From positions 1 to 64,000 of the forward strand of contig NZ_QZWD01000020.1 in the NCBI RefSeq assembly GCF_003602005.1: a stretch of DNA of 64,000 bases. The letters are read 5' to 3'. Shown one piece after another: positions 1-64,000 of the stretch (positions are counted from its first letter, which is position 1; each line of letters opens with the position of its first letter). The notes under the pieces were generated by a model that searched no databases, had not been told where the DNA came from, and saw nothing but the letters and a program-made list of their open reading frames with translations. This stretch comes from Salinisphaera sp. Q1T1-3 (GTDB taxonomy: Bacteria > Pseudomonadota > Gammaproteobacteria > Nevskiales > Salinisphaeraceae). Both the position numbers and the translations under genes were made by a program.

Positions 1-2
1 AC

Positions 3-239
3 AAGCGCACCCGGCCGTACCGGCCGCGGACCAACGGCAAAGCCGAGCGCTGGATACAGACGGCACTGCACGAATGGGCCTATGCCCGGGTCTATCAAAA
101 CGCCGATGAGCGTGCGAACTATCTGCCGTACTGGCTGCATGACTACAACTGGCACCGGCCGCATGCCAGCCTGAACCATCAACCGCCGATCAGCCGGCTG
201 GGCTTATCCGTGAACAATGTGGTGGGTTTACACACCTAG
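3..239 (+). CDS. IS481/IS3-type transposase, C-terminal end only
   Basis: The frame is open from the left edge of the window to a TAG stop, leaving 78 residues. It reads KRTRPYRPRTNGKAERWIQT near the start and DYNWHRPHASL further on. These are the last catalytic-glutamate block of an rve (DDE) integrase core and the typical C-terminal signature of IS481/IS3-family transposases. The rest of the gene lies outside the window, so I cannot tell whether the element is intact. The bases before the stop (ACAATGTGGTGGGTTTACA) could be the start of the right terminal repeat. A strong terminator follows directly. Confidence 0.85.
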   Translation, partial: KRTRPYRPRTNGKAERWIQTALHEWAYARVYQNADERANYLPYWLHDYNWHRPHASLNHQPPISRLGLSVNNVVGLHT

Positions 240-244
240 AAGAC

Positions 245-280
245 AAAAAAGCCGCCGGGCCCGCCCCCTCGGCTTTTTTT
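245..280. terminator. Bidirectional Rho-independent terminator after the transposase
   Basis: AAAAAAGCCG and CGGCTTTTTT are exact inverted repeats around a GC-rich loop, so the structure gives a stem with a U-tract on both strands. It lies 5 bases after the transposase stop and separates the element from the efflux genes. Confidence 0.85.
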
Positions 281-461
281 AATGCCATGACCGGATGATG
301 CGTCGTCGTGGCCCCGATCCTTCGCGCTCGTGGCCCGATGGCGAGCCACGCATGACGGATCGGACATCGGGCGCGTCGCTGCGCATCGGCGACGTCATCG
401 CCGGTTATCGTGTACCCTACACAGTTCTATTCGTTGTATTCCCCACGCATCCCGGAGCCGC

Positions 462-2063
462 ATGACCCAGGTGGAGGCCATGTTCGAGCGCTACGGGCCG
501 CGATACCGTCTTTACGTCACGATCACGGTATTGCTCGGCCTCGTCGCCCTCGGCATGTCGATCACGATCGTCAATGTCGCCACGCCCTATATCCGGGGCG
601 CGTTCGGCATGAGCGCCTCGCAGGTCCAGTGGCTGTCGACGGGTTTTCTCGCCGCGACCACAGTCACGTTGCTGGTCTCGCCCTGGCTGATGGCGGCCTT
701 CGGCCAGCGCAAGACCTATGTCGGGCTGCTACTGGTGTTCATCGCGGCCTCGCTGCTGGGCGGCTGGTCCGAAAGCATGGGCATGGTGATCGCCGCGCGG
801 GTCGTCCAGGGGGCGATGACCGGCATCATCCGCCCGGTGGCGCTGGAAGCCTTGTTCATGGTCTATCCGCCGGACAAGCGCGGTCTGGCCACGGCCATCT
901 ACGGCATGAGCCTGGGGCTGCCGCTGACGCTGGCCAGCGTGGTCGGGGGGTATCTCGTCCACGATTTCTCCTGGCGCTACGTCTTTTTCATCGTGCTGCC
1001 GATCTGCGTGGCCGCGATCCTGATGGGGCTGGTGTTTCTGCCCGATCGCGAGGAGGACGGCCCGATCCCGAAACTCGACTGGGTCGGCGCAAGCGTGCTG
1101 TTCGTCGCGATCTTCTCGCTGCTGGCCGCGCTGGCCAACGGCCAGCGCTGGACCTGGGGCAGTGCCGGCGTGCTCTGGCTGGTGACCATCGCGATCGTGG
1201 GCACGGCGTTTTTCATCTGGTGGGAGCCGCGCCAGCAACGACCGATCCTCGATCTCGACATTTTCAAGACGAAGGAATTTCTGGCCGGTTCGATCGTCCT
1301 GTTCCTGTTCGGGGGCGCCTTCTATGGCGTGATGTATCTGCTGCCGCAGTTCATGGATGCGATCCTGGAATACAGCCCGATCACGTCGGGGCTGCTGTTC
1401 ACGCCCTCGACACTGGTACTGGCGGTTCTGGTGCCGCTGGTCGGCAAGTTCTCGGATCGAATCCCGCCGCACTGGATCACCGTGCCGGCACTCGCCGTGA
1501 CTGCGTTCGCCACGTGGCGGTTCGCCGGCGCCGACTGGAACAGCTCGTTCTTTTCCCTCGCGCTCTCGATGGCGCTGGTCGCCACCGGCATGGCCGTGGT
1601 GCCACCGCCGACGCTGTCACGCTCGATCGCCTCGTTGCCACCGCGTCTGATCGGCTACGGTTCCGGCGCGATCAACTTCGCGCTTCAGCTGGGCGGCGCC
1701 TTCGGCACCGTCATCCTGGTCGCCATGCTCGACCGTCGCACGGCCCTGCACAGCGCCCAGCTCACGCATCAGGGGCTGACGCCCGGCAACCCGATAGCCA
1801 TGGAATCGTTGCGTCAGTACAGCGAGATCGCGGCACGAACGGGTACGTCCGAGGTGTATCAACAGGCCGCCGGCTCGGTGTTGCTGTCCCGAGTCGATGC
1901 CATCTGGGCAACGATCTATGCCTATCAGGACGGCTTTCTGATGGTGGCCGTCGCTCTGGTGACGGTGATCCCGCCGTCCTATCTGCTCTCGCGCTGGGGG
2001 TTGGCGAGAACGCGCATGCATTGCGCGCGCGAAAAAGGCCTCCCCCAGGGCGAGCGCGCGTGA
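462..2063 (+). CDS. emrB: EmrB-type MFS multidrug efflux permease (DHA2 family)
   Basis: This is an inner-membrane drug:proton antiporter of the 14-helix DHA2 group, 533 residues as started here. The N-terminus (TVLLGLVALGMSITIVNVATPYI) is the classic first helix of EmrB proteins, and the hydrophobic segments run to about residue 510. A further in-frame upstream region has no hydrophobic or conserved content. I chose ATG 462 because GGAG lies 7 bases before it; ATG 480 is the alternative. The membrane-fusion partner starts 27 bases downstream, which is the expected tripartite pump layout, here with the permease first. No TolC-type outer-membrane channel is present nearby. Substrates cannot be read from sequence. 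Confidence 0.9.
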   Translation: MTQVEAMFERYGPRYRLYVTITVLLGLVALGMSITIVNVATPYIRGAFGMSASQVQWLSTGFLAATTVTLLVSPWLMAAFGQRKTYVGLLLVFIAASLLGGWSESMGMVIAARVVQGAMTGIIRPVALEALFMVYPPDKRGLATAIYGMSLGLPLTLASVVGGYLVHDFSWRYVFFIVLPICVAAILMGLVFLPDREEDGPIPKLDWVGASVLFVAIFSLLAALANGQRWTWGSAGVLWLVTIAIVGTAFFIWWEPRQQRPILDLDIFKTKEFLAGSIVLFLFGGAFYGVMYLLPQFMDAILEYSPITSGLLFTPSTLVLAVLVPLVGKFSDRIPPHWITVPALAVTAFATWRFAGADWNSSFFSLALSMALVATGMAVVPPPTLSRSIASLPPRLIGYGSGAINFALQLGGAFGTVILVAMLDRRTALHSAQLTHQGLTPGNPIAMESLRQYSEIAARTGTSEVYQQAAGSVLLSRVDAIWATIYAYQDGFLMVAVALVTVIPPSYLLSRWGLARTRMHCAREKGLPQGERA

Positions 2064-2090
2064 CCCGACACAATAACGACTCGTAGGACT

Positions 2091-3404
2091 ATGGCCCACG
2101 CAACATCCGAATCCGCCGAATCGAAGCCGCTGCGCTCGAACAACCGTCGCTGGCTCAAGCTGGCGGCGATCGTCATTGCGGCTGTCGTCGTGCTCGTCTG
2201 GCTGGCGTTCTGGCTGTATCACCGCATGACGCACGTCTCGGAAAACGATGCCCGTGTGGCCTCGCACGAGATCACCGTGTCGTCGCGGCTGCCCGGACGC
2301 GTGACCGGCTTCGATCTCATCGAGGGCGATCGTCTCGCCGAGGGCGACACCGTCGCCCAACTCTACAGCCGACCGGACCAACTCGAGCTCGAGCGCATGC
2401 AGGCGCAGGTCGAACACATCAAGACACAGCTGTCTCTGGCCAATCAGCAGATCAGCGGTGGCGTCGACTCGGCGCAGGCCATGCTGGCGGCCGATCGGGC
2501 CGCGGTTCAAGCCGCCAAGGCCCGCATGGGCAAGGCACACGATAACTACGTCCGGGCTCAGAATCTCTACGAGGCCAAGGGCGGCACCGAGAAACAGCGG
2601 GATATCTATCGCTTCGATTATCAGTCGGCCAAGGCAGAATATCAGCGCGCCCAGAGCCAGGTGCAACAGGACGAGGTCGCGGTCACCAACGCCCGTACCG
2701 GGTTGCTGAGCGCTGGCCAGATCACCAATCCCGACGTACTGAAGTCACAGCTCAAGATCGCCAGGGCCCGTCTGGCACATCAACAGAACATGATCGACGA
2801 TCTACGGGTGGCCAGCCCCATTCACGGCGTCGTCGACCGCACGTTCATCGAGCAGGCCGAGTACATCTCCGCCGGCCAGCCGATCCTGATGATGCACGAC
2901 CCGAACGACGTGTGGATCGAGGCCAATATCAAGGAGACCGAGGTTGCCGATCTGGCGGTCGGCCAGCCTGTCGACGTGCATGTCGATGCCCGACCGGACA
3001 CGACCTACAAGGGCCATGTCCAGGTCATCGGAGGGGCTGCCACCAACCAGTTCGCGCTACTACCCGACCCGAATCCGTCCGGCAACTTCACCAAGATCAC
3101 CCAGCGCATTCCGGTGCGCATCGCAATCGATCAGGGCCCCAAGCCCAAACTGTCGCCGGGCATGATGGTCGAAGTCGATATCAATATCACGGCGCCGGGC
3201 AAACCGAATGCTCGCCAGCAGCAAACGCCGATCAAAACCCGCGACGAACAGGTCGCCCCGCCCGCCGATGCGGGGGCCTCAAGCCCGTCGCGCGAGGATC
3301 GTCTCGGCCAGACTCATACATCGGACGACGCGGCCGACGACACCTCGGCGCTGGCCCAGTCTCCCGCCGCCACCCTCGTCGCTCGAACCGACACACGGCA
3401 CTGA
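2091..3404 (+). CDS. emrA: EmrA/HlyD-type membrane fusion protein
   Basis: This is the periplasmic adaptor of a tripartite efflux pump, 437 residues. One N-terminal membrane anchor (about residues 23-46) is followed by the barrel-sandwich half-motif (SSRLPGRVTGFDLIEGD). A long charged helical hairpin spans roughly 95-230, and the second lipoyl half (RVASPIHGVVDRTFIEQAEY) and a beta-barrel domain come after it. The last 70 or so residues are rich in P, S, D and Q and look disordered, a tail that EmrA proteins usually lack. It sits 27 bases after the permease and is surely co-transcribed with it. A repeat element begins 95 bases after the stop. Confidence 0.9.
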   Translation: MAHATSESAESKPLRSNNRRWLKLAAIVIAAVVVLVWLAFWLYHRMTHVSENDARVASHEITVSSRLPGRVTGFDLIEGDRLAEGDTVAQLYSRPDQLELERMQAQVEHIKTQLSLANQQISGGVDSAQAMLAADRAAVQAAKARMGKAHDNYVRAQNLYEAKGGTEKQRDIYRFDYQSAKAEYQRAQSQVQQDEVAVTNARTGLLSAGQITNPDVLKSQLKIARARLAHQQNMIDDLRVASPIHGVVDRTFIEQAEYISAGQPILMMHDPNDVWIEANIKETEVADLAVGQPVDVHVDARPDTTYKGHVQVIGGAATNQFALLPDPNPSGNFTKITQRIPVRIAIDQGPKPKLSPGMMVEVDINITAPGKPNARQQQTPIKTRDEQVAPPADAGASSPSREDRLGQTHTSDDAADDTSALAQSPAATLVARTDTRH

Positions 3405-3499
3405 GGGCGCCGCCCGAGACCGCGAACAGGCCGGTCCCGGGCGCCGCTTCGCTCGCCTGGCCTCGGGCCCGGGCTCGTACGCGACAGCTACAGACCCAA

Positions 3500-3808
3500 G
3501 GGCGTGTTGATGTTTCGTGCGAGTCCGCGCCAAGCGCGCCCTGAAATTGACGATGGGCGGCAAGACGCGGCGTAGTGCGCGCCGTGCAGCCATGCTGCAC
3601 CCGCGGGCTACAACGCTGGATTGCCGTCGTGTTTTTGATTTTGGGCGCTTGTCCCTTCGGGTGGGGCCGCCCATGAAAAATCGACGATGGGCGCCCTGCG
3701 GCGTTGCGAGTCTGGATCGTGGCACGCCACGATACGGCGACTCGCGCCGTGCCGGACACACGGCGGTCTCTCGACGAAAAGGCCCTCGAACGAAACCTCA
3801 ACACGCCC
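3500..3808 (+). mobile_element. MITE-like repeat family 1, copy A
   Basis: This 309-base non-coding element has perfect 11-base ends, GGGCGTGTTGA and TCAACACGCCC. The family consensus is GGGCCTGTTGA, so both ends carry the same change and still pair. The right flank is TA and the left flank is AA. Inside are the family's hairpin blocks, for example the GATCGTGGCACGCCACGATA region near 3716-3735. The small membrane protein starts 34 bases downstream. Confidence 0.85.
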
Positions 3809-3841
3809 TAGACTGACGAATCGATTTTCATGGGGAGCGGC

Positions 3842-4135
3842 ATGTCGCCCAACGGGCTGTTTCACTGGGTCGGCGAGCAGATCGGACGCTTGATCCGGGC
3901 CATCGTCGATGGCCTGGCCTGGTTCTTCGGCCATATCTTCGGGGCGATCGACAGTTTCTACGGGGGACTGGCGGACGAGCTCGGCATCGGTCGCTCGATG
4001 ACCGCGCTGATCATTCTCGTGATCGGTCTTGTGCTGCTGTTGAGCGGTCTGCGCCACGCCATGCGTCGCCGGCTCGTATCGGGCCTGCTGATTGGCGGAC
4101 TCGGCGTTTTGTTACTCGGCTGGCTGATTCACTAG
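3842..4135 (+). CDS. Small inner-membrane protein of unknown function, between two repeats
   Basis: 97 residues from ATG 3842, chosen because GGGGAG lies 5-10 bases upstream; ATG 3830 is in frame but has no such site. A moderately hydrophobic amphipathic N-half (FHWVGEQIGRLIRAIVDGLAWFFGHIFGAID) is followed by two clear membrane helices, about residues 56-70 and 78-95, with basic residues (RHAMRRR) between them. I do not recognise a family. It stands alone, bounded by repeat copies A and B in the same orientation. The G of its TAG stop is the first base of copy B; the sequence after copy B shows that the stop before insertion was probably TAA. Confidence 0.65.
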   Translation: MSPNGLFHWVGEQIGRLIRAIVDGLAWFFGHIFGAIDSFYGGLADELGIGRSMTALIILVIGLVLLLSGLRHAMRRRLVSGLLIGGLGVLLLGWLIH

Positions 4136-4427
4136 GGCCTGTTGATGTTTCGTGCGAGTCCGCGCCCAGTGCGCCCTGAAATTGACGATGGGCGGCAAGA
4201 CGAGGCGTCGCAGGCATAGCGTGTCATTCTGCGCCAGCCTGCTAGAACGCTGTATTGCCGTCATGTTTTTGATTTTGGGGCGCTTGTCCCGAAGAGTTGG
4301 GCCACAAATCCCGCCCGGCGGCGTTGCGAGCCTTGATCGTGGCACGCCACGCTCGGCAACTAGCGCCTTGCCGGACACGCTGCGGTCTCTCGACGAAAAG
4401 GCGCTCGAACGAAACATCAACAGGCCC
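4135..4427 (+). mobile_element. MITE-like repeat family 1, copy B
   Basis: This 293-base element runs from GGGCCTGTTGATGTTTCG to CGAAACATCAACAGGCCC and is flanked by TA on both sides (4133-4134 and 4428-4429). The terminal inverted repeat is about 18 bases. Its first G completes the TAG stop of the upstream small membrane protein. I see nothing else in the 144 bases between this element and the diguanylate cyclase stop. Confidence 0.9.
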
Positions 4428-4571
4428 TAAGACGAACGCCAATCGCTGTATTGTCGTCCGGAAATTCGCCAGACGACGTGCCAAGCCCGGCATCGCTAGG
4501 CGTATGCGAAAACTCGATGACACGCCCCGGCGGCCCGGGGGCTCATCGTCGCCAACGCCGCTGGCGCGTAT

Positions 4572-5867
4572 TCAGCCCGTCACGGCATACCCGAGCAGCG
4601 TGTTCGGGTCTCGCCATTCGCGAATCGATGCAATCCGCACGCAGTTGCGCCCGGCGGCCTTGGCCCGATAAAGACGCCGATCAGCCTCTCCGATGATCTC
4701 GTCCAGCGGCGTCGTCAGCCGATCCGGGGCCACCCAGCAGACGCCGATGCTCACACTCAGCCAGCGATGCGCCTGGGAACTGGCCGGCCTGATCTGCAGC
4801 GCTTCAATCGCCGAGCGCACCCGATCGGCCAGCCCCTGCGTGTCGGCCTCTTCGATATCCGTCCAGAACACGAGGAATTCCTCGCCCCCGTAGCGACCAC
4901 AGACATCGTTGCGACGCGCACACGGGCGCAGCGCATCGGCGACCCGTCGTAATGCGGTATCGCCGGCCTGATGGCCATATTCGTTGTTGTAGGCCCCGAA
5001 ACCGTCGATATCCACCAGGGCCAGTCCCACGCCGCGACCGGCCCTGGCTGCGCTCGTCGGTTTCAGCGCGTTATGGAGCGCAGCCTCCAGCGCCGGCCGA
5101 TTGAACAGCGATGTCAGGCCGTCGTAACGCGCCATGTAACGCAGGAGCGTTTCGTTGAGCCACGACCAGCGTATGAAATATTCGAGCGAATATCCCGAAC
5201 AGAACCCGATAGCCACAATCACCCCGCTGGCGAAGATGTGATAACGCGTGGTCAGCGTCGGCTCGACCCAGGCATGCTCGACAAAAACCGCCAGCAGCAG
5301 CCCGACCACGCCCGCCGGCACGGCGACCCAGAAATGCAGGCGCGAGAGCGTGAACAAGGCCAGCAACGTGGCTGCGGCCAGTTCGAGCGGCATCGGGAAA
5401 CCGACGGCGGCGTCGAAGACACGCTGTGTCATGAGCCCCGCAAGCGTGACGTAGACTGCCAGCAGGGTCGCGACGTCGGAACACCGCGCACGCGGTCGCA
5501 ACAGAATCGCCACAGCCGCGAGTACCAGCATCGGCAACTGCACGCTGAGCTGTATCACGCGGGAGACAGCCTCGGCATCGGGCGGCAGGCCAAGAGCCCG
5601 TACGTCCAGTACGACCGAGAGCAGCGTCGCGGCCAGACCGATGAAAATCATCGCCAGCCGACTGTATTGCCCCGTCCTGCGAAAATACGTCCGGAACTCG
5701 GCCTCGACACGCGGCTGAAACCGCAGCCAGCGAAAACCGAGCCGCAACTGCTCGGAAATGTCACTGACGCGCGCGGCGGCATCGCCGCGCTGGTCCGCAC
5801 ACTCCCATTCGTCAGGCTCAAGCGCACGATGACGCGTCAGCGTGGCCTGTGATACCGCTCCGTCCAT
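4572..5867 (-). CDS. Membrane diguanylate cyclase (GGDEF domain)
   Basis: It makes the second messenger c-di-GMP from two GTP. The 431-residue protein has a cytosolic N-terminus of about 75 residues, six or so membrane helices (about 76-245), and a C-terminal GGDEF domain. The signature is intact as GGEEF (residues 327-331), and an RxxD inhibitory I-site (RRND) lies five residues before it, so the enzyme should be active and product-inhibited. The membrane part probably senses a signal, but I do not recognise it as a named sensor. The gene is divergent from the SDR at 5953, with 85 bases between them. A purine-rich AAGGGGG lies 12 bases upstream of ATG 5867. Confidence 0.92.
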   Translation of the reverse strand: MDGAVSQATLTRHRALEPDEWECADQRGDAAARVSDISEQLRLGFRWLRFQPRVEAEFRTYFRRTGQYSRLAMIFIGLAATLLSVVLDVRALGLPPDAEAVSRVIQLSVQLPMLVLAAVAILLRPRARCSDVATLLAVYVTLAGLMTQRVFDAAVGFPMPLELAAATLLALFTLSRLHFWVAVPAGVVGLLLAVFVEHAWVEPTLTTRYHIFASGVIVAIGFCSGYSLEYFIRWSWLNETLLRYMARYDGLTSLFNRPALEAALHNALKPTSAARAGRGVGLALVDIDGFGAYNNEYGHQAGDTALRRVADALRPCARRNDVCGRYGGEEFLVFWTDIEEADTQGLADRVRSAIEALQIRPASSQAHRWLSVSIGVCWVAPDRLTTPLDEIIGEADRRLYRAKAAGRNCVRIASIREWRDPNTLLGYAVTG

Positions 5868-5952
5868 GCACTATTACCCCCTTGGTACCCCGCATCGCGC
5901 CGCAACCCCACGACGTAACATGATCGGTACGACGAACATCCGTGAATATTAA

Positions 5953-6708
5953 ATGAATACACCTGTTCTGGTGCAAGGCGGCGCCCATGGTCTGGGGTTG
6001 GCGCTGGTCACCGCGCTGTTGACCGATGAATCGCTGCACGTCACCGCCACCACCCGCGACCCGGCCGCCGCGGATGCGTTATCCGCCCTCCAGCAGAAAC
6101 ACGGCGAACAGCGACTGGATATCCTGGCGCTGGATATCACCGACGAGGACAGCATTGCCCGGGCACGCACGCACATGGACGAACGTCACGGCCGGCTCGA
6201 TCTGTTGATCAACTGCGCCGGGCTGTTGCACGACGAGGCCAACGGCATGTGGCCGGAAAAAAGACTGGCCGACATCGATCCCGCATATCTGGCCCGCAGC
6301 TTCGCCGTCAACGCCACCGGCCCCGCGCTGATGATCAAGCACTTCGCGGATCTGATGACCCACGGCGAGCGGGCCGTGCTGGCCAGCATCAGCGCCCGCA
6401 TCGGCTCGATATCCGACAACGGCTACGGCGGCTGGTATGCCTATCGCGCGGCCAAGGCAGCCCAGAACCAGCTCACGCGAACTGCCGCGATCGAGCTCGC
6501 ACGCAAGTCGCGGGCCTTGATCTGCGTGGGGCTTCATCCCGGCACCGTCGACACGGGCCTGTCGGCGCCGTTCCACAAGCGCGTTCCCGAAGGCCAGCTC
6601 CAGACGCCCACCCAGGCAGCCAAACATCTGCTCGGCGTCATTGCACAACTCTCACCGGCGGACTCGGGCGATCTGTTCGACTGGGCCGGTCAGCGTATCA
6701 CCCCATAA
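5953..6708 (+). CDS. SDR-family oxidoreductase (C-factor/CsgA-like)
   Basis: A 251-residue NAD(P)-dependent short-chain dehydrogenase. The cofactor motif is GGAHGLGLA near residue 9, the NAG-type motif appears as INCAGLL, and the catalytic Y-x3-K is YAYRAAKAA near residue 163. The sequence resembles the SDR group named after the myxococcal C-factor, whose substrates are mostly unknown. It stands alone, followed by a 284-base gap that holds the promoter of the ABC importer operon. A specific reaction cannot be assigned. Confidence 0.82.
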   Translation: MNTPVLVQGGAHGLGLALVTALLTDESLHVTATTRDPAAADALSALQQKHGEQRLDILALDITDEDSIARARTHMDERHGRLDLLINCAGLLHDEANGMWPEKRLADIDPAYLARSFAVNATGPALMIKHFADLMTHGERAVLASISARIGSISDNGYGGWYAYRAAKAAQNQLTRTAAIELARKSRALICVGLHPGTVDTGLSAPFHKRVPEGQLQTPTQAAKHLLGVIAQLSPADSGDLFDWAGQRITP

Positions 6709-6920
6709 GCCGGTCGCTGGCGTCGCCACACAAACCCAACAGCGGAGCCGACGCCCGCAATAAAAAGCAGATTCGATTCGATAACCTGACGTTATTGCAA
6801 ACCGTCGTCATACTATCGCCTTATTTTCAGGCGCATCCAGGTCACGCACCTTCTTCGCATGGTCGTGGCCGTAAATGCCGATCGAACGCGATTTGCGCCG
6901 GGCACGAAATCAAGAAAACG

Positions 6921-6956
6921 ATAAAACGACTGCATTAAAAAGCCACATAAAAACAG
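6921..6956. promoter_or_regulatory. AT-rich operator/promoter candidate of the rhaSTPQ-type operon
   Basis: In a GC-rich setting this stretch carries three A-tract units, ATAAAACG (6921), ATTAAAAAG (6934) and ATAAAAACAG (6947-6956). The last is the exact reverse complement of CTGTTTTTAT, which also occurs at 21410-21419 between the kinase and aldolase genes. The same DeoR-family repressor may bind both, but this is inferred from one shared 10-mer. Confidence 0.35.
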
Positions 6957-6992
6957 ATCGCCCTCGGGGGCTGATCGCGGAGGAGAACCGGC

Positions 6993-8000
6993 ATGTCGCG
7001 ACACGCTTTTTTCAAACGATGGGCCGTTTTGGGCGGCACGACCCTGGCACTGGCACTCGGCAGCAGCGCGACCTGGGCCGAGCAGTACACCGTCGGGTTC
7101 GTGCCCAAGCTCGTCGGCATTCCCTACTTTGCCGCCATGAAGCAGGGCATGGACAAGGCCGGCAAGCAGTTCGACATGAAGATCGTGTATCAGGGTCCGA
7201 GTTCGGCGGATGTCGCTCAGCAGGTCAATATCGTCTCGAGCCTGATCAACCAGGGCGTGGACGCGATCGGCGTGGCTGCCAACAGCCCGACCGCCTTCGG
7301 CCCGATGGTCAAGAAGGCGCGCGACAAGAACATCGTGTTCTATTCCACCGACTCGCAGGTCGACGCCGACGGCAATCAGCTGCGCGTCTCCCAGGTCAAT
7401 GACAAGGCACTGGGCTACAAGGTCATCGATGTACTGGCCGCGCAACTCAAGGCCAATACCGGCAAGACCAGCGGCAAGGTGGCCTTCGTCTCCGGTGGCT
7501 CCACGGCCACGAACCTGAATACGTGGATCAAGTTCATGAAGGCGCGTCTGGCCGACAAGTATCCGGACATCGAACTGGTCGACGTTCAGTACGGCGGCGA
7601 AGACGTTACCAAGGCGACCAACATCACGAACCAGCTGATCTCGGCCTATCCCGATCTGGACGGCATCGTCGGCGTGAACACCACATCCGTGCCCGGCGCG
7701 GCACAGGCAGTGCTCACCTCCGGCAAGAAGGGCCAGATCGCGGTAACCGGCATCACCGACCCGAACACCATCCGCCCGTATGTCATGAACGGCACGGTGA
7801 ACAAGGTGGTGCTGTGGAACCCGATCGACCTGGGCTATCTGACCGGCTGGGGCGTCAAGCAACTGCTTGAAGGCAAGTCCTTCAAGCCGGTCAACGATGT
7901 GCCGGGCCTCGGCAAGGTCAAGTACGACGAACAGACCAAGACATTGCTGCTCGGCCCGCCCATGGTCATCGACAAGTCCAATATCCAGATGGACTTCTGA
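6993..8000 (+). CDS. rhaS: RhaS-type sugar ABC transporter substrate-binding protein
   Basis: Periplasmic binding protein that delivers a sugar or polyol to the importer encoded downstream, 335 residues. A signal peptide (cleavage near ATWA-EQ, residue 29) is followed by a periplasmic-binding-protein-4 fold beginning YTVGFVPKLVGIPYFAAM. This fold is shared by rhamnose (RhaS) and autoinducer-2 (LsrB) binding proteins, so the ligand is not fixed by family alone. A perfect GGAGGAG ribosome site precedes ATG 6993. It heads a four-gene operon; the ATPase starts 70 bases later. A rhamnulokinase-type gene 12 kb away supports a rhamnose-like ligand. Confidence 0.85.
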   Translation: MSRHAFFKRWAVLGGTTLALALGSSATWAEQYTVGFVPKLVGIPYFAAMKQGMDKAGKQFDMKIVYQGPSSADVAQQVNIVSSLINQGVDAIGVAANSPTAFGPMVKKARDKNIVFYSTDSQVDADGNQLRVSQVNDKALGYKVIDVLAAQLKANTGKTSGKVAFVSGGSTATNLNTWIKFMKARLADKYPDIELVDVQYGGEDVTKATNITNQLISAYPDLDGIVGVNTTSVPGAAQAVLTSGKKGQIAVTGITDPNTIRPYVMNGTVNKVVLWNPIDLGYLTGWGVKQLLEGKSFKPVNDVPGLGKVKYDEQTKTLLLGPPMVIDKSNIQMDF

Positions 8001-8070
8001 TCGCCGGATTGGGCGCCCCGGCCGACACGCGTGACGTGTCGGCCGACCTGACCACTTCGAGAGGGCTCCG

Positions 8071-9621
8071 ATGGCAAGCTTCGAACTGCGCGGCGTGGGC
8101 AAACGCTTCGGCGGTGTGCGCGCCCTGGACGATATCGATATCCGCTTCGAGTCGGGTCGGGTGCACGCCCTGCTCGGCGAGAACGGCGCCGGCAAATCCA
8201 CGCTGATCAAGATCCTGACCGGCGCGGTCACCCCGACCAACGGCGAGATCCGGGTCGACGACACGACGGTCACCATCGATTCACCGCGTCGGGCTCAGGA
8301 ACTGGGCATCGCCGCTGTCTATCAGGAGCCGACCGTCTATCCGCACATGACGGTCCGCGAAAACCTGTTCATGGGGCAGGAGCTGCGCGGCCGCAGCGGC
8401 ATGCTCGACCGCCGGGCGATGACGGCCGCGGCCAAGCCGTTGCTGGCGCGGCTGCGGCTCGATCCGTCGATCCTGTCGCGTCGCATGTCGAGCCTGTCGA
8501 TCGGCTATCAGCAACTCGTGCTGATCACCCAGGCTTTGCTGCGCGACACCCGCCTGCTGATCTTCGACGAGCCGACCTCGATTCTCTCGCGCGAGGAAAC
8601 CGCGCGGCTGTTCGAGATCATCGGCGAGCTACGCGAAGCCGGTACGGCCATCGTCTATATCACGCACCGGATGGAGGAGATCCATCAGATCGCCGACGAA
8701 GTCACGGTGCTGACCAACGGCGAGCGTCGGGGCACCTATCCCATCGCCGAGGTCTCCACCGAACGGATGCTGTCGCTGATGACCGGTGGCCACGGCAGCG
8801 CCCGTGACCGCGAGCCCGCCAGCGAGACGGTGCAGCGCGAACGCCGGCCCATGCTCGAAGTCACGAATCTGAGCGTGGCGGGTCACTGCGAGGACATCAG
8901 CTGGCAACTGCCCGCGGGCTGTATCACCGGGCTGTATGGCCTGGTCGGTTCGGGGCGTTCCGAGGCCGCGCTTGCGCTCTACGGTCATATCCGGCCCAGC
9001 GCCGGCCGGATCCAGCTCGATGGCCAGACCATCCGTCCGCGGCATCCCGCCGATGCGATCAAGCTGGGGCTGGGCTATCTGCCCGAGGATCGTCAATTCC
9101 AGGGCGTGTTTCTCGACAAGTCCCTGGAACAGAATCTGACCTCCAACACGCTGCCGGGATTCTCGAATGTCTTCGACCTGCTCGATCTGGCGGGCATGCG
9201 ACGCTTCACCACCGAGCTGATGAACCACTACAACATCAAGGCGCCGGGCGCGGATACGTCGATCGGCGACCTATCCGGCGGCAACCAGCAGAAAGGTCTG
9301 TTCTCGCGCTGGGCCAATCTGCCGCTCAAGGCCCTGATTCTCGACGAGCCGACCCGCGGCATCGATGTCGGCGCCAAGGACGAGATCCATCGTTTCATCC
9401 GGCATCTGGCCGATCGCGGCATGGCCGTGGGCGTGATCTCGTCCGATCTGGATGAAGTCCTGGCCGTATCGGACCGTATCATCGTCATGCGTGAAGGCCG
9501 CATCGCCGACACCTTCGAGCACGGCCCGCACAGCGCTGAAACCGTGCTCGCCAGCGCCATCGGCTCGGCCGACGACGACAACCGGGCGGCCCATCACGAC
9601 ACCACCGAGGAGAGCGCCTGA
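8071..9621 (+). CDS. rhaT: Sugar ABC transporter ATP-binding protein, two tandem ABC domains
   Basis: Energises the importer by ATP hydrolysis at the inner face of the membrane. The 516 residues hold two fused ABC domains, as in RbsA, MglA and RhaT. The first has Walker A GENGAGKST (about 36-44), signature LSIGYQQ and Walker B LLIFDEPTS. The second has the usual degenerate Walker A (GLVGSGRSE), signature LSGGNQQK and Walker B ALILDEPTRG. The degenerate second site is normal for this family, not a defect. AGAGGG precedes ATG 8071. The stop overlaps the next start (TGATG). Confidence 0.92.
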   Translation: MASFELRGVGKRFGGVRALDDIDIRFESGRVHALLGENGAGKSTLIKILTGAVTPTNGEIRVDDTTVTIDSPRRAQELGIAAVYQEPTVYPHMTVRENLFMGQELRGRSGMLDRRAMTAAAKPLLARLRLDPSILSRRMSSLSIGYQQLVLITQALLRDTRLLIFDEPTSILSREETARLFEIIGELREAGTAIVYITHRMEEIHQIADEVTVLTNGERRGTYPIAEVSTERMLSLMTGGHGSARDREPASETVQRERRPMLEVTNLSVAGHCEDISWQLPAGCITGLYGLVGSGRSEAALALYGHIRPSAGRIQLDGQTIRPRHPADAIKLGLGYLPEDRQFQGVFLDKSLEQNLTSNTLPGFSNVFDLLDLAGMRRFTTELMNHYNIKAPGADTSIGDLSGGNQQKGLFSRWANLPLKALILDEPTRGIDVGAKDEIHRFIRHLADRGMAVGVISSDLDEVLAVSDRIIVMREGRIADTFEHGPHSAETVLASAIGSADDDNRAAHHDTTEESA

Positions 9622-10592
9622 TGGCAACCCCGGCCTCGTCGGGCCTGAACTGGCCCAGCTGGATCAATGTCTCGGTTCGCGAACTGTTGCTCGTGGTCGG
9701 CGTGATCGTGATCACGGCCGGCATCTCGATCGGCTCAAGCGGCAATTTCTGGGCCGCCTCGAACCTGACCAATCTGATGATCAGCACCGCGATCACGCTC
9801 GTGCCGGCCATCGGCATGACCGTGATCATCGTCACCGGCGGCATCGATGTCTCGGTCGGCTCCATGCTCGGCCTGGTCGCCGTGGCCGGCGGCACGGCCT
9901 TTGAATACGGCCTGGGGCTGGCCGCTGCCACGCCGGTGTTCCTGATCGCGGGCGCGATCCTCGGGCTGATCAACGGCGCGCTGATCACCTACGGCCGCGT
10001 GCCGCCGGTGATCGCCACGCTCGGCACGTTGAGTGTCTATCGGGCCGCGGCCTTTCTGTTTCTGGGCAACCACTGGATCACCATGATCCCGCCGTCGGTC
10101 ACTGAAACCATGGTGCTGACCCAGCCCCTGGGCGTGCCGGTCGCGGTCTGGATCGCGCTCGTGCTCCTGGCGCTCGGCATGGTCTTTCTGGCCCGGCTGC
10201 CGCGGGGCCGGCACATCTTTGCCATCGGCAACAACGAAAACGCCGCCCGGCTCAACGGTATTCCGGTCGAGCGCATCAAGCTCGCCGCCTACACCCTGAC
10301 CGGTGTGCTGGTCGGCGTGGCCGCCCTGATGAGCCTCGGCCACAGTCCGATGGTCCAGACCACGACCGGCACCGGTTTCGAGCTGACCGTGATCGCGGCG
10401 GTCGTGCTCGGCGGCACCGAGCTGACCGGCGGGCGTGGCTCGCTGCTCGGCACGCTGCTCGGCGCGATCCTCGTGGGTCTGGTGCAGAACGGCGTGGTCC
10501 TGCTTCACATCCAGCCATTCTGGTCCGGAGTGGTACTCGGCGTGATCATCCTCGTCTCGGTGGGCTCGGCCACCGTGCGGCGCAACGATTAG
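9621..10592 (+). CDS. rhaP: Sugar ABC transporter permease (RhaP type)
   Basis: Inner-membrane channel subunit of the importer, 323 residues with 8-10 hydrophobic segments of the BPD_transp_2 (RbsC-like) family. The signature IIVTGGIDVSVGSMLGL (about 68-84) and GRHIFAIGNNENAARLNGI (about 193-211) are typical of RbsC, LsrC and RhaP permeases. Its start codon shares one base with the ATPase stop, so translation is coupled. The second permease follows after 12 bases; rhamnose and autoinducer-2 importers likewise use two different permeases. Confidence 0.9.
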   Translation: MATPASSGLNWPSWINVSVRELLLVVGVIVITAGISIGSSGNFWAASNLTNLMISTAITLVPAIGMTVIIVTGGIDVSVGSMLGLVAVAGGTAFEYGLGLAAATPVFLIAGAILGLINGALITYGRVPPVIATLGTLSVYRAAAFLFLGNHWITMIPPSVTETMVLTQPLGVPVAVWIALVLLALGMVFLARLPRGRHIFAIGNNENAARLNGIPVERIKLAAYTLTGVLVGVAALMSLGHSPMVQTTTGTGFELTVIAAVVLGGTELTGGRGSLLGTLLGAILVGLVQNGVVLLHIQPFWSGVVLGVIILVSVGSATVRRND

Positions 10593-10604
10593 AAAGAGGG
10601 GCGC

Positions 10605-11564
10605 ATGAATCGCATCGATTGGACCGGCCGGGCGCCGGTACTGCTTGTCATCAGCCTGATTACCCTCATCGGCGTCAGCATCGGCGCGCCGGGCATCTGG
10701 AGCACCGACAACCTTTTCGCCATGGGCGTGCTGGCCGTGGAAATCGGCATCATCGCGTTGGGCCAGACCTTCGTGATCAACACCGGCGGCATCGATCTGT
10801 CGGTCGGGGCGATCTTCGCCCTCGCCCAGGTCGTCATGGGTCTGGCGATGGTCGGCGGCGTGCCTTGGCCGCTGGCCGTGATGCTGGGCCTCGGCGTCGG
10901 CGTACTCTGTGGCCTGGTCAACGGCCTGGCCACGGTCTGGCTGCGCGTGCCGGCCATCATCGTGACGCTGGCCACCATGTTCGCCTTCAGCGGTCTGGCG
11001 CTCGTCATCACCAGCGGCATCGATGTCAGCGGCTTCCCGGAGGGCTTCGCCGTCCTCGGCCAGGGCACGATCGGTTCGGTGCCGCTACAGATCGTGGCCA
11101 TCTACCTGCCGCTGCTGGTATTGCTGGCCGTCGTGCAGTGGCGCACGCGTTTCGGGCGGCTCGTACACCTGACCGGGACCAACACCCTCGCCGCGCGACT
11201 GACCGGCATCCGGATCGGCCGTGTCCAGATCGCGACCTTCGTCATCGCCGGGGGCCTGGCCGCACTGGCCGGTGCCATCAACGCCTCGCGCCTGACCACC
11301 GCCCGTCCGGACGCCGGGGCGACCGATAACCTGATCAGCATCGCCATCGTCGTGCTCGGCGGCTCGTCGATCTTCGGCGGCAAGGGCAGCGTCGTCGGCA
11401 CCGCGCTGGCCACACTGGTCATCGCCCTCGTCAACTATGGCCTGAGCTTCAACAACCTGAACGCGATCTACCAATCCGGCCTGATCGGCCTGATCCTGAT
11501 CGTGGCGGTCCTCATGCAGAACATCATGCTGAGTATTCAGCAACGTCGCGCCGCCGCCACGTAG
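10605..11564 (+). CDS. rhaQ: Sugar ABC transporter permease (RhaQ type)
   Basis: Second channel subunit, 319 residues, same family as the preceding gene but clearly diverged from it. The conserved segment VINTGGIDLSVGAIFALAQ (about 59-77) and the C-terminal VLGGSSIFGGKGSVVGTALA are visible. AGAGGGG lies just upstream of ATG 10605. It ends the operon. No mutarotase or isomerase gene follows, although both often accompany RhaSTPQ. Confidence 0.9.
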   Translation: MNRIDWTGRAPVLLVISLITLIGVSIGAPGIWSTDNLFAMGVLAVEIGIIALGQTFVINTGGIDLSVGAIFALAQVVMGLAMVGGVPWPLAVMLGLGVGVLCGLVNGLATVWLRVPAIIVTLATMFAFSGLALVITSGIDVSGFPEGFAVLGQGTIGSVPLQIVAIYLPLLVLLAVVQWRTRFGRLVHLTGTNTLAARLTGIRIGRVQIATFVIAGGLAALAGAINASRLTTARPDAGATDNLISIAIVVLGGSSIFGGKGSVVGTALATLVIALVNYGLSFNNLNAIYQSGLIGLILIVAVLMQNIMLSIQQRRAAAT

Positions 11565-12194
11565 GCACGGCTGCTGTCTCGAGCATGGCCGTCGAACCGG
11601 GCGATCGCGACTGTCGCCATGGCTCTGCATCGCGTCGGCAAGATCTGACCAGCCGGTCACGAGCCGCGAACGACGGGAGGCAGGCCGCGGGATTGCCTCG
11701 GACTCTGCCGCGCGTCGCCGCGCTTGCGACGGGAGGCAGGTCGTGGCGAGCGATGCCTATGCGTATCAGTCGGCCGCCCCGTCTTACCGTCGTCGCGGTC
11801 GACGGCAGCGGGCCCATGGCTTGCGCCAGGCGGCCCCCGGGGCGGCACTGAGCCGATGCCGTCAGACCTGTATCGGATCGTTTATCTTTCGGCCTGCAAG
11901 GTCGCGTCGGCGGGGCTCAAGCGACACGCAACTCGATTTCACCGGACGAATCGACAACATACGGCGCTCATCTCGTTGCGGACCGTTTAGGCGGTTCGTG
12001 AACACCTACCCGGCATGTCATTCGCCGGTTCGTGCGGTCGCCCCCCGCGCCAGGCCACAGCGCAACGCCGCCAATGCTCGCCCCGGCGCCCTTATCGCGC
12101 GCGTGTACGTCACCACGGCCGAACGATCGTGTCGGCGGCGAGCGTACGCGCCCGTACGCCCGCCGGGCATTGTGCTATTCGCTGCAGGCTGCCA
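11565..12194. other. 630-base gap between convergent transport genes, no gene seen
   Basis: The frames that are open here encode arginine- and proline-rich strings without a ribosome site or recognisable motif. A 14-base direct repeat, CGACGGGAGGCAGG, occurs at 11671-11684 and 11727-11740. I see no clear terminator hairpin with a T-run and no RNA gene. Confidence 0.5.
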
Positions 12195-13634
12195 TCACAC
12201 CGAGACAGCCGAGCTCGCCTTCTTCGTGGTCATCTGCTCGAGTCGTCGGCCATTGGTTTCGGCCACCATGCGCCAGACGAACAGCAATGAGGCAAACGCA
12301 CAAAGCGCGTACAGACCGTAGGCCGCGTCCAGGCCGACGGTCGCCAGTATCGGGAACGTCATGCTGACCACGAAATTGGCCAGCCACTGGACGGCGGCAC
12401 CGATCCCCAGCGCCATGGCTCGGATACGGTTGGGGAACATCTCGGCCAGCAATACCCAGACGACCGGCCCCCAACTCGCGCCGAAGCCGATCACATACAG
12501 ATTGCCGGCCACCAGCGCGATCGGCCCCCACAGACCGGGTAACGACAGGGTGCCGTCGCGCATCACGGCCTGAGAAAACGCCAGCGCCATGGCCGTCAAC
12601 GTGATCGTCATGATCGCCGAGCCGATCAGCAGCAACTGACGACGCCCCAGCCGATCAATGAGGGCGATGGCAATGAACGTTGCCACGATATTGGTCAGGG
12701 CCATGATGACGGAGATGGTGAACGAATCCGATTCGGCGAAACCAACCGACTGCCACAGTGTGGTCGAGTAATAGAAGATGACGTTGATTCCGACGAACTG
12801 CTGGAATACCGACAGTGCGATGCCGACCCAGACCAGCGGCAGCAGACCGTAGCGCGGACTCGTGATATCCCCGAACCGCTTGGTCCGATCATGGGCGACG
12901 GTATCCCGGATCTCGGCGATCTTGGCCCGGGCCGCGGCGCCGCGGGCGATCCCGACGACCGTCGCCAGCACATGCTCCGCCTCGGATTCCCGGCTCTTCT
13001 CAACGAGATAACGCGGCGACTCCGGCAGACTCAGCGCCAGCCCGGCGTAGATCAGCGCCGGCGCCAGCTCCGACAGGAACATCCAGCGCCAGGCCGCGAG
13101 GCCGAACCATGCCGAGGCGCTCGCACCGCCGGCCGAACGGGCGATGATCGCGCTGACCAGCAGTGCCGCAAAGATGCCGATCACGATCGACAGGAGCTGC
13201 AACGTACCCAGTCGTCCCCGTAGATGGGCCGGCGATACCTCGACGATATAGGCCGGGGCGATCACCGAGGCAAAACCGACCCCGATCCCCCCGACGAACC
13301 GCCAGCCGATGAGATCCCAGACCGTATAGGCCCATCCCGAGCCGAGCGCACTGATGGCCAGCAGCGCTGCCGCGATCAGCATGGTTCGCACCCGGCCGAA
13401 ACGCTCGGCGCAGACGCCGGCATACCAGGCGCCGACCATCGCGCCGAGCAGCGCGAACGAGACCGTGAAGCCCAGCATCGCCGGCGACAGGCCATAGGCC
13501 TGCTGGATGGCGTCGACCGTGCCATTGATGATCGAACTGTCGAAACCGAACAGAAAGCCGCCCAGGGCAGCACTCGTGGTCATCCATAACAGCCGCCAGG
13601 AAAAGCGGCCGTCGTCGATTGTCGTGTTGGCCAT
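12195..13634 (-). CDS. Sugar porter family MFS transporter
   Basis: A 12-helix sugar:proton symporter of the Sugar_tr (PF00083) family, 479 residues. Diagnostic motifs are GFDSSIINGTVDAI in helix 1, GRRQLLLIG after DR in the central loop and PESPRYLVEKSR after helix 6. I prefer ATG 13634 because GGAG lies 8 bases upstream; ATG 13640 in frame is too close to that site. It is first in a leftward group; the two SDR genes upstream on this strand are separated from it by 33 and 22 bases, so the three probably form one operon of transporter plus sugar or polyol dehydrogenases. Confidence 0.9.
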   Translation of the reverse strand: MANTTIDDGRFSWRLLWMTTSAALGGFLFGFDSSIINGTVDAIQQAYGLSPAMLGFTVSFALLGAMVGAWYAGVCAERFGRVRTMLIAAALLAISALGSGWAYTVWDLIGWRFVGGIGVGFASVIAPAYIVEVSPAHLRGRLGTLQLLSIVIGIFAALLVSAIIARSAGGASASAWFGLAAWRWMFLSELAPALIYAGLALSLPESPRYLVEKSRESEAEHVLATVVGIARGAAARAKIAEIRDTVAHDRTKRFGDITSPRYGLLPLVWVGIALSVFQQFVGINVIFYYSTTLWQSVGFAESDSFTISVIMALTNIVATFIAIALIDRLGRRQLLLIGSAIMTITLTAMALAFSQAVMRDGTLSLPGLWGPIALVAGNLYVIGFGASWGPVVWVLLAEMFPNRIRAMALGIGAAVQWLANFVVSMTFPILATVGLDAAYGLYALCAFASLLFVWRMVAETNGRRLEQMTTKKASSAVSV

Positions 13635-13667
13635 CCTCATATCTCCGGCTTGGGGCCGACGGCGGAC

Positions 13668-14468
13668 CTACTGGCCGCCACCGGCGATGGGCAGATTGGT
13701 ACCAGTCATGTAGCTCGCGTCATCGCTGAGCAGGAACGCGACCACACCGGCAATCTCTTCGAGCTGGCCGTAGCGCGCCATCGGTACGCTGGCGATCATC
13801 TGGTCGGCGACGGTCGCCGGATCGCGGGCGTAGTAGGGACTGTCCGCGGCGGCCTGTTGTTCGACCTGGCGCTCCCACATGAAGCCGGGTCCGATGAAGC
13901 CCGGGCTCACCGCGTTGACCCGAATGGCATGGGGCGCCAGATCCTTGGCAGCCGTCAGGGTCAGACCGATCATCGCCGACTTGGACGCGGCGTAGGCCGG
14001 CATGTTGGGCGGGCCCGACACCCCGGCCATACTGGCGGTATTGACGATCGCCCCGCCGCCGGTGGCAACCATTCGGGCCGACACTGCCTGGAGGATGTGA
14101 AAAGCGCCGGTCACGTTGATCTGCATCACCCGCGCGAAATCCTCGCCCGGGTACTGGTGCACCGGCGCGAAAGCCCCCTGATAACCGGCATTGTTGAACA
14201 GGGCGTAGATCGGGCCGGCATGACGCTCGATCGCGCTGACCGTGTCGGCCACGGCGGCCGCATCGGTCACATCACAGACGTGGCGAGTGATCTCGACATC
14301 CTGACCGGCGAACCGATCGGCCACCGCGTCGAGTTTGTCGCGATCGATATCAAGCAGCGCGATGGCCGCGCCTTCGTCCGCCAGTCGGCGGGCCACGGCG
14401 TGGCCGATTTCGCCCGCACCTCCCGTGACCAGCACACGCCGACCGGCCATTCGTTTCATGTCAGCCAT
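13668..14468 (-). CDS. SDR-family sugar/polyol dehydrogenase
   Basis: A 266-residue classical short-chain dehydrogenase. The cofactor motif TGGAGEIG (about 15-22), NNAG (about 92-95), catalytic serine in NTASMAG and YAASK (about 160) are all intact. Acidic residues after beta-2 (LLDIDRDK) favour NAD over NADP. GGAG lies 8 bases before ATG 14468. Its place between a sugar porter and another SDR suggests oxidation of a sugar or polyol, but the exact substrate is not readable from sequence. Confidence 0.85.
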   Translation of the reverse strand: MADMKRMAGRRVLVTGGAGEIGHAVARRLADEGAAIALLDIDRDKLDAVADRFAGQDVEITRHVCDVTDAAAVADTVSAIERHAGPIYALFNNAGYQGAFAPVHQYPGEDFARVMQINVTGAFHILQAVSARMVATGGGAIVNTASMAGVSGPPNMPAYAASKSAMIGLTLTAAKDLAPHAIRVNAVSPGFIGPGFMWERQVEQQAAADSPYYARDPATVADQMIASVPMARYGQLEEIAGVVAFLLSDDASYMTGTNLPIAGGGQ

Positions 14469-14490
14469 CAGTGATCTCCGTTGGTGCTTC

Positions 14491-15270
14491 TCAGAAAAGC
14501 GTGTAACCGCCGTCGAGTGTCAGCACTTCACCGGTGACGAAGCCCGATGCACGGCTGCTCAGATAGACGACGGCAGGCCCCAGCTCGGCCGGTTCAGCGG
14601 CACGCTGCATCGGCGCGTCGTCCAGCCAGTACCGCTTGAACTCCGGCCGATCGATCGGTGACATCTCCGTACGCACATAGCCCGGCGCGATGGCGTTGAC
14701 GCGTACGCCGTAGGGCGCCCACTCGGCGGCCAGCGACCGGGTCAGGTGATGCACGGCCGCCTTTGAAGCGTTATAGGCCGGCTGCATCTGCGGGCGATTG
14801 ACGATCATCCCCGACATCGAGCCGACGTTGACGATGCTGCCCTTGCCGCGGTCGATCATCTGGGCGCCGACTTGCTGGCAGCCGTACCAGAGACCGGTCA
14901 CGTTCAGGTCCATGACGTCGGCGAAGCGCGCCGGGGCAACGTCGAGGGCGGGCTCGTGATAACAGATGCCGGCGTTGTTCACGAGAATATCGATCGGGGC
15001 GTCGATCGCCGCGATACCGTCCTGCCAGCTCTGATAATCCGTGACGTCCAAAGTAATCGCTCGCGCCACGTGACCGGCCGCCTCGAGCTCTGCCACCACC
15101 GACGCATTGCGTTCTGCGTTGCGTGCCGCGATCACCACCGTTGCGCCGGCCTGGCCCAGGGCGAAACACAGCGCACGGCCGATGCCCTGATTGCCGCCGG
15201 TCACGACGGCCGTTTGCCCGGACAGGTCGAAGACCTCTCGTATGTCGAACCCGGTCGCTGTATCACTCAT
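14491..15270 (-). CDS. SDR-family sugar/polyol dehydrogenase
   Basis: A 259-residue short-chain dehydrogenase with TGGNQGIG, NNAG (as VNNAGICYHEP), a serine in VGSMSGM and the catalytic YNASK. I start at ATG 15270, where GAGGAAG precedes it; ATG 15288 is in frame without such a site and lies inside a palindrome. It resembles ketose- or polyol-oxidising SDRs, and the SDR at 24564 has the same SMSGxIxNxPQ(M/P)Q stretch before YNAxK, so the two may be related enzymes. It is the first gene of the leftward operon and is divergent from the LacI regulator. Confidence 0.85.
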   Translation of the reverse strand: MSDTATGFDIREVFDLSGQTAVVTGGNQGIGRALCFALGQAGATVVIAARNAERNASVVAELEAAGHVARAITLDVTDYQSWQDGIAAIDAPIDILVNNAGICYHEPALDVAPARFADVMDLNVTGLWYGCQQVGAQMIDRGKGSIVNVGSMSGMIVNRPQMQPAYNASKAAVHHLTRSLAAEWAPYGVRVNAIAPGYVRTEMSPIDRPEFKRYWLDDAPMQRAAEPAELGPAVVYLSSRASGFVTGEVLTLDGGYTLF

Positions 15271-15283
15271 GGCTTCCTCTTTT

Positions 15284-15297
15284 TGCATAGCTATGCA
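15284..15297. promoter_or_regulatory. Perfect 14-base palindrome, candidate LacI-family operator
   Basis: TGCATAGCTATGCA is a perfect inverted repeat. It lies 13 bases upstream of the SDR start at 15270 and 108 bases before the divergent LacI-family gene. LacI-family regulators bind palindromes of this size in such intergenic regions. Binding is inferred; I did not find a second copy in the window. Confidence 0.5.
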
Positions 15298-15404
15298 TTG
15301 CTGATGCGGCCAACCCTAAAAAGCCATACTGGTTCCGGATATTGGCGATTGGTCGAACACGGCAGCCTTGCCCGATGGCCTGTCGGGCCGGCTAAACTAT
15401 CCGG

Positions 15405-16400
15405 ATGAACGAATCGCGCCGCATGCCGAATTCCACCGATGTTGCCCGCCGCGCAGGCGTGTCCCAGTCGGCGGTATCGCGGACGTATTCGCCGGGTGCG
15501 AGCGTCTCGCAGAGCACCCGGGATGCCGTACTCGCCGCCGCCGCCGAGCTCGGCTATCGACCCAACGCCCTGCCCGGCATCATGCAGGGCAAGCGCTCGC
15601 GGATGATCGCCGTGGTCATCGGCGGCATGGGCAACCCGTTCTATGCGCGCGTACTCGACACGCTGGCCACACGCTTGTCTGCCGCGGGCCAGCAGATGGT
15701 CCTGGCCCGTGTGGACAGCAATCACTCGCTGGACGCGGTCGCCGATGATCTGGCGCGCTATCGTGTCGACGGTGTCTTCAGCGCGCTGGCCGTCACACAG
15801 CCCGATACCCGCGATGCGCTGGCGGCCTTCGGCATCCCGGTCGTGTCGTTCAACACGCCGCTCCACGGCCCCTCGGTCCACAGCGTGAGCTGCGACAACG
15901 CCGCCGCCGGTGCCGCGGCCGCGCAGCTGTTGCACGCTCGCGGCGCGACGCGCCCGGCCTTCATCCACGGTCCGGAGAACAGTCCGGCGGAAATCGAGCG
16001 TTTCACCGGCTTCGCCGATGCCATCCGCGCGCTCGGCCTGCCGTCGCCGCTGGAGGCCCGTGGCAACTACGACTACGCCGGCGGCCGAAGCGCCGCGGCT
16101 GCCTTGATGACCGCATCGACCCCGCCTGATGCGTTGTTCGCCGCCAACGACCTGCTCGCCCTCGGGGCCCTCGAGGCACTACGGCACGATCTCGACCGTG
16201 CGGTTCCCTCCGACGTGCAGGTCATCGGCTTCGACGATATCGACATGGCCGCTTGGCAGGCGTTTCAACTGACCAGCTTTGCCCAGGATATCTCCGGCAT
16301 GGTCGATCGTGCCGTCGAACTACTGCTATCCGAGCAGACCACGACCGAAGGACAATGCCTGCGTGTTCCCGCCCGTCTGATTGAACGCGCCACGACCTAG
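15405..16400 (+). CDS. LacI-family transcriptional regulator
   Basis: A 331-residue repressor with the N-terminal LacI helix-turn-helix (TDVARRAGVSQSAVSRTYSP, about 10-29), hinge helix region (YRPNALPG) and a periplasmic-binding-protein-like effector domain from about residue 65. It is divergent from the SDR-SDR-sugar-porter operon and most likely controls it in response to the sugar. ATG 15405 has no strong ribosome site; ATG 15423 (MPNSTDV) is a possible shorter start. The stop is TAG, whose G is the first base of repeat copy C. Confidence 0.9.
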   Translation: MNESRRMPNSTDVARRAGVSQSAVSRTYSPGASVSQSTRDAVLAAAAELGYRPNALPGIMQGKRSRMIAVVIGGMGNPFYARVLDTLATRLSAAGQQMVLARVDSNHSLDAVADDLARYRVDGVFSALAVTQPDTRDALAAFGIPVVSFNTPLHGPSVHSVSCDNAAAGAAAAQLLHARGATRPAFIHGPENSPAEIERFTGFADAIRALGLPSPLEARGNYDYAGGRSAAAALMTASTPPDALFAANDLLALGALEALRHDLDRAVPSDVQVIGFDDIDMAAWQAFQLTSFAQDISGMVDRAVELLLSEQTTTEGQCLRVPARLIERATT

Positions 16401-16681
16401 GGCCTTGTTGAGGTTTCGTTCGAGCGCCTTTTCGTCGAGAGACCGCAGTGTGTCCTGCAAGGCGCGAGTCGCCGATCGTGGCGTGCCACAATCCAGACTG
16501 GCAACGCCGCCGGGCGCGATTTGCGGCCCAACCCAAAGGGACAAGTGCCCCAAAATCAAAAACACGACGGCAATCCAGCGTTCTAGCACGCTGGCGCAGA
16601 ACGACTGCGCGGCGCGTGCTACGTCTCGTCTTGCCGCAGAACAGGGCTTGGCGCGGACTCGCGCGAAACCTCAACAGGCCC
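16400..16681 (-). mobile_element. MITE-like repeat family 1, copy C
   Basis: This 282-base element is inverted relative to copy B. Its left end here, GGGCCTTGTTGAGGTTTCG, carries one inserted T, and its right end is CCTCAACAGGCCC. TA flanks both sides (16398-16399, 16682-16683). Its first G is the last base of the lacI-type gene's TAG stop. Confidence 0.88.
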
Positions 16682-16739
16682 TAGAACACCTCGCGGCATA
16701 AGTTCACCGGGTCGTGATCAATCCCGCATGGCAATGGAT

Positions 16740-16897
16740 GATGCGTCGGGCCCATCACGTGCGCATGTGAGCGCATGTGGGCCGCGACCAAAGGCGCGAA
16801 GCCATTGAAAACAAATGAAGCCATGTGCCGGCGTTTATTTTTCGATGGTGTTGTGAACCGTTGCAAGGTTCAGCGGCTCGGGCGCCGGATGGATAAC
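16740..16897 (+). mobile_element. Degenerate copy of repeat family 2
   Basis: The blocks GAAGCCATTGAAAA (16798-16811), GTGCCGGCGTTTATTTTTCGA and GCGCCGGATGGATAAC match the order and spacing of the better preserved copy at 31390-31580. The left end is not recognisable. It lies just after copy C, so two families share one insertion region. I see no gene in the remaining part of the 16682-17103 gap. Confidence 0.6.
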
Positions 16898-17103
16898 GCT
16901 TGAAGCAGGCATGCCGATTGGCATGTCGTGGCCGAGACAGACTTGGGGCGATACCCGTCGTCGTCATGTCGCCCGTACGTCAGCCCCCGGTTGCGTCGTC
17001 TGTGCAACGCGATACCGGCGACGCGCTGAGGGAAAAGCCTCATTGGCCCTGATTGCATCACATCTATACTGAGGCGACGAATTCATTGAACGTGTGAAAC
17101 GGC

Positions 17104-17964
17104 ATGACCGATACACAGTCCGAAGACAAACGTCCGGTCGCGGATCCCGCCGAGGACAACGCGTTTTTCCCATCCCCCTATTCGCTGGCGCAGTTCACGT
17201 CGGCCAAGTCCGATCTCTCGGGTGCCGATTACCCGAACGCCTATCGGGGCGGACGCCTCAAGGTGCTCATGATCGGTGCCGACGAGCGCTATCTGCTGAC
17301 CGACAACGGCACGATGTTTTCGACCGGCAACCATCCGGTGGAAACATTGTTGCCGATGTATCATCTTGATCAGGCCGGTTTCGCCTTCGATGTGGCCACG
17401 ATCTCCGGCAATCCGGTCAAGTTCGAGCACTGGGCGATGCCCTCGGAAGACGAAGCGCTCCAGAACCTGTTCGCGACCTATCGCGACCAGTTCAAGGCAC
17501 CGCGCAAACTCGCCGACGTCATTGCCGATGGGCTCGACGACGCCGATTACATCGCGATATTCATCCCGGGCGGGCACGGCGCCCTGATCGGGCTGCCCGA
17601 CAGTCCGGACGTAAAGACCGCTCTGGAGTGGGCGAATGACCGAGACAAGTTCGTGATCTCGATCTGTCACGGGCCGGCCGCGTTTCTATCGGTCGGCGAC
17701 AGCCCCATGTACCAGGGTTACAAGATCTGTGCCTTCCCCGATTCGCTCGATGCACAGACGCCCGACATGGGCTACATGCCGGGCCATCTGACATGGCCAT
17801 TCGGCGAACAACTCAAGAATCTCGGCTTCGAGCTGGTCAACGACGATATTTCCGGTGCAACACACCGCGATCGCAACCTGTTGACCGGCGACAGCCCGCT
17901 GGCCGGCAATGCGCTCGGCCGGCTGGCCGCCGATACGCTGCTCGAGGCCGTTGCCAAGGCGTGA
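17104..17964 (+). CDS. hchA: HchA/Hsp31-type protein deglycase and chaperone (DJ-1/PfpI family)
   Basis: Hsp31-type proteins act as holding chaperones and remove methylglyoxal or glyoxal adducts from proteins and nucleotides. The 286-residue length matches E. coli HchA. The nucleophile elbow reads SICHGPAAF with Cys188, and an upstream FIPGGHGAL holds the conserved glycines and histidine of this family. GAAACGG precedes ATG 17104. The stop overlaps the GTG start of a LuxR-type regulator (GTGA), so the two genes are translationally coupled, an unusual pairing. Confidence 0.9.
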   Translation: MTDTQSEDKRPVADPAEDNAFFPSPYSLAQFTSAKSDLSGADYPNAYRGGRLKVLMIGADERYLLTDNGTMFSTGNHPVETLLPMYHLDQAGFAFDVATISGNPVKFEHWAMPSEDEALQNLFATYRDQFKAPRKLADVIADGLDDADYIAIFIPGGHGALIGLPDSPDVKTALEWANDRDKFVISICHGPAAFLSVGDSPMYQGYKICAFPDSLDAQTPDMGYMPGHLTWPFGEQLKNLGFELVNDDISGATHRDRNLLTGDSPLAGNALGRLAADTLLEAVAKA

Positions 17965-18680
17965 CCACTGGGCTTGCCGATGATGCGCTCAGCGTCGTGC
18001 TCGCACTGGAGCAGGCCACGACGCTGACCGCGGTCGAGGACGCGGTTCGGGCTTACGCCGCGCCGCTCGGCTACGACCGACTCGTCCTGTTCTCCGCCAC
18101 GGCGGCGTGGGACGACGTGGTCGATCGCATCTACTGGGTCGAGGGCAACTGGAACGACGATGGCGCCGGCGTCGATGCCCGGACCTATATCCGCCGCTGT
18201 CCGATGACGCGTCATATCCTTGACGCGAGAGCGCCGTTCTTCTGGCGCAAGATCGAACAGGCCAGTGGCGAACAGTATCAGGTGACGCCGGCGCCGCGTG
18301 GCGACGGCGTGCACGGCCTGCAGGTGCCCGTCTTCGGGCCGCTCGGCCTCGAAGGGGCGATGAGCCTCGGCGGCGAACACATCAATGCCACCGCGACAAC
18401 GCGCGTGGGGCTGACGCTGGTGGCCACGACCGCATTTCTGGCAGCCCGCCGACTGCTCGAAGCGCCGCGCGCCGAGACCAGCAAGCGATTGTCGAATCGT
18501 GAACAGGAAGTCCTGTCCTGGACCGCCGCCGGCCACCGCCAGGCCGATGTCGCCGCGACACTCGGCCTGTCGAGTCGCACGATCGAGAATCATCTGCGCC
18601 GCATACGACATCGTCTGGGTGCCACAACGACCGCCCAGGCGATCCGGATCGCGATCCACAACGGCGATATCGAAGTCTGA
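17961..18680 (+). CDS. LuxR-type regulator with autoinducer-binding-like domain (LuxR solo)
   Basis: 239 residues from GTG 17961, which overlaps the HchA stop. The C-terminus is a standard LuxR helix-turn-helix (LSNREQEVLSWTAAGHRQADVAATLGLSSRTIENHLRRIRHRLG, from about residue 175). The N-terminal 160 residues have the spacing of an acyl-homoserine-lactone-binding fold (TAVEDAVRAYAAPLGYDRLVLFS, then RRCPMTRHILDARAPFFW). No LuxI-type synthase lies in the window, so this would be a solo receptor for an external or endogenous signal, perhaps not a lactone. An upstream in-frame extension overlaps HchA and is rejected. Confidence 0.85.
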   Translation: MTTGLADDALSVVLALEQATTLTAVEDAVRAYAAPLGYDRLVLFSATAAWDDVVDRIYWVEGNWNDDGAGVDARTYIRRCPMTRHILDARAPFFWRKIEQASGEQYQVTPAPRGDGVHGLQVPVFGPLGLEGAMSLGGEHINATATTRVGLTLVATTAFLAARRLLEAPRAETSKRLSNREQEVLSWTAAGHRQADVAATLGLSSRTIENHLRRIRHRLGATTTAQAIRIAIHNGDIEV

Positions 18681-18808
18681 ACCGATCCCGCCCGGACGCT
18701 CGACGCGCTTTCATCGGCCGCTCACGCCTGCAAAACAGTCGGGCTTCATCGTATCGGCATGCCGTGATGGGACACGGCCGCAGGACACCCTACGTTCGAC
18801 ACACCCTA

Positions 18809-18975
18809 GAGCCTGTTGATGTGTCCCGCGAGTCCGCGCCAAGCGCTGTTTTGCGGCAATCCAGCGCTTGTCCCTTTGGGTTGGGCCGCCCGCACAATCG
18901 ACGATGGCCGCCCTGCGACGCGCGCCGTACAGGACGCGATCTGCGGCCCCAACGCGGCGCTCGTGCGACACAGCC
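18809..18975 (+). mobile_element. MITE-like repeat family 1, short copy D
   Basis: A 167-base internally deleted copy. The left end is GAGCCTGTTGATGTG with TA before it; the right end (GCGACACAGCC, then TA) has lost the TCAACAGG block. The last C on the plus strand is the G of the DeoR gene's TAG stop. The stretch 18748-18806 resembles a further, very degenerate right arm (hairpin ATCGTATCGGCATGCCGTGAT-like, then GGACACCC). Confidence 0.75.
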
Positions 18976-19730
18976 TAGTAGATCAGCTGCACGTCCATGG
19001 CCGCGAGACGCTCGACCCAGGCCGGCTCGGGGGCGATGTCGGTGACCACGACATCGATATCGGCCAGATCACAGATCTGGACCAGCGCATTGCGATCGAA
19101 TTTCGTATGGTCGACGAGCAACGCTCTGCGCCGGGCATGGCGCATCATCACCCGCTTGATCTGGGCCTCGCCGAGGTTGGACTCGAGCACGCCGGCCTCG
19201 CTGTGCAGGGCCTTGCAGCCAATCAGCGCCCAGTCGACGTTGAACCGGGCCAGCGATTCCTCGGCGAGACCACCGACGAAGGCCAGCGATTTCTTGCGCA
19301 GTTCCCCGCCGACTGTGATCAAGGCGTGTTCGCTTTCCGCGCCGACCGCGGCCAGACGAAGCGAGTTGCTGATCAACTGCAGATCGTGCCGGTCATTCAA
19401 GGCATCCAGCATCTCGCAGGTTGTCGAACTGGAATCGAGCATCAGTGCCTCGCCGTCGCCGATCAGCCGGGCGGCCTTGTGCGCGATCTGCTGCTTGGCA
19501 GCCCGATTGAACGATTCACGCGTCAGATACGGCAGGTCCTGACTGCGCTCGACGATCGCCACCGCGCCGCCGTGCGTGCGCTCGAGCACGCCTTCGCTTT
19601 CGAGTTTCTCGAGATCACGACGCACCGTTTCCCGCGTGACGTTGAAACGTTCGGCCAGATCCGCGACACCGACCTTGCCGTCGGCGAGCAGCACGTCGAG
19701 GGTCTTTTGTTTGCGTTCGGCGGGCAGCAT
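18975..19730 (-). CDS. DeoR-family transcriptional repressor
   Basis: A 251-residue regulator with the DeoR helix-turn-helix at the N-terminus (ADLAERFNVTRETVRRDLEKLE, about 20-41) and a DeoRC sugar-phosphate sensor domain (SSTTCEMLDAL, then SNSLRLAAV). Such repressors are released by phosphorylated sugars, often the product of the kinase they control. The rhamnulokinase-type gene lies 140 bases upstream on the same strand. It probably controls the kinase/aldolase divergent unit. The TAG stop is completed by the end of repeat copy D. Confidence 0.88.
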   Translation of the reverse strand: MLPAERKQKTLDVLLADGKVGVADLAERFNVTRETVRRDLEKLESEGVLERTHGGAVAIVERSQDLPYLTRESFNRAAKQQIAHKAARLIGDGEALMLDSSSTTCEMLDALNDRHDLQLISNSLRLAAVGAESEHALITVGGELRKKSLAFVGGLAEESLARFNVDWALIGCKALHSEAGVLESNLGEAQIKRVMMRHARRRALLVDHTKFDRNALVQICDLADIDVVVTDIAPEPAWVERLAAMDVQLIY

Positions 19731-19870
19731 GATCGGGTCGCTCGCGAGTGCGGCCGCCGCGAACGGCCGCCGGGCATGTGAAACACCAGTATAACGAGCC
19801 GGTCTCGTCCATCGCAGCGTCGAGCGACGACGACCCCGGCCATATCGACCAATGGCCGAGGCCGGCGGAT

Positions 19871-21307
19871 TCAGCCCGCGGCCTGTGGCTCCCGTTCGGG
19901 CAACAGCGCACGTCCTTCGGCAAGGGTCTCGATGCAGCCCAGCGCCTTGAGTTGCATCAACGCGTTGCCGTAGGCCGAGGCTTCGATGGCCCCCGGTCGC
20001 AGCGGCTTTCCGGCGGCCGCCCGGATATGCGCACAGAGCACAGCATCCTGACTCCCGCCACCGCTGACACAGAGCGCGTTGACGGGCCGCTCGAACACGG
20101 TTTCCAGCACTCGGATCCGGGCGGCGATCTGATCGGCCAGACCGCGATAGATGGCCAAGGCGTAATCACCGATCCCGACAGGCCGGCCGAGACCGTGGGC
20201 CGCACAGAAATCGTCGATGGCCGCGATCATGTCGTCAGGGGCGAAGAACCGGTCATCATCCGGATCGATTCGGAGAGACGCTTCCAGTTGCGCATCGCTT
20301 GCGGCCGCGGATATCTCGGCATAATCAGGCGCGACGCCGTGACGGGTCTGCCAGGCCTCGCGCAGCATCTGTATCAGATACAGCCCGTTGATGTTGGTGA
20401 TCAGGCGATGTGTGCCACAAACGCCGCCTTCATTGCCGAAACCGTGAGCCAACGTGCGCGCGTCGTATACCGGCGTATCGCTCTCCACCCCGAGCAACGA
20501 CCAGGATCCGAGGATGAGAAAAGCCTCCTCGGCGCCGAGATCCAGGCCGGCGACGGCACTGGCCGTATCGTGCGAGCCGACGGCCACAACCGCGGTGGGC
20601 GACGTCTGCCCGCCGTTGAGCGTTTCCCGCAGCGTGCCGCATATCGTGCCACTCGGGATCATCGGCGGTAGCATCGCCGTGGGCAATCCGAGCTCGGCGA
20701 CCAGGTCACGATCCCAGTCGCCGCGCACTGGATCGATCAGACCGCTGGTGCTGGCCAGCGTGTACTCGGCGTGATGCGAGCCGGACAGATACGCGGTCAG
20801 CAGATCGGCCATCATGAGTAGCGTATCGGCCTCGGCCAGGCGCGCCGGCCAACGCTCGGCGATCGCCAGCAATTGACACACCGTGTTGATGTCGAGCCGC
20901 TGGGCACCGGTCCGCCGGTGCATGGCCTCCAGCGACAGGAGGCCCTGCGACAAGCCCTGCGTGCCATGGCCGTTCCGATAATGAAGCGGCGGCATGACGA
21001 GCGCGCCGCCGGCATCGATCAGACCGAAATCCACACCCCAGCTGTCGATACCGACGGCGTGAACCGGTCCGCTTTCGCGCGCCCGAGCCAACCCATCGGC
21101 CAGCCCCGCATACAGCGCCGCCATGTCCCAGCAGGTCTGCCCGTCGTAACTGTCGGTGGCCGTGTCGAAACGATGCACTTCCCGCAGCGCGAGCCGGCCG
21201 TCGACCCGCTCGGCCAGCATGGCACGACTGCTCCCGGCGCCGAAGTCGAAGGCCAGGCATCGTACCGGCGCGCCGTGGCGGGATGGGCCTGAGCTTGTTC
21301 TATGCAT
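19871..21307 (-). CDS. rhaB: L-rhamnulokinase-type sugar kinase (FGGY family)
   Basis: Phosphorylates C1 of a ketose with ATP, making the ketose-1-phosphate that the divergently encoded aldolase can split. 478 residues, close to the family length of about 490. Seen motifs are DFGAGSSRAML at the N-terminus, GIDSWGVDFGLID (about 85), NGHGTQGL and the C-terminal ATP-binding VSGGGSQDAVLC. DFGA-SSR and the DSWGVDFG block favour the RhaB branch over xylulo- or glycerol kinases. The start at 21307 follows AGGAGG. The ketose could be rhamnulose, fuculose or a pentulose; no aldose isomerase is nearby. Confidence 0.85.
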   Translation of the reverse strand: MHRTSSGPSRHGAPVRCLAFDFGAGSSRAMLAERVDGRLALREVHRFDTATDSYDGQTCWDMAALYAGLADGLARARESGPVHAVGIDSWGVDFGLIDAGGALVMPPLHYRNGHGTQGLSQGLLSLEAMHRRTGAQRLDINTVCQLLAIAERWPARLAEADTLLMMADLLTAYLSGSHHAEYTLASTSGLIDPVRGDWDRDLVAELGLPTAMLPPMIPSGTICGTLRETLNGGQTSPTAVVAVGSHDTASAVAGLDLGAEEAFLILGSWSLLGVESDTPVYDARTLAHGFGNEGGVCGTHRLITNINGLYLIQMLREAWQTRHGVAPDYAEISAAASDAQLEASLRIDPDDDRFFAPDDMIAAIDDFCAAHGLGRPVGIGDYALAIYRGLADQIAARIRVLETVFERPVNALCVSGGGSQDAVLCAHIRAAAGKPLRPGAIEASAYGNALMQLKALGCIETLAEGRALLPEREPQAAG

Positions 21308-21387
21308 GGTGTCGCCTCCTGAGCGGGCTTTCGACCTTAGAATCGCGCCTTGCCACAAGCAACATAAACAAAAGTATTATTCTTTAT

Positions 21388-21419
21388 TTCTGTTGTTATT
21401 ATCTGAATTCTGTTTTTAT
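21388..21419. promoter_or_regulatory. Direct repeat in kinase/aldolase promoter region, candidate DeoR operator
   Basis: TTCTGTTGTTAT (21388-21399) and TTCTGTTTTTAT (21408-21419) differ at one base and start 20 bases apart, about two helical turns. They lie in a strikingly AT-rich stretch between the divergent kinase (start 21307) and aldolase (start 21463). DeoR-family repressors often bind tandem direct repeats. Confidence 0.5.
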
Positions 21420-21462
21420 CCGCAGACAAGAAAAGACATTCACCGAACCACGGGATGGCTTC

Positions 21463-22149
21463 ATGGCTCGATCCAACGACGAACAAACACTCCGCGAACA
21501 GATCTGCGACGTCGGCAAGCGGCTCTATCAGCGCGAGATGGGCGCCGCCAACGACGGCAACATCTCGGTGCGACTGGACGATGAACGCCTGCTCTGCTCA
21601 CCGACCGCGGTCTCGAAAGGCTTCATGACGCCGGAAATGATCTGCGTGATCGACAACGACGGCGAGCCGGTCGCAGGCGAAACCAACCGGCCCTCGTCGG
21701 AGATCAAGATGCATCTGCACGTCTACCGGCATCGCCCCGACGTCAATGCTGTGGTTCATGCCCATCCGCTGTATGCCACGGTGCATGCCATCTGTGGCAA
21801 GCCACTGACCCAGCAGGTCATGCCGGAGTCCACCATCCTGCTCGGCGAAGTGCCGATCGCGCCCTATGGCACGCCGTCGACGATGGATCTGCCCAACTCG
21901 ACCACCGCATATCTCGCCCGCTATGACGCGCTGCTGCTGGAAAACCACGGCGCCCTGTCCTACGGCGCGGACCTGAACAACGCCCATTTCAAGATGGAGG
22001 CGCTGGACTACTACGCCAAGGTGGTCTATCTCGCGTCGCAGTACGGCGGCGCACAGGAGTTCAGCCAGGCCGAGGTCGACAAGCTCATCGAGCTGCGCCG
22101 AACGCGTTTCAAGCTACCCGGCCGTCATCCCTTCGTGGACGGTGAATAA
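21463..22149 (+). CDS. Class II aldolase (L-fuculose/L-rhamnulose-1-phosphate aldolase type)
   Basis: Zinc-dependent retro-aldol cleavage of a ketose-1-phosphate to DHAP and an aldehyde. 228 residues, the usual length for FucA-like enzymes. The phosphate-binding stretch NDGNISVRL, the catalytic Glu80 (SSEIKMH) and the zinc histidines His99, His101 (VVHAHP) and His162 (ENHGAL) are all present, so the enzyme should be active. I start at ATG 21463, preceded by GGGATGG; the longer frame upstream runs through the AT-rich promoter. It is the first gene of a four-gene rightward operon and is divergent from the kinase. Confidence 0.88.
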   Translation: MARSNDEQTLREQICDVGKRLYQREMGAANDGNISVRLDDERLLCSPTAVSKGFMTPEMICVIDNDGEPVAGETNRPSSEIKMHLHVYRHRPDVNAVVHAHPLYATVHAICGKPLTQQVMPESTILLGEVPIAPYGTPSTMDLPNSTTAYLARYDALLLENHGALSYGADLNNAHFKMEALDYYAKVVYLASQYGGAQEFSQAEVDKLIELRRTRFKLPGRHPFVDGE

Positions 22150-22167
22150 CCCTGCCGAGGCGCACCC

Positions 22168-23247
22168 ATGAACCAAACCATGCAAGCCGTGGTCAATCAC
22201 GGCCCGCACGACTATCGCCTGGAAACCGTAGCGACCCCCGAAGCCCGAGGGCGCGAAGTGGTCATCCGCATCGAGGCCTGTGGCATCTGTGCCAGCGACG
22301 TCAAATGCTGGTCCGGCGCCGATATGTTCTGGGGCAACGACGAACAGCCGGCCTACGTGAAAGGCCCGGTCGTGCCCGGTCACGAGTTTGTCGGCCGGGT
22401 GGCCGCGATCGGCCCCGAGCACACCGGCTTCGATATCGGCGACCGCGTGATCGCCGAGCAGATCGTACCCTGCGAGGCCTGCGACTATTGCGAGCGCGGC
22501 GCCTACTGGATGTGCGAACGCCACGACATCTTCGGCTTCCAGAACAACGTCAACGGCGGCATGGCCGAATTCATGCGCTTCCCGGACAACGCGCGCCTGC
22601 ACCGCGTACCGGCTGATCTGGCCGTCGACAAGGCCGTCCTGATCGAGCCCTTCGCCTGTTCGATGCATGCCGTGGAACGCGCGAATATCCAGCTGGCCGA
22701 TACGGTCGTGATCTCCGGCGCCGGCACGCTCGGCCTCGGCATGGTCGGCATCGCGAAACTGAAGAGCCCGCGACGGCTGATCGTGCTCGACATGAACGAC
22801 GACCGGCTCGCCAAGGCCGCCGAATACGGCGCCGACATCACCATCAACCCGGCCCGCGAGGACGTTGTCGCCCGGATCAAGGACGAGACCCGCGGCTACG
22901 GCTGCGATGTCTATATCGAGGCGAGCGGCGCGCCGGCCAGCGTGCGTCAGGGCTTGAACGCCATCCGCAAGCTCGGCCGTTTCGTGGAGTTCAGCGTATT
23001 CGGCGAACCGGTCACCGCAGACTGGTCGATCATCGGCGACCGCAAGGAGCTGGATCTGCTGGGCGCGCATCTCGGCGCCTACTGCTATCCGGCCACGATC
23101 GCGGGCATTGCCGACGGCTCGATCCCGACCGACGGCATGGTGACGCATCGTTTGCCGCTGGCCGAATTCGAAGCCGGGTTCGAACAGGTCAAGGCCGGGC
23201 GCGATGCGCTCAAGGTCATCCTGGTTCCCGACGCCGACACGGCCTGA
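22168..23247 (+). CDS. Zinc-dependent polyol dehydrogenase (MDR family, erythritol/threitol type)
   Basis: Oxidises a secondary alcohol with NAD(P), 359 residues. The catalytic zinc site is Cys41 (CGICASD), His72-Glu73 (PGHEF) and Glu160; the structural zinc site is Cys102, Cys105, Cys108 and Cys116. The Rossmann motif is GAGTLGLG (184-191). The sequence is closest in my recollection to the group annotated as erythritol/L-threitol dehydrogenases, which would make a ketose from a polyol. GAGGCGCACCC precedes ATG 22168, 18 bases after the aldolase. It offers a route to the ketose substrate of the kinase without an isomerase. Confidence 0.85.
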   Translation: MNQTMQAVVNHGPHDYRLETVATPEARGREVVIRIEACGICASDVKCWSGADMFWGNDEQPAYVKGPVVPGHEFVGRVAAIGPEHTGFDIGDRVIAEQIVPCEACDYCERGAYWMCERHDIFGFQNNVNGGMAEFMRFPDNARLHRVPADLAVDKAVLIEPFACSMHAVERANIQLADTVVISGAGTLGLGMVGIAKLKSPRRLIVLDMNDDRLAKAAEYGADITINPAREDVVARIKDETRGYGCDVYIEASGAPASVRQGLNAIRKLGRFVEFSVFGEPVTADWSIIGDRKELDLLGAHLGAYCYPATIAGIADGSIPTDGMVTHRLPLAEFEAGFEQVKAGRDALKVILVPDADTA

Positions 23248-23277
23248 CCCGCGCGCCGCGCTTCGACGGAGATTTCC

Positions 23278-24567
23278 ATGTCCAATCGTGCTTCCGCCCG
23301 CATGCTCTTCGGCATGCCTCTTGCCCTGCTCGGCGGCTATATCGCCATCGCCCTGTTCATGACCGGCGACGGCATCGAACTCGCTTTCCTGTCCAAATAC
23401 CTGGTTGATATCGGATTTTCCGAGTCCAGTGCATCACTGGTGTTTTCGGTCTACGGCTTCATGGTGGCTCTCGGCTCCTGGCTGGCCGGTGTCTCGGCCG
23501 AAATCTACGGGCCGCGGCGGGTGATGAAGTGGGGTGCGATCATCTGGGTCGTCTTCCACGTGCTGTTTCTGCTGTTCGGCCTCGAGGCCGAGAGCCTGCC
23601 GATGATCCTGTTGCTCTACGGCATCCGGGCCGTGGGCTATCCACTGTTCATCTATTCGTTCGTGGTCTGGATCGCCCGCACCGCCCCCGACGAGCGACTG
23701 GCCTCGGCCATGGGCTGGTTCTGGGCTATGTATTCCGTGGGCATCGGCTTCATCGGTACCTACCTGCCGAGCTATACGCTGCCGCTGATCGGCTTCATGG
23801 GCACCCTCTGGTTCTCGCTGATCTGGGTGATCGCCGCCGCCTTGATCGGCCTGTTGACGATGACCGAGGGTAACGACGCCAAGGGCAAGCAGCTGACCTC
23901 GACCGCCGACAAGCTCAAGGAGATGAGCCGCGGTATCACGCTGTTGTTTGAAAACCGCAACATCGCACTGGCTTTCGTGGTGCGGATCATCAACCAGCAC
24001 TCGTTGTTCGGTTTCATGGTGATCATGCCGATCTTCTTCACCGATACCCTGCATTTCTCGACGCCGGAATGGCTGCGGATCTGGGGCGTGGTCTTCATCA
24101 CGACGATCGCCACCAACGTGCTCTGGGGCATCTGCGGGGACCGCTTCGGCTGGCTGCGCCAGATCCGCTGGTTCGGCTGCGTGGGCATGGCGATTACCTG
24201 TCTGATGTTCTATTACATCCCGCTGGCCTATGCCGGCCATGTGCCGATCGCGATCGGCGTGGCCATTCTCTACGGCATCACGCTCTCGGCCTTCGTACCG
24301 ATGTCGGCCATGTTCCCCGTGCTGGCACCGAAACACCGGGGGGCCGCGATTTCCATCCACAACCTGTCGGTAGGGCTGTCGAACTTCGCCGGGCCGGCGA
24401 TCGCCACGCCGCTGCTGCCCTGGATCGGGGTCGAAGGCGTGGTCTGGACCTATACCGGCATCTACCTGATCGGCGCGGCCCTGACGTTCTTCATCAATTT
24501 CCGTCAGCCCGGTCTCGACACGGCCACACCCGAGGCCGCTGACACACAAAAGGCGGCTCAATCATGA
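23278..24567 (+). CDS. MFS transporter, polyol permease type
   Basis: A 429-residue, 12-helix major facilitator. The opening LLGGYIAIALFMTGDGIELAFLSKYLVDIGFSESSA resembles the RbtT/DalT ribitol and arabinitol permease group. GGAG sits 8 bases before ATG 23278. It lies between the zinc dehydrogenase (30 bases) and an SDR whose start overlaps its stop (ATGA), so it should bring in the substrate of these enzymes. Together with the ABC importer this gives the locus two unrelated uptake systems, perhaps for different but related substrates. Confidence 0.85.
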   Translation: MSNRASARMLFGMPLALLGGYIAIALFMTGDGIELAFLSKYLVDIGFSESSASLVFSVYGFMVALGSWLAGVSAEIYGPRRVMKWGAIIWVVFHVLFLLFGLEAESLPMILLLYGIRAVGYPLFIYSFVVWIARTAPDERLASAMGWFWAMYSVGIGFIGTYLPSYTLPLIGFMGTLWFSLIWVIAAALIGLLTMTEGNDAKGKQLTSTADKLKEMSRGITLLFENRNIALAFVVRIINQHSLFGFMVIMPIFFTDTLHFSTPEWLRIWGVVFITTIATNVLWGICGDRFGWLRQIRWFGCVGMAITCLMFYYIPLAYAGHVPIAIGVAILYGITLSAFVPMSAMFPVLAPKHRGAAISIHNLSVGLSNFAGPAIATPLLPWIGVEGVVWTYTGIYLIGAALTFFINFRQPGLDTATPEAADTQKAAQS

Positions 24568-25343
24568 ATATCTTCGATCAATTCCGTCTCGACGACCGCG
24601 TGGCGGTGGTCACCGGCGGCGCCCAGGGTCTGGGCCTGGCCATGGGCGAGGCCCTGCTCTCGGCCGGCGCCCATCTGGCTATCGTGGATATCGACGGCGA
24701 CAAGGCCGCCGCGACCGCCGAGCGATTGTCGAGCGAGTACGGCGGCCGGGCCCGGGCCTACCGAGTGGATCTGACCGACGAGGCCGCCGTAGTTGCCCTG
24801 ACCGAGCGCTTGATCGGGCAATACGGCCGAATCGATATCCTGTTCAACAACGCGGGCATCGCCCATCACGCGCCGTCCGAGTCCGACGACTACGACGACT
24901 GGAAACGCGTCATCGATATCGACCTGAACGCGGTCTATCTGCTGTCGCGCGAGATCGGCCGGCACATGCTGGCCGAAGGCGGCGGGTCGATCGTGAATAC
25001 CTCGTCAATGTCGGGGCTGATCGCCAACGTACCGCAGCCGCAGTCAGCCTATAACGCCGCCAAGTCGGGCGTGAACATGCTGACCAAGAGCCTGGCCGCC
25101 GAATGGGGGGATCGCGGCGTGCGTGTGAATGCCATCGCCCCCGGCTACATGAAGACCGAGATCACCCGTGCGTTCTTCGAACAGGGCGGACCGATGATCG
25201 ACCGTTGGCTGTCGATGACGCCGATGGGCCGGGCCGGGGAGCCGCGCGAGCTGGGCGGTCTGGCGCTCTATCTGGCCTCGGATGCCTCCAGCTTCGTGAC
25301 CGGTGCCGTGTTCTCGGTCGACGGCGGCTATACCGCGATCTGA
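24564..25343 (+). CDS. SDR-family polyol/sugar dehydrogenase
   Basis: A 259-residue classical SDR: cofactor motif TGGAQGLG (about 17-24), Asp after beta-2 (IVDIDGD, favouring NAD), NNAG (about 95), serine in TSSMSGL and catalytic YNAAK (about 161). Arabinitol, threitol and gluconate dehydrogenases share this form. Its ATG overlaps the stop of the transporter by 4 bases. It is the last gene of the aldolase operon and could oxidise a second polyol isomer or the aldehyde/alcohol product of the aldolase step. Confidence 0.87.
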   Translation: MNIFDQFRLDDRVAVVTGGAQGLGLAMGEALLSAGAHLAIVDIDGDKAAATAERLSSEYGGRARAYRVDLTDEAAVVALTERLIGQYGRIDILFNNAGIAHHAPSESDDYDDWKRVIDIDLNAVYLLSREIGRHMLAEGGGSIVNTSSMSGLIANVPQPQSAYNAAKSGVNMLTKSLAAEWGDRGVRVNAIAPGYMKTEITRAFFEQGGPMIDRWLSMTPMGRAGEPRELGGLALYLASDASSFVTGAVFSVDGGYTAI

Positions 25344-25524
25344 CCGTTCGATCGGCGTCGCCCCGGCGGCGTCGACGTTCCCAACGCAGCCGTTTCGGCC
25401 GCTTCAACCACAGGCTGGGGTGTGGCTCGCCCGCACGCCGGCCATGTGGCACACGGCGCCAACGCGGCCGTTTCCCGGGCCGCGCCTTTCATGCGCTGGT
25501 TTCACGGCGCTGGCTTGCGATATC

Positions 25525-25544
25525 AACTGTTTTTACATACAGTT
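25525..25544. promoter_or_regulatory. LexA (SOS) box upstream of the radical SAM gene
   Basis: CTGT at 25527-25530 and ACAG at 25539-25542 are separated by exactly 8 AT-rich bases, the CTGT-N8-ACAG form bound by gammaproteobacterial LexA. The site ends 6 bases before the start codon, so bound LexA would cover the promoter or leader. The DNA-repair-type product supports it. Confidence 0.82.
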
Positions 25545-25549
25545 TATCG

Positions 25550-26647
25550 ATGGCGCATCGGCCCACGAATCATGCCGCCCGCGGTGCATTGACCAACGCG
25601 GCGAGCCGCTTTGCGGCCGCCCACGGCGAGGATTTCGACGACGGCTGGGATACGCTGGATACGCTTGCCGACGACGACACGGCCCCGCCCACGCGCCTGC
25701 ACCGCGACCCGACCCGGCGCGTCATCTCGCGCAACGAATCGCCTGATGTGCCATTCGCGGCCTCCATCAATCCCTACAAGGGCTGTGCGCACGGCTGTAT
25801 CTATTGTTTCGCGCGGCCGACGCATGAATATCTGGATCACTCGGCCGGGCTGGATTTCGAAACCGAGCTCTACTACAAGCCGGAGGCCGCCGCGCTGTTC
25901 GAGGCCGAACTGCGTCATCCCCGTTATCGATGCGAGGCCATCACGCTCGGTGCCAACACCGATCCTTATCAGCCCGACGACCGCAAACTGGCGATCACCC
26001 GCGAGATTCTCGAAGTCGCCCACCAATTCAACCAGCCGATTTCGGTCATCACGAAAGGCGCGCACGTCACCCGCGATCTGGACTTGCTGGGCGACATGGC
26101 CGGGCGCGGTCTGGCCAGCGTGTTCGTGTCCGTGACGAGCCTGGACTCAGACATCAAACGCACGCTGGAGCCGCGTGCTGCCGCGCCGGGCCGGCGGCTG
26201 GCCACGATCCGCGCGCTGGCCGAGGCGGGCGTGCCAACCGGTGCGTTGATCGCTCCCGTCATCCCCATGATCACCGATCACGAGATCGAGCGCCTGGTCG
26301 CGGCGGTCGCCGACGCGGGAGCAAGGCGCGTCGGCCATGTGCTATTGCGCCTGCCACACAGCATCAAGCAGCTGTTTCGCGAGTGGCTGGAAACGCATTA
26401 TCCCGACCGCGCCGCGCACGTAATGAGCCTGATCCGCCAGATGCGCGGCGGCGCCGACTACGACGCCACCTGGGGCACCCGCATGACCGGCACCGGTCAT
26501 TACGCTGCACTCATCGAAAAACGTATCGCCCTGGCCCGACGTCGCCACGGCCTGGAGGGCCAACGCTTTGCACTGGATACGTCGCAGTTCGCCCCGCCGC
26601 CGGCCACCGGCGATCAGTTCGGCTTCGATTTCGGCCGCCAGGTGTGA
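25550..26647 (+). CDS. PA0069-type radical SAM protein (SplB-like), SOS-linked
   Basis: A radical S-adenosylmethionine enzyme, 365 residues, with the iron-sulfur motif C-x3-C-x2-C at Cys79, Cys83 and Cys86 (GCAHGCIYCFARP) and NPYKGC before it, as in spore-photoproduct-lyase-like proteins. The family called PA0069 in Pseudomonas has no proven reaction, but PA0069 itself is, to my recollection, in the LexA regulon. I start at ATG 25550; a much longer in-frame opening upstream is non-coding because it overlaps the SDR gene and contains the LexA box. A role in repair of a DNA lesion is inferred from the box and the fold. Confidence 0.9.
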   Translation: MAHRPTNHAARGALTNAASRFAAAHGEDFDDGWDTLDTLADDDTAPPTRLHRDPTRRVISRNESPDVPFAASINPYKGCAHGCIYCFARPTHEYLDHSAGLDFETELYYKPEAAALFEAELRHPRYRCEAITLGANTDPYQPDDRKLAITREILEVAHQFNQPISVITKGAHVTRDLDLLGDMAGRGLASVFVSVTSLDSDIKRTLEPRAAAPGRRLATIRALAEAGVPTGALIAPVIPMITDHEIERLVAAVADAGARRVGHVLLRLPHSIKQLFREWLETHYPDRAAHVMSLIRQMRGGADYDATWGTRMTGTGHYAALIEKRIALARRRHGLEGQRFALDTSQFAPPPATGDQFGFDFGRQV

Positions 26648-26824
26648 CCTCTCAGTAGATCGTTCATCCGAGCCGCGATCCTTGTAGCCGATGGGTGCTG
26701 AAATCCAGAAGCCAAAGGAGCCAACACTGAGCGTGGTACATAATCAAGTGCCTTTTTGACTGCCCCGTCGCATGCGGCTATAACCGAAAAGTCTCATCCG
26801 GAGACGGACACGGCGGCATCAGGC

Positions 26825-27433
26825 ATGTCAAAAACAAGATTCGATCTTTTCCGTCCGGCTGCAACGCGCTGCCTCGGCGTCTTTTTCATGCTACTCGTAT
26901 GCCCGCCTGCGGCCTTCGCGGACACGGCCACGCACTCGCCGGTCAGCCAACCCGTCTTGGGCAAACTCGTCTATGGGCGGGCCGATTGCGTCAAGAATTG
27001 CGTGCAGGGTTATGCAGCCGGCGATCAGGTGATTTTCTTCACGGTCGGGGCCTTCGGCGACATCATTCGCGCCGAAACCGTGGTACCGACCGATTCGCCC
27101 ACGGATTCTCGCGGGACCGTCTCAACGCGCTCGGGCGGGACACGCGTGCCGGCCGAAAAATGCCATAACGCGCGGATGTGCCAAGATAATCCGAAAACAC
27201 CCACGATCAGAACCATTATTTACATGGCAGCGACGCCAGCTGGGCCCGGGATGGTGTCGATCAGCACCCAGGTGCGATATATCGTGACCGCGACGAACGG
27301 TTCGCTCTACGGACGAGGCGATATCTATAACACCAGCCCGATTTCGACAACGACAACGTCTTCCGATAACTACAACGGGCCACTGGACGGGCAATTTCGA
27401 CCGGCAAACGACGCGGTTGGCGTCAGTCCCTAG
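26825..27433 (+). CDS. Secreted protein of unknown function
   Basis: 202 residues from ATG 26825; a TTG further upstream would add residues that do not look like a signal peptide. The N-terminus is a good Sec signal (basic start, hydrophobic core GVFFMLLVCPPAAFA, cleavage near FA-DT at residue 35). The mature part is rich in Thr, Ser and Asn and has four cysteines (CVKNC, then C and C in KCHNARMC), which may pair in the periplasm. I recognise no family. The codon usage appears less GC-biased than its neighbours, which may mean recent arrival. It stands alone. Confidence 0.65.
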   Translation: MSKTRFDLFRPAATRCLGVFFMLLVCPPAAFADTATHSPVSQPVLGKLVYGRADCVKNCVQGYAAGDQVIFFTVGAFGDIIRAETVVPTDSPTDSRGTVSTRSGGTRVPAEKCHNARMCQDNPKTPTIRTIIYMAATPAGPGMVSISTQVRYIVTATNGSLYGRGDIYNTSPISTTTTSSDNYNGPLDGQFRPANDAVGVSP

Positions 27434-27696
27434 TCGAGATTGCCTACGCAATGAGCCGCCGCCGAAACACGTTGGCGGCCGGCCGATCATCGTCGCCGGG
27501 CCAGCTTGAGCGTAAGACGGGCACTTTCGGCAATGAAGTCGCCAAGAGAGTCAGCTATTTTTCAGGGCGCCTGATGTGGACATCCCGGCCAGCACCCGGT
27601 CACCAGCCTCGGCATGTTTAAAGTTTCGCGCCCGGTCCACCGTTCCAATACGCCCCATGGCAGAGTAGTCGCCGTCTTTCTGTCTGCTCTGTCGCG

Positions 27697-29142
27697 ATGA
27701 CGCACGCCTCGGCGACCCAATCGCCCTCGCCGCTCACCAACCCATTGCTGCTCGTGATGGTGCTGGCCGCCTTCACGAGCGTGCTCAACAACAGCATGGT
27801 CAACGTCGCGATTCCGGTCGTCAGCCACGATCTGGGCATCGCACCGAGTCTGTCCGGCTGGATCATCACGGCGTATTCGATCGTGTTCGCGACCGGTGTG
27901 GCGATCTATGGCCGTGTGTCGGACAGCTATAGTCTGCGCCGGACCTTTCTGTTCGCACTCGTGGTGTTCGGCCTCGGTTCGCTGACCTGTGCCCTGGCCC
28001 CGCATTTCGGCGTGCTCGTGGGCGGGCGGGCGATTCAGGCGGCCGGCGCGGCCGCCATTCCCTCATTGGCCTACGGCTCGATCGCCCGTCTGTTCCCGGC
28101 CGGCCAGCGAGGGCGGCTGTTCGGCATCATGTCCTCTGCGGTAGGTATGGGCGCAGCGACCGGGCCGCTGGTGGGCGGCATCGGGGTGTCGATGGCCGGA
28201 TGGCGCATTCTGTTCTTTGGCACGCTGGCGGTACTCTGCCTGTTGTTCATCGCCGCCTGGCAACGTCTACCGGAGCCGAACGCCGGGCGCACGCCGCCAA
28301 GCGATCGTCTCGCGCGTGTCGATCTGCCGGGCGGTCTGTTACTGGCAGTCAGCGCCGCGGCACTGCTGTTCGGGGTCACCGCGGTCAGCCATGTCGGCCC
28401 GACGGCTCCGCGCGCCTGGGGCATGCTGGTCGTCGCCCTGATCACCGGAAGCCTGTTCACCTGGCGAATCCGCACGGCGCGTCATCCTTTCGTGCCGCCG
28501 GCATTGTTCGGCAACCGGCGTTTTCTTTCCGCGGCGCTGATCGCCCTGCTCTCACAGGGGGCCTTCATCGGCGGTGGTCTGTTTCTCACCCCGTTGATGC
28601 TGATCGATCAGCTCGGGTTCTCGGCGTTCCAGGCCGGGCTGGTCATCGCCCCGGGGGCGATCTCCGTCGCCTTGCTGGCACCGATCGTCGGCCGGCTGTC
28701 CGATCGTTACGGCCCGCGCGCTGTGCTGGGCACCAGCCTGACGGTCCTGCTGACCGGGCTCATCGGTCTGTCGAGCATCGGGGCGGGCGGTCCGGTCTAT
28801 GTGCTTGCAGCCTGTCTGGTCGTTGCCAGTTCGGGCTATGCCGGCGTGACCTCGCCCGCCGCCAATGCGGCCTCGACGGCGTTGTCCACGGAGATCGCCG
28901 GCGTGGGTTTCGGCATCTACCAGCTGTGTTTCTTCATGGGCGCGGGGACCGGCGCTGCCGTGTTCGGCAGCGTGCTTGCCGCCCGCCGTCACCACGCCGG
29001 CGGCGCGCTCAATCCGCTCTACGGTGGGCCGGCGGCCACCGCCCCGTTCTCCGATGCCTATCTTGTCGCCTGTGTCGCGGTCCTCGTGGCCCTGATCGCG
29101 CTGATCGGCCTCGGTCGAGCACGCCGCATCGAGGCCATCTAA
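27697..29142 (+). CDS. DHA2-type MFS efflux transporter
   Basis: A 481-residue permease with about 14 hydrophobic segments. The first helix (VLAAFTSVLNNSMVNVAIPVV) and the following AYSIVFATGVAIYGRVSD motif are those of drug:proton antiporters. No membrane-fusion partner is adjacent, unlike the EmrB-type gene at 462, so it probably works alone across the inner membrane. The 263 bases upstream hold no gene that I can support. Repeat copy E begins 8 bases after the TAA stop. Confidence 0.88.
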   Translation: MTHASATQSPSPLTNPLLLVMVLAAFTSVLNNSMVNVAIPVVSHDLGIAPSLSGWIITAYSIVFATGVAIYGRVSDSYSLRRTFLFALVVFGLGSLTCALAPHFGVLVGGRAIQAAGAAAIPSLAYGSIARLFPAGQRGRLFGIMSSAVGMGAATGPLVGGIGVSMAGWRILFFGTLAVLCLLFIAAWQRLPEPNAGRTPPSDRLARVDLPGGLLLAVSAAALLFGVTAVSHVGPTAPRAWGMLVVALITGSLFTWRIRTARHPFVPPALFGNRRFLSAALIALLSQGAFIGGGLFLTPLMLIDQLGFSAFQAGLVIAPGAISVALLAPIVGRLSDRYGPRAVLGTSLTVLLTGLIGLSSIGAGGPVYVLAACLVVASSGYAGVTSPAANAASTALSTEIAGVGFGIYQLCFFMGAGTGAAVFGSVLAARRHHAGGALNPLYGGPAATAPFSDAYLVACVAVLVALIALIGLGRARRIEAI

Positions 29143-29149
29143 AGCCCGA

Positions 29150-29418
29150 GGGCCTGTTGATGTTTCGTGCGAGCCCGCGCCAAGCGCTGTTCTGCGGCAA
29201 GACGAGGCGTAGCAGGCGCCGCGCAGTCATTCTGCGCTAGCCTGCTAGAACGCTGTATTGCCGCAAAACAGCGCTTGTCCCTTCGGATTGGGCCGCAAAT
29301 CGCGCCCGGCGGCGTTGCGAGTCTGGATCGTGGCACGCCATGATCGGCGACTCGCGCCTTGCCGGACACACGGCGGTCTCTCGACGAAAAGGCGCTCGAA
29401 CGAAACCTCAACAGGCCC
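29150..29418 (+). mobile_element. MITE-like repeat family 1, copy E
   Basis: This 269-base element runs from GGGCCTGTTGATGTTTCG to CGAAACCTCAACAGGCCC. TA flanks the right side; the left has GA. It has two long imperfect hairpins: AAGCGCTGTTCTGCGGCAA near 29178-29196 pairs with TTGCCGCAAAACAGCGCTT near 29258-29276. It lies between convergent genes and its last base completes the TAG stop of the hydrolase. Confidence 0.88.
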
Positions 29419-30395
29419 TAGCCCGCCTTGCGTTCCAGCGCCTCGCCTCGATGCATCACCAGCTCGCCATCGATCAGATCACGAATCCAGCCGACGTAGC
29501 GCGGCAACAGGCGCGGCGGCAGATCATGGCCCAGGCCGTCGACCTCCTCGTAATGCACATTCGGCAGCCAGGCCGCAGTATCCCGCCCATGGGCGACCGG
29601 CAGCAGCGGATCGTCGCGGCCGTGGATCACCAGGGCCGGCTGGCGAATGTCCGACAGCAAATCCCGCCGCGAACGAGCCGAGAGCACGGCGAGCATCTGG
29701 CGATGGGTGCCGGCCGGGGCATATGACCGCTCGGCGTTCTTGAGACACTCGCTGTACCAGTCTTCCTCGCTTCGGGCCAGGCGCGGGTCACGGCTGCCGA
29801 TCAGACGCATGGTACGCGCCATGTGCGCTGCCACGTCTTCGGCGTCTCGGCTTTTCGGCGCCCGCGCCAGGCGCAGCAGAATCCGCAAACGGCTCCGCGG
29901 CAGTTTGGGATGACCCGAGGTGGACATGATGGAAGTCAGCGTCTTCACGCGTTCCGGCTCACGCGCCGCCACGACCTGGGCGATCATCCCGCCCATCGAT
30001 ACCCCGACCAGATGGGCTGCCGTGATCTCGAGCGCGTCCATCAGGGCCACTGCGTCATCGGCCATGTCCTCGATTTGATACGGTGCGCCGATGGGGCGCT
30101 TGGCCACCCCGCGCATGAAGGCCTTGAACGGCGACGGATATCGGCGTGCCGTCTTGATCTGCGTCGACAGACCGATATCGCGATTGTCGAACCGGATCAC
30201 GCGTAGCCCTGTATCTGCCAGTGCCCGACAGAAGGCGTCCGGCCAGGCACGCAATTGCATGCCGAGACCGACGATCAGCACGAGCGCTGGATCCCGCGTG
30301 CGACCGAACTGCTCGTAGGCCAGCGTCAGGCCATTGGCTTCCACCGTATCGACGATATCGGCGCCCTGCAGCGCCGGCGCAAGAAACTCTGCCAT
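29418..30395 (-). CDS. Alpha/beta-fold hydrolase
   Basis: A 325-residue esterase/lipase-like enzyme. The oxyanion segment VLIVGLGMQ, the nucleophile elbow GVSMGG with Ser133, and the late histidine in DGLGHDLPP give a full catalytic triad set; the acid is probably in VIHGRDDPLLP. Such proteins hydrolyse esters, but substrate is not predictable. The gene is divergent from the DUF1992 gene, with 51 bases between the starts. Its TAG stop lies in the junction with repeat copy E. Confidence 0.88.
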   Translation of the reverse strand: MAEFLAPALQGADIVDTVEANGLTLAYEQFGRTRDPALVLIVGLGMQLRAWPDAFCRALADTGLRVIRFDNRDIGLSTQIKTARRYPSPFKAFMRGVAKRPIGAPYQIEDMADDAVALMDALEITAAHLVGVSMGGMIAQVVAAREPERVKTLTSIMSTSGHPKLPRSRLRILLRLARAPKSRDAEDVAAHMARTMRLIGSRDPRLARSEEDWYSECLKNAERSYAPAGTHRQMLAVLSARSRRDLLSDIRQPALVIHGRDDPLLPVAHGRDTAAWLPNVHYEEVDGLGHDLPPRLLPRYVGWIRDLIDGELVMHRGEALERKAG

Positions 30396-30446
30396 GTCTT
30401 TTCGCCTAACCTTGCCGATTGCAAACGGCCGTTATACTTACCTGTC

Positions 30447-30839
30447 ATGAGCCTACTCGACCGACTCGCCGACGCCCATATCGAAACCGCCGCGGCACAG
30501 GGCGCCTTCGACGATCTGCCCGGCGCCGGACGGCCGTTGCCGCCGGACGAGGCCCGCCACGTCCCGGAACAGCTACGTGCCGGCTATCGATTGTTGAAGA
30601 ACGCCGGCTGTGTTCCGCCGGAAATGGCGAGCCGGCAGGCGTTGCGCGAGGTCGAGGATCTACTCGCCCACGCCGCACCGGACTCCGAGGAGAACCGGCG
30701 CCTGACGCGCCGAGCGCGCCGAGCGCGCCGGCTCGAACTGCAATTGTCGCAGTCACCCCGCGGCCGCGCGCTGCTCGCCGACCGTGATTACGCCGATGCC
30801 CTGCGGGACCGGCTCACAGGACAGGAGAAATCAACGTGA
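30447..30839 (+). CDS. DUF1992 (DnaJC28-like) protein
   Basis: 130 residues starting MSLLDRLADAHIETAAAQGAFDDLPGAGRPL, the hallmark of DUF1992, a domain also found in DnaJ homologue C28. The function is unknown. A basic RRARRARRLELQL segment follows. The longer in-frame opening upstream overlaps the divergent hydrolase and is rejected. TATACT (30433-30438) lies only 9 bases before ATG 30447, so the transcript may have a very short leader. The stop overlaps the GTG start of the GNAT gene (GTGA). Confidence 0.88.
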   Translation: MSLLDRLADAHIETAAAQGAFDDLPGAGRPLPPDEARHVPEQLRAGYRLLKNAGCVPPEMASRQALREVEDLLAHAAPDSEENRRLTRRARRARRLELQLSQSPRGRALLADRDYADALRDRLTGQEKST

Positions 30840-31390
30840 ATGCGCCCGCCCCGATCCATCTGCTCGATGCGGACACACCGGAACGTCTGGCCGATCTTTC
30901 GGCGCTGGCCCACATTATCTGGCAACAACATTACGTGCCGTTGATCGGCCAGGCCCAGGTCGAATACATGCTCGCCGAGGGCTACTCGGACGAGGCCCTG
31001 ATGCGCGATCACGAGGCCGGCAAGCGCTTCACCCTGGCCATGCGAGGGGAGCGGGCAATCGGGTTCGCCGCCGTCAGCCCACCCGAGCCGTCCGAGCCCG
31101 ACTGTGCCTGGCTGGACAAGCTATACGTCGCCCAGGAGGCCCGCAATCTCGGTGTCGGGCGGCGTCTGGTCGAGCGCGCCGCCTGGCAGATCGATGAATT
31201 CTGGTCGGCCGAGAAAATGGCCCTACGGGTCAACCGACACAACGACAGCTCCATCACGGCCTACAAGGCGATGGGCTTTGCGATCTGCGACACGGACGTG
31301 AAACCCATCGGGCAGGGGTTCGTGATGGATGATTACATCATGCGTGCCCCACGGGCGCATCTGGCCAATCGATCGGCCGCCTCAAACTAG
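30836..31390 (+). CDS. GNAT-family N-acetyltransferase
   Basis: Transfers an acetyl group from acetyl-CoA to an amine, 184 residues. The acetyl-CoA loop is ARNLGVGRRLVERA (about 102-115), preceded by the LDKLYV strand, with a C-terminal AYKAMGFAICDTDV as in many small-molecule and RimI-like acetyltransferases. The GTG start overlaps the DUF1992 stop by 4 bases. The substrate is unknown. The G of its TAG stop is the first base of the family 2 repeat. Confidence 0.88.
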   Translation: MNAPAPIHLLDADTPERLADLSALAHIIWQQHYVPLIGQAQVEYMLAEGYSDEALMRDHEAGKRFTLAMRGERAIGFAAVSPPEPSEPDCAWLDKLYVAQEARNLGVGRRLVERAAWQIDEFWSAEKMALRVNRHNDSSITAYKAMGFAICDTDVKPIGQGFVMDDYIMRAPRAHLANRSAASN

Positions 31391-31580
31391 GGCCTGTTAT
31401 GAACCCGGCATAAAAATAGATGAGTTTTCGGGTTGATAACGCACGTGTGCGACAGCACGCGCGCCACGGCCAACGGCCGTGAAGCCATTGAAAATAAAAA
31501 GACGGACAAGTGCCGGCGTTTTTTTCGACGGCGTTGAAAACAGCTGACGTCGTCAGCTGTTTGGGTGCCGGATTAATAAC
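31390..31580 (+). mobile_element. Repeat family 2, best preserved copy
   Basis: About 190 bases from GGGCCTGTTATGAACCCGGC to GTGCCGGATTAATAAC. The ends form an imperfect inverted repeat (GTTATGAACCCGGCA against GTTATTAATCCGGCA). The outermost GGGCCTGTT matches family 1, but the interior is unrelated. The block GAAGCCATTGAAAATAAAAA and the following GTGCCGGCGTTTTTTTCGAC recur at 16798. The rest of the gap to 31696 is featureless. Confidence 0.75.
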
Positions 31581-31696
31581 ACGTCGCGCGTGCGCCGCGC
31601 CCGTGGCGTCGGGCAAGACACGCCCCGCGCGAAGTCTACAACGCCGCGGGGCGCCGCTCGGCCACTGAGGCGGTCACCTATCTCGGGACGAGACGT

Positions 31697-32182
31697 CTAG
31701 GCACCGACATAACGACGGGTAATGTCGATCAGCGTGTCATCCAGCCACTGCGACATGGCGACGTCGTCGGCCACGAGCGATTCGAGCGTGGCCTTGACCT
31801 GTCCGGCCTCGGCGATATCGGCAACCGCGATCAAGGCCCGGTAGTTGGCGATCTCGAAATGCTCGAAGGCGATGCTGGCGGCCACGGCCTGGACCGGCGT
31901 CTCGCCGCTGAGCTGCGTGCCCCAGGAATGACCCAGCGCAGACAGCTTGCCGCCGATGTCCTTGGCGGTCGACGTATCGGCGCCAAGATCGTCGAGCAGC
32001 TGTGCGATCTCACGCCGATGCTGACGCGTCTCGGCGACATGCTCGTTCAGTCGATTCGACAGGACCGGATAATCCGAGGACAACGCCTCGGCCCGGCCAC
32101 CCAGCATGGTCTCGCCGTGCTGGGCGAAGGCATGGGCCTCCTGCAGCCATGCGATCAGCGTGTCGTGCGTGGTCTCGGCCAT
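31697..32182 (-). CDS. Ferritin-like DUF892 (YciE/YciF type) protein
   Basis: 161 residues from ATG 32182 (GGGAGCC upstream), almost all helical. The pairs LNEHVAETRQHRREI and IAFEHFEIANYRAL have the Glu/His spacing of a ferritin-like diiron four-helix bundle, and the order fits DUF892 proteins, which are linked to stress responses. A metal-dependent activity has not been established for the family, so none is assigned. The macro-domain gene lies 60 bases upstream on the same strand. Confidence 0.75.
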   Translation of the reverse strand: MAETTHDTLIAWLQEAHAFAQHGETMLGGRAEALSSDYPVLSNRLNEHVAETRQHRREIAQLLDDLGADTSTAKDIGGKLSALGHSWGTQLSGETPVQAVAASIAFEHFEIANYRALIAVADIAEAGQVKATLESLVADDVAMSQWLDDTLIDITRRYVGA

Positions 32183-32242
32183 GATCGTCGGCTCCCGATG
32201 GGAAAAGCCCTTTGTCTGGGCACGTTTCACGTGCAACCGGGC

Positions 32243-32773
32243 TCAAGTGAGTGTGGATAACGCTTCGGCGAATGCATCGAAGGCATCTTCCGAGAATAGT
32301 ACGAAACGAACCTGTCTGACCGATACCGCCTCGCGCGCTGCCTCACCCACGCTTTCCACGGCAATCGTGGCGGCCTCGGCCAGCGGATAGCCGTAGATGC
32401 CGGCGGATATGGCCGGGAAGGCGACCGATGCCGCGGCCTTGCCCTCGGCCAGGCGCATCGCCTGTCGATAGCAGGCCGCCAACTGCCGGGGCACCGCCGG
32501 GTTCTGTGAATAAACCGGACCGACACAGTGGACCACCCATTGATTGGCCAGGTCGAAGGCGGGCGTGATCACGGCCTCGCCGGCCTCGATCGGCGCAAGC
32601 GCCCGGCTGGCCTCCACCAGTTTCGGCCCCGCTGCCCGGTGGATAGCGCCGTCGACTCCGCCGCCCCCCTGCAACTGCTTGTTGGCTGCGTTGACGATGA
32701 CATCGATATCGGCCTGGCGGGTGATATCGCCCTGAACACATTCGACGATCACATCTGCGATCTCGCGCTGCAT
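32243..32773 (-). CDS. Macro-domain ADP-ribose hydrolase (YmdB-like)
   Basis: 176 residues from ATG 32773, with GGAG 11 bases upstream; an in-frame extension to 32965 overlaps the divergent peptidase and is rejected. The ADP-ribose-binding core is complete: GDITRQADIDVIVNAANKQL, then GGGGVDGAIHRAAG, and later PAISAGIYGYPLAEAA. Proteins of this form remove acetyl from O-acetyl-ADP-ribose or ADP-ribose from proteins. It is divergent from the S9 peptidase. Confidence 0.9.
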   Translation of the reverse strand: MQREIADVIVECVQGDITRQADIDVIVNAANKQLQGGGGVDGAIHRAAGPKLVEASRALAPIEAGEAVITPAFDLANQWVVHCVGPVYSQNPAVPRQLAACYRQAMRLAEGKAAASVAFPAISAGIYGYPLAEAATIAVESVGEAAREAVSVRQVRFVLFSEDAFDAFAEALSTLT

Positions 32774-32951
32774 GCTTCGATTCTCCGTTGTCGCCGTGGC
32801 ACCATCATCCGCCGCGTATCGGCGCACGCCAAGCCCGTAGCGACCGATTGCCGGTGGCGATCTCACGCGCAGCGCTTGAACCGGCCGGCCGGACCACACA
32901 TCTTGTGCGATACGCCTGGTTGGCGTATCCATTTGTTCGAGCCGGTATCTC

Positions 32952-35105
32952 ATGTCCGAATCCACTCCCCGTGACCGCGTTCTGCCGGCGCCGCCCCTGG
33001 CCGCGCGTCAGCCGCATCCCACCACGATTCACGGCGCGGACCTGGCCGACGACTACGCCTGGCTGCGCGATGCCCAATGGCGCGAGGCCATGCTGGATCC
33101 GGCACGGCTCGATGCTGACATCCGGGCCCATCTGGATGCCGAGAACGACTACACCGAAGCCGTGCTCGCCGACACCGAAGATCTGCAGCGCCGGCTCGTG
33201 GCCGAAATGCGGGCCCGCATGGCCGAAGTCGATGCCAGCGTCCCCACGCCGGACGGCGACCATGTCTACTACGTGCGTTTCCGGGAGGGCGGCCAGCATC
33301 CGATCTTCTGTCGCGCGCCGCGCAGCGCCGACGGCTCCGCGAGGCCCGGCGAGGCGCTCGATGGCGAGACGATCCTGCTCGACGGCGATGCCGAAGCCGA
33401 GGGCCGGACCTATTTCTCGCTCGGCGCGGTCGACCACAGTCCGGATCACAGCCGTCTGGCCTTCGCGCTCGACGAGCGGGGTTCCGAGGCCTACACGATT
33501 CATGTCCGTGATATCGACACCGGCGTGGAGATCCAGCCGCCGATCGATAATGCCACCGGCACAGTCGCCTGGTCGGCCGATAGCCAGACGCTGTTCTACG
33601 TTACCCTCGACGACAATCATCGGCCGTGTCGTGTCTGGCGACTGCCGCTCGGGGCCGACCAGGCCAGCGCCGAGCTCGTCTACGAAGAGCCCGATCCCGG
33701 TTTTTTCGTCAGCCTCGGCGAAACCCAGTCGGGCCGTTACCTGCTCATCCATGCCCACGATCACGCCACGAGCGAGACCCGCTATATCCCGGCAGCCACG
33801 CCGCACGTCGCCCCGGCGCTGATTGCCGCCCGCCAGATCGGTCGCGAATACAGCGTGGATGACGACAACGGCACGCATTTCGTGATGTTGACCAATGCTG
33901 GCGAAGCCGAGGATTTCCGTCTCGTACGCGCACCGATCGAGGCCCCCGACGAAGCCCAATGGGAAGAACTCGTGCCCCACCAGCCCGGTCGGCTGATCCT
34001 CGACCACGTCGAACTGGCGCGCTTTCGCGTGCGCATGGAACGTGCCGATGCCCTGCCGCGCATCATCATCACGGACAAGCAGACCGGCACCGATCACGCC
34101 ATCGCTTTCGAGGCCGAAGCCTATTCGCTGGGCATGTCGGTCGGCTATGAGTACGACACATCGACCCTGCGTTTTCTCTACAGCGCGCCCCACACCCCGG
34201 ACGAGACCTTCGATTACGACATGGCCACGCGCGCGCGCACGCTGCGCAAGCAACGCCAGGTCCCCAGCGGTTTCGATACCGACGATTACATCGTCCGCCG
34301 GTCGACCGCCGAGACACACGACGGCGAGCAGGTGCCGATCACGATCACCCATCACAAGGACACGCCGCTCGACGGCAGCGCGCCGTGTCTGCTGCACGGC
34401 TACGGCGCGTACGGCATCTCCGAGCCGGCGGCGTTCTCGGCGAGCCGTTTCTCGCTCATCGATCGCGGCTTCGTGTACGCCATCGCCCACGTCCGGGGCG
34501 GCAAGGAACGCGGTTATCGCTGGTATCGGGAAGGCAAGCTCGCCCGTAAACCCAATACCTTCGCCGACTTCATTCGCGTGGCCGAACACCTGATCGAGAC
34601 CGGCTACACCGGCGCCGGGCGCATCGCCGCCCACGGCGGCAGCGCCGGCGGCATGCTGGTCGGGGCCGTCGTCAATCAACGGCCGGAGCTGTTCGGCGCG
34701 GCCGTGGCCGACGTGCCCTTCGTGGACGTGCTCAATACCATGATGGACGACAGTCTGCCGCTCACACCGCCGGAATGGCCCGAATGGGGTAACCCGCGTG
34801 ACGATGCCGACGCCTTCGCGACCATCCGGTCTTATTGCCCATATCAGAACGTCACCGCCCAGGCCTATCCGGCCCTGCTCGTGATCGCCGGCGTGTCCGA
34901 TCCCCGCGTGACCTACTGGGAGCCGGCCAAATGGGTGGCCAAACTCCGGGCTACCAAGACCGACACCAATACACTGCTGCTCAAGACCCATATGGCCGCC
35001 GGCCACGGCGGTCTGCCCGGCCGTTTCGCAGCGCTCGAGGAAACCGGGCTGATCTATGCGTTCCTGCTGCGCGAGCTGGCGCCGGCGGCGACCAGGGCCC
35101 ATTGA
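32952..35105 (+). CDS. ptrB: S9 prolyl oligopeptidase family (oligopeptidase B-like)
   Basis: A cytosolic serine oligopeptidase of 717 residues, the usual length. An N-terminal seven-bladed propeller with YAWLRD and the catalytic alpha/beta-hydrolase domain are present. The nucleophile is Ser564 in GGSAGG, the acid is Asp650 (VSDPRV) and the base is His685 (GHGG). Oligopeptidase B cleaves after basic residues; acidic residues that would set this are not checked here, so the exact specificity is inferred. Repeat copy F lies soon after the stop. Confidence 0.92.
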   Translation: MSESTPRDRVLPAPPLAARQPHPTTIHGADLADDYAWLRDAQWREAMLDPARLDADIRAHLDAENDYTEAVLADTEDLQRRLVAEMRARMAEVDASVPTPDGDHVYYVRFREGGQHPIFCRAPRSADGSARPGEALDGETILLDGDAEAEGRTYFSLGAVDHSPDHSRLAFALDERGSEAYTIHVRDIDTGVEIQPPIDNATGTVAWSADSQTLFYVTLDDNHRPCRVWRLPLGADQASAELVYEEPDPGFFVSLGETQSGRYLLIHAHDHATSETRYIPAATPHVAPALIAARQIGREYSVDDDNGTHFVMLTNAGEAEDFRLVRAPIEAPDEAQWEELVPHQPGRLILDHVELARFRVRMERADALPRIIITDKQTGTDHAIAFEAEAYSLGMSVGYEYDTSTLRFLYSAPHTPDETFDYDMATRARTLRKQRQVPSGFDTDDYIVRRSTAETHDGEQVPITITHHKDTPLDGSAPCLLHGYGAYGISEPAAFSASRFSLIDRGFVYAIAHVRGGKERGYRWYREGKLARKPNTFADFIRVAEHLIETGYTGAGRIAAHGGSAGGMLVGAVVNQRPELFGAAVADVPFVDVLNTMMDDSLPLTPPEWPEWGNPRDDADAFATIRSYCPYQNVTAQAYPALLVIAGVSDPRVTYWEPAKWVAKLRATKTDTNTLLLKTHMAAGHGGLPGRFAALEETGLIYAFLLRELAPAATRAH

Positions 35106-35127
35106 GCCGGGCCCCGCGCGGTTGAGC

Positions 35128-35265
35128 CGCCCACGACAAATCGGCTATCGGCGTACTACGGCATGGCCAAGCTGAATCGTGGCAGGCCACGACCGGCGAC
35201 TTACGCCTTGCAGGACACGATTTGCGGTCTCCAACGCGGCGCTCGAACGAAACATCAACAGGCCC
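35128..35265 (+). mobile_element. MITE-like repeat family 1, 5'-truncated copy F
   Basis: Only the right arm is recognisable. GCCGCCCACGACAAATCGGC at 35128 matches the middle of copy A, and the right end is CGAAACATCAACAGGCCC followed by TA. The left end is lost near the S9 peptidase stop. The last base completes the TAG stop of the convergent membrane protein gene. Confidence 0.8.
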
Positions 35266-36302
35266 TAGCGTAACGGCACGATATGACGGAAACCGGCGGC
35301 CTCATTCGTCAGTCGCTCGGTGACACGGCCATTACGGTCATGCGCCACGGCCCAGCCGAAATCGACGTCGGGCCCGTCGTCGCGCCGGGCGACCGCACCG
35401 CGTGACGGGCTGAAGAGCCACCGCGCCGGGCGCGGACGCGCGCCGTCGAAAGTCAGCCGTACGGCGGTTCCCTCGGGATAATGCATGGGGCCGAGTGAAA
35501 ACGGGGCCGTCAGCGCACCGCCGGCAGACAGCACACGACGGTCGGCATCCAGTGCCAGGCGCACCGTCAGACGGGCACCGGCGATGATCGTCGTCCGGTC
35601 ATCGGCGGTATCGATGATCCAACGATCCGCGCCGCGGCGACCCGAGACATAGCGCGCGCCTTCCGAGGCCCGCAGTGCACTACCTGCCGGCAGCCGGATC
35701 CCGTCGGCCTGCTGATCGGCAGCGAGCACGCAGCGCCGGATCGTGCCCGGGCTGCCGTCAGCGTGCAGATCGAGTGCAACCGGTGTGCCCGCCCGACAGC
35801 GCCAGCCGGCCCACGACTGGTCGACAGCCAGATAGACGGTCGCGCGATCCGGTACATGGCCTTGCGCCCCGTTGACTGACCGGAAATGGCGTTCCATACG
35901 CGATGCGCGGAACCCATACACCGAGACCGGCTTGGGAAAACGAGCCGCGCGAAACGAGGCCGGCTCGTCCGGCTCTCGCAGCACAAGCCGCGTACCGGCC
36001 GGCATCGGCTGGCCGGCGATCACGCGCGGGGCATCGAGCGTGGTGCGTCGCAGCACGTAATGGTGGATCGCGCCGCCCAGAATATAGACGCCGAGAAAGA
36101 GCTGGGTGGCGACAAACGGCAGACCGAACACGCCGAGAATACCGAGCGAGAATCCGCGAACCCATCGATGTCGCCCGGCAAACGCTCGAAATCGACGGCT
36201 GATCGACAGCGCGACGAGACCGACGACGAGCAGCAGCAACGCGATCTGCGAGAGTGTCAGCACGACGGCCAGCGCGAGTGACGGTAGGGGGGCAAAAATC
36301 AT
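35265..36302 (-). CDS. Membrane-anchored protein of unknown function
   Basis: 345 residues. Two N-terminal membrane helices (about 8-32 and 48-72) precede a large, mainly beta-rich domain with many short V/T/G-rich repeats, for example PMPAGTRLVLREPD, VPDRATVYLAVDQSW and IIAGARLTVRLALDADRR. It looks like an extracytoplasmic domain. I do not recognise a family. The codon use is normal for the window. Its TAG stop is formed at the junction with repeat copy F, so the C-terminal end is unaltered if the target TA was part of the original stop. Confidence 0.7.
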   Translation of the reverse strand: MIFAPLPSLALAVVLTLSQIALLLLVVGLVALSISRRFRAFAGRHRWVRGFSLGILGVFGLPFVATQLFLGVYILGGAIHHYVLRRTTLDAPRVIAGQPMPAGTRLVLREPDEPASFRAARFPKPVSVYGFRASRMERHFRSVNGAQGHVPDRATVYLAVDQSWAGWRCRAGTPVALDLHADGSPGTIRRCVLAADQQADGIRLPAGSALRASEGARYVSGRRGADRWIIDTADDRTTIIAGARLTVRLALDADRRVLSAGGALTAPFSLGPMHYPEGTAVRLTFDGARPRPARWLFSPSRGAVARRDDGPDVDFGWAVAHDRNGRVTERLTNEAAGFRHIVPLR

Positions 36303-36414
36303 GATAAGGACTCGAACACGAGCGGCCGGCAGCGGATTTCAGTGTAGGCCGCCGACACCGAAACCGCATGCGCATCCGCCGATGCCGGGTCGATCCGAGG
36401 CCGTCTTTCGCCTG

Positions 36415-36624
36415 GGGCCTGTTGATGTTTCGTGCGAGTCCGCGCCAAGTGCTGCCTGCAATCGGCTTTGGGCCGGCAGGAATAGGCATCGCATGCATCC
36501 CGTGTGTAAGTACTGGCACGCGGGATTGTCGCCCTGCCTTTGATTTCGGGGCGCCTGCGACTCGCGCCTTGCCGGACACGATTCGTAGGCGGAAACACTG
36601 CGCTCGCACAAAACATCACTGGGC
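36415..36624 (+). mobile_element. MITE-like repeat family 1, degenerate copy G
   Basis: The left end is perfect (GGGCCTGTTGATGTTTCG), the right end is damaged (ACATCACTGGGCTC). The hairpin core is largely lost; ATTGTCGCCCTGCCTTTGAT near 36523 matches the mid part of copy A in diverged form. It lies in the promoter region between the divergent membrane protein and LysR genes. I see nothing else in the 432-base gap. Confidence 0.75.
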
Positions 36625-36734
36625 TCTCGCCCCGACATATCGCGGGCCCCGCGACGGCCTCTCATCGGCTATCGTCGGCACCAGGCCCTCGCAAGCGCCT
36701 CGGACGCGCGGCGCATCGTCCTCTCCCAACGCCC

Positions 36735-37622
36735 ATGATCGAACTCCGACAACTCCGCCAATTCGTCGTCGTGGCCGAAGAGCTGCATTTCCATCGGGCA
36801 GCGCGACGCCTGAACATGTCGCAGCCGCCGCTCAGCGCCGCGATCCGTCGACTCGAGGCCGATATCGGCGAGGCCCTGATCGTGCGTGGCAACCGACACA
36901 ACACCCTGACCGCGGCCGGCGCTGCCCTGCTCGTCGAGGCCCGTTCAACGCTGGCCCAGGCCGCGCAGTGTGCACCGGCCGCCCGCGACGCCGCACACGG
37001 CGTGCGCGGCCGCGTCCGGCTCGGTTATGTCGGCAGTGCGATGTACGGCCGCCTTCCAGAGACGGTTCGGACCTTCCGCCGGGCCTATCCGGCGGTCGGT
37101 CTCGATCTGGAGGAACGCACGACGGCCCGACAGATTGCAGCCCTGCGACAGGGCGAGACGGATCTGGCGCTGGTCCTGCCGCCGATCGCGGACAGCACCG
37201 ATCTATCGTTCGCGGATTTCGATACCGACTGTCTGGCGATCGCAATTGCACGCGAGCATCCGCTGGCCGACAAACCGATGCTCGCCGTCGAAGACCTGGC
37301 CGAGGCGTCCTTCGTGTTCTGGCCAGCGCACGAAGGACGCGGCTTCTACCAACGGGCGGTCGATCTCTGTCTTCGGGCCGGCTTCGAACCGCGGATCGTC
37401 CAGCACGCCGAACAGATGCACGGCGTGATCGCCCTGGTGGCCGCCGACGTCGGGGTCGCGATCGTGCCGGCCAGCATGGCCGGCGTGCATCGACCGGATG
37501 TGGTCTATCGCCCCATCACCACGGCAGACGCAGTCTTCGAACTGTGCTGGTGCTGGCGTGCGGAACGGGAAACCCCGGCGCTGGCCAATCTCGTTGCATT
37601 CGCCGGGCCGCCGCCGGGCTGA
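36735..37622 (+). CDS. LysR-family transcriptional regulator
   Basis: 295 residues from ATG 36735 (MIELRQLRQFVVVAEELHFH), the canonical LysR start; the open frame before it runs into repeat G. The winged helix reads FHRAARRLNMSQPPLSAAIRRLE and the effector-binding domain from about residue 90 has VRLGYVGSAMYGRLP, common in regulators of aromatic or organic acid use. LysR proteins are usually activators of nearby genes. The SDR gene 95 bases downstream on the same strand is the likely partner. Confidence 0.9.
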   Translation: MIELRQLRQFVVVAEELHFHRAARRLNMSQPPLSAAIRRLEADIGEALIVRGNRHNTLTAAGAALLVEARSTLAQAAQCAPAARDAAHGVRGRVRLGYVGSAMYGRLPETVRTFRRAYPAVGLDLEERTTARQIAALRQGETDLALVLPPIADSTDLSFADFDTDCLAIAIAREHPLADKPMLAVEDLAEASFVFWPAHEGRGFYQRAVDLCLRAGFEPRIVQHAEQMHGVIALVAADVGVAIVPASMAGVHRPDVVYRPITTADAVFELCWCWRAERETPALANLVAFAGPPPG

Positions 37623-37717
37623 TATCCCGGCCGTATCACCACGCGACGGCAACGGTATTGGCCGGCCGTCGAACGGCCGACCTACCGTGGGTCGACGTTT
37701 CAAACACGGATTCCCTC

Positions 37718-38590
37718 ATGCTCGACTTCAGCACGCGCGTTGTTCTTGTCACCGGCGCAGCCCGCGGCATCGGCCGGGCCTGCGCCCACGATCTCGCCCG
37801 TCGCGGTGCTCACGTCATCATCCACGATCGCGGCACCGATGCGTCCGGCCAGGGCTTTGACCCGGCGCCTGCCGACCGGGCGGCAGCCGCCCTCGTCGAG
37901 GCCGGCCTGCGCGCCACGGCCGCGCATGACGACATCGAAACCCGGGACGGCTGTGCTCGCCTCGTCGCACGGATCGTGGCCACGCACGGCCGACTCGATG
38001 TCGTGATGCACAACGCTGGCTGGGTGGGCTATCAAGCGATCGCGGCGCTGACACCGGATTTTTTGCAACGCGCCATCGCCATCCATCTCTCGGCACCGAC
38101 CTGGCTTGCCCAGGCAGCCTGGCCTGCGATGGTCGAACAACAGTACGGCCGCATTCTGCTGACCACATCCGATCGCGCGTTGTACCCCGAGTATGCCCGG
38201 TCCGGCCTCGCGGCCTATGCCAGCACCAAGATAGCCGCGGTCGGGCTAGTTCATGCGCTGGCCACCGAAGGCGCGACGCATGATATCCAGGTCAATGCGA
38301 TCTCGCCGGTGGCCAAGACCCGCATGTGGGGTATCGACCGGCCGCCGTCGGAACTGACGCCGGAAAGCATCGCGCCCGGGGCGGTCTATCTGGTCAGCGA
38401 TCACTGCCAGGACAGCGGCTGGATCCTGCGGGCCAGCAACGGCCAATTTCACGGCGTGCGGGCCCGCGAGGCCGAGGGCGTGGTCTACCCGCACGATCTA
38501 CGCGGTGTGCGTGCGGCCACCGGCGAGGATGTCGCCGATGCCTGGCCCCGTATCGCCGTGCTCTGCCCCGAACCGCGCTTTGCGGGCTGA
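37718..38590 (+). CDS. SDR-family oxidoreductase
   Basis: 290 residues. TGAARGIG (about 12-19), the acyl-CoA-type insertion (HDRGTDASGQGFDPAPADRAAA), NAG, serine in LLTTSDRALYPEY and YASTK (about 168) are visible. The insertion and the serine environment resemble the dehydrogenase domain of multifunctional beta-oxidation enzyme type 2. ATG 37718 lies in frame with a much longer opening that I reject as non-coding. It follows the LysR gene and may belong to the same regulatory unit. Confidence 0.8.
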   Translation: MLDFSTRVVLVTGAARGIGRACAHDLARRGAHVIIHDRGTDASGQGFDPAPADRAAAALVEAGLRATAAHDDIETRDGCARLVARIVATHGRLDVVMHNAGWVGYQAIAALTPDFLQRAIAIHLSAPTWLAQAAWPAMVEQQYGRILLTTSDRALYPEYARSGLAAYASTKIAAVGLVHALATEGATHDIQVNAISPVAKTRMWGIDRPPSELTPESIAPGAVYLVSDHCQDSGWILRASNGQFHGVRAREAEGVVYPHDLRGVRAATGEDVADAWPRIAVLCPEPRFAG

Positions 38591-38690
38591 TCCGCCCGCC
38601 GCCATGCGGATTCGTGCCCGGCTTGACGTCAAGTGTGGTTGAGGCCCCAGGCTCGACGTCCCAACCTGCCGCACCCGACGACCCCTATTG

Positions 38691-39351
38691 ATGGACAAGC
38701 AATACAGCCCCTGGAACCGCGATCTGTTTGCCGATTGCGCCGTCTGCAATCTCGGCCCCGCCGATCTGATCTTTGTCTCCGGCATGGGGTCCGAAGACAT
38801 CGAGACCGGCGCCATACAACATCCGGGCGACATCGGCGCCCAGGCCCGGTATGCCTATCAGCGCATCCAGACCATTCTGGCGAACAACAACGCCCATCTC
38901 GGCGAAATCGGGCGCATCGTGGTCTATCTGACGGACATGCGTCACAAGGACATCTACGAACAGGTCCAGGCTGAATACTTCGCTGGACTGGCCATGCCGG
39001 TGCATTCCCTAGGGTCTGTTGATGTGTCGTTCGAGCGCCGCGTTGGCGCCACAAATCGTGTCCGGCAAGGCGCGAGTCGCCGATCGTGGCGTGCCATGAT
39101 CAAGGCTCGAAACGCCGCAGGGCGCGATTTGCGGCCCAACCCAAAGGGACAAGCGCTGTTCTGCGGCAATACAGCGTTCTAGCACGCTGGCGCAGAACGA
39201 CTGCGCGGCGCGTGCTACGCCTCGTCTTGCCGCAGAACAGCGCTTGGCGCGGACTCGCACGACACATCAACAGGCCCTAGTGGCTGTCGCCAGTCTGGCC
39301 TGGCCCGAAATGCTCGTCGAAATCGAGGTCACGGCCGTGCACATGCGTTGA
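38691..39351 (+). pseudogene. RidA/YjgF-family gene interrupted by repeat copy H
   Basis: Reads MDKQYSPWNRDLFADCAVC from ATG 38691, with the Rid core (RYAYQRIQTILANNNAHLGEIGRIVVYLTDMR). After 107 codons (ending HSL at 39009-39011) the frame enters copy H. The missing tail VAVASLAWPEMLVEIEVTAVHMR lies directly after it, ending at 39351. Excising 39012-39277 plus one copy of TA joins CTA to GTG and restores a 130-residue protein, the usual Rid length. In place of the catalytic arginine it has His/Ser (PVHSLVAVA), as in non-archetypal Rid groups. As it stands, translation would add about 57 element-encoded residues and stop at 39182, so function is probably lost. Confidence 0.9.
39012..39277 (-). 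mobile_element. MITE-like repeat family 1, copy H, inside a ridA-like gene
   Basis: 266 bases, left end GGGTCTGTTGATGTG, right end CACATCAACAGGCCC, flanked by TA on both sides (39010-39011, 39278-39279). Orientation is opposite to copy B. Internal arms AAGCGCTGTTCTGCGGCAA and TTGCCGCAGAACAGCGCTT are exact complements. This is the best-defined insertion in the window because the split gene gives the empty site. Confidence 0.93.
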
Positions 39352-39381
39352 GCCACCGTGCCGCGGCAACGGGCCGGACGG

Positions 39382-40290
39382 TCAGATCGGCTCGATGCCC
39401 CGGGCCTGCAACGCCGACCCGATGGCCTCGACCAAAGCCTTGATGCGCGCCGGTACATATTTGCGTCCGGGCAGCACGGCCACGATCTCGAGCGGCGCCG
39501 GTCGTGCGTCCAGCGCCAGTTCAACGAGCGCGCCGGATTGCAGCTCGTTCGCGATGAACGCCTTCGGAATCACCGCATAGCCGATGCCGCGCAGGGCACC
39601 GCCAATCAGCAGGCGGCTGCTATCGACCTTGTAGCCGGCTGCCACCTCGATGGCGAAGCATTGACCATCGTCGCCCATGAACTGCCACGGATTGGCCTGC
39701 AACGCACTGAGCGTCGAGATACATGGCAGCGACCGAAGCTCGGCCACGCGCGTCGGCCGGCCGCGGGCGGCGATCAGATCCGGGGCGGCGACCACGGCGC
39801 TCGGCAGCATCAGCAGACGCTGCATCACGAGCCCACTGTCCTGCGGCATACCCCGCGAATAGGCGATCGAGACATCAATTTCGCGTCGTACGGGATCCAG
39901 CGACGGCAGACTCGTGATGCACGCCAGATCGATATCGGGATGGGCCGCGGCGAAATCGGCGATCACGTCGCTGAGCCAGGCCACACCGAACTCGGTCGGT
40001 ATCGAGACACGGATGCGCCCGCTCAACCGGCCCCGGCTCTCATGGACGATGCTTTTCGATTCAAGCAGCTCATCGATCAGCGCCGCCGCGTGATCGTGGA
40101 GCAGCTGCCCGCTTGCGGTCAGGCTGCAATGACGTGAGTTGCGCAGGACGAGCCGGGTTTCGAGATCGGCCTCGAGCCGGTTGAGCCGCCGGCTGATCGT
40201 CGAACTCGGGATACCGAGATCCCGGGCCGCGCCCGAAATCGTGCCGTGCCGGGCGACCTCGACGAATGTTTTCAGATGATTCAGATCCAA
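39382..40290 (-). CDS. LysR-family transcriptional regulator
   Basis: 302 residues starting MDLNHLKTFVEVARHGTISGAARDLGIPSSTISRRLNRLE, a typical LysR winged helix, with an effector domain of the CrgA/AaeR-like group. It is divergent from aceE at 40589. A 17-base palindrome lies between them, so it probably regulates aceE, itself or both. The ridA-like gene and the repeat element lie beyond its 3' end. Confidence 0.9.
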   Translation of the reverse strand: MDLNHLKTFVEVARHGTISGAARDLGIPSSTISRRLNRLEADLETRLVLRNSRHCSLTASGQLLHDHAAALIDELLESKSIVHESRGRLSGRIRVSIPTEFGVAWLSDVIADFAAAHPDIDLACITSLPSLDPVRREIDVSIAYSRGMPQDSGLVMQRLLMLPSAVVAAPDLIAARGRPTRVAELRSLPCISTLSALQANPWQFMGDDGQCFAIEVAAGYKVDSSRLLIGGALRGIGYAVIPKAFIANELQSGALVELALDARPAPLEIVAVLPGRKYVPARIKALVEAIGSALQARGIEPI

Positions 40291-40421
40291 GACCGCGCTT
40301 CATCCCGCGAAAATCGAAAAACAGCGCCGTTGCCGGCCGAACGAACCGGTCAAGGCCACGAGAGCCGATTGTAGCCGATCCACCGGACCGGTCAGCAGCC
40401 GCGAAGACAGCGTTGCATATA

Positions 40422-40438
40422 CGGGAAGGTCGTTCCCG
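40422..40438. promoter_or_regulatory. Palindrome in the LysR-aceE intergenic region
   Basis: CGGGAA-GGTCG-TTCCCG is a perfect 6-5-6 inverted repeat, placed 132 bases from the LysR start and 151 bases from the aceE start. LysR regulators usually prefer T-N11-A cores, which this lacks, so another regulator or an RNA hairpin is possible. Confidence 0.35.
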
Positions 40439-40588
40439 ATTTCATGAATTGCGCGCCGTCGAGACCGCCGACGAGAATGATCCTGCCCCGAAAAACCGCG
40501 TGTCTCGGCGATTCACCGACCCATGCGGTCTCTGACGACAACGGTCGGGTCGGTGGCTTTCATTCACGCGCTTTCGAAGAGGCTGGCC

Positions 40589-43279
40589 ATGAGCGACAGC
40601 ACTGCGTCTCGTACATCCTTGCCGGGCGACGCCGAGGCAGCATCCGGAGAGACCGCCGATTGGGTTGCGGCCCTGGATTCGCTGATCGCCTGCGACGGGC
40701 CCGAGCGGGCGCATCATGTGCTCACCATGCTCGGCCAGCAGGCCCGGCGGGCCGGCATCGATACGGTGCCCACCGCCCGGACACCGTACGTCAACACGAT
40801 CCCCGTGGATCGCCAGCCGCCGTATCCGGGCGATCTGCACATCGAATGGCGCATCCGATCGCTGATCCGCTGGAATGCCATGGCCATGGTCCTCCAGGCC
40901 AACCGCCGTCATGCCGGCGTCGGGGGACACATCGCCAGCTTCGCCTCAGCGGCCACGCTCTACGAAGTGGGCTTCAATCATTTCTTCCGGGCCCCCTGTG
41001 AGACGCACGACGGCGACCTGGTCTATTTCCAGGGCCACTCGGCGCCGGGCTTCTATGCCCGTTCCTATCTCGAGGGCCGGTTCGACGAAGACCGGCTGCG
41101 TGATTTTCGCGCCGAGTCGAAAGGCAGCGGCCTGTCGAGTTACCCCCACACCTGGCTGATGCCGGATTACTGGCAGTTCTCGACCGTGTCGATGGGCATT
41201 GGCCCGATCAATGCGATCCACCAGGCCCGTTTCATGCGCTATCTGCACAACCGCGGCATTCGTGACACGCGCGATCGGCACGTCTGGTGTTTCTGCGGTG
41301 ACGGCGAGATGGACGAGCCCGAGTCCCGCGGCGCGCTCGGGCTGGCCGCACGCGAGGGTCTCGATCATCTGATCTTCGTGATCAACTGCAACCTCCAGCG
41401 ACTGGACGGGCCGGTACGCGGCAGCGGCCGGATCGTGGACGAACTCGAAGGGTCGTTTCGGGGCGCCGGCTGGAACGTCATCAAGGTGTTGTGGGGCTCG
41501 AGCTGGGATGCCCTGCTCGCCGCCGATCGGCACGGCCGACTCGAGAAACGGATGGCCGAGACCCACGACGGCGATTATCAGGCCTTCAAGGCCAACGGCG
41601 GCGCCTATACGCGCCAACATTTTTTCGGCGGCGATCCCGCGCTCGAGGCGCTGGTCGCCACGCTCTCCGATACGGACATCGCCCGCCTGGATCGCGGCGG
41701 GCACGATCCGGTCAAGGTGCACGCCGCCTATGCACAGGCCGTGAACAATCGTAACGGCCGACCGACGGTGATTCTGGCCAAGACCGTCAAGGGCTATGGC
41801 ATGGGCGACTCGGGCGAGGGGCGCAACATCACCCATCAGCAGAAGAAAGTGCAGCAGGACGATATCCGTGCCTTTCGTGATCGCTTCGAAATTCCGGTCG
41901 ACGATGCCGAGCTCGACGACATGCCGTTTCATCGGCCCGCCGCGGATGCCGAGACGATGCAGTATCTGCACGCCCGGCGCCGTGCGCTCGGCGGCTATCT
42001 ACCCGCCCGGCGCCGCCATCACGAGACGCTCGACATTCCCCCGCTTTCGATGTTCTCCCGCATTCTCGAGGGCAGCGGCGGACGCGAGATGGCCACGACA
42101 TCCGCGTTCGTGCGCATGCTTCAGATCCTCGCGCGGACACCGCAACTCAAGGATCGTCTGGTCCCGATCATTCCCGACGAGGCCCGGACCTTCGGGATGG
42201 AAGGCATGTTCCGCTCAATGGGAATCTATGCGCCGTTCGAATCGCGCTTCACGCCCGAGGACGCCGGGCAGCTGGCCTACTATCGACAGGCCGTCGACGG
42301 CCAGATCCTGGAGGAAGGCATCACCGAGGCCGGGGCGATGTCATCGTTCATCGCGGCCGGCACGTCGTACGACAATCACGCCACGACCATGATCCCGTTC
42401 TATGCCTTTTACGCGATGTTCGGCTACCAGCGCATCGGGGATCTGTGCTGGGCAGCGGCCGATATGTGCACACGCGGCTTTCTCATGGCCGGCACGTCGG
42501 GCCGGACCACCATGAACGGCGAGGGGCTGCAGCATCAGGACGGCCACTCCCATGTGCTGTTCGACCTGGTGCCCAACTGCCGGGCCTACGATCCGACGTT
42601 CGGCTACGAGATGGCGGTGATCATCCATCGCGGGCTGCAGGACATGTACGTCGAACAACACAACGTGCATTACTACATCACGATGACGAACGAAAACTAC
42701 GCCCAGCCGGCCATGCCCGAGGGCGTCGAAGACGACATCATCAAGGGCCTGTACCCATTCCGCGAAGACCGCACCGGCCACGCCCATCGCGTCCAGCTGC
42801 TGGGCTGCGGCACGATTCTGCGAGAAGTCATCGCCGCCGCCGACCTGCTCGACCGGGACTGGCACATTGGCGCCACTGTCTGGAGTGCCCCGAGTTTCTC
42901 CCAACTCAAGCGCGACGGCCTGTCGGCCCAGCGCTGGAACATGCTGCATCCCGAAGCGCCGCCGCGCCAGAGCTTCGTCGCGTCCCGCATGGTCGACGCC
43001 GACGGCCCGGCGATCGCGGCCACCGATTACATGAAAGCCTATCCGGAGATGATCCGCGCTTTCATGCCACGGCCTTACTACACCCTGGGGACGGACGGCT
43101 ATGGTCGTTCCGATACCCGCGCGGCCCTGCGCGATTTCTTCGAAGTGGACCGACGCTGGATCGCCGTCACTGCCTTACGTGCCCTGGCCGACCTGGGCAC
43201 CATCGATCGGAGTCTCGTTGCCGAGGCGATCCGGAGATACGACATCGATCCGGAAAAGCCGGCCCCCGTCACGCACTGA
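40589..43279 (+). CDS. aceE: Homodimeric pyruvate dehydrogenase E1 component, stand-alone
   Basis: ThDP-dependent decarboxylase that feeds acetyl groups to an E2 lipoyl protein. 896 residues from ATG 40589 (AGAGG upstream); E. coli AceE is 887. The ThDP motif is CGDGEMDEPESRGALGLAA, ending in NCNLQRLDGPVRG. Other AceE marks are RHHETLDIPPLS and AMFGYQRIGDLCWAAADM. No aceF or lpd gene follows, so it is an extra copy that borrows E2 and E3 or uses another 2-oxo acid, as proposed for MdeB-type paralogues in pseudomonads. The LysR and the broken ridA-like gene next door fit amino-acid-derived 2-oxo acids, but this is inference. Confidence 0.92.
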   Translation: MSDSTASRTSLPGDAEAASGETADWVAALDSLIACDGPERAHHVLTMLGQQARRAGIDTVPTARTPYVNTIPVDRQPPYPGDLHIEWRIRSLIRWNAMAMVLQANRRHAGVGGHIASFASAATLYEVGFNHFFRAPCETHDGDLVYFQGHSAPGFYARSYLEGRFDEDRLRDFRAESKGSGLSSYPHTWLMPDYWQFSTVSMGIGPINAIHQARFMRYLHNRGIRDTRDRHVWCFCGDGEMDEPESRGALGLAAREGLDHLIFVINCNLQRLDGPVRGSGRIVDELEGSFRGAGWNVIKVLWGSSWDALLAADRHGRLEKRMAETHDGDYQAFKANGGAYTRQHFFGGDPALEALVATLSDTDIARLDRGGHDPVKVHAAYAQAVNNRNGRPTVILAKTVKGYGMGDSGEGRNITHQQKKVQQDDIRAFRDRFEIPVDDAELDDMPFHRPAADAETMQYLHARRRALGGYLPARRRHHETLDIPPLSMFSRILEGSGGREMATTSAFVRMLQILARTPQLKDRLVPIIPDEARTFGMEGMFRSMGIYAPFESRFTPEDAGQLAYYRQAVDGQILEEGITEAGAMSSFIAAGTSYDNHATTMIPFYAFYAMFGYQRIGDLCWAAADMCTRGFLMAGTSGRTTMNGEGLQHQDGHSHVLFDLVPNCRAYDPTFGYEMAVIIHRGLQDMYVEQHNVHYYITMTNENYAQPAMPEGVEDDIIKGLYPFREDRTGHAHRVQLLGCGTILREVIAAADLLDRDWHIGATVWSAPSFSQLKRDGLSAQRWNMLHPEAPPRQSFVASRMVDADGPAIAATDYMKAYPEMIRAFMPRPYYTLGTDGYGRSDTRAALRDFFEVDRRWIAVTALRALADLGTIDRSLVAEAIRRYDIDPEKPAPVTH

Positions 43280-43388
43280 AACGGCCCTTGGCGTGTCGGA
43301 AAGGCGCGCATGACGACGCGACACAGCGCGCACTTGCGTCGAAAGGTTAAGCTGATCAATCAACTATCGCTTTCGTTCGACGCGTTCT

Positions 43389-44093
43389 ATGCCACGTCAT
43401 TCCTCGGCACGCCGCCGCGCCGCATCATTACGTCGTGTGTCTGTACTGGTGGGACTCGGCATCAGCGGGTGGCTATTGTGCGCCGGCATCGCCCAGGCCG
43501 CCGATCTCGGCGCGCGGCTCGCCAAGCTGGCCCCGGACGCGGACCCCCACGTCATCTCGATGGCCGTGTCGGCCGTGCACTGCGCCGAGAAACACGGCCA
43601 GCCGGACGCCGATCGACTCGCCGTGATCGACTATTCCAAGCCCTCCACCAAGCGCCGGCTATGGGTTTTCAAACTCTCGAAACCCCAGCTGCTGTTCAAG
43701 GAGTGGGTCGCTCACGGCAGCGCGACCGGGGGCAACAAGGCCACACATTTTTCCAACAAGCCCGGCAGTCATGCCTCGAGCCTGGGCCTGTTTCGTACTC
43801 TGGCCAGCTATCACGGTCGCCACGGCCTGTCGCTGCGCCTGAAAGGCCTTGAGCCCGGCATCAACGACAATGCCTACAAGCGCGCCATTGTCATCCACAG
43901 CGCCAAGTATGCCACGCCGGCCTTTATTCATCGGGTCGGACGCATGGGCCGCAGCTGGGGATGTCCGGCCGTACGTCCCGCGATCATCGAGCCGCTGGTC
44001 AACAGCCTGAAGGATGGCCAGTACGTCTTTGCCTATTACCCGAAGCCGAGCTGGATCAAACACTCGGAATATCTTCACTGCTCGGCAAGCTGA
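43389..44093 (+). CDS. L,D-transpeptidase catalytic-domain protein (YkuD-like)
   Basis: A cell-wall enzyme that would make 3-3 crosslinks or attach molecules to peptidoglycan, in the periplasm. 234 residues with a signal peptide (SVLVGLGISGWLLCAGIAQA, cleavage near 37). The catalytic core reads VIHSAKY with His170, then GRSWGCPAV with Cys192. This is the larger variant often called murein L,D-transpeptidase catalytic domain family. No strong ribosome site precedes ATG 43389. The gap of 109 bases from aceE is small, but function is unrelated. Confidence 0.87.
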   Translation: MPRHSSARRRAASLRRVSVLVGLGISGWLLCAGIAQAADLGARLAKLAPDADPHVISMAVSAVHCAEKHGQPDADRLAVIDYSKPSTKRRLWVFKLSKPQLLFKEWVAHGSATGGNKATHFSNKPGSHASSLGLFRTLASYHGRHGLSLRLKGLEPGINDNAYKRAIVIHSAKYATPAFIHRVGRMGRSWGCPAVRPAIIEPLVNSLKDGQYVFAYYPKPSWIKHSEYLHCSAS

Positions 44094-44281
44094 GCGACCG
44101 GGTCGCGACGGGCGGCGGCCATCGATGTCGGCCCGGATCTGGTGCTGATTCACGACCGCCGCCGGCCTCGACAAGCTAGCATCGCACGAACATTCGTCCG
44201 GCCCCCGTATTTATCACGACAGTATCGGGGCGCAACAGCGCGTACACTAGCGCCCGTATGTGACGCGGAGCCCGGTCCGGC

Positions 44282-44785
44282 ATGGCTGTATTGCCCGAAT
44301 CCTCCAGCGCCTCGTTGACCCGTGGCGCATGGTTCGTCTTCCGAATGGACGGGCGGCGTGTGCATGCGTGGTTCTCGGTGATGAGCGGGCGCAGCGAGGT
44401 CTATGTCGACGGACACTGCGTGCGCGCAGGCCGCTGTTTTCGACGCCGCGGCGCCTTCGACATCACGCTCGACGACTATGCGTTCAAGATTCTGTTCGTC
44501 GTCGCCGGCCGCGGCCGTCTATTCGTGACGCTGTGCAGCCCGGACGGCGACGAGTCCAGTCAGTGCGCGGCCTTCCAGGTGCCGCCCTGGGCCGGGCTCG
44601 CTTCGGTGGTCGTTGATTTCGTCTGTGCCTATTTCCTGATGCTGTGTGTCTATGAGGACACACTCAGTCCCTGGCTGGCGCTGATCACCTTCCTTGGCGT
44701 CATCTTCACGCTGACCAGCATCGAACGCTGCCTCTTCGGACGACTTCGGATCGTCGAACCGGACACGCCAGTGGTTGGCGAATAG
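44282..44785 (+). CDS. Membrane protein of unknown function
   Basis: 167 residues. A soluble, beta-rich N-terminal part (about 1-100) is followed by two membrane helices (about 103-122 and 128-145). The first part holds FRMDGRRVHAWFSVMSGRSEVYVDGHCVR, which I do not recognise as a family motif. GGAG lies 16 bases before ATG 44282. The gene is convergent with the APC permease. Confidence 0.65.
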   Translation: MAVLPESSSASLTRGAWFVFRMDGRRVHAWFSVMSGRSEVYVDGHCVRAGRCFRRRGAFDITLDDYAFKILFVVAGRGRLFVTLCSPDGDESSQCAAFQVPPWAGLASVVVDFVCAYFLMLCVYEDTLSPWLALITFLGVIFTLTSIERCLFGRLRIVEPDTPVVGE

Positions 44786-44805
44786 CCGCTGCCGGCGGCA
44801 GCGGC
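44785..44805. terminator. Possible hairpin terminator between convergent genes
   Basis: GCCGCTGCC-GGC-GGCAGCGGC is a perfect 9-base stem. The G of the preceding stop codon is its first base. Only two T follow, so termination efficiency is doubtful, although the location between convergent genes fits. Confidence 0.45.
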
Positions 44806-44849
44806 TTGCCCGGCTTGGCGCCAGGGATCCGCGCTGCCCGCTATCGCGA

Positions 44850-46250
44850 CTACGACGATGTCCGGCCGACGTGGCGTGCCGGTTCCAGCCCGTAGCGGGC
44901 GCGGGCCCAGATGTACATCCCGAGCCCGGCCATCATCCATATCGCGAAAATCGCCCATTCCACCGGCTTGAGCGCCGACGGGCTGAACGGCAGATACAGA
45001 CCGACGATAAGCACCGACAATACGACGGCGATCACGCCGAGCGTCACGCCGCCGGCGGTCCGGAACGGGCGCGGCATGTCCGGCTCGCGATAACGCAGCG
45101 CCACGAATGAGGCTGCAACGAACAGATAGGCGATCACGATGCCCAGCCCGCCGGCATCCACCAGCCAGACGCCGGTCGAACGACCAAAGAACGGCGCGAT
45201 CGTACTCACGACGCCGATCAGGATGATCGCCGCATAAGGCGTACGGTGCTTCGGATGCAGCCGGGCGAAGACCGCCGGCAGCATACCTGCCCGCGCCAAC
45301 GCGTAGATCGCCCGCGAGCCACCGATATAGAACGCGTTCCAGCTCGTTACGATACCGGCCATGCCGGCCAGCACCATGAGCTTGCCGGCCCAGCCGCCGG
45401 AAAACGCGGCGGCCATCGCATCCGGCACAGCCAGGCCTCCCGGGTCGATGCCGTCATGGCCCAGCACGTAGGCCGTGCCGAACAGCATGGCGGCATACCA
45501 GACCACGGCCAGCACGACAGAGAAGATCAGCAATCGACCGATATCGCGATGCGGCAGATCGATCTCTTCGGCAGCCTGCGGGATGACATCGAAACCGACA
45601 AACATGAAGGGCACCATGACCAGCACACTCAGGATGCCCGCCGCGACACCCGGATCGCCCGTTACGAGCGGCGCCAGATTGCCGCCGTTGCCGGAGAACA
45701 GCGCCCCGGTGAAGAACATCACGCCAACGGCGACGATGAGCAGCGTCACCAGTTTCTGGACCAGGGCAGCCGTACGCACGCCCACATAATTGATCGCCAT
45801 CATCACGAGCGAGCCGAGCACGGCGACCGCGACCCAGCTGGCGTTGACGTCCCAGCCGGCCACGGTCCACAGATGGCCGACGCTGTAGCCGGGGATGAGA
45901 TTTTCGACCACGGTCGGCAACGCCACCGCCTCGAAGGAGACGACCGTCATGTAACCGAGCACGATCGACCAGGTGCATACGAACGAGGCGAGATGCCCCA
46001 GCCCCCGATAGCTGTAAACGTGCTCACCGCCGGCTTCGGGCATCGCAGCCGCCAGCTCGGCATAGGTCAGCCCGACACAAACGATCGCGAGCCCCCCGAT
46101 CACGAATGCCAGCACCGCGCCCAGACTGCCCGCCGTGAGAATCCAGTGGCCGGTCATCACCACCCACCCCCAGCCGATCATCGCGCCGAAGGCCAGCGCG
46201 AGGACGTCGCGACGGGCCAGTACCCGGACGAATCTTGCCGTATCACTCAT
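44850..46250 (-). CDS. APC-family amino acid/amine permease
   Basis: A 466-residue transporter with about 12 membrane helices. The segments LALAFGAMIGWGWVV (helix 1) and FVCTWSIVLGYM are typical of the APC superfamily. Start ATG 46250 is preceded by GGGGG; an in-frame extension upstream runs into a repeat. It takes up an amino acid or amine by proton symport, exact substrate unknown. No enzyme gene is linked. Confidence 0.87.
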   Translation of the reverse strand: MSDTARFVRVLARRDVLALAFGAMIGWGWVVMTGHWILTAGSLGAVLAFVIGGLAIVCVGLTYAELAAAMPEAGGEHVYSYRGLGHLASFVCTWSIVLGYMTVVSFEAVALPTVVENLIPGYSVGHLWTVAGWDVNASWVAVAVLGSLVMMAINYVGVRTAALVQKLVTLLIVAVGVMFFTGALFSGNGGNLAPLVTGDPGVAAGILSVLVMVPFMFVGFDVIPQAAEEIDLPHRDIGRLLIFSVVLAVVWYAAMLFGTAYVLGHDGIDPGGLAVPDAMAAAFSGGWAGKLMVLAGMAGIVTSWNAFYIGGSRAIYALARAGMLPAVFARLHPKHRTPYAAIILIGVVSTIAPFFGRSTGVWLVDAGGLGIVIAYLFVAASFVALRYREPDMPRPFRTAGGVTLGVIAVVLSVLIVGLYLPFSPSALKPVEWAIFAIWMMAGLGMYIWARARYGLEPARHVGRTSS

Positions 46251-46419
46251 GTCGTGCCCCCTTGGTTGACATACCTCCAGACGATGAACGCAAATCGCGA
46301 GCCATTTGTCCCTTGGCTTGAATATCGCCCTGTGTCCGTCGGCGTGCAATCCGGTGATTGACGCGGCACACGACCCGATGACCTTTCGGATCAATCAGGC
46401 GTGAAAGTGAATGCATGCG

Positions 46420-46585
46420 CGCCGCGGCCCGCGGCTGGGCAGGACTTGAAAAACAAAGACGAACAGCTCGCCGGCATTCGTGGTCGATGGCTTCACGGCC
46501 GTTGGCCGTGGCGCGCGTGCTGTCGCACACGCGCGTAATCAAGCCGAAAAATCATCTATTTTTATGCCGGGTTAATAACAGGCCC
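46420..46585 (-). mobile_element. Repeat family 2, inverted copy
   Basis: Read on the minus strand it begins GGGCCTGTTATTAACCCGGC and ATAAAAATAGATGA, matching the copy at 31390 through CACGGCCAACGGCCGTGAAG, after which it diverges. The flank at its end is TC, not TA. The distal end is unclear. The rest of the 46251-46702 gap holds no gene that I can support. Confidence 0.7.
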
Positions 46586-46702
46586 TCGCCGCCGCCGCGA
46601 CGGGCAGCCCCCAGACCGAAGCGCCGGGCACTGCCCGAGGCCGCGCTCAGCGCACCGCCTGGCAGCGTGATCGGGCCATAAGGGCAGCGACCGCCCCCAA
46701 CG

Positions 46703-49700
46703 CTAATCCCGTGCCGGATGATCGAGCGGCTTAACCGGCCGGGCGAACGGCTGTTTCGCATCCAGCGGCGGGATGGGCTGGGCATCGAGCGGCTTGACCG
46801 GTGATGTCTGCAGCGACTGCTTGAGCATCGAGACCGCCTTGGCGAGCTGGGCATCGTGGCCTTCGTAGCTGGCGTGCGGCGCATTGACGACCTCGATATC
46901 CGGGCTGATCCCGTGCCCTTCAACCAGCCAGCGGCCACCGATCTCGAACTGCGGGAACTCGGCAATCCGGGCATGACCACCGTCCTCGAGCGTATGACTG
47001 TCGGACAGCCAGACGCCGGCGCCCGCCGTGCGCTGGCCGATCAATGGCGCGATCCCCAGTGCCTTGATACCGGCCGCGAACGTTTCGCCGTCGGAATAGG
47101 TCACGGGGTCGACGAGCACGACGATATGGGCCCGCGAGGCCTGCTGCATGTTGACTTCCGGTGCCGCCCCGCGGGACTTCCAGAACATCCAGGGCCGGCG
47201 CATGAGCTGATCGAGCACCCAGGAATCGATATTGCCGCCGCGATTGCGTCGAACATCGACGATGAGGGCCGGCTTTTCGAACTGGGCCTTGAAGTCACGT
47301 ACGAAGCTGGCGATGTCGTTTTCCCCCATGGCGTAGAGGTTCACGTAGCCGATGCGACCATCGCTGGCCTTGGTCACCCGGGTCTTGTTGGCCTGGACCC
47401 AATCTTCGTAGCGCAGTCGGGCCTCTCGTCGCAGACCGACCGGCGAGACCACTGTGCGATGCGTCTGCCCGCCGCGTGCGAGCGTCAGCAACACCTGGGC
47501 GCCAACCTGATTGCGCAACGCCCGATACAGCGGCCCGAGTTTTTTCACGGGGTGGCCGTTGACCGCCACGATGCGATCGCCGGCGCGCGCATCGACGCCC
47601 GGCCGGTCCAACGGCGCGGCATCATCGGGCAGATCCGGATCGGTGCGATAGATATGATCGATACGAACGCCGTCATCGCTCTGGACCAGCCGGGCGCCAA
47701 GCCCGGCGCCGGAAATCGCCGGATCGGGCGTATCGACATCGCCGCCGTAGACCTGCGAGTGCAACGCGGCCAGCTGGGTCTTCATCTGGGCCAGCACGTC
47801 GGAGACATCACGCCGGTCGGCGGCGCGGTCGATCAGTGCCCCGTAGCGTTTGCGCACGGCAGCCCAGTCGGTGCCGCGCATCTTCGGATCGAAGAACGCC
47901 GCCCGATGCATCAGCCAGGAATCGGCGAACAGCTCGTGCCATTCGGCCACCGGGTCGAGCGCAAAGCCCCAGTCACCGGTGCGCACATGGGCCGTGGTGA
48001 GCGAGTCCGGCAGCTTGGACCCGGCATCGACGATCAGCAGATCGTGGCCGTGGCTGCCACGCGACAGCAGCAGGCGTTGGCCGTTCGGACTCAGCGTGAA
48101 CGCGCTGACGTTGGGTGCATATTCCTTGGCTTGCACATCCTCGCGCGCGATCTTGATGGTCAGCAGCTGGGTCGCGGCCTGGCCGTCAGTGGACTGATCG
48201 CTGTGCCCGGGATCATCGGCCAGGACATAAAGCGCTTTGTCGGTCACGCCGAGGTCGTGATAATCACCGGCATCCACCGGCACCGGCCACAGTCGCGACG
48301 ACAGACCGTCCCAGGCCACGCGTGGCGCCGACGACGCCCCGGCCGAGCGCGCCATCTGACCCGACGGGCTCGATTTGTCTCCGGTCCGGGACGCACTGTC
48401 CTCATCGGTGGCCGCATCCGAGGCGGTGTCCTCGTCGTCGTCGGCCTGTGATGCGGCCTCGACGTCCACCGGATTCAACTCGGTGGGCGTGGCGAAGGGA
48501 AAATCGGTATCGGTGGTCAACGCCAACGCATAGATCTGCGTGCGGTCATCGAACGCCGGGCCAAGGTTGCGATCGCCCCAGGGCGAGGCCGGCGTCGGCA
48601 CGAACCGCCGATCGGAGAGGAAATAGAGCCAGCGGCCATCGCTGGAAAACGCCGGCGCGAAACTGGCATAGCGAGCCGTGGTCACGGTCTCGGCCCGATC
48701 CTCGCGCACACCGTAGAGCGCGATGCGTTCGCGTGCGGCCCCCTTGGGCTGCCAGGCCACGGCCAGATAGGCACTGTTCGGCGACCAGCGGATCGCATCG
48801 GCGGCCGTGCCTCCGGTCCCGCCGGTGATGATCTTCTTGTCCGTGCCGGATTTCAGATTATAGAGCCAGATATTGCCCTGGTTGTCGTCATGCGCCAGCC
48901 AGCGTCCGTCCGGCGAGGGATGCACCGACCAGCGCACGCCCTGGCCGTCGTGGGTGAGCTGCTTGCCGTGACCGGTGCCGTCGGCGGCGAATCGCCAGAT
49001 CTCCTGGCTGCCGGCGGCATCGCTGATGGCATAGATCCATTGCGCCTTCGGGCCGGTCACGGCTGCCCGCAGGCGCGGCGCGCCGGCCGGCGTGATATCG
49101 ATGATGCGCGCGGCATTGGTACCGATGGTCGCGACATGCCCGCGTGCGGTCACCACCGCCCGGCGACCGTTGCCGCCCAGCGACACCGCGTCGAGATCGG
49201 ACATCGGATCATCGATCCAGCGCGACTGGCGATGCCGGAAATCCGAGGGCAGATGCAGATCGATTCGGTGGGTCTGATCCTGGGCCAGATCGAGCCAGAC
49301 CAGATCGGCACCGAGCTGATAGATGACCCGATCGCCGGCAATGCTCGGCGACTGCGGGGTGAAGCCGGTGTAGTGCGTCAGCTGGCGACGCGCGCTGCCA
49401 TCGCGCTTCATCGACCACAGATTCGGATGACCGTCGGCGTCCGAGAGAAACACCACACGATCGCGCCAGATCATCGGCGCACTGACCGAGCCCTGGGTGG
49501 GCAGCCGGGTGGCCTCGGACTGCCCGTTCGTGGCATAGCGCCAGAGCTGGCCCATCGCCCCGCCACGATACAGGCGGGCATTGTCGCCGGTCAGCGTCAG
49601 GCCGAATCGGGTGAAGACCAGGGTCTGGCCGTCGGGCGTGAAATCGCCGTCGATCGCATCCTGAAGCGGCACCGGGTGAGTCGTGCCGGTCTTCGGCTCG

Positions 49701-50167
49701 ACGATGCGCAGCTGCCACTGGCTGGACGGCCCCACGGTGTTGCTCGTGGCATAGAGCAGGCGCCCGTCGGCCAGCCAGCCGTGCAACCGGACCCGAGCCT
49801 GCTCGAAGGTCACGCGTTTCGGCAGGCCGCCGGCGCGCGGCATCACATAGATCTCGCTCGGTCCGTCGCGATCCGAGACGAAGGCCACCTGCTTGCCGTC
49901 GGGCGAAATGAACGGCGTGTCCTCGGCCCCGGCCGTGCTGGTCAGGCGATGGACATTCCGGCCGTTCAGCCCCGCCAACCAGATATCGCCTTCGGCAACG
50001 AAGGCGATCTCGTCATGCCACAGACTCGGCTCGCGGTAATAGCCCTGGTTGGCCGGCGCCCTCGCCTGCGCCGCCGACCCATCGGCCGGTGCGGCCACTG
50101 CCGTGGCCCCGACACATCCCCACAACAAGGCCGCCGACAGGCCGGCGCCGATCACTTCACGCAGCAT
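46703..50167 (-). CDS. Tricorn-type S41 protease with TolB-like propeller
   Basis: 1154 residues from ATG 50167 (AGGGGA upstream). A signal peptide (GAGLSAALLWGCVGATAVAA) is followed by WD40/PD40-like propeller repeats (ISPDGKQVAFVSDRDGPSEIY, and similar), a linker rich in D, S and T near 590-620, a PDZ-like segment (GDRIVAVNGHPVKKLGPLY) and the S41 domain (RVTKASDGRIGYVNLYAM, RRNRGGNIDSWV, and TYSDGETF with the nucleophile serine). It is the periplasmic counterpart of archaeal Tricorn, degrading peptides. It stands alone upstream of the MOSC gene, which lies on the same strand. Confidence 0.92.
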   Translation of the reverse strand: MLREVIGAGLSAALLWGCVGATAVAAPADGSAAQARAPANQGYYREPSLWHDEIAFVAEGDIWLAGLNGRNVHRLTSTAGAEDTPFISPDGKQVAFVSDRDGPSEIYVMPRAGGLPKRVTFEQARVRLHGWLADGRLLYATSNTVGPSSQWQLRIVEPKTGTTHPVPLQDAIDGDFTPDGQTLVFTRFGLTLTGDNARLYRGGAMGQLWRYATNGQSEATRLPTQGSVSAPMIWRDRVVFLSDADGHPNLWSMKRDGSARRQLTHYTGFTPQSPSIAGDRVIYQLGADLVWLDLAQDQTHRIDLHLPSDFRHRQSRWIDDPMSDLDAVSLGGNGRRAVVTARGHVATIGTNAARIIDITPAGAPRLRAAVTGPKAQWIYAISDAAGSQEIWRFAADGTGHGKQLTHDGQGVRWSVHPSPDGRWLAHDDNQGNIWLYNLKSGTDKKIITGGTGGTAADAIRWSPNSAYLAVAWQPKGAARERIALYGVREDRAETVTTARYASFAPAFSSDGRWLYFLSDRRFVPTPASPWGDRNLGPAFDDRTQIYALALTTDTDFPFATPTELNPVDVEAASQADDDEDTASDAATDEDSASRTGDKSSPSGQMARSAGASSAPRVAWDGLSSRLWPVPVDAGDYHDLGVTDKALYVLADDPGHSDQSTDGQAATQLLTIKIAREDVQAKEYAPNVSAFTLSPNGQRLLLSRGSHGHDLLIVDAGSKLPDSLTTAHVRTGDWGFALDPVAEWHELFADSWLMHRAAFFDPKMRGTDWAAVRKRYGALIDRAADRRDVSDVLAQMKTQLAALHSQVYGGDVDTPDPAISGAGLGARLVQSDDGVRIDHIYRTDPDLPDDAAPLDRPGVDARAGDRIVAVNGHPVKKLGPLYRALRNQVGAQVLLTLARGGQTHRTVVSPVGLRREARLRYEDWVQANKTRVTKASDGRIGYVNLYAMGENDIASFVRDFKAQFEKPALIVDVRRNRGGNIDSWVLDQLMRRPWMFWKSRGAAPEVNMQQASRAHIVVLVDPVTYSDGETFAAGIKALGIAPLIGQRTAGAGVWLSDSHTLEDGGHARIAEFPQFEIGGRWLVEGHGISPDIEVVNAPHASYEGHDAQLAKAVSMLKQSLQTSPVKPLDAQPIPPLDAKQPFARPVKPLDHPARD

Positions 50168-50290
50168 CTGATCCCCTTTTCCCCGATCCCATGGTTCCGA
50201 ACGCCTCGCAGCAACATTCGTGCCCGGTGCGACACCGCGCAACATGCCCGATCGGCGGCCCGCGGTCACGCGCGACACCGCAGGCGCGCG

Positions 50291-51079
50291 CTATTCGAGA
50301 ATCTCGATGGGATCACCGCGCACGATTCGGCCAGCCGATTCGGCCACGAGGTTCTGGCCGAAACAGACGTCCTTGCCGAACTTGCGATAGGTGCCCAGCG
50401 TGCGCAGCGGCTCACCGTCTGCGCGGCGTTCGCCCCGCGCCGGGTCGACGGTGATCATCACGCAACGCGTACAGGGCTTGTCCACGCGAAAGACGACCTC
50501 GCCGATGCGGATACGGCGCCAGTCGTCCTCGGCATAGGCCGATATGCCCGCCACAACGACGTTCGGCCGGAACTGGGCCATGACGTGGTCGCCCATCGTG
50601 CGGGCATTCACATCGGCCAGCGACGCCTCGCTGGTCAACAGCAGCGGATAGCCGTCGGCGAACCCCACGCGCACGCCGATCGAATCGCGATAACGCGCCG
50701 AGCGTTCGCCCACATACAACAGATGGACCGGCTCGCCGACCACACGGCTCACCCAGGCATCCAGGGCGTGGGTGGTCGTCATCGCATCGAACGCATCGCG
50801 CCATACCCCGGTCGAAAACGCGTGCCCGGCGAAATCGCCCCTGCGCACCCGCAGCGCGACCTGCGTGTCATGTTCGAGCGACAGACTCGTGCCGTCGAAC
50901 CGCACCACGATGCGCTGCAGGCCCGGGCAGACCCGGGCCGTCAGGAAACGACCGTCGGGCCGCACCACCATGAACCGTCGATCGCCGATCAAGCCCTCCT
51001 CGGCCACGTCCGCACACCGCAAGGCTTCACCGGCGCCGGATTTCATCGGATAACGATAGATGGCAGACAGTTCGGCCAC
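50291..51079 (-). CDS. MOSC-domain molybdenum-cofactor sulfurase-like protein (YcbX type)
   Basis: 262 residues with a MOSC N-terminal beta-barrel (ELSAIYRYPMKSGAGEAL) and the MOSC domain, which carries the conserved cysteine in RVDKPCTRCVMITVDP. YcbX-like proteins use the molybdenum cofactor to reduce N-hydroxylated compounds. I choose GTG 51079, with GGAAGA just upstream, because the N-terminus then starts exactly at the domain; longer frames lack homologous content. It is divergent from the beta-CASP gene at 51303. Confidence 0.88.
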   Translation of the reverse strand: MAELSAIYRYPMKSGAGEALRCADVAEEGLIGDRRFMVVRPDGRFLTARVCPGLQRIVVRFDGTSLSLEHDTQVALRVRRGDFAGHAFSTGVWRDAFDAMTTTHALDAWVSRVVGEPVHLLYVGERSARYRDSIGVRVGFADGYPLLLTSEASLADVNARTMGDHVMAQFRPNVVVAGISAYAEDDWRRIRIGEVVFRVDKPCTRCVMITVDPARGERRADGEPLRTLGTYRKFGKDVCFGQNLVAESAGRIVRGDPIEILE

Positions 51080-51302
51080 GGATTCTTCCTTGTCGACGAC
51101 ATGTGACAGCGACGGCCGGCACGCGCGCCCTCGCCGAGTGGGTCGGTATCCTCGCCGATCGCCGGACATGGAACCACCCGGCAGGACCGAGGGGCCGGGT
51201 TCGGGCGCCAACGGCGCATCCAGCGCCGTTATTTATCGGTAGGATCAGATATAGAAACGCTCTTTCCAACGCGTTGTGCCGGACACGACGCATAGACCAT
51301 TT

Positions 51303-52892
51303 ATGCAACTGACTTTTCTCGGCGGCGCCGATGCCGTGACCGGTTCGGCGAGCCTGCTGACGGACGACCGGCTCGGCGTGCGCTGCCTGATCGACTGCGG
51401 GGCCGAGGCCGGTCGCGCGCCCGGCGTGCCGGACGGCGCTCCACCGCTGGGCTTCGATGCCCGACGACTGGATTTCGTCCTGCTCACGCATGCCCATCGC
51501 GATCATTCCGGGCGTCTGCCGCAGCTGCACCGAGCCGGATTTCGCGGCCCGGTGTACTGCACCGAGGCCACGGCCTGGATGACACGCATCGCCCTGCTCG
51601 ATGCCGCCAAGTTCTCGCGCGAATACAGCGCCGACGATGTCGAGATGATCGATTTCCAGCCGCTCGATCTACGGCCCGGTTTCGTCTTCGACGTGCCCAT
51701 GCGGCTGCACGGCGTAACAGTCGCCCTGCATCGCAGTGCGCACATCCTGGGCGCGGTCGCCGCCACCATCGGCTGGCGAAGCCGCATCGGTACGGCACGG
51801 ACCATCGTGTTCAGCGGTGATATCGGCGGCAACACGCCGGACAACCCCTATCAGTCGCTGCTTGCCGGGCAGGCATTGCCGGGCCAGGCGGACTACATGG
51901 TCATCGAATCCACGCGCGGCGCCGAGCCCGCCCGCGATGCCACCTACAAGGCTTTTCCCGATCGGCTCGATGCCTGGGCCGATTTGCTGGCCGACAGCGA
52001 TGCACGCGGTGGCGGGCCGGTCGTCGCGCCCTGTTTCGCGATCCACCGGGCCCAGGAACTCTGGTTCGATCTGGACGCGGTCCTGCGACGCTCACCGGCC
52101 GGTCTGCCGGATGCCGCAGGCCGGCCGCGCTGGCTGGCACTCGATGCGCCGCTGGCCGCCCGCATGACCGAAGTCTATGCCGCCATACTCGGCGATACCG
52201 CCGAGCGCGACGGTGCCCGCGTCTGGCGCAATCCGCATCTTGCCGAACGGTTGGGCCTGGCCGACGAGACGGCCGTCGATACGTATCTGGCAAGTCTCTG
52301 GGCACGGGTGAGCGGCAATCGCGCCCCCGGCGGCACATTACGCGCCATGCACGATCCGGCCCTGTCGCGTGTGATTGCGCTGGCCGGCAGCGGCATGGCC
52401 GAGGGTGGGCGCATCGTCGATTTCATCACCGACCAGATTCACAACCCCGCCGCCACGATCGTGCTGTGCGGTTACGCGCCGGCCGAGACCGGCGCCGGTC
52501 GTCTACGCCGACTGGCCGCCGGCGAGTGGCCGTCCGACACGCCGCTGACGCTCGGTCAGGCCCGCATCGATCCGACTCGGGTCCGGGCCCGGATCGTGGA
52601 TTTCGGCGACTATTATTCCGGCCATGGTGATATTGAAACCCTGTGTCGTTTCGTCTTCGAGCGGCCGCCCGAGGCCCGGCCGAGCGGCACGACGACAGTG
52701 TTCATCAACCACGGCGACCCGGCCGGCCGTGCCGGTCTGTCGGCGGCCCTGAGTGACCGGGCCGCCCAGGGCCACCCGGGCGATCGCATGCTCTCGCGCG
52801 TGATTCTGCCCTCGGCCGGTCAGGCCTTCGATCTGGATTCGCCCGACAATGCGCGTCGCGAGCGCGTCATGCCGCGCCTGCGCACGACATGA
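51303..52892 (+). CDS. Beta-CASP metallo-hydrolase (MBL fold, RNA processing type)
   Basis: 529 residues. The metallo-beta-lactamase core starts QLTFLGGADAVTGSASLL. The zinc motif is THAHRDHSG with His63, His65, Asp67 and His68, later joined by a histidine in HRSAHILGA. The second half has the beta-CASP features (SGMAEGGRIVDFI and a late histidine in GHGDIETLCRF). Family members are endo- or exoribonucleases related to CPSF-73 and RNase J-like Ysh1. No strong ribosome site precedes ATG 51303; GTG 51276 is the alternative. Confidence 0.88.
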   Translation: MQLTFLGGADAVTGSASLLTDDRLGVRCLIDCGAEAGRAPGVPDGAPPLGFDARRLDFVLLTHAHRDHSGRLPQLHRAGFRGPVYCTEATAWMTRIALLDAAKFSREYSADDVEMIDFQPLDLRPGFVFDVPMRLHGVTVALHRSAHILGAVAATIGWRSRIGTARTIVFSGDIGGNTPDNPYQSLLAGQALPGQADYMVIESTRGAEPARDATYKAFPDRLDAWADLLADSDARGGGPVVAPCFAIHRAQELWFDLDAVLRRSPAGLPDAAGRPRWLALDAPLAARMTEVYAAILGDTAERDGARVWRNPHLAERLGLADETAVDTYLASLWARVSGNRAPGGTLRAMHDPALSRVIALAGSGMAEGGRIVDFITDQIHNPAATIVLCGYAPAETGAGRLRRLAAGEWPSDTPLTLGQARIDPTRVRARIVDFGDYYSGHGDIETLCRFVFERPPEARPSGTTTVFINHGDPAGRAGLSAALSDRAAQGHPGDRMLSRVILPSAGQAFDLDSPDNARRERVMPRLRTT

Positions 52893-52903
52893 GTCGGCAA
52901 GGC

Positions 52904-53701
52904 TCAGACCTCGTCCTGCACCTGGCCATAGGCCAGAAGCGAGAACAGCAATGTCCCACCGATCACGTTGCCGATGAGGGCCGGGATGATGAAATGCCAG
53001 ATCACGGCGCCGATGCCGACGTGGCCGGCGAACATGAGGCCAAACGCCTCGGCCGAGCCGACGATGATATGCACGAAGTCGCCGATGCCGATCAGGTAAG
53101 CCATCAACAGAATCATCCACAGCTCGAAACCACGCGCGTTCGGCAGCATCCAGACGATGGCCGCGACCATGAAGCCGGCCGGTACGCCCTGGAGCAGGGT
53201 GTTCCCGAAACTGTGCGTGAACAGAGGTGCCGCGATCTCGGTCAGCGCGTGGTTGAGCTCGGGCGTGGCCACGCCGTAGTGCACGAAACCGGCAGCGATG
53301 AACGTGCCGACCAGGTTGCCCAGCAACACGATAGCCCAGAGCCGTGCGGTCAGACCGAAGACACGCGACGAGCGCTCGCGCATCACGGGCAGCACCACGG
53401 TGATGGTATTTTCCGTGAACAACTGCATGCGCCCGAGAATGACCACGACGAAACCCAGCGCGTAGCCGAAATTCGCCACGAGCGGTCGCCAGGGCGTATC
53501 GGGCAGCGCGGCATGCAACAGCCCTTCGGCCACCACCGACAGGGTGATCGCGAACCCGGCCGCCAGGGCCGACCACCAGAGCGACAAAGGCGCGCGTGAC
53601 AGTTCTTCCTCGCCGTCGCGACTGATGGCCTGATAGACCGAATGCGCGGTCAGTCGGGTACCGTGAATGGCCTGTGTCACCTGATCCCGATCATTGCTCA
53701 T
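52904..53701 (-). CDS. Formate/nitrite transporter family channel (FNT)
   Basis: A pentameric membrane channel for formate, nitrite or similar anions, 265 residues with about six membrane helices. The family marks are WSALAAGFAI, HSFGNTLLQGVPAG and WHFIIPALIGNVIGG. A perfect GGAGG lies before ATG 53701; the first ten residues of any longer frame do not resemble the family. The convergent beta-CASP gene ends 11 bases from its stop. Repeat copy I lies 80 bases upstream of its start, so the element forms its 5' flank. Confidence 0.9.
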   Translation of the reverse strand: MSNDRDQVTQAIHGTRLTAHSVYQAISRDGEEELSRAPLSLWWSALAAGFAITLSVVAEGLLHAALPDTPWRPLVANFGYALGFVVVILGRMQLFTENTITVVLPVMRERSSRVFGLTARLWAIVLLGNLVGTFIAAGFVHYGVATPELNHALTEIAAPLFTHSFGNTLLQGVPAGFMVAAIVWMLPNARGFELWMILLMAYLIGIGDFVHIIVGSAEAFGLMFAGHVGIGAVIWHFIIPALIGNVIGGTLLFSLLAYGQVQDEV

Positions 53702-53780
53702 CGCGAATCCTCCGTCGCGTCTGCATGACCGCTCAGCCTGGCGAGAGACGGTATCGCAATACAACCGGCAAGATCACCTA

Positions 53781-54097
53781 GGGCCTGTTGATGTTTCGTT
53801 CGAGCGCCTTTTCGTCGAGAGACCGCAGTGTGTCCGGCAAGGCGCGAGTCGCCGATCGTGGCGTGCCACGATCCAGACTCGCAACGCCGCAGGGCGCCCA
53901 TCGTCGATTTTTCATGGGCGGCCCAACCCCAAGGGACAAGCAACAGCAAGACAAGGCATCGCTCATGTGGCATGGCTCAGCCACGTGAGCGCTCGATAAC
54001 GCCGGATTGTCGTCGCTGCGTGACAAGACTTTTACCCGGTTTTTCGGCGCTATGTCGCGGCCCTGGTACGGCCGCATACTTGCCCCGCAACAGGCCC
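53781..54097 (-). mobile_element. MITE-like repeat family 1, chimeric copy I
   Basis: 317 bases. The left end is perfect (GGGCCTGTTGATGTTTCG, TA at 53779-53780) and the first 160 bases match the family. From about 53945 the sequence no longer matches the other copies, but the right end GCAACAGGCCC, followed by TA, is restored. Its last base is the G of the GGDEF gene's TAG stop. It fills most of the gap upstream of the FNT gene. Confidence 0.8.
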
Positions 54098-55233
54098 TAG
54101 CCGTTTTCAGATACCCGCGCCTCGTCCCCCTCTGCCTCACGGGCAGCTGCGGTGACCGACGTCGCCCGAACTTTATTGCGCCCAGCCCGCTTGGCGGCGT
54201 ACAGACGACGGTCGGCTTCGCTGAACATGGTGTCGAAAGTGTTCCGGGCGAGATCGAACAGGACCACGCCGAGGCTCAGCGTGACGACGATGGCATGGCC
54301 GTGGGTCCTGATCGGCGCATCGGCGACACAGCGGCGCAGCCGTTCGGCGTGCATTTCAGCCTCGGCCTGATCCAGAGCGAACATGCAGATCGCCAGCTCC
54401 TCGCCGCCGATCCGCCCGAGTAGATCCTGCTGTCGACAGTTGTGAAGCAATCGCCCGGAGACGGCCGCCAGCACACGATCGCCCACATCGTGACCGTAGG
54501 TATCGTTGATCTTCTTGAAGAAATCGATATCGATCAAGATCAAAGCGACGGTGCGTTGCGCGCTGTCGGGCAGATGACGCACAGCCGCCCGGCGCTGCTC
54601 GAACATCTCGCGAAAACGCCCGCGTGTCGCCAAACGGGTGAGCGAATCCACGTCGGCTCGTTCGCGCAACTTCCGATCGGCACGCGTCAGCTCGATCTCG
54701 TGCACGAGCGACAACGCGAACAACGCGACCGAACACAGCATCACGTCCGCGACCATCGATATATCGTCGATAGAGGGCTGAAACTTGAAGCGCGAGACCA
54801 CCACCACGCCGGCGAGCACGAGAAAGCCGCAGCCGATCAGCGAGCCGGACCGCGGCCCCAGCAATCGATGACACAGCGTGGGGATCAACAATATCCAGAC
54901 GAACACCGACAGGTTGGGCGCCGAATACAGGGCATAGACGAGCGCACCGAGAAACGGCAGCAGATAACTCCACACCGCGCGATTGACGGGCTCACCGTGG
55001 CGCAGCTTGTATTTGATGACGGCCGCGAAGCCGACCATCGTGAGTTCGAGTATCGCCAGATAGCTGCTGCCTAGAGCGAAGTTGAGCGGCGCGAAGATCA
55101 CGCCACAGCCCATGGTCAGCCACAGCAGCATATGCAGGACGCTGGCGCGGCGACTGCTGTCGCCGTCGGAAATATGACGATCCGGCACGGCGCTCAGGCG
55201 CCCCGCTCGCGCCGGACCGAGCCCACCGACCAT
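54097..55233 (-). CDS. Membrane diguanylate cyclase (GGDEF domain, GGEEL)
   Basis: 378 residues from ATG 55233, or a few more from GTG 55257. About six membrane helices (30-185) precede a GGDEF domain. The signature is GGEEL at residues 276-280 from this start, with Leu in place of the final Phe; an RxxD I-site (RQQD) lies five residues before it. GGEEL is tolerated in some active cyclases. The last codons and the TAG stop lie at the junction with repeat copy I. This is the second membrane c-di-GMP cyclase in the window. The 286 bases up to the next gene hold no gene. Confidence 0.88.
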   Translation of the reverse strand: MVGGLGPARAGRLSAVPDRHISDGDSSRRASVLHMLLWLTMGCGVIFAPLNFALGSSYLAILELTMVGFAAVIKYKLRHGEPVNRAVWSYLLPFLGALVYALYSAPNLSVFVWILLIPTLCHRLLGPRSGSLIGCGFLVLAGVVVVSRFKFQPSIDDISMVADVMLCSVALFALSLVHEIELTRADRKLRERADVDSLTRLATRGRFREMFEQRRAAVRHLPDSAQRTVALILIDIDFFKKINDTYGHDVGDRVLAAVSGRLLHNCRQQDLLGRIGGEELAICMFALDQAEAEMHAERLRRCVADAPIRTHGHAIVVTLSLGVVLFDLARNTFDTMFSEADRRLYAAKRAGRNKVRATSVTAAAREAEGDEARVSENG

Positions 55234-55519
55234 ATCGTGGATGTGTCCGCTCGGCACACGCCCGATGGCTTTTCCATGACAATCTCACCCGGGAACCACG
55301 ACTCAATCTACGCGATCATCTATCGACAGCGCATGTTCAACGATACGTGTTGTATGCCTGAGCGCGATGCTCCCCGGCCTTGAATCCGGCCAACGAGCGC
55401 CGAGCACACGGCCAGCCGGGATCGTGATCGCAGCGCATCGGCGCTCCGCAACGCTACGGATCACGCCCGGCGCGCCGGGCTGTTAGCGTGCTGCATCTCT
55501 CTCCTCATCGGTGATCAGA

Positions 55520-55717
55520 ATGGATGTGAACGACTGGGAAAGCCTGCATCGCGACGAAAAACGCGGCTATGAAGTGCTCGGCCGTCAGCAAGGGCTCGGA
55601 TGGGAAGTCGAGGTGCGCTTCGACGGCGCCATCGAACCCAAGCGCGATTCGAAATCCGCTGCCGATCGTACGGAAGCGATCAAGGTCGGCCAGGAGATCG
55701 CGCTGGCAACCCTCTGA
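55520..55717 (+). CDS. Small hypothetical protein, 65 residues
   Basis: MDVNDWESLHRDEKRGYEVL...AIKVGQEIALATL, a charged, probably soluble helical protein. A GTG 9 bases upstream (55511) is an alternative start. No family is recognised. It lies between the divergent GGDEF gene and a strong terminator that begins 26 bases after its stop, so it forms its own short transcription unit. Confidence 0.6.
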   Translation: MDVNDWESLHRDEKRGYEVLGRQQGLGWEVEVRFDGAIEPKRDSKSAADRTEAIKVGQEIALATL

Positions 55718-55742
55718 GGAGGGGCGTTTCATGGCCGTCTCG

Positions 55743-55778
55743 GCCGGCCCCGGGTTATTGCCCGCGGCCGGCTTTTTT
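55743..55778 (+). terminator. Rho-independent terminator after the small protein gene
   Basis: GCCGGCC (55743-55749) pairs with GGCCGGC (55766-55772), followed by TTTTTT. A partial inner stem (CCGGG against CCCGC) extends it. Confidence 0.85.
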
Positions 55779-55912
55779 GTGTCCGCCTCATCCGTCGAGC
55801 GGTACGGGATCGCCCGATTGCAGGCCTGCAAACTCTGTTTTCAGCCCTGGTTGATTCGTCGCGACGCCATAGCAACTAGCCTGTCCGCCTCATTCGAGAT
55901 CGGACGCCTGTC

Positions 55913-57175
55913 ATGACCGCTTCCCCCTCGACGCCCGCCATCGATCCGCGGGTGACGCGAGCCGAGCAACGCTGGGCCGTGGCGCTGGCCGGATTGGCCA
56001 TCATTGCTGCCGGCTCGTTCACGACCCTTTCGGGCCTGCTGATGAGCACGCTGTCACAGGCCCGCGGCTGGCCGCCCGGCGCCACGGCCGGTGGCGTGGC
56101 CGTCAACATGGCGCTCTACGGCGTGACCGCCCCGTTCGCGCTCCACGCCATGACGCGCTACGGTATTCGACGCGTGGTGCTGATCGCGCTCACGGCACTG
56201 ATCGCCGGTAGCGCGCTCTGCCTGATCGCCAATGTCTGGCTGTTCAACCTGGCCTGGGGCGTGCTTGTCGGTGCCGGGACCGGGGCGCTGACCATGGCCT
56301 ACGGGGCATTCGTGGCCCGTCTATGGTTCACCCGCAGTGGTACGGCAAGCGGCGTGCTCACCGCGGCTGCCGTGGTCGGGCAGTTCGCCTTCCTGCCGGG
56401 TTGGGCGGCCCTGGCCGCACGCTATGGCTGGCGCGCGGCTCTGATCGGGGCTGCCGGCCTGGCCGCGATGACCATGGTAGCCCAGGCGCTGTTCTTGACC
56501 GAGCGCCGGACCGGCGTCGCTCGTCTGCGCACGCGCCATCCGGACCGTCAGGCCCGCCTGTCCGACGTGCTGGCCGTGCTGCGTCGCGCGACCGGCGAGC
56601 CGACGTTCTGGCTCATCGCCGTCCATTTCGCCCTGTGCGGTGCGACGACCAACGGCCTGATGTGGTCACACTTCACGCCGGCGGCCACGGCCCACGGCAT
56701 GCCCGCCGAGACGGCGTCGTTCATCCTGCTGCTGATCGGCCTCTTCAACGTGCCCGGCACCATCGCCGCCGGCTGGCTGTCCGATCGCATGAATCGGGCA
56801 ACGCTGCTGGCCGTCGTTTTTGGACTGCGCGCGGCCACGCTGTTCGCACTGCCCTGGCTGCTCGGGCAAACGATGACGCCGGCGCTCTTGGCCTTCGGCA
56901 TCCTGTTCGGCCTGTTCGACGTGGCCACCGTGCCGCCGGTGATCGCATTATCCAATCGTGTCTTCGGGGCACATGGCCCGGCAATCTTCGCCTGGCTCAA
57001 CGCCGCGCATCAGCTCGGCGCCGGGGCCATGGTGTTGGCCGGCGGCCTGATCGCGGCCGTGACCGGCAATCTTTTCGGCCTCTGGCTTCTGGCCGGCATG
57101 GCGTGTCTGACCGCGGCGGTGCTGGTGCATGCGAGTCGATATCGCCCGGTGGCATGGGCCGATACGTCCGGCTGA
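55913..57175 (+). CDS. MFS transporter (OFA/NarK-like 12-helix type)
   Basis: 420 residues with about 12 membrane helices. LAIIAAGSFTTLSGLLMSTLSQARGWPPGATAGGVAVNMALYGVTAPFA and the loop GIRRVVLIAL are typical of monocarboxylate or anion-exchange major facilitators. The substrate is unknown. The LysR gene starts 38 bases downstream on the same strand and was probably its regulator before disruption. The 138 bases between the terminator and the start contain a likely promoter I could not define further. Confidence 0.85.
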   Translation: MTASPSTPAIDPRVTRAEQRWAVALAGLAIIAAGSFTTLSGLLMSTLSQARGWPPGATAGGVAVNMALYGVTAPFALHAMTRYGIRRVVLIALTALIAGSALCLIANVWLFNLAWGVLVGAGTGALTMAYGAFVARLWFTRSGTASGVLTAAAVVGQFAFLPGWAALAARYGWRAALIGAAGLAAMTMVAQALFLTERRTGVARLRTRHPDRQARLSDVLAVLRRATGEPTFWLIAVHFALCGATTNGLMWSHFTPAATAHGMPAETASFILLLIGLFNVPGTIAAGWLSDRMNRATLLAVVFGLRAATLFALPWLLGQTMTPALLAFGILFGLFDVATVPPVIALSNRVFGAHGPAIFAWLNAAHQLGAGAMVLAGGLIAAVTGNLFGLWLLAGMACLTAAVLVHASRYRPVAWADTSG

Positions 57176-57212
57176 GCACGGCGCGACCGCCGGACGTGGC
57201 AATCTGGCGTAC

Positions 57213-58350
57213 ATGATGGACGATCTGGACTGGAATCAACTCAAACTCGTGCTGGCCATCGCCCGCCAGTCCACGCTGGCCGGTGCCGCCCGGGCGCTCG
57301 GCGTCAGTCATGCCACGGTTTATCGACGGCCGGGGAACCTCTGCATAACCTAGCGCGGTCGCGCCGGCGTGCTTTGCGCGCGGCTGGCAAGGAAGGGAGA
57401 GCGTGGCGTGCTTTCGGCACGGTAGCGAACCTTGACGCCGACCAGCCGCGCGCAAAGCCCCGGCCCGTAACGGGTTCGGCCTCAAATATGGTGCGACCGC
57501 GTTGCCGAGCTTGACCTGCCAATGAGGCAGGCGCTGCGCTCGGACGCCTCGTCGCACCATATTTGAGGACGCGAACGCGAGCCGCGATAGGTTATGCAGA
57601 GGTTCCGGGGGCGCACTGGAACGCACACTCGATACTGTGGTCTTCGAGCGCGGCGCCGACGGTTATCACGCCACGCCGGCTGGCCAACAGCTGATCGCGG
57701 CCGCCCGCCGCGCCGAACAATCGATCGAAGGCGTGCGACAACAACTCGACCGTGCAGACATTCCGGCCGGGCCGCTGCGAATCACCACGACGGATCTGCT
57801 CTACGATGCGCTGCTCGCCCCGATCCTTGCCGAATTCGGACGACGCCACCCGCGCGTATGCATCGAGCTGGATCTCTCGAATACGGTCCACGATCTGGCG
57901 CGGCGCACCGCCGATGTGGCGATCCGCCCGTCGAATACCCCGGCCGAGCATCTGGTCGGGCGCCGCCTGGGCACCCTCACGCAGGCTGTCTATCGTGCCG
58001 TCGATGACCCGAGCGATACCGCCACCCCGCGCTGGGTCGCCCCGAGTACGGCCATGGGCTATGGCGCACTCGCGCGCTGGATGGCCGGGACGGTCGATGA
58101 CGCGGCCATCGCGACCCGGGTCAACAGCGGGCTGGCCGCGCGGGCAGCGGCGCTTGCCGGCGTCGGGCAGGCGGTGCTGCCCTGTTACGCTGGCGCTGCC
58201 GAGCCCGGCCTGCAACGCGTCAGTCCTGTCATCGACGTCCTGTCGATCGATCTGTGGCTGTTGATTCGCCCGGATGCTCGTGCGACGCCGACGATGCGTG
58301 CGCTGGTTCCCTTTGTCGCCGAGCGCACGCGCGCCCGGTTGACTGCTTGA
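57213..58350 (+). pseudogene. LysR-family regulator interrupted by an inverted-repeat element
   Basis: ATG 57213 opens a LysR helix-turn-helix (DWNQLKLVLAIARQSTLAGAARALGVSHATVYRR). At 57334 a 273-base element enters. The rest of the protein continues in another frame from 57613 (ALERTLDTVVFERGADGYHATPAGQ) to TGA 58350, with the full effector domain. Removing the element plus 4 flanking bases restores one frame that reads YRR-P-G-ALER, like intact LysR proteins. As it stands the gene encodes only the first 40 or so native residues. The C-terminal part might be expressed from GTG 57637, but would lack DNA binding. Confidence 0.9.
57334..57606 (+). mobile_element. MITE-like repeat family 3, inside a LysR gene
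   Basis: 273 bases with 25-base terminal inverted repeats having one mismatch (begins GGAACCTCTGCATAACCTA, ends TAGGTTATGCAGAGGTTCC). Two further perfect inverted repeats lie inside: a 16-base pair at 57372-57387 and 57442-57457, and an 18-base pair at 57480-57497 and 57551-57568. No gene is encoded. The ends resemble those of IS5-group elements, but no transposase is present here. Confidence 0.9.
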
Positions 58351-58367
58351 GTCGACGAACCCCGTTC

Positions 58368-60104
58368 TCAGTGGGCCCGTGCGTCGTGTTCGACCGAGAC
58401 CGGCGTGGACACGCCAGTCGGCTCACCGGGCGCGACCGCGCGATGGACGTTATCCATTGGCGCCACGTGGGCGGTCCGGCCGTGAATGAAGCTCTGCTGC
58501 CGCACGATCTCGCGATAGGCCTTGTCCAGCGCGAGCGCACGATCAGGGCTCGGCAGAATCATGGCGCCGATGGTCTGTTCGAGCCGTCGGAAAGCCGCCG
58601 GTTTTTCCGCGCCGGCAGGCGTGAAAAAACGCGCGATGATATCCGCGTTGTTGCGGAATTCGTCTCCGGCACGGGCATTGCGCAGGTAAGTGCTGTATTC
58701 GCCGCGCCCGTCGGTCAGGCGGGGCTCGGCGAGATGGGCCATTGCGCGTTGGTTCCAGTAGTACCAGCCACGGTCGGGCGTATTGCCAGCCCGTTTCCTC
58801 GGAAATGCGAACGAGGCATCGGTGGTTGCCCCAACGCCGCCGTGGCATCCCATGCAGGTATTCGTCTCGGCGAACGTCTGTGGTCGCAGATCGCCGCGGG
58901 CATCCTCGATGAAGCCCTGATAAACCCAGCCAAGGCCATTGGCCACGCCGCGCTCCACGTCACCGGCGAACTGGGCCGGCCGGTCGGGAAAATCGTGGGC
59001 CTCCTTCAATTCATCAAACGCCATCGCCCGGCGATCGGAATAGGTCAGCCAGGCCTGTTTGCGGGCATAGCGTAGCTCTTTCATGCGCGGTGCCCGCACC
59101 ACCGTGCCGTCGACGACATCGAGATAACGCAGCGTATGGAGAAACTCGGTGCCTTCGGGATACAGGCCGGCCGCCAGCCGGCGGTGCGTCGCCGCGGCTC
59201 GGCCGACCCAGGCCATGTCCCGGTCTTGCAGCGGCGCCCAGTCGTAGACGACACGGTGGGCGATATCGAGGTGGCCGTCGCGATTCAGATCGATGTCGTA
59301 ATCGTGCTCGTCCGTGGCCGCGATTGGCACGTCCGCACGTTTGATCAGGCTTTCGGTGATCGCGAGATTGAGCGTATAGACCGCCACATCGAACCGGCCC
59401 CGGCGGTCCTGTCGGAAGACCCTGGGCAGACGAATGAGAACATCGTCGAACGAGCCGTTGGCCGGGATGAAACTACCCGGTACCGGCGTATAGGCAAAAG
59501 CCCGCCAGCCGGTATAGGCCCCGCCCGGCGCGTGATCGTAGCCGGCGGCGTCGAAATCGAAGTACACATCGGGCACATAGCCCTGCCAGCGACCGTCGCC
59601 GTTGGCATCCCAGCCGGCCGGGACATCAGCCAGCCGATCGGCCAGGGCAATCCGCCCCGTATCGTCGCGATAATTGTCGGCGCGCACGTAGGCTCGGATC
59701 TCACGATCCGGCACGCGGGCCACGGCATTGCGATAGTCCTTGAACAGATTGGTCCAGGGATTGTTCTTGCGGGCCGTGCGGCGCGGGTTGGCGAAGTCGT
59801 AGGCCAACTGCAGGTCCGCGTCGTCGATGAAATTCGGCGCGCGGCTTTCGGTATGACAGACATAGCAGGGGTTGGCGGCCTGGGCATGGCCAGCCGTCCG
59901 TGTCTTGGTATAGCACTGCGGGGGCACATAGCCGGTGAACGAGGCCAGCGACTTGTCCGTCAGATCCCGCATGGCACCGGCCTCGCCGGCTTCAGCGGTC
60001 ACACCGTCATCGCTGCAGCCGGCCAGCGAAAGCAACAGCAGCCCGGCGACAAGCCCGGCCAGCGTCGAGTCGAGATTCATGGGCATGCCCGGGGTCTTAT
60101 GCAT
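58368..60104 (-). CDS. Lipoprotein with two CXXCH haem-binding motifs
   Basis: 578 residues from ATG 60104 (GGGG upstream); ATG 60086 and 60080 are later options. A lipoprotein signal is present (LLLLSLAGCS). Haem-binding motifs are CYVCH near residue 75 and CMGCH near 432. Between them is a large domain I do not recognise, with calcium-like D-rich stretches (DANGDGRW, DIDLNRDGHLD). It is a periplasmic, membrane-anchored c-type cytochrome-like protein. It lies 77 bases downstream of phoX on the same strand, with a hairpin between them, so transcription may be linked. Function unknown. Confidence 0.82.
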   Translation of the reverse strand: MHKTPGMPMNLDSTLAGLVAGLLLLSLAGCSDDGVTAEAGEAGAMRDLTDKSLASFTGYVPPQCYTKTRTAGHAQAANPCYVCHTESRAPNFIDDADLQLAYDFANPRRTARKNNPWTNLFKDYRNAVARVPDREIRAYVRADNYRDDTGRIALADRLADVPAGWDANGDGRWQGYVPDVYFDFDAAGYDHAPGGAYTGWRAFAYTPVPGSFIPANGSFDDVLIRLPRVFRQDRRGRFDVAVYTLNLAITESLIKRADVPIAATDEHDYDIDLNRDGHLDIAHRVVYDWAPLQDRDMAWVGRAAATHRRLAAGLYPEGTEFLHTLRYLDVVDGTVVRAPRMKELRYARKQAWLTYSDRRAMAFDELKEAHDFPDRPAQFAGDVERGVANGLGWVYQGFIEDARGDLRPQTFAETNTCMGCHGGVGATTDASFAFPRKRAGNTPDRGWYYWNQRAMAHLAEPRLTDGRGEYSTYLRNARAGDEFRNNADIIARFFTPAGAEKPAAFRRLEQTIGAMILPSPDRALALDKAYREIVRQQSFIHGRTAHVAPMDNVHRAVAPGEPTGVSTPVSVEHDARAH

Positions 60105-60110
60105 TAAAAG

Positions 60111-60135
60111 GCCCCGGCGGACACACCGCCGGGGC
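60111..60135 (-). terminator. Strong hairpin between phoX and the haem lipoprotein
   Basis: GCCCCGGCGG and CCGCCGGGGC form a perfect 10-base stem with a 5-base loop. On the minus strand it is followed by CTTTTAATG, a short T-run, and the GGGG used as ribosome site of the next gene lies inside the stem. It may be a terminator or a translational attenuator. Confidence 0.65.
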
Positions 60136-60180
60136 AAACAGGCGACAGGGGCACGTCGCCGAGGGGAGCGGAATATCGGC

Positions 60181-62160
60181 TTACGCCGGGTCGTCAATGG
60201 CCGCCAGCTGGCCCGGGGTCTGCGACACGTAGGGGCGCAAGGCCGGGAAGGGGCCGATATAGCCGGTATAGGCCCGGCGCTGCGGCGACATGTCGTCGAC
60301 CTGGTCCTGGTCCGACTCGCCGTAGGGATGCTGCACAACGCTCATCAAATAGGCGAAACCGTTGTAATCCGGATAGAAATAGATCGAGGTGCTTTCCGAG
60401 CCGTAGGGCGTGGTCTCGATCCGCGTGAGCGTCTTCGCGTGGGTGTTGTAGGCCCAGACCATGTCGTTCTGGTGACCGGTGCCCGAATCCTCACCGATCA
60501 CCAGGGTGTGATAGCCCGGCATGTAGCTGATGTTGTCCGGATTGGCGATGCCATCCAGCGCGCAGGTGTTCTCGGGCATGGGCTCGCCCTCGCGGATGGC
60601 GACTTCGGTGCCCGAGACCTCGGCCGCGATGTCGCGGGCGACGAAGTCGGAGCCGATTGTCTCGTCACGCCCCACGCGGCCGGAATAGACCGTGCCGCAG
60701 GTGTTCGAGGCGAGGCGAACATCGTTGCTGGTGCCGACGTCGTAACGATTGTCCTCGACGCCGTTGCGGGAGTTGTCTTCCATCCCGCGTTCACGCTCGG
60801 AGATCGAGACATAGAACCGCTTGGCATCCGGATCGAAGGTAAAACCTTCTTCCTTGCGCAGTTCCGTGGTCGCGCCGCGGATGGCGGCATAGCGCCGGGT
60901 CTCCAGGCGTGAGGCGGCCCGAGCCATGCCGTCGCGCACATGCAGGCATTCCAGACCATACCCGTTGGTGTTGACTGCGCTGTAGCCCGACGGACAGAAC
61001 GGCGCATCGGTCATGCTGATCGGTTCGGCGGTATCGAACAGATCGGCAAAGGTGGTGCCGTTGTTCACATAGTCGGCGATGTCGGCATCGCTGGCATGGC
61101 CGAGATCGATCCATTGCAGGTCCGCGGCGCCGCCGTCGGCGGCCGAGGTCTGCTGCCATTTCATGGCATAGAGCGTACCGGCCGACAGATCGCCCGGCTC
61201 GTCGGCCACGAACATGTACAGACCGACATTGGTGCCGTCGTCGGTATTGTAGACGGTCTTCTCGTCCGGCATCACGTAGGCCAGCTCGTTGGCCTTGCGG
61301 CCCATCGCGTAGTGCTTGGCGACCGTGATCTCGTCGGCGGTGACATCGGCATCGTCGCTGGTCACGCCGATTTCGGTCGGCCAGCCGTAGTTATAGGGGT
61401 TGAGCTGCGTGAGCGCCTGGTCCGCGGTGTCGTAACTGCCCGTGATGTAAGCCCCCATGGCATTGTAATAGCCATCGATGGCACCGGTGCTGGCATCCAC
61501 CGCACGGCCGTCGGGCTCATATTCCTCCCCGCCCAGATGCGTGCCCCACGGCGTGACCGAGCCGGCACAGGGCACCCAGAGCCCGCCGAACTGCGAGAAG
61601 TCGATCGGCGTCGTGGCGGTCGCGCTGAGCTGCCCGTTCTCGCTGTCCTGGGCCAGGCTCGTGACATACATCGCCCCGGGCCGACTCTCGAAATGCGAGA
61701 CCATGAACAATTGATCGCCGTGGCGTAGCAACGACGAGAAATCGTTGGAATCGGCGACCGTGACGCTGCCGTCGGTGTCTCGCACGGCCGCGCCGTTGTC
61801 GGCCGTCAACACGCCGAAACGGTTGGCACTGGCGGCATCGGGCGCATCACCGCTGCGCAGAATGGTGTGATAGCCGGCGTCGTAGGTCGCGATCGCCGGC
61901 GCGTTGTCCTCGTCACCGCCCAGCGGGACGATCGACAGCTGCGGCGTGGCGCGCACGGCGCGTTTCTCGACGTCGGTCGCAGCCGGCGAAATCTCGGCGA
62001 ATCGCGCCTGCTGGCCCGCGCCGCCCGGTGTCGTCGTCTGGTTGCCGTCGTCGTCGTTGACGGTAACGTCGTTGTCGTCGTCACAGCCGCCCAGCACGGC
62101 CAGTGACGCAATCGTCATCCCGAGCGCGAGACGACGCGTGAACCCGTCTACCCGAATCAT
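60181..62160 (-). CDS. phoX: PhoX-family alkaline phosphatase (DUF839), lipoprotein
   Basis: A phosphomonoesterase of the PhoX group, whose studied members use calcium and iron. 659 residues with a lipoprotein signal (LAVLGGCDD) and a D/N-rich linker (DDDNDVTVNDDDG) before the domain. The core motif LWVPCAGSVTPWGTHLGGEEYEPD (about 195-218) is diagnostic. It would release phosphate from organic phosphates outside the cytosol. The genes on both sides run in the same direction; the ABC permease stop lies 88 bases upstream. No Pho box was searched in detail. Confidence 0.88.
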   Translation of the reverse strand: MIRVDGFTRRLALGMTIASLAVLGGCDDDNDVTVNDDDGNQTTTPGGAGQQARFAEISPAATDVEKRAVRATPQLSIVPLGGDEDNAPAIATYDAGYHTILRSGDAPDAASANRFGVLTADNGAAVRDTDGSVTVADSNDFSSLLRHGDQLFMVSHFESRPGAMYVTSLAQDSENGQLSATATTPIDFSQFGGLWVPCAGSVTPWGTHLGGEEYEPDGRAVDASTGAIDGYYNAMGAYITGSYDTADQALTQLNPYNYGWPTEIGVTSDDADVTADEITVAKHYAMGRKANELAYVMPDEKTVYNTDDGTNVGLYMFVADEPGDLSAGTLYAMKWQQTSAADGGAADLQWIDLGHASDADIADYVNNGTTFADLFDTAEPISMTDAPFCPSGYSAVNTNGYGLECLHVRDGMARAASRLETRRYAAIRGATTELRKEEGFTFDPDAKRFYVSISERERGMEDNSRNGVEDNRYDVGTSNDVRLASNTCGTVYSGRVGRDETIGSDFVARDIAAEVSGTEVAIREGEPMPENTCALDGIANPDNISYMPGYHTLVIGEDSGTGHQNDMVWAYNTHAKTLTRIETTPYGSESTSIYFYPDYNGFAYLMSVVQHPYGESDQDQVDDMSPQRRAYTGYIGPFPALRPYVSQTPGQLAAIDDPA

Positions 62161-62247
62161 GCCAACCCCCTGTTGTCTTTGTGTCGGGTCAGCTTAGGCC
62201 GGGTTTATGACGGCACGATGGCACGCCGCGCCGCCGCCCGGCTCGGC

Positions 62248-63063
62248 TCAGCCGCGCGCCGCGGCCGGGCGGGCGCGCGGCCCGAGCAGGAGTGCTGCCA
62301 GATACAGCCCGCTCGATATCAGCGTGATCCAGAAGCTCACGGGCGCATCGGTATAGAAAGCCAGCACCAGGCCGGACCAGGCGCTGATCAGGGCGAGCAG
62401 CATGGACACGGCGATCCCGGCGGCCACGGTCGTGGTCAGGCGCACGGCCGCGCCGGCCGGCGCGATCATCAACGTGAAGACAAGCAGGATGCCGACGATC
62501 TGGATCGTCTCGGCCACGGCAACCGCCGTGGTCAGCATGAACAGCGCCGAGACCCAGCCCACGTGCACGCCACGCGCCTCGGCCAGCGCCGGCTGCAGCG
62601 TCGCGAAGACCAGCGGCCGGCCGATCGCGGCCAGCAGGCCGAGCGCCAGCCCGCTCAGCACCGCCAGCTCGACGATCGTATGCCCGGCGATGCCCAGCAC
62701 GTTGCCGAACAACAGCGCGGTGGCCGCCCCGGCATTGGCCGGATACAGATGCAGGAACAACAGACCGAGGCCGAGCGAGCCGGCCAACACCACGCCAATG
62801 GCGACGTCCGGCACCTCACGGCGCTCGAGCCGGCTGATGCACAGGCCGGCGATCGCGGTGAACCCGAGCAGCCCGAGGAGCGGCGACACGCCGAGCAGGG
62901 CCGCACCGGTCGCACCGGGAAATCCGACGTGCGCCAGTGCGTGCCCGGCGAAGATCTGGCCTCGCAGCACGAGAAAATAACCGAACACACCGGCCACGAG
63001 CGCCACGAGGGTCGCGGCCATGAAGGCATGCTGCATGAAGCCGTAATCGAACAGATTCATCAT
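62248..63063 (-). CDS. Metal ABC transporter permease (ZnuB/MntB type)
   Basis: 271 residues with 7-8 membrane helices of the ABC-3 family (FMAATLVALVAGVFGYFLVLRGQIFAGHALAHVGFPGATG is the typical start). The start overlaps the ATPase stop by 4 bases (ATGA). It forms the channel of a zinc or manganese importer. The metal cannot be decided from this subunit. Confidence 0.9.
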   Translation of the reverse strand: MMNLFDYGFMQHAFMAATLVALVAGVFGYFLVLRGQIFAGHALAHVGFPGATGAALLGVSPLLGLLGFTAIAGLCISRLERREVPDVAIGVVLAGSLGLGLLFLHLYPANAGAATALLFGNVLGIAGHTIVELAVLSGLALGLLAAIGRPLVFATLQPALAEARGVHVGWVSALFMLTTAVAVAETIQIVGILLVFTLMIAPAGAAVRLTTTVAAGIAVSMLLALISAWSGLVLAFYTDAPVSFWITLISSGLYLAALLLGPRARPAAARG

Positions 63064-63794
63064 GACGCGGCCTCGGCGAAGCGTGGCGCCAGGCCATACA
63101 ACGCATCCAGGGTGTGCGCATCGGGCGGCTCGTGGTTATCCACCAGGCGAGCACTGCCATCGACGAGTTCCAGTCGATGATCGAAGGCACCGGTCAGCGC
63201 CGAGAGGTTGTGTAGCGAAAACACCACGGTCAGCGCGCTGGCGCGGGCGATGTCACAGACCACGCGCGTCAAGGACTGCTGCTGCGCTGGGTCGAGACCG
63301 GCAAGCGGCTCGTCCAGCAGCAGCAGAGCCGGCGCGCCCAGCAGGGCCTGTGCGATGAACACGCGCTGGCGCTCGCCGCCGGACAGCCGGCCGAGTGGCC
63401 GATCGGCCAGCGCTGTGGCATCGACCCGATCCAGCGCCTGGTCGACCGCCTGTCGGTCGGCCGACCGCGGTCGACCGATCCCCCAGCGATGACCGGTCAG
63501 CGACGCCGTGAGCAGCGTCCGCCCGGTGAAACGCATCGCCGCCGGGCAGGCCGCCTGTTGCGGCAGATAGCCGATCGTGCGCCGGCCTCGTCTGGCGGGC
63601 GTGCCGAGCACGCGAACCGCACCGCCTGTGGGCGCGATATGGCCGAGCATGGCCTGCAGCAGCGTGCTCTTGCCGGCGCCGTTGGCCCCGAGCAGCGCTA
63701 CGGCCGCCCCGGTCGGCACCTGGAGCGACAGACGATCAAAGATCACGTGCTTGTCACGCACGATCGTGGCCGCATCGAAGACGACCGCACTCAC
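63060..63794 (-). CDS. Metal ABC transporter ATP-binding protein (ZnuC/MntA type)
   Basis: 244 residues, one ABC domain: Walker A GANGAGKST (about 35-43), signature LSGGERQR (about 139-146), Walker B ALLLLDEPLAG. The GTG start overlaps the stop of the binding-protein gene (GTGA). It provides ATP-driven uptake together with the permease. Confidence 0.9.
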   Translation of the reverse strand: MSAVVFDAATIVRDKHVIFDRLSLQVPTGAAVALLGANGAGKSTLLQAMLGHIAPTGGAVRVLGTPARRGRRTIGYLPQQAACPAAMRFTGRTLLTASLTGHRWGIGRPRSADRQAVDQALDRVDATALADRPLGRLSGGERQRVFIAQALLGAPALLLLDEPLAGLDPAQQQSLTRVVCDIARASALTVVFSLHNLSALTGAFDHRLELVDGSARLVDNHEPPDAHTLDALYGLAPRFAEAAS

Positions 63795-64000
63795 GACGAT
63801 GCATCCATCGCCCGACCCACGGCATCCAGCGTCGAGACCAGCCAGCCGATCGGTGTCGCGTCCGTGGGCATGGTTTCCGTGACCCCGACCACGGGCACAT
63901 TGTGTTGTTTGGCCCGCGACAACAGATGCGCCGTGGTCCGTCCTTCGACCTGGCGGTTATAGAACAGCATCCGAACCCGGCGGTCGCTCAGGCTCTGCTC
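63791..64000 (-). CDS. Metal ABC transporter substrate-binding protein, C-terminal end (cut by window edge)
   Basis: The last 69 codons of a ZnuA/TroA-like binding protein: LFYNRQVEGRTTAHLLSRA then VPVVGVTETMPTD, the closing lobe of this family. The rest lies beyond the window. It begins the leftward operon of binding protein, ATPase and permease. Confidence 0.85.
   Translation of the reverse strand, partial: EQSLSDRRVRMLFYNRQVEGRTTAHLLSRAKQHNVPVVGVTETMPTDATPIGWLVSTLDAVGRAMDASS

Follow-up and report, generated by a model that had tools for sequence, protein, structure and literature searches.

Short IS5-type elements inserted mostly at CTAG frequently lie on stop codons in Salinisphaera sp. 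Q1T1-3

The genome of Salinisphaera sp. Q1T1-3 carries short non-coding elements with IS5-type ends, inserted mostly at the word CTAG, whose edges often supply a base of a neighbouring stop codon. Very probably, the elements come to lie on stop codons through the distribution of CTAG, which genes seldom contain but often have at their ends, the stop codons themselves not being recognised. Within the window, the whole analysed stretch of 64,000 nucleotides, a preliminary description had listed seven TAG stops (4135, 16400, 18975, 29418, 31390, 35265 and 54097) completed by an element; all are present, and the third base is the element's terminal G in 7/7. These gene ends are those of genes from a purpose-written codon-usage caller, whose calls are not curated. 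The elements and stop codons of the window are the following.

3500..3808, plus strand: family-1 element with TAG on the right and a left flank decayed to CAA; without a called-gene stop
4135..4427, plus strand: family-1 element, copy B; left CTA|G, right C|TAA
4133..4135, plus strand: TAG stop of a small membrane protein gene (3830-4135); the G is the element's
16400..16681, minus strand: family-1 element, TA duplication on either side
16398..16400, plus strand: TAG stop of a LacI-type regulator gene (15405-16400)
18809..18975, plus strand: family-1 element, shortened, right end degenerate
18975..18977, minus strand: TAG stop of a DeoR-type regulator gene (18975-19730, minus)
29150..29418, plus strand: family-1 element, right flank TAG, left flank decayed to CGA
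29418..29420, minus strand: TAG stop of an alpha/beta hydrolase gene (29418-30395, minus)
31390..31491, plus strand: family-2 element, left part, ends GGGCCTGTTATGAACCCGGC; right end not located
31388..31390, plus strand: TAG stop of a GNAT gene (30836-31390)
35113..35265, plus strand: family-1 element, right part
35265..35267, minus strand: TAG stop of a gene (35265-36302, minus) termed a membrane protein in the preliminary description; Pfam gave no match for this gene
36415..36557, plus strand: family-1 element, left part; flank CTG, no stop codon
39012..39277, minus strand: family-1 element, right TAG, left CTA; no called-gene stop codon
46484..46585, minus strand: second family-2 element, end only; flank not TA
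53781..54097, minus strand: family-1 element, right end diverged
54097..54099, minus strand: TAG stop of a MASE6-GGDEF diguanylate cyclase gene (54097-55257, minus)

Family 2, represented by the element at 31390, has only the outermost bases in common with family 1, and an Rfam scan of the window gave no match. Copy B has CTA at its left and TAA at its right, as had been described. A strict search for ends (18-20 bp, at most 3 mismatches) recovers 5/7 of the window's stop ends; the other two, the degenerate right ends at 18975 and 54097, were identified by visual inspection, and since such ends fail the strict search, the genome-wide counts miss cases of this kind.

Genome-wide counts were made in a sample of 1.664 Mb (43% of the genome) with 146 elements, superseding a first pass over 1.264 Mb (45/115 elements with a stop end). 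To be counted, an end had to match one of two 18-20 bp patterns with at most 3 mismatches (one of four patterns with at most 2 in the run on a second genome, G005); matches at most 5 bases apart were merged, and TA and CTAG sites near a masked element do not enter the counts of empty sites. In 55/146 elements (38%) one edge or both complete the stop of a called gene; 76 of the 146 have one recognised end only, so that any stop at their other end escapes the count; in the window, which is richer, the figure is 7/11 elements or fragments (5 by strict search). Among TA sites not inside genes, 397/6,444 (6%) lie at stops, an excess for the elements with an odds ratio (OR) of 9.2 (p 1e-27). The preliminary description was to be abandoned if other copies had no excess at stops over intergenic TA sites, and the excess is evident. 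CTAG sites provide a stricter yardstick: of the 286 that are empty and not inside genes, 85 (30%) are stop codons. On this yardstick the excess is small when counted per element (OR 1.43, p 0.10; both genomes pooled, OR 1.40, p 0.10) but persists on two other counts: per element end, with stops at 58/216 ends against 85/572 CTAG half-sites (OR 2.1, p 0.0002), and against the observed mix of targets, with a stop share of 38% where 26% is expected (p 0.0025). Half-site occupancy is 38% (52/137) at stops, 6-26% at non-stop CTAGs downstream of genes (16/122 at 1-300 bases downstream) and 9-24% at CTAGs facing gene starts, except for one bin of 2/2, the table omitting decayed ends, an omission that depresses the values away from stops. 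In the same 1.664-Mb sample, a transposon-supplied base now stands in 50/139 C-TAG stop codons and at 58/1,374 gene ends, so that about 4% of gene ends have a transposon base in the stop codon, a matter of some weight for gene annotation.

The target word was CTAG in 23/28 reconstructable sites, whereas CTAG makes up 4.4% of TA sites not inside genes; C was found at position -3 of 139/169 ends in the first sample. Inside genes CTAG has a density of about 0.08 per kb. Outside them the density is 1.1 per kb, a figure that also counts the CTAGs at the edges of elements. Within genes CTAG is read as CTA-G 89 times and as nCT-AGn 24 times, the in-frame TAG being excluded, and codon usage suffices to account for its scarcity there. 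Very-short-patch repair, in which Vsr converts CTAGG into CCAGG, was considered as a cause both of this scarcity and of a change from CTA to CCA beside the elements, and was rejected, as the window's genome has no Vsr match; 2/14 genomes of the genus have one. The CTA at element edges has often decayed to CCA.

Only TA is duplicated upon insertion. On 14/15 informative sides, those where the far flank is not C, the first element base stays G (10/10 in G005, 4/5 in the window's genome), and a four-base duplication of CTAG is ruled out by the sides with a non-C flank. The one odd side, in the window's genome, has C instead of G as first base and fits neither a TA nor a four-base duplication. The element starts with G and ends with C, and TAG can be read in CTAG on either strand. 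Both edges made by an insertion therefore read C-TA-G, so that a single insertion yields a TAG stop for a gene arriving from the left, another for a gene arriving from the right, and two fresh CTAG sites.

Stops made in this way persist, unlike other TA pairs beside the elements, which decay. Ends in stop phase retain TA in 57/60 cases, other ends in 85/156 (OR 15.9, p 1e-9), and coding frames that reach an element end do so 60 times in stop phase and nine times out of phase. It had been remarked that insertion at the TA of any TAA or TAG leaves a working stop; the remark is right, and the far-side bases imply an empty site of TAG in 27, TAA in three and TAT in one of 31 cases, that is TAG or TAA in 30/31. 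Survival matters too, besides CTAG targeting. The preliminary description had offered stop-codon targeting, for example through CTAG, or survival as alternatives; CTAG targeting and survival both have a part, and stops as such are not clearly sought, the OR falling from 9.2 to 1.43 or 2.1 once CTAG is the yardstick.

A candidate partner of the elements is an IS5-family DDE transposase of 267 amino acids, encoded in the window's genome by an 860-bp element (L046, 1142 to 2001) which has the stop of murI on one side and that of a pyridoxal-kinase-like gene on the other. The protein matches NF033580 (transpos_IS5_3) with 248.6 bits, the cut-off being 110, and PF13340 and PF01609 above cut-off. 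The terminal inverted repeats of the 860-bp IS start with GG and it is flanked by C-TA on either side, in line with the CTAG/YTAR target of the IS5 family. The four-base duplication of E. coli IS5 was not found among the elements with these ends, taken as a group; duplications of two or three bases occur in other IS5 subgroups, and on its transposase match the partner keeps its place in the IS5 family. The small elements have no transposase gene and share their inverted ends with the 860-bp IS. They are numerous (389 ends with at most 3 mismatches genome-wide, against 5 for the reversed pattern) and mostly of 264-310 bp (48/70 paired copies, one of the 70 being the 860-bp IS), with TA on both sides of 28/70 paired copies. 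By these features they classify as IS5-type MITEs, and shared ends of about 18 bp suggest that the 267-aa transposase moves them in trans.

Several known systems resemble this one in part. IS630 is said, in the title of a 1991 paper by Tenzen and Ohtsubo, to transpose to TA in CTAG, the same target as here, although its transposase family differs from that of the IS5-type partner. IS5 of E. coli shares with the partner both the transposase family and the preference for CTAG, which, in the available part of the source, is found in 15/24 listed targets and is remarked upon as an under-represented word; IS5 duplicates four bases (Py-T-A-Pu), whereas the elements here duplicate TA only, followed by their own G (PMC5493358). 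MITEPsy1 of Pseudomonas syringae, like the present elements, is short, has ends of 18 nt and inserts at CTAG (or YTAA), but it is shorter (100 nt), has six copies and makes a four-base duplication; its listing as IS5-like carries a question mark, an origin from ISPsy2 is presumed, and in the available part of that paper a stop codon is mentioned only for broken transposase genes (PMC3189936). Correia elements and RUP are likewise short, of many copies and with TA at their ends, but the stop codons described for them, in the part of the source available, lie inside the elements and not at the edges, and the likeness is by description only (PMC2229807). The CTAG preference of IS5 is thus already in print, and we did not find its consequence for stop codons in the literature searched. 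As codon usage keeps CTAG out of genes, a large share of the usable targets of an IS5-type element are stop codons, and a four-letter preference takes on the appearance of targeting a functional site, where the element's own ends mend the damage of insertion. This bears on how a compact genome comes to hold hundreds of copies of an element and on the reason for the preference of IS5-type elements for a rare word, and a simple prediction follows for any element that targets CTAG.

In the proposed course of events, the 267-aa transposase would move the elements in trans into CTAG; insertions inside genes would occur and then be lost, and those at stop codons would be mostly neutral. The residual 1.4- to 2-fold excess over CTAG probably arises because stop-codon CTAGs are longer-lived as targets than intergenic ones. 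The same excess, in the per-end OR of 2.1, the 38% share where the target mix predicts 26%, and the higher occupancy at stops than at 1-300 bases downstream (decayed ends uncounted), could also be read as attraction of the transposase to gene ends beyond CTAG, for example through terminating transcription or translation or through DNA shape. This is unlikely, as the per-element excess is not significant in one genome or in both pooled, and longer-lived CTAGs would yield a difference of the same sign. A related proposal of 'safe landing' ends, which supply G and C so that each gene-end insertion rebuilds both stops and doubles the target, with a transposase that may prefer gene ends over and above CTAG, is put forward only tentatively. 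Many elements stand directly behind genes, and the copy B transcript has a much better fold than shuffled versions of it (z -6.4), as would be expected of transcription terminators or 3' stabilisers retained for the benefit of the host; such a fold is, however, expected of any element with inverted ends, a simple scan detected no terminator-like site inside copy B, and at stops the two orientations relative to the gene are almost equally frequent (24 vs 17 of 41 orientable), which makes host benefit improbable. Away from stops, the orientations number 65 and 62.

That the stops are accidents, with insertions inside genes truncating them when TA and the element's G form an in-frame TAG, is barely credible. 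It would suit the single far-side base that implies TAT, a tyrosine codon, in a gene whose best G005 match is 7 residues longer. In all but a few cases it is refuted by the 30/31 far-side bases that imply TAG or TAA and by the matches in relatives: 13/13 genes with a G005 match end at most 10 residues from the end of that match (10/13 at most 7), these being best matches of at least 40% identity for 13/58 genes, four of them below 47%, so that some may be paralogues; and orthologues of a 141-aa protein have the same end residue in 14/14 genus genomes searched.

The second genome agrees: 11/37 elements lie at stops there (OR 5.7 against TA, p 4e-5; OR 1.27 against CTAG, p 0.66). The G005 sample consists of 20 stretches around known copies, so that of its counts the ratio between stop and intergenic sites alone can be compared. 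The gene at 35265 has a good match in G003 only. murI is without a match in 3/14 genomes, and the murI locus of G006 is not covered to its end, the contig being short there. At the stops of the GNAT gene and murI, the window's genome and G005 have differing elements, the GNAT orthologue of G005 having a family-1 element where family 2 is found at 31390. The stop of the 141-aa gene is an empty TTC-TAG in G003, G008, G011 and G012, and the window's genome and G005 carry oppositely oriented elements at that same codon.

The preliminary description held that the terminal G of an element supplies the third base of a TAG stop at seven gene ends in the window. All seven are indeed ends of genes called by codon usage, with the third base coming from the element. 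The element ends at 18975 and 54097 are degenerate, and the element at 31390 belongs to family 2, which shares only its outermost bases with family 1, the main set of short IS5-type-ended elements (MITEs). Family-2 elements in the window are:

31390-31491, family-2 element, ends GGGCCTGTTATGAACCCGGC
46484-46585, family-2 element, ends GGGCCTGTTATGAACCCGGC

The own genome (3.87 Mb, 59 contigs, with the window taken from contig 12, bases 1-64000) was sampled over 1.664 Mb (43% of the genome), where 1,374 genes were called. This sample contained 216 element ends, corresponding to 146 elements, 70 of them with both ends present. The stop of a called gene was formed by 58 ends, belonging to 55 elements (three at both ends); family 2 was found at stops as well, with 7 of its 24 ends. 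The 58 edge stops were distributed as 50 C-TAG, 4 T-TAG, 1 G-TAG, 2 C-TAA and 1 T-TGA, and an element adjoins 50 of the 139 C-TAG stops sampled. TA sites outside elements, under the same gene calls, comprised 397 stops and 6,047 intergenic sites, and the excess at stops over intergenic TA sites, the comparison proposed earlier, was large (OR 9.2, p 1e-27). Elements are associated with stops throughout the sampled 43% of this genome, and also in the part of a second genome that was covered.

TA sites are not equivalent as targets. C preceded TA at 139 of 169 element ends in a first sample, and the 28 rebuilt targets included 23 CTAG, 3 CTAA and 2 ATAG. CTAG accounts for 4.4% of non-genic TA sites, and its density is about 0.08 per kb inside genes versus 1.1 outside (element edges counted in); empty CTAG sites numbered 85 at stops, 201 in intergenic positions and 106 in genes. 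Measured against CTAG, the stop share of elements gave an OR of 1.43 per element in the own genome (empty sites; p 0.10), 1.27 in the related genome G005 (p 0.66) and 1.40 for both pooled (p 0.10). Counting per element end raised the OR to 2.1 (p 0.0002), and 38% of elements were observed at stops versus 26% expected from the target mix (p 0.0025). A true excess at stops over CTAG is likely, and small; strong targeting of stops is not likely. Between the two causes put forward at the outset, transposition directed at stop codons or survival of only such insertions, CTAG targeting combined with survival is most likely and is favoured over recognition of stop codons as such. A CTAG held by selection at a stop may remain available as a target longer than a drifting intergenic CTAG, and such longer-offered sites would themselves yield a small stop excess.

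Survival of the stop follows from the duplication, which consists of TA alone: on sides whose far flank has a base other than C, the element still begins with G (10/10 in G005, 4/5 in the own genome). With this duplication and the element's G, C-TA-G becomes C-TA-G...C-TA-G, and TAG is readable inward from both sides. The far-side base points to a former stop in 30 of 31 cases (TAG 27, TAA 3, TAT 1), as the preliminary description read it for copy B. Coding frames reaching element ends were in stop phase in 60 cases and out of phase in 9. TA was retained at 57/60 stop-phase ends versus 85/156 other ends (OR 15.9, p 1e-9). Of the three stop-phase ends that lost TA, one has TGA, itself a stop codon. 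Among 74 decayed TA dinucleotides at element edges in the 1.664-Mb sample, 32 were CA and 18 TG, an asymmetric pattern; no match to Vsr was found in the own genome. Elements adjoin other elements at a common TA in two G005 stretches (L196 near 9926, L202 near 10736) and at a common CA in the own genome (contig C58 near 93269); abutting elements are expected if every insertion creates two new CTAG targets.

The location of IS5-type MITEs in CTAG is already known, and IS630 is reportedly linked with this sequence as well, going by a 1991 title of Tenzen and Ohtsubo. In the available portions of the sources, CTAG accounts for 15 of 24 listed IS5 targets (PMC5493358), MITEPsy1 is inserted at CTAG or YTAA (PMC3189936), and a MITE truncating a gene is described (PMC6382973). 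Element edges making stops from native stops are not mentioned in the portions available of PMC6382973, PMC2229807 and PMC3119063, and the phrases "stop codon" and CTAG are both absent from the main text of a 2024 review of prokaryotic MITEs (PMC10969869). No report of stop-rebuilding elements was found among titles and abstract openings, a search mostly outside subscription journals. What merits recording is the two-base duplication combined with a G that makes stops, and how large the effect is.

One longer element of the own genome carries the ends of the short ones:

L046:1142-2001 (contig C58), IS of 860 bp, ends as in the short elements, 267-aa transposase

The transposase matches NCBIfam NF033580 (IS5 family) and, judging from the common ends, may move the short elements. 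The IS ends complete the stops of both neighbours: murI, encoding a 274-aa protein of the Asp/Glu racemase family, and a pyridoxal-kinase-like gene in convergent orientation. No other full-length copy of the transposase was found in the own genome; a second match (121 aa, 97%) is cut off by the end of contig 7. G005 has three relatives of 91-93% identity, two with TGA in the matched frame, and the related genome G006 has one, near full-length, of 64% identity.

Empty sites in relatives, also proposed earlier as a check, were found at the gene of a 141-aa protein without Pfam match (contig C11 of the own genome, 10489), whose end falls at the same residue in 14/14 genus genomes. Its TTC-TAG stop is empty in four relatives, and eight other genomes have TGA (5), TTT-TAG (2) or TTC-TAA (1). 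Elements occupy this stop in the own genome and in G005, entered from opposite ends and thus probably independent insertions. At the stop of the window's GNAT gene the own genome has a family-2 element and G005 a family-1 element, and the murI stop, with the 860-bp IS in the own genome, has in G005 a variant-end element (GGGACTGTTGCCGTTTCG, seen from that end alone). Among 13 own stop-end genes matched in G005 stretches, 2 matches likewise end on an element; the distance to the end of the query is at most 10 residues in 13/13 and at most 7 in 10/13.

The element end GGGCCTGTTGATGTTTCG has 389 matches in the own genome with up to three mismatches, versus 5 for the reversed pattern. The pattern TAGGGCCTGTTGATGTTTCG, with up to two mismatches, was found in 14 of 61 genomes, namely the own and 13 relatives, all of the window's genus, and in none of 47 genomes of other genera. 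Exact matches to the end in Salinisphaera genomes of a separate sequence collection place the window very probably in that genus; the collection also has exact copies in a small number of records from Pseudomonas, Stutzerimonas and Endozoicomonas. In the related genome G009, where the L046 transposase has no match, many of the matches listed fall in the opening 130 bases of a contig and the end is often TTTCA, a pattern suggestive of near-identical copies merged during assembly. In Stutzerimonas stutzeri SD25545, elements of similar end sequence (L042:471-515, L044:7426-7475) measure just 45-50 bp, approximately two ends back to back.
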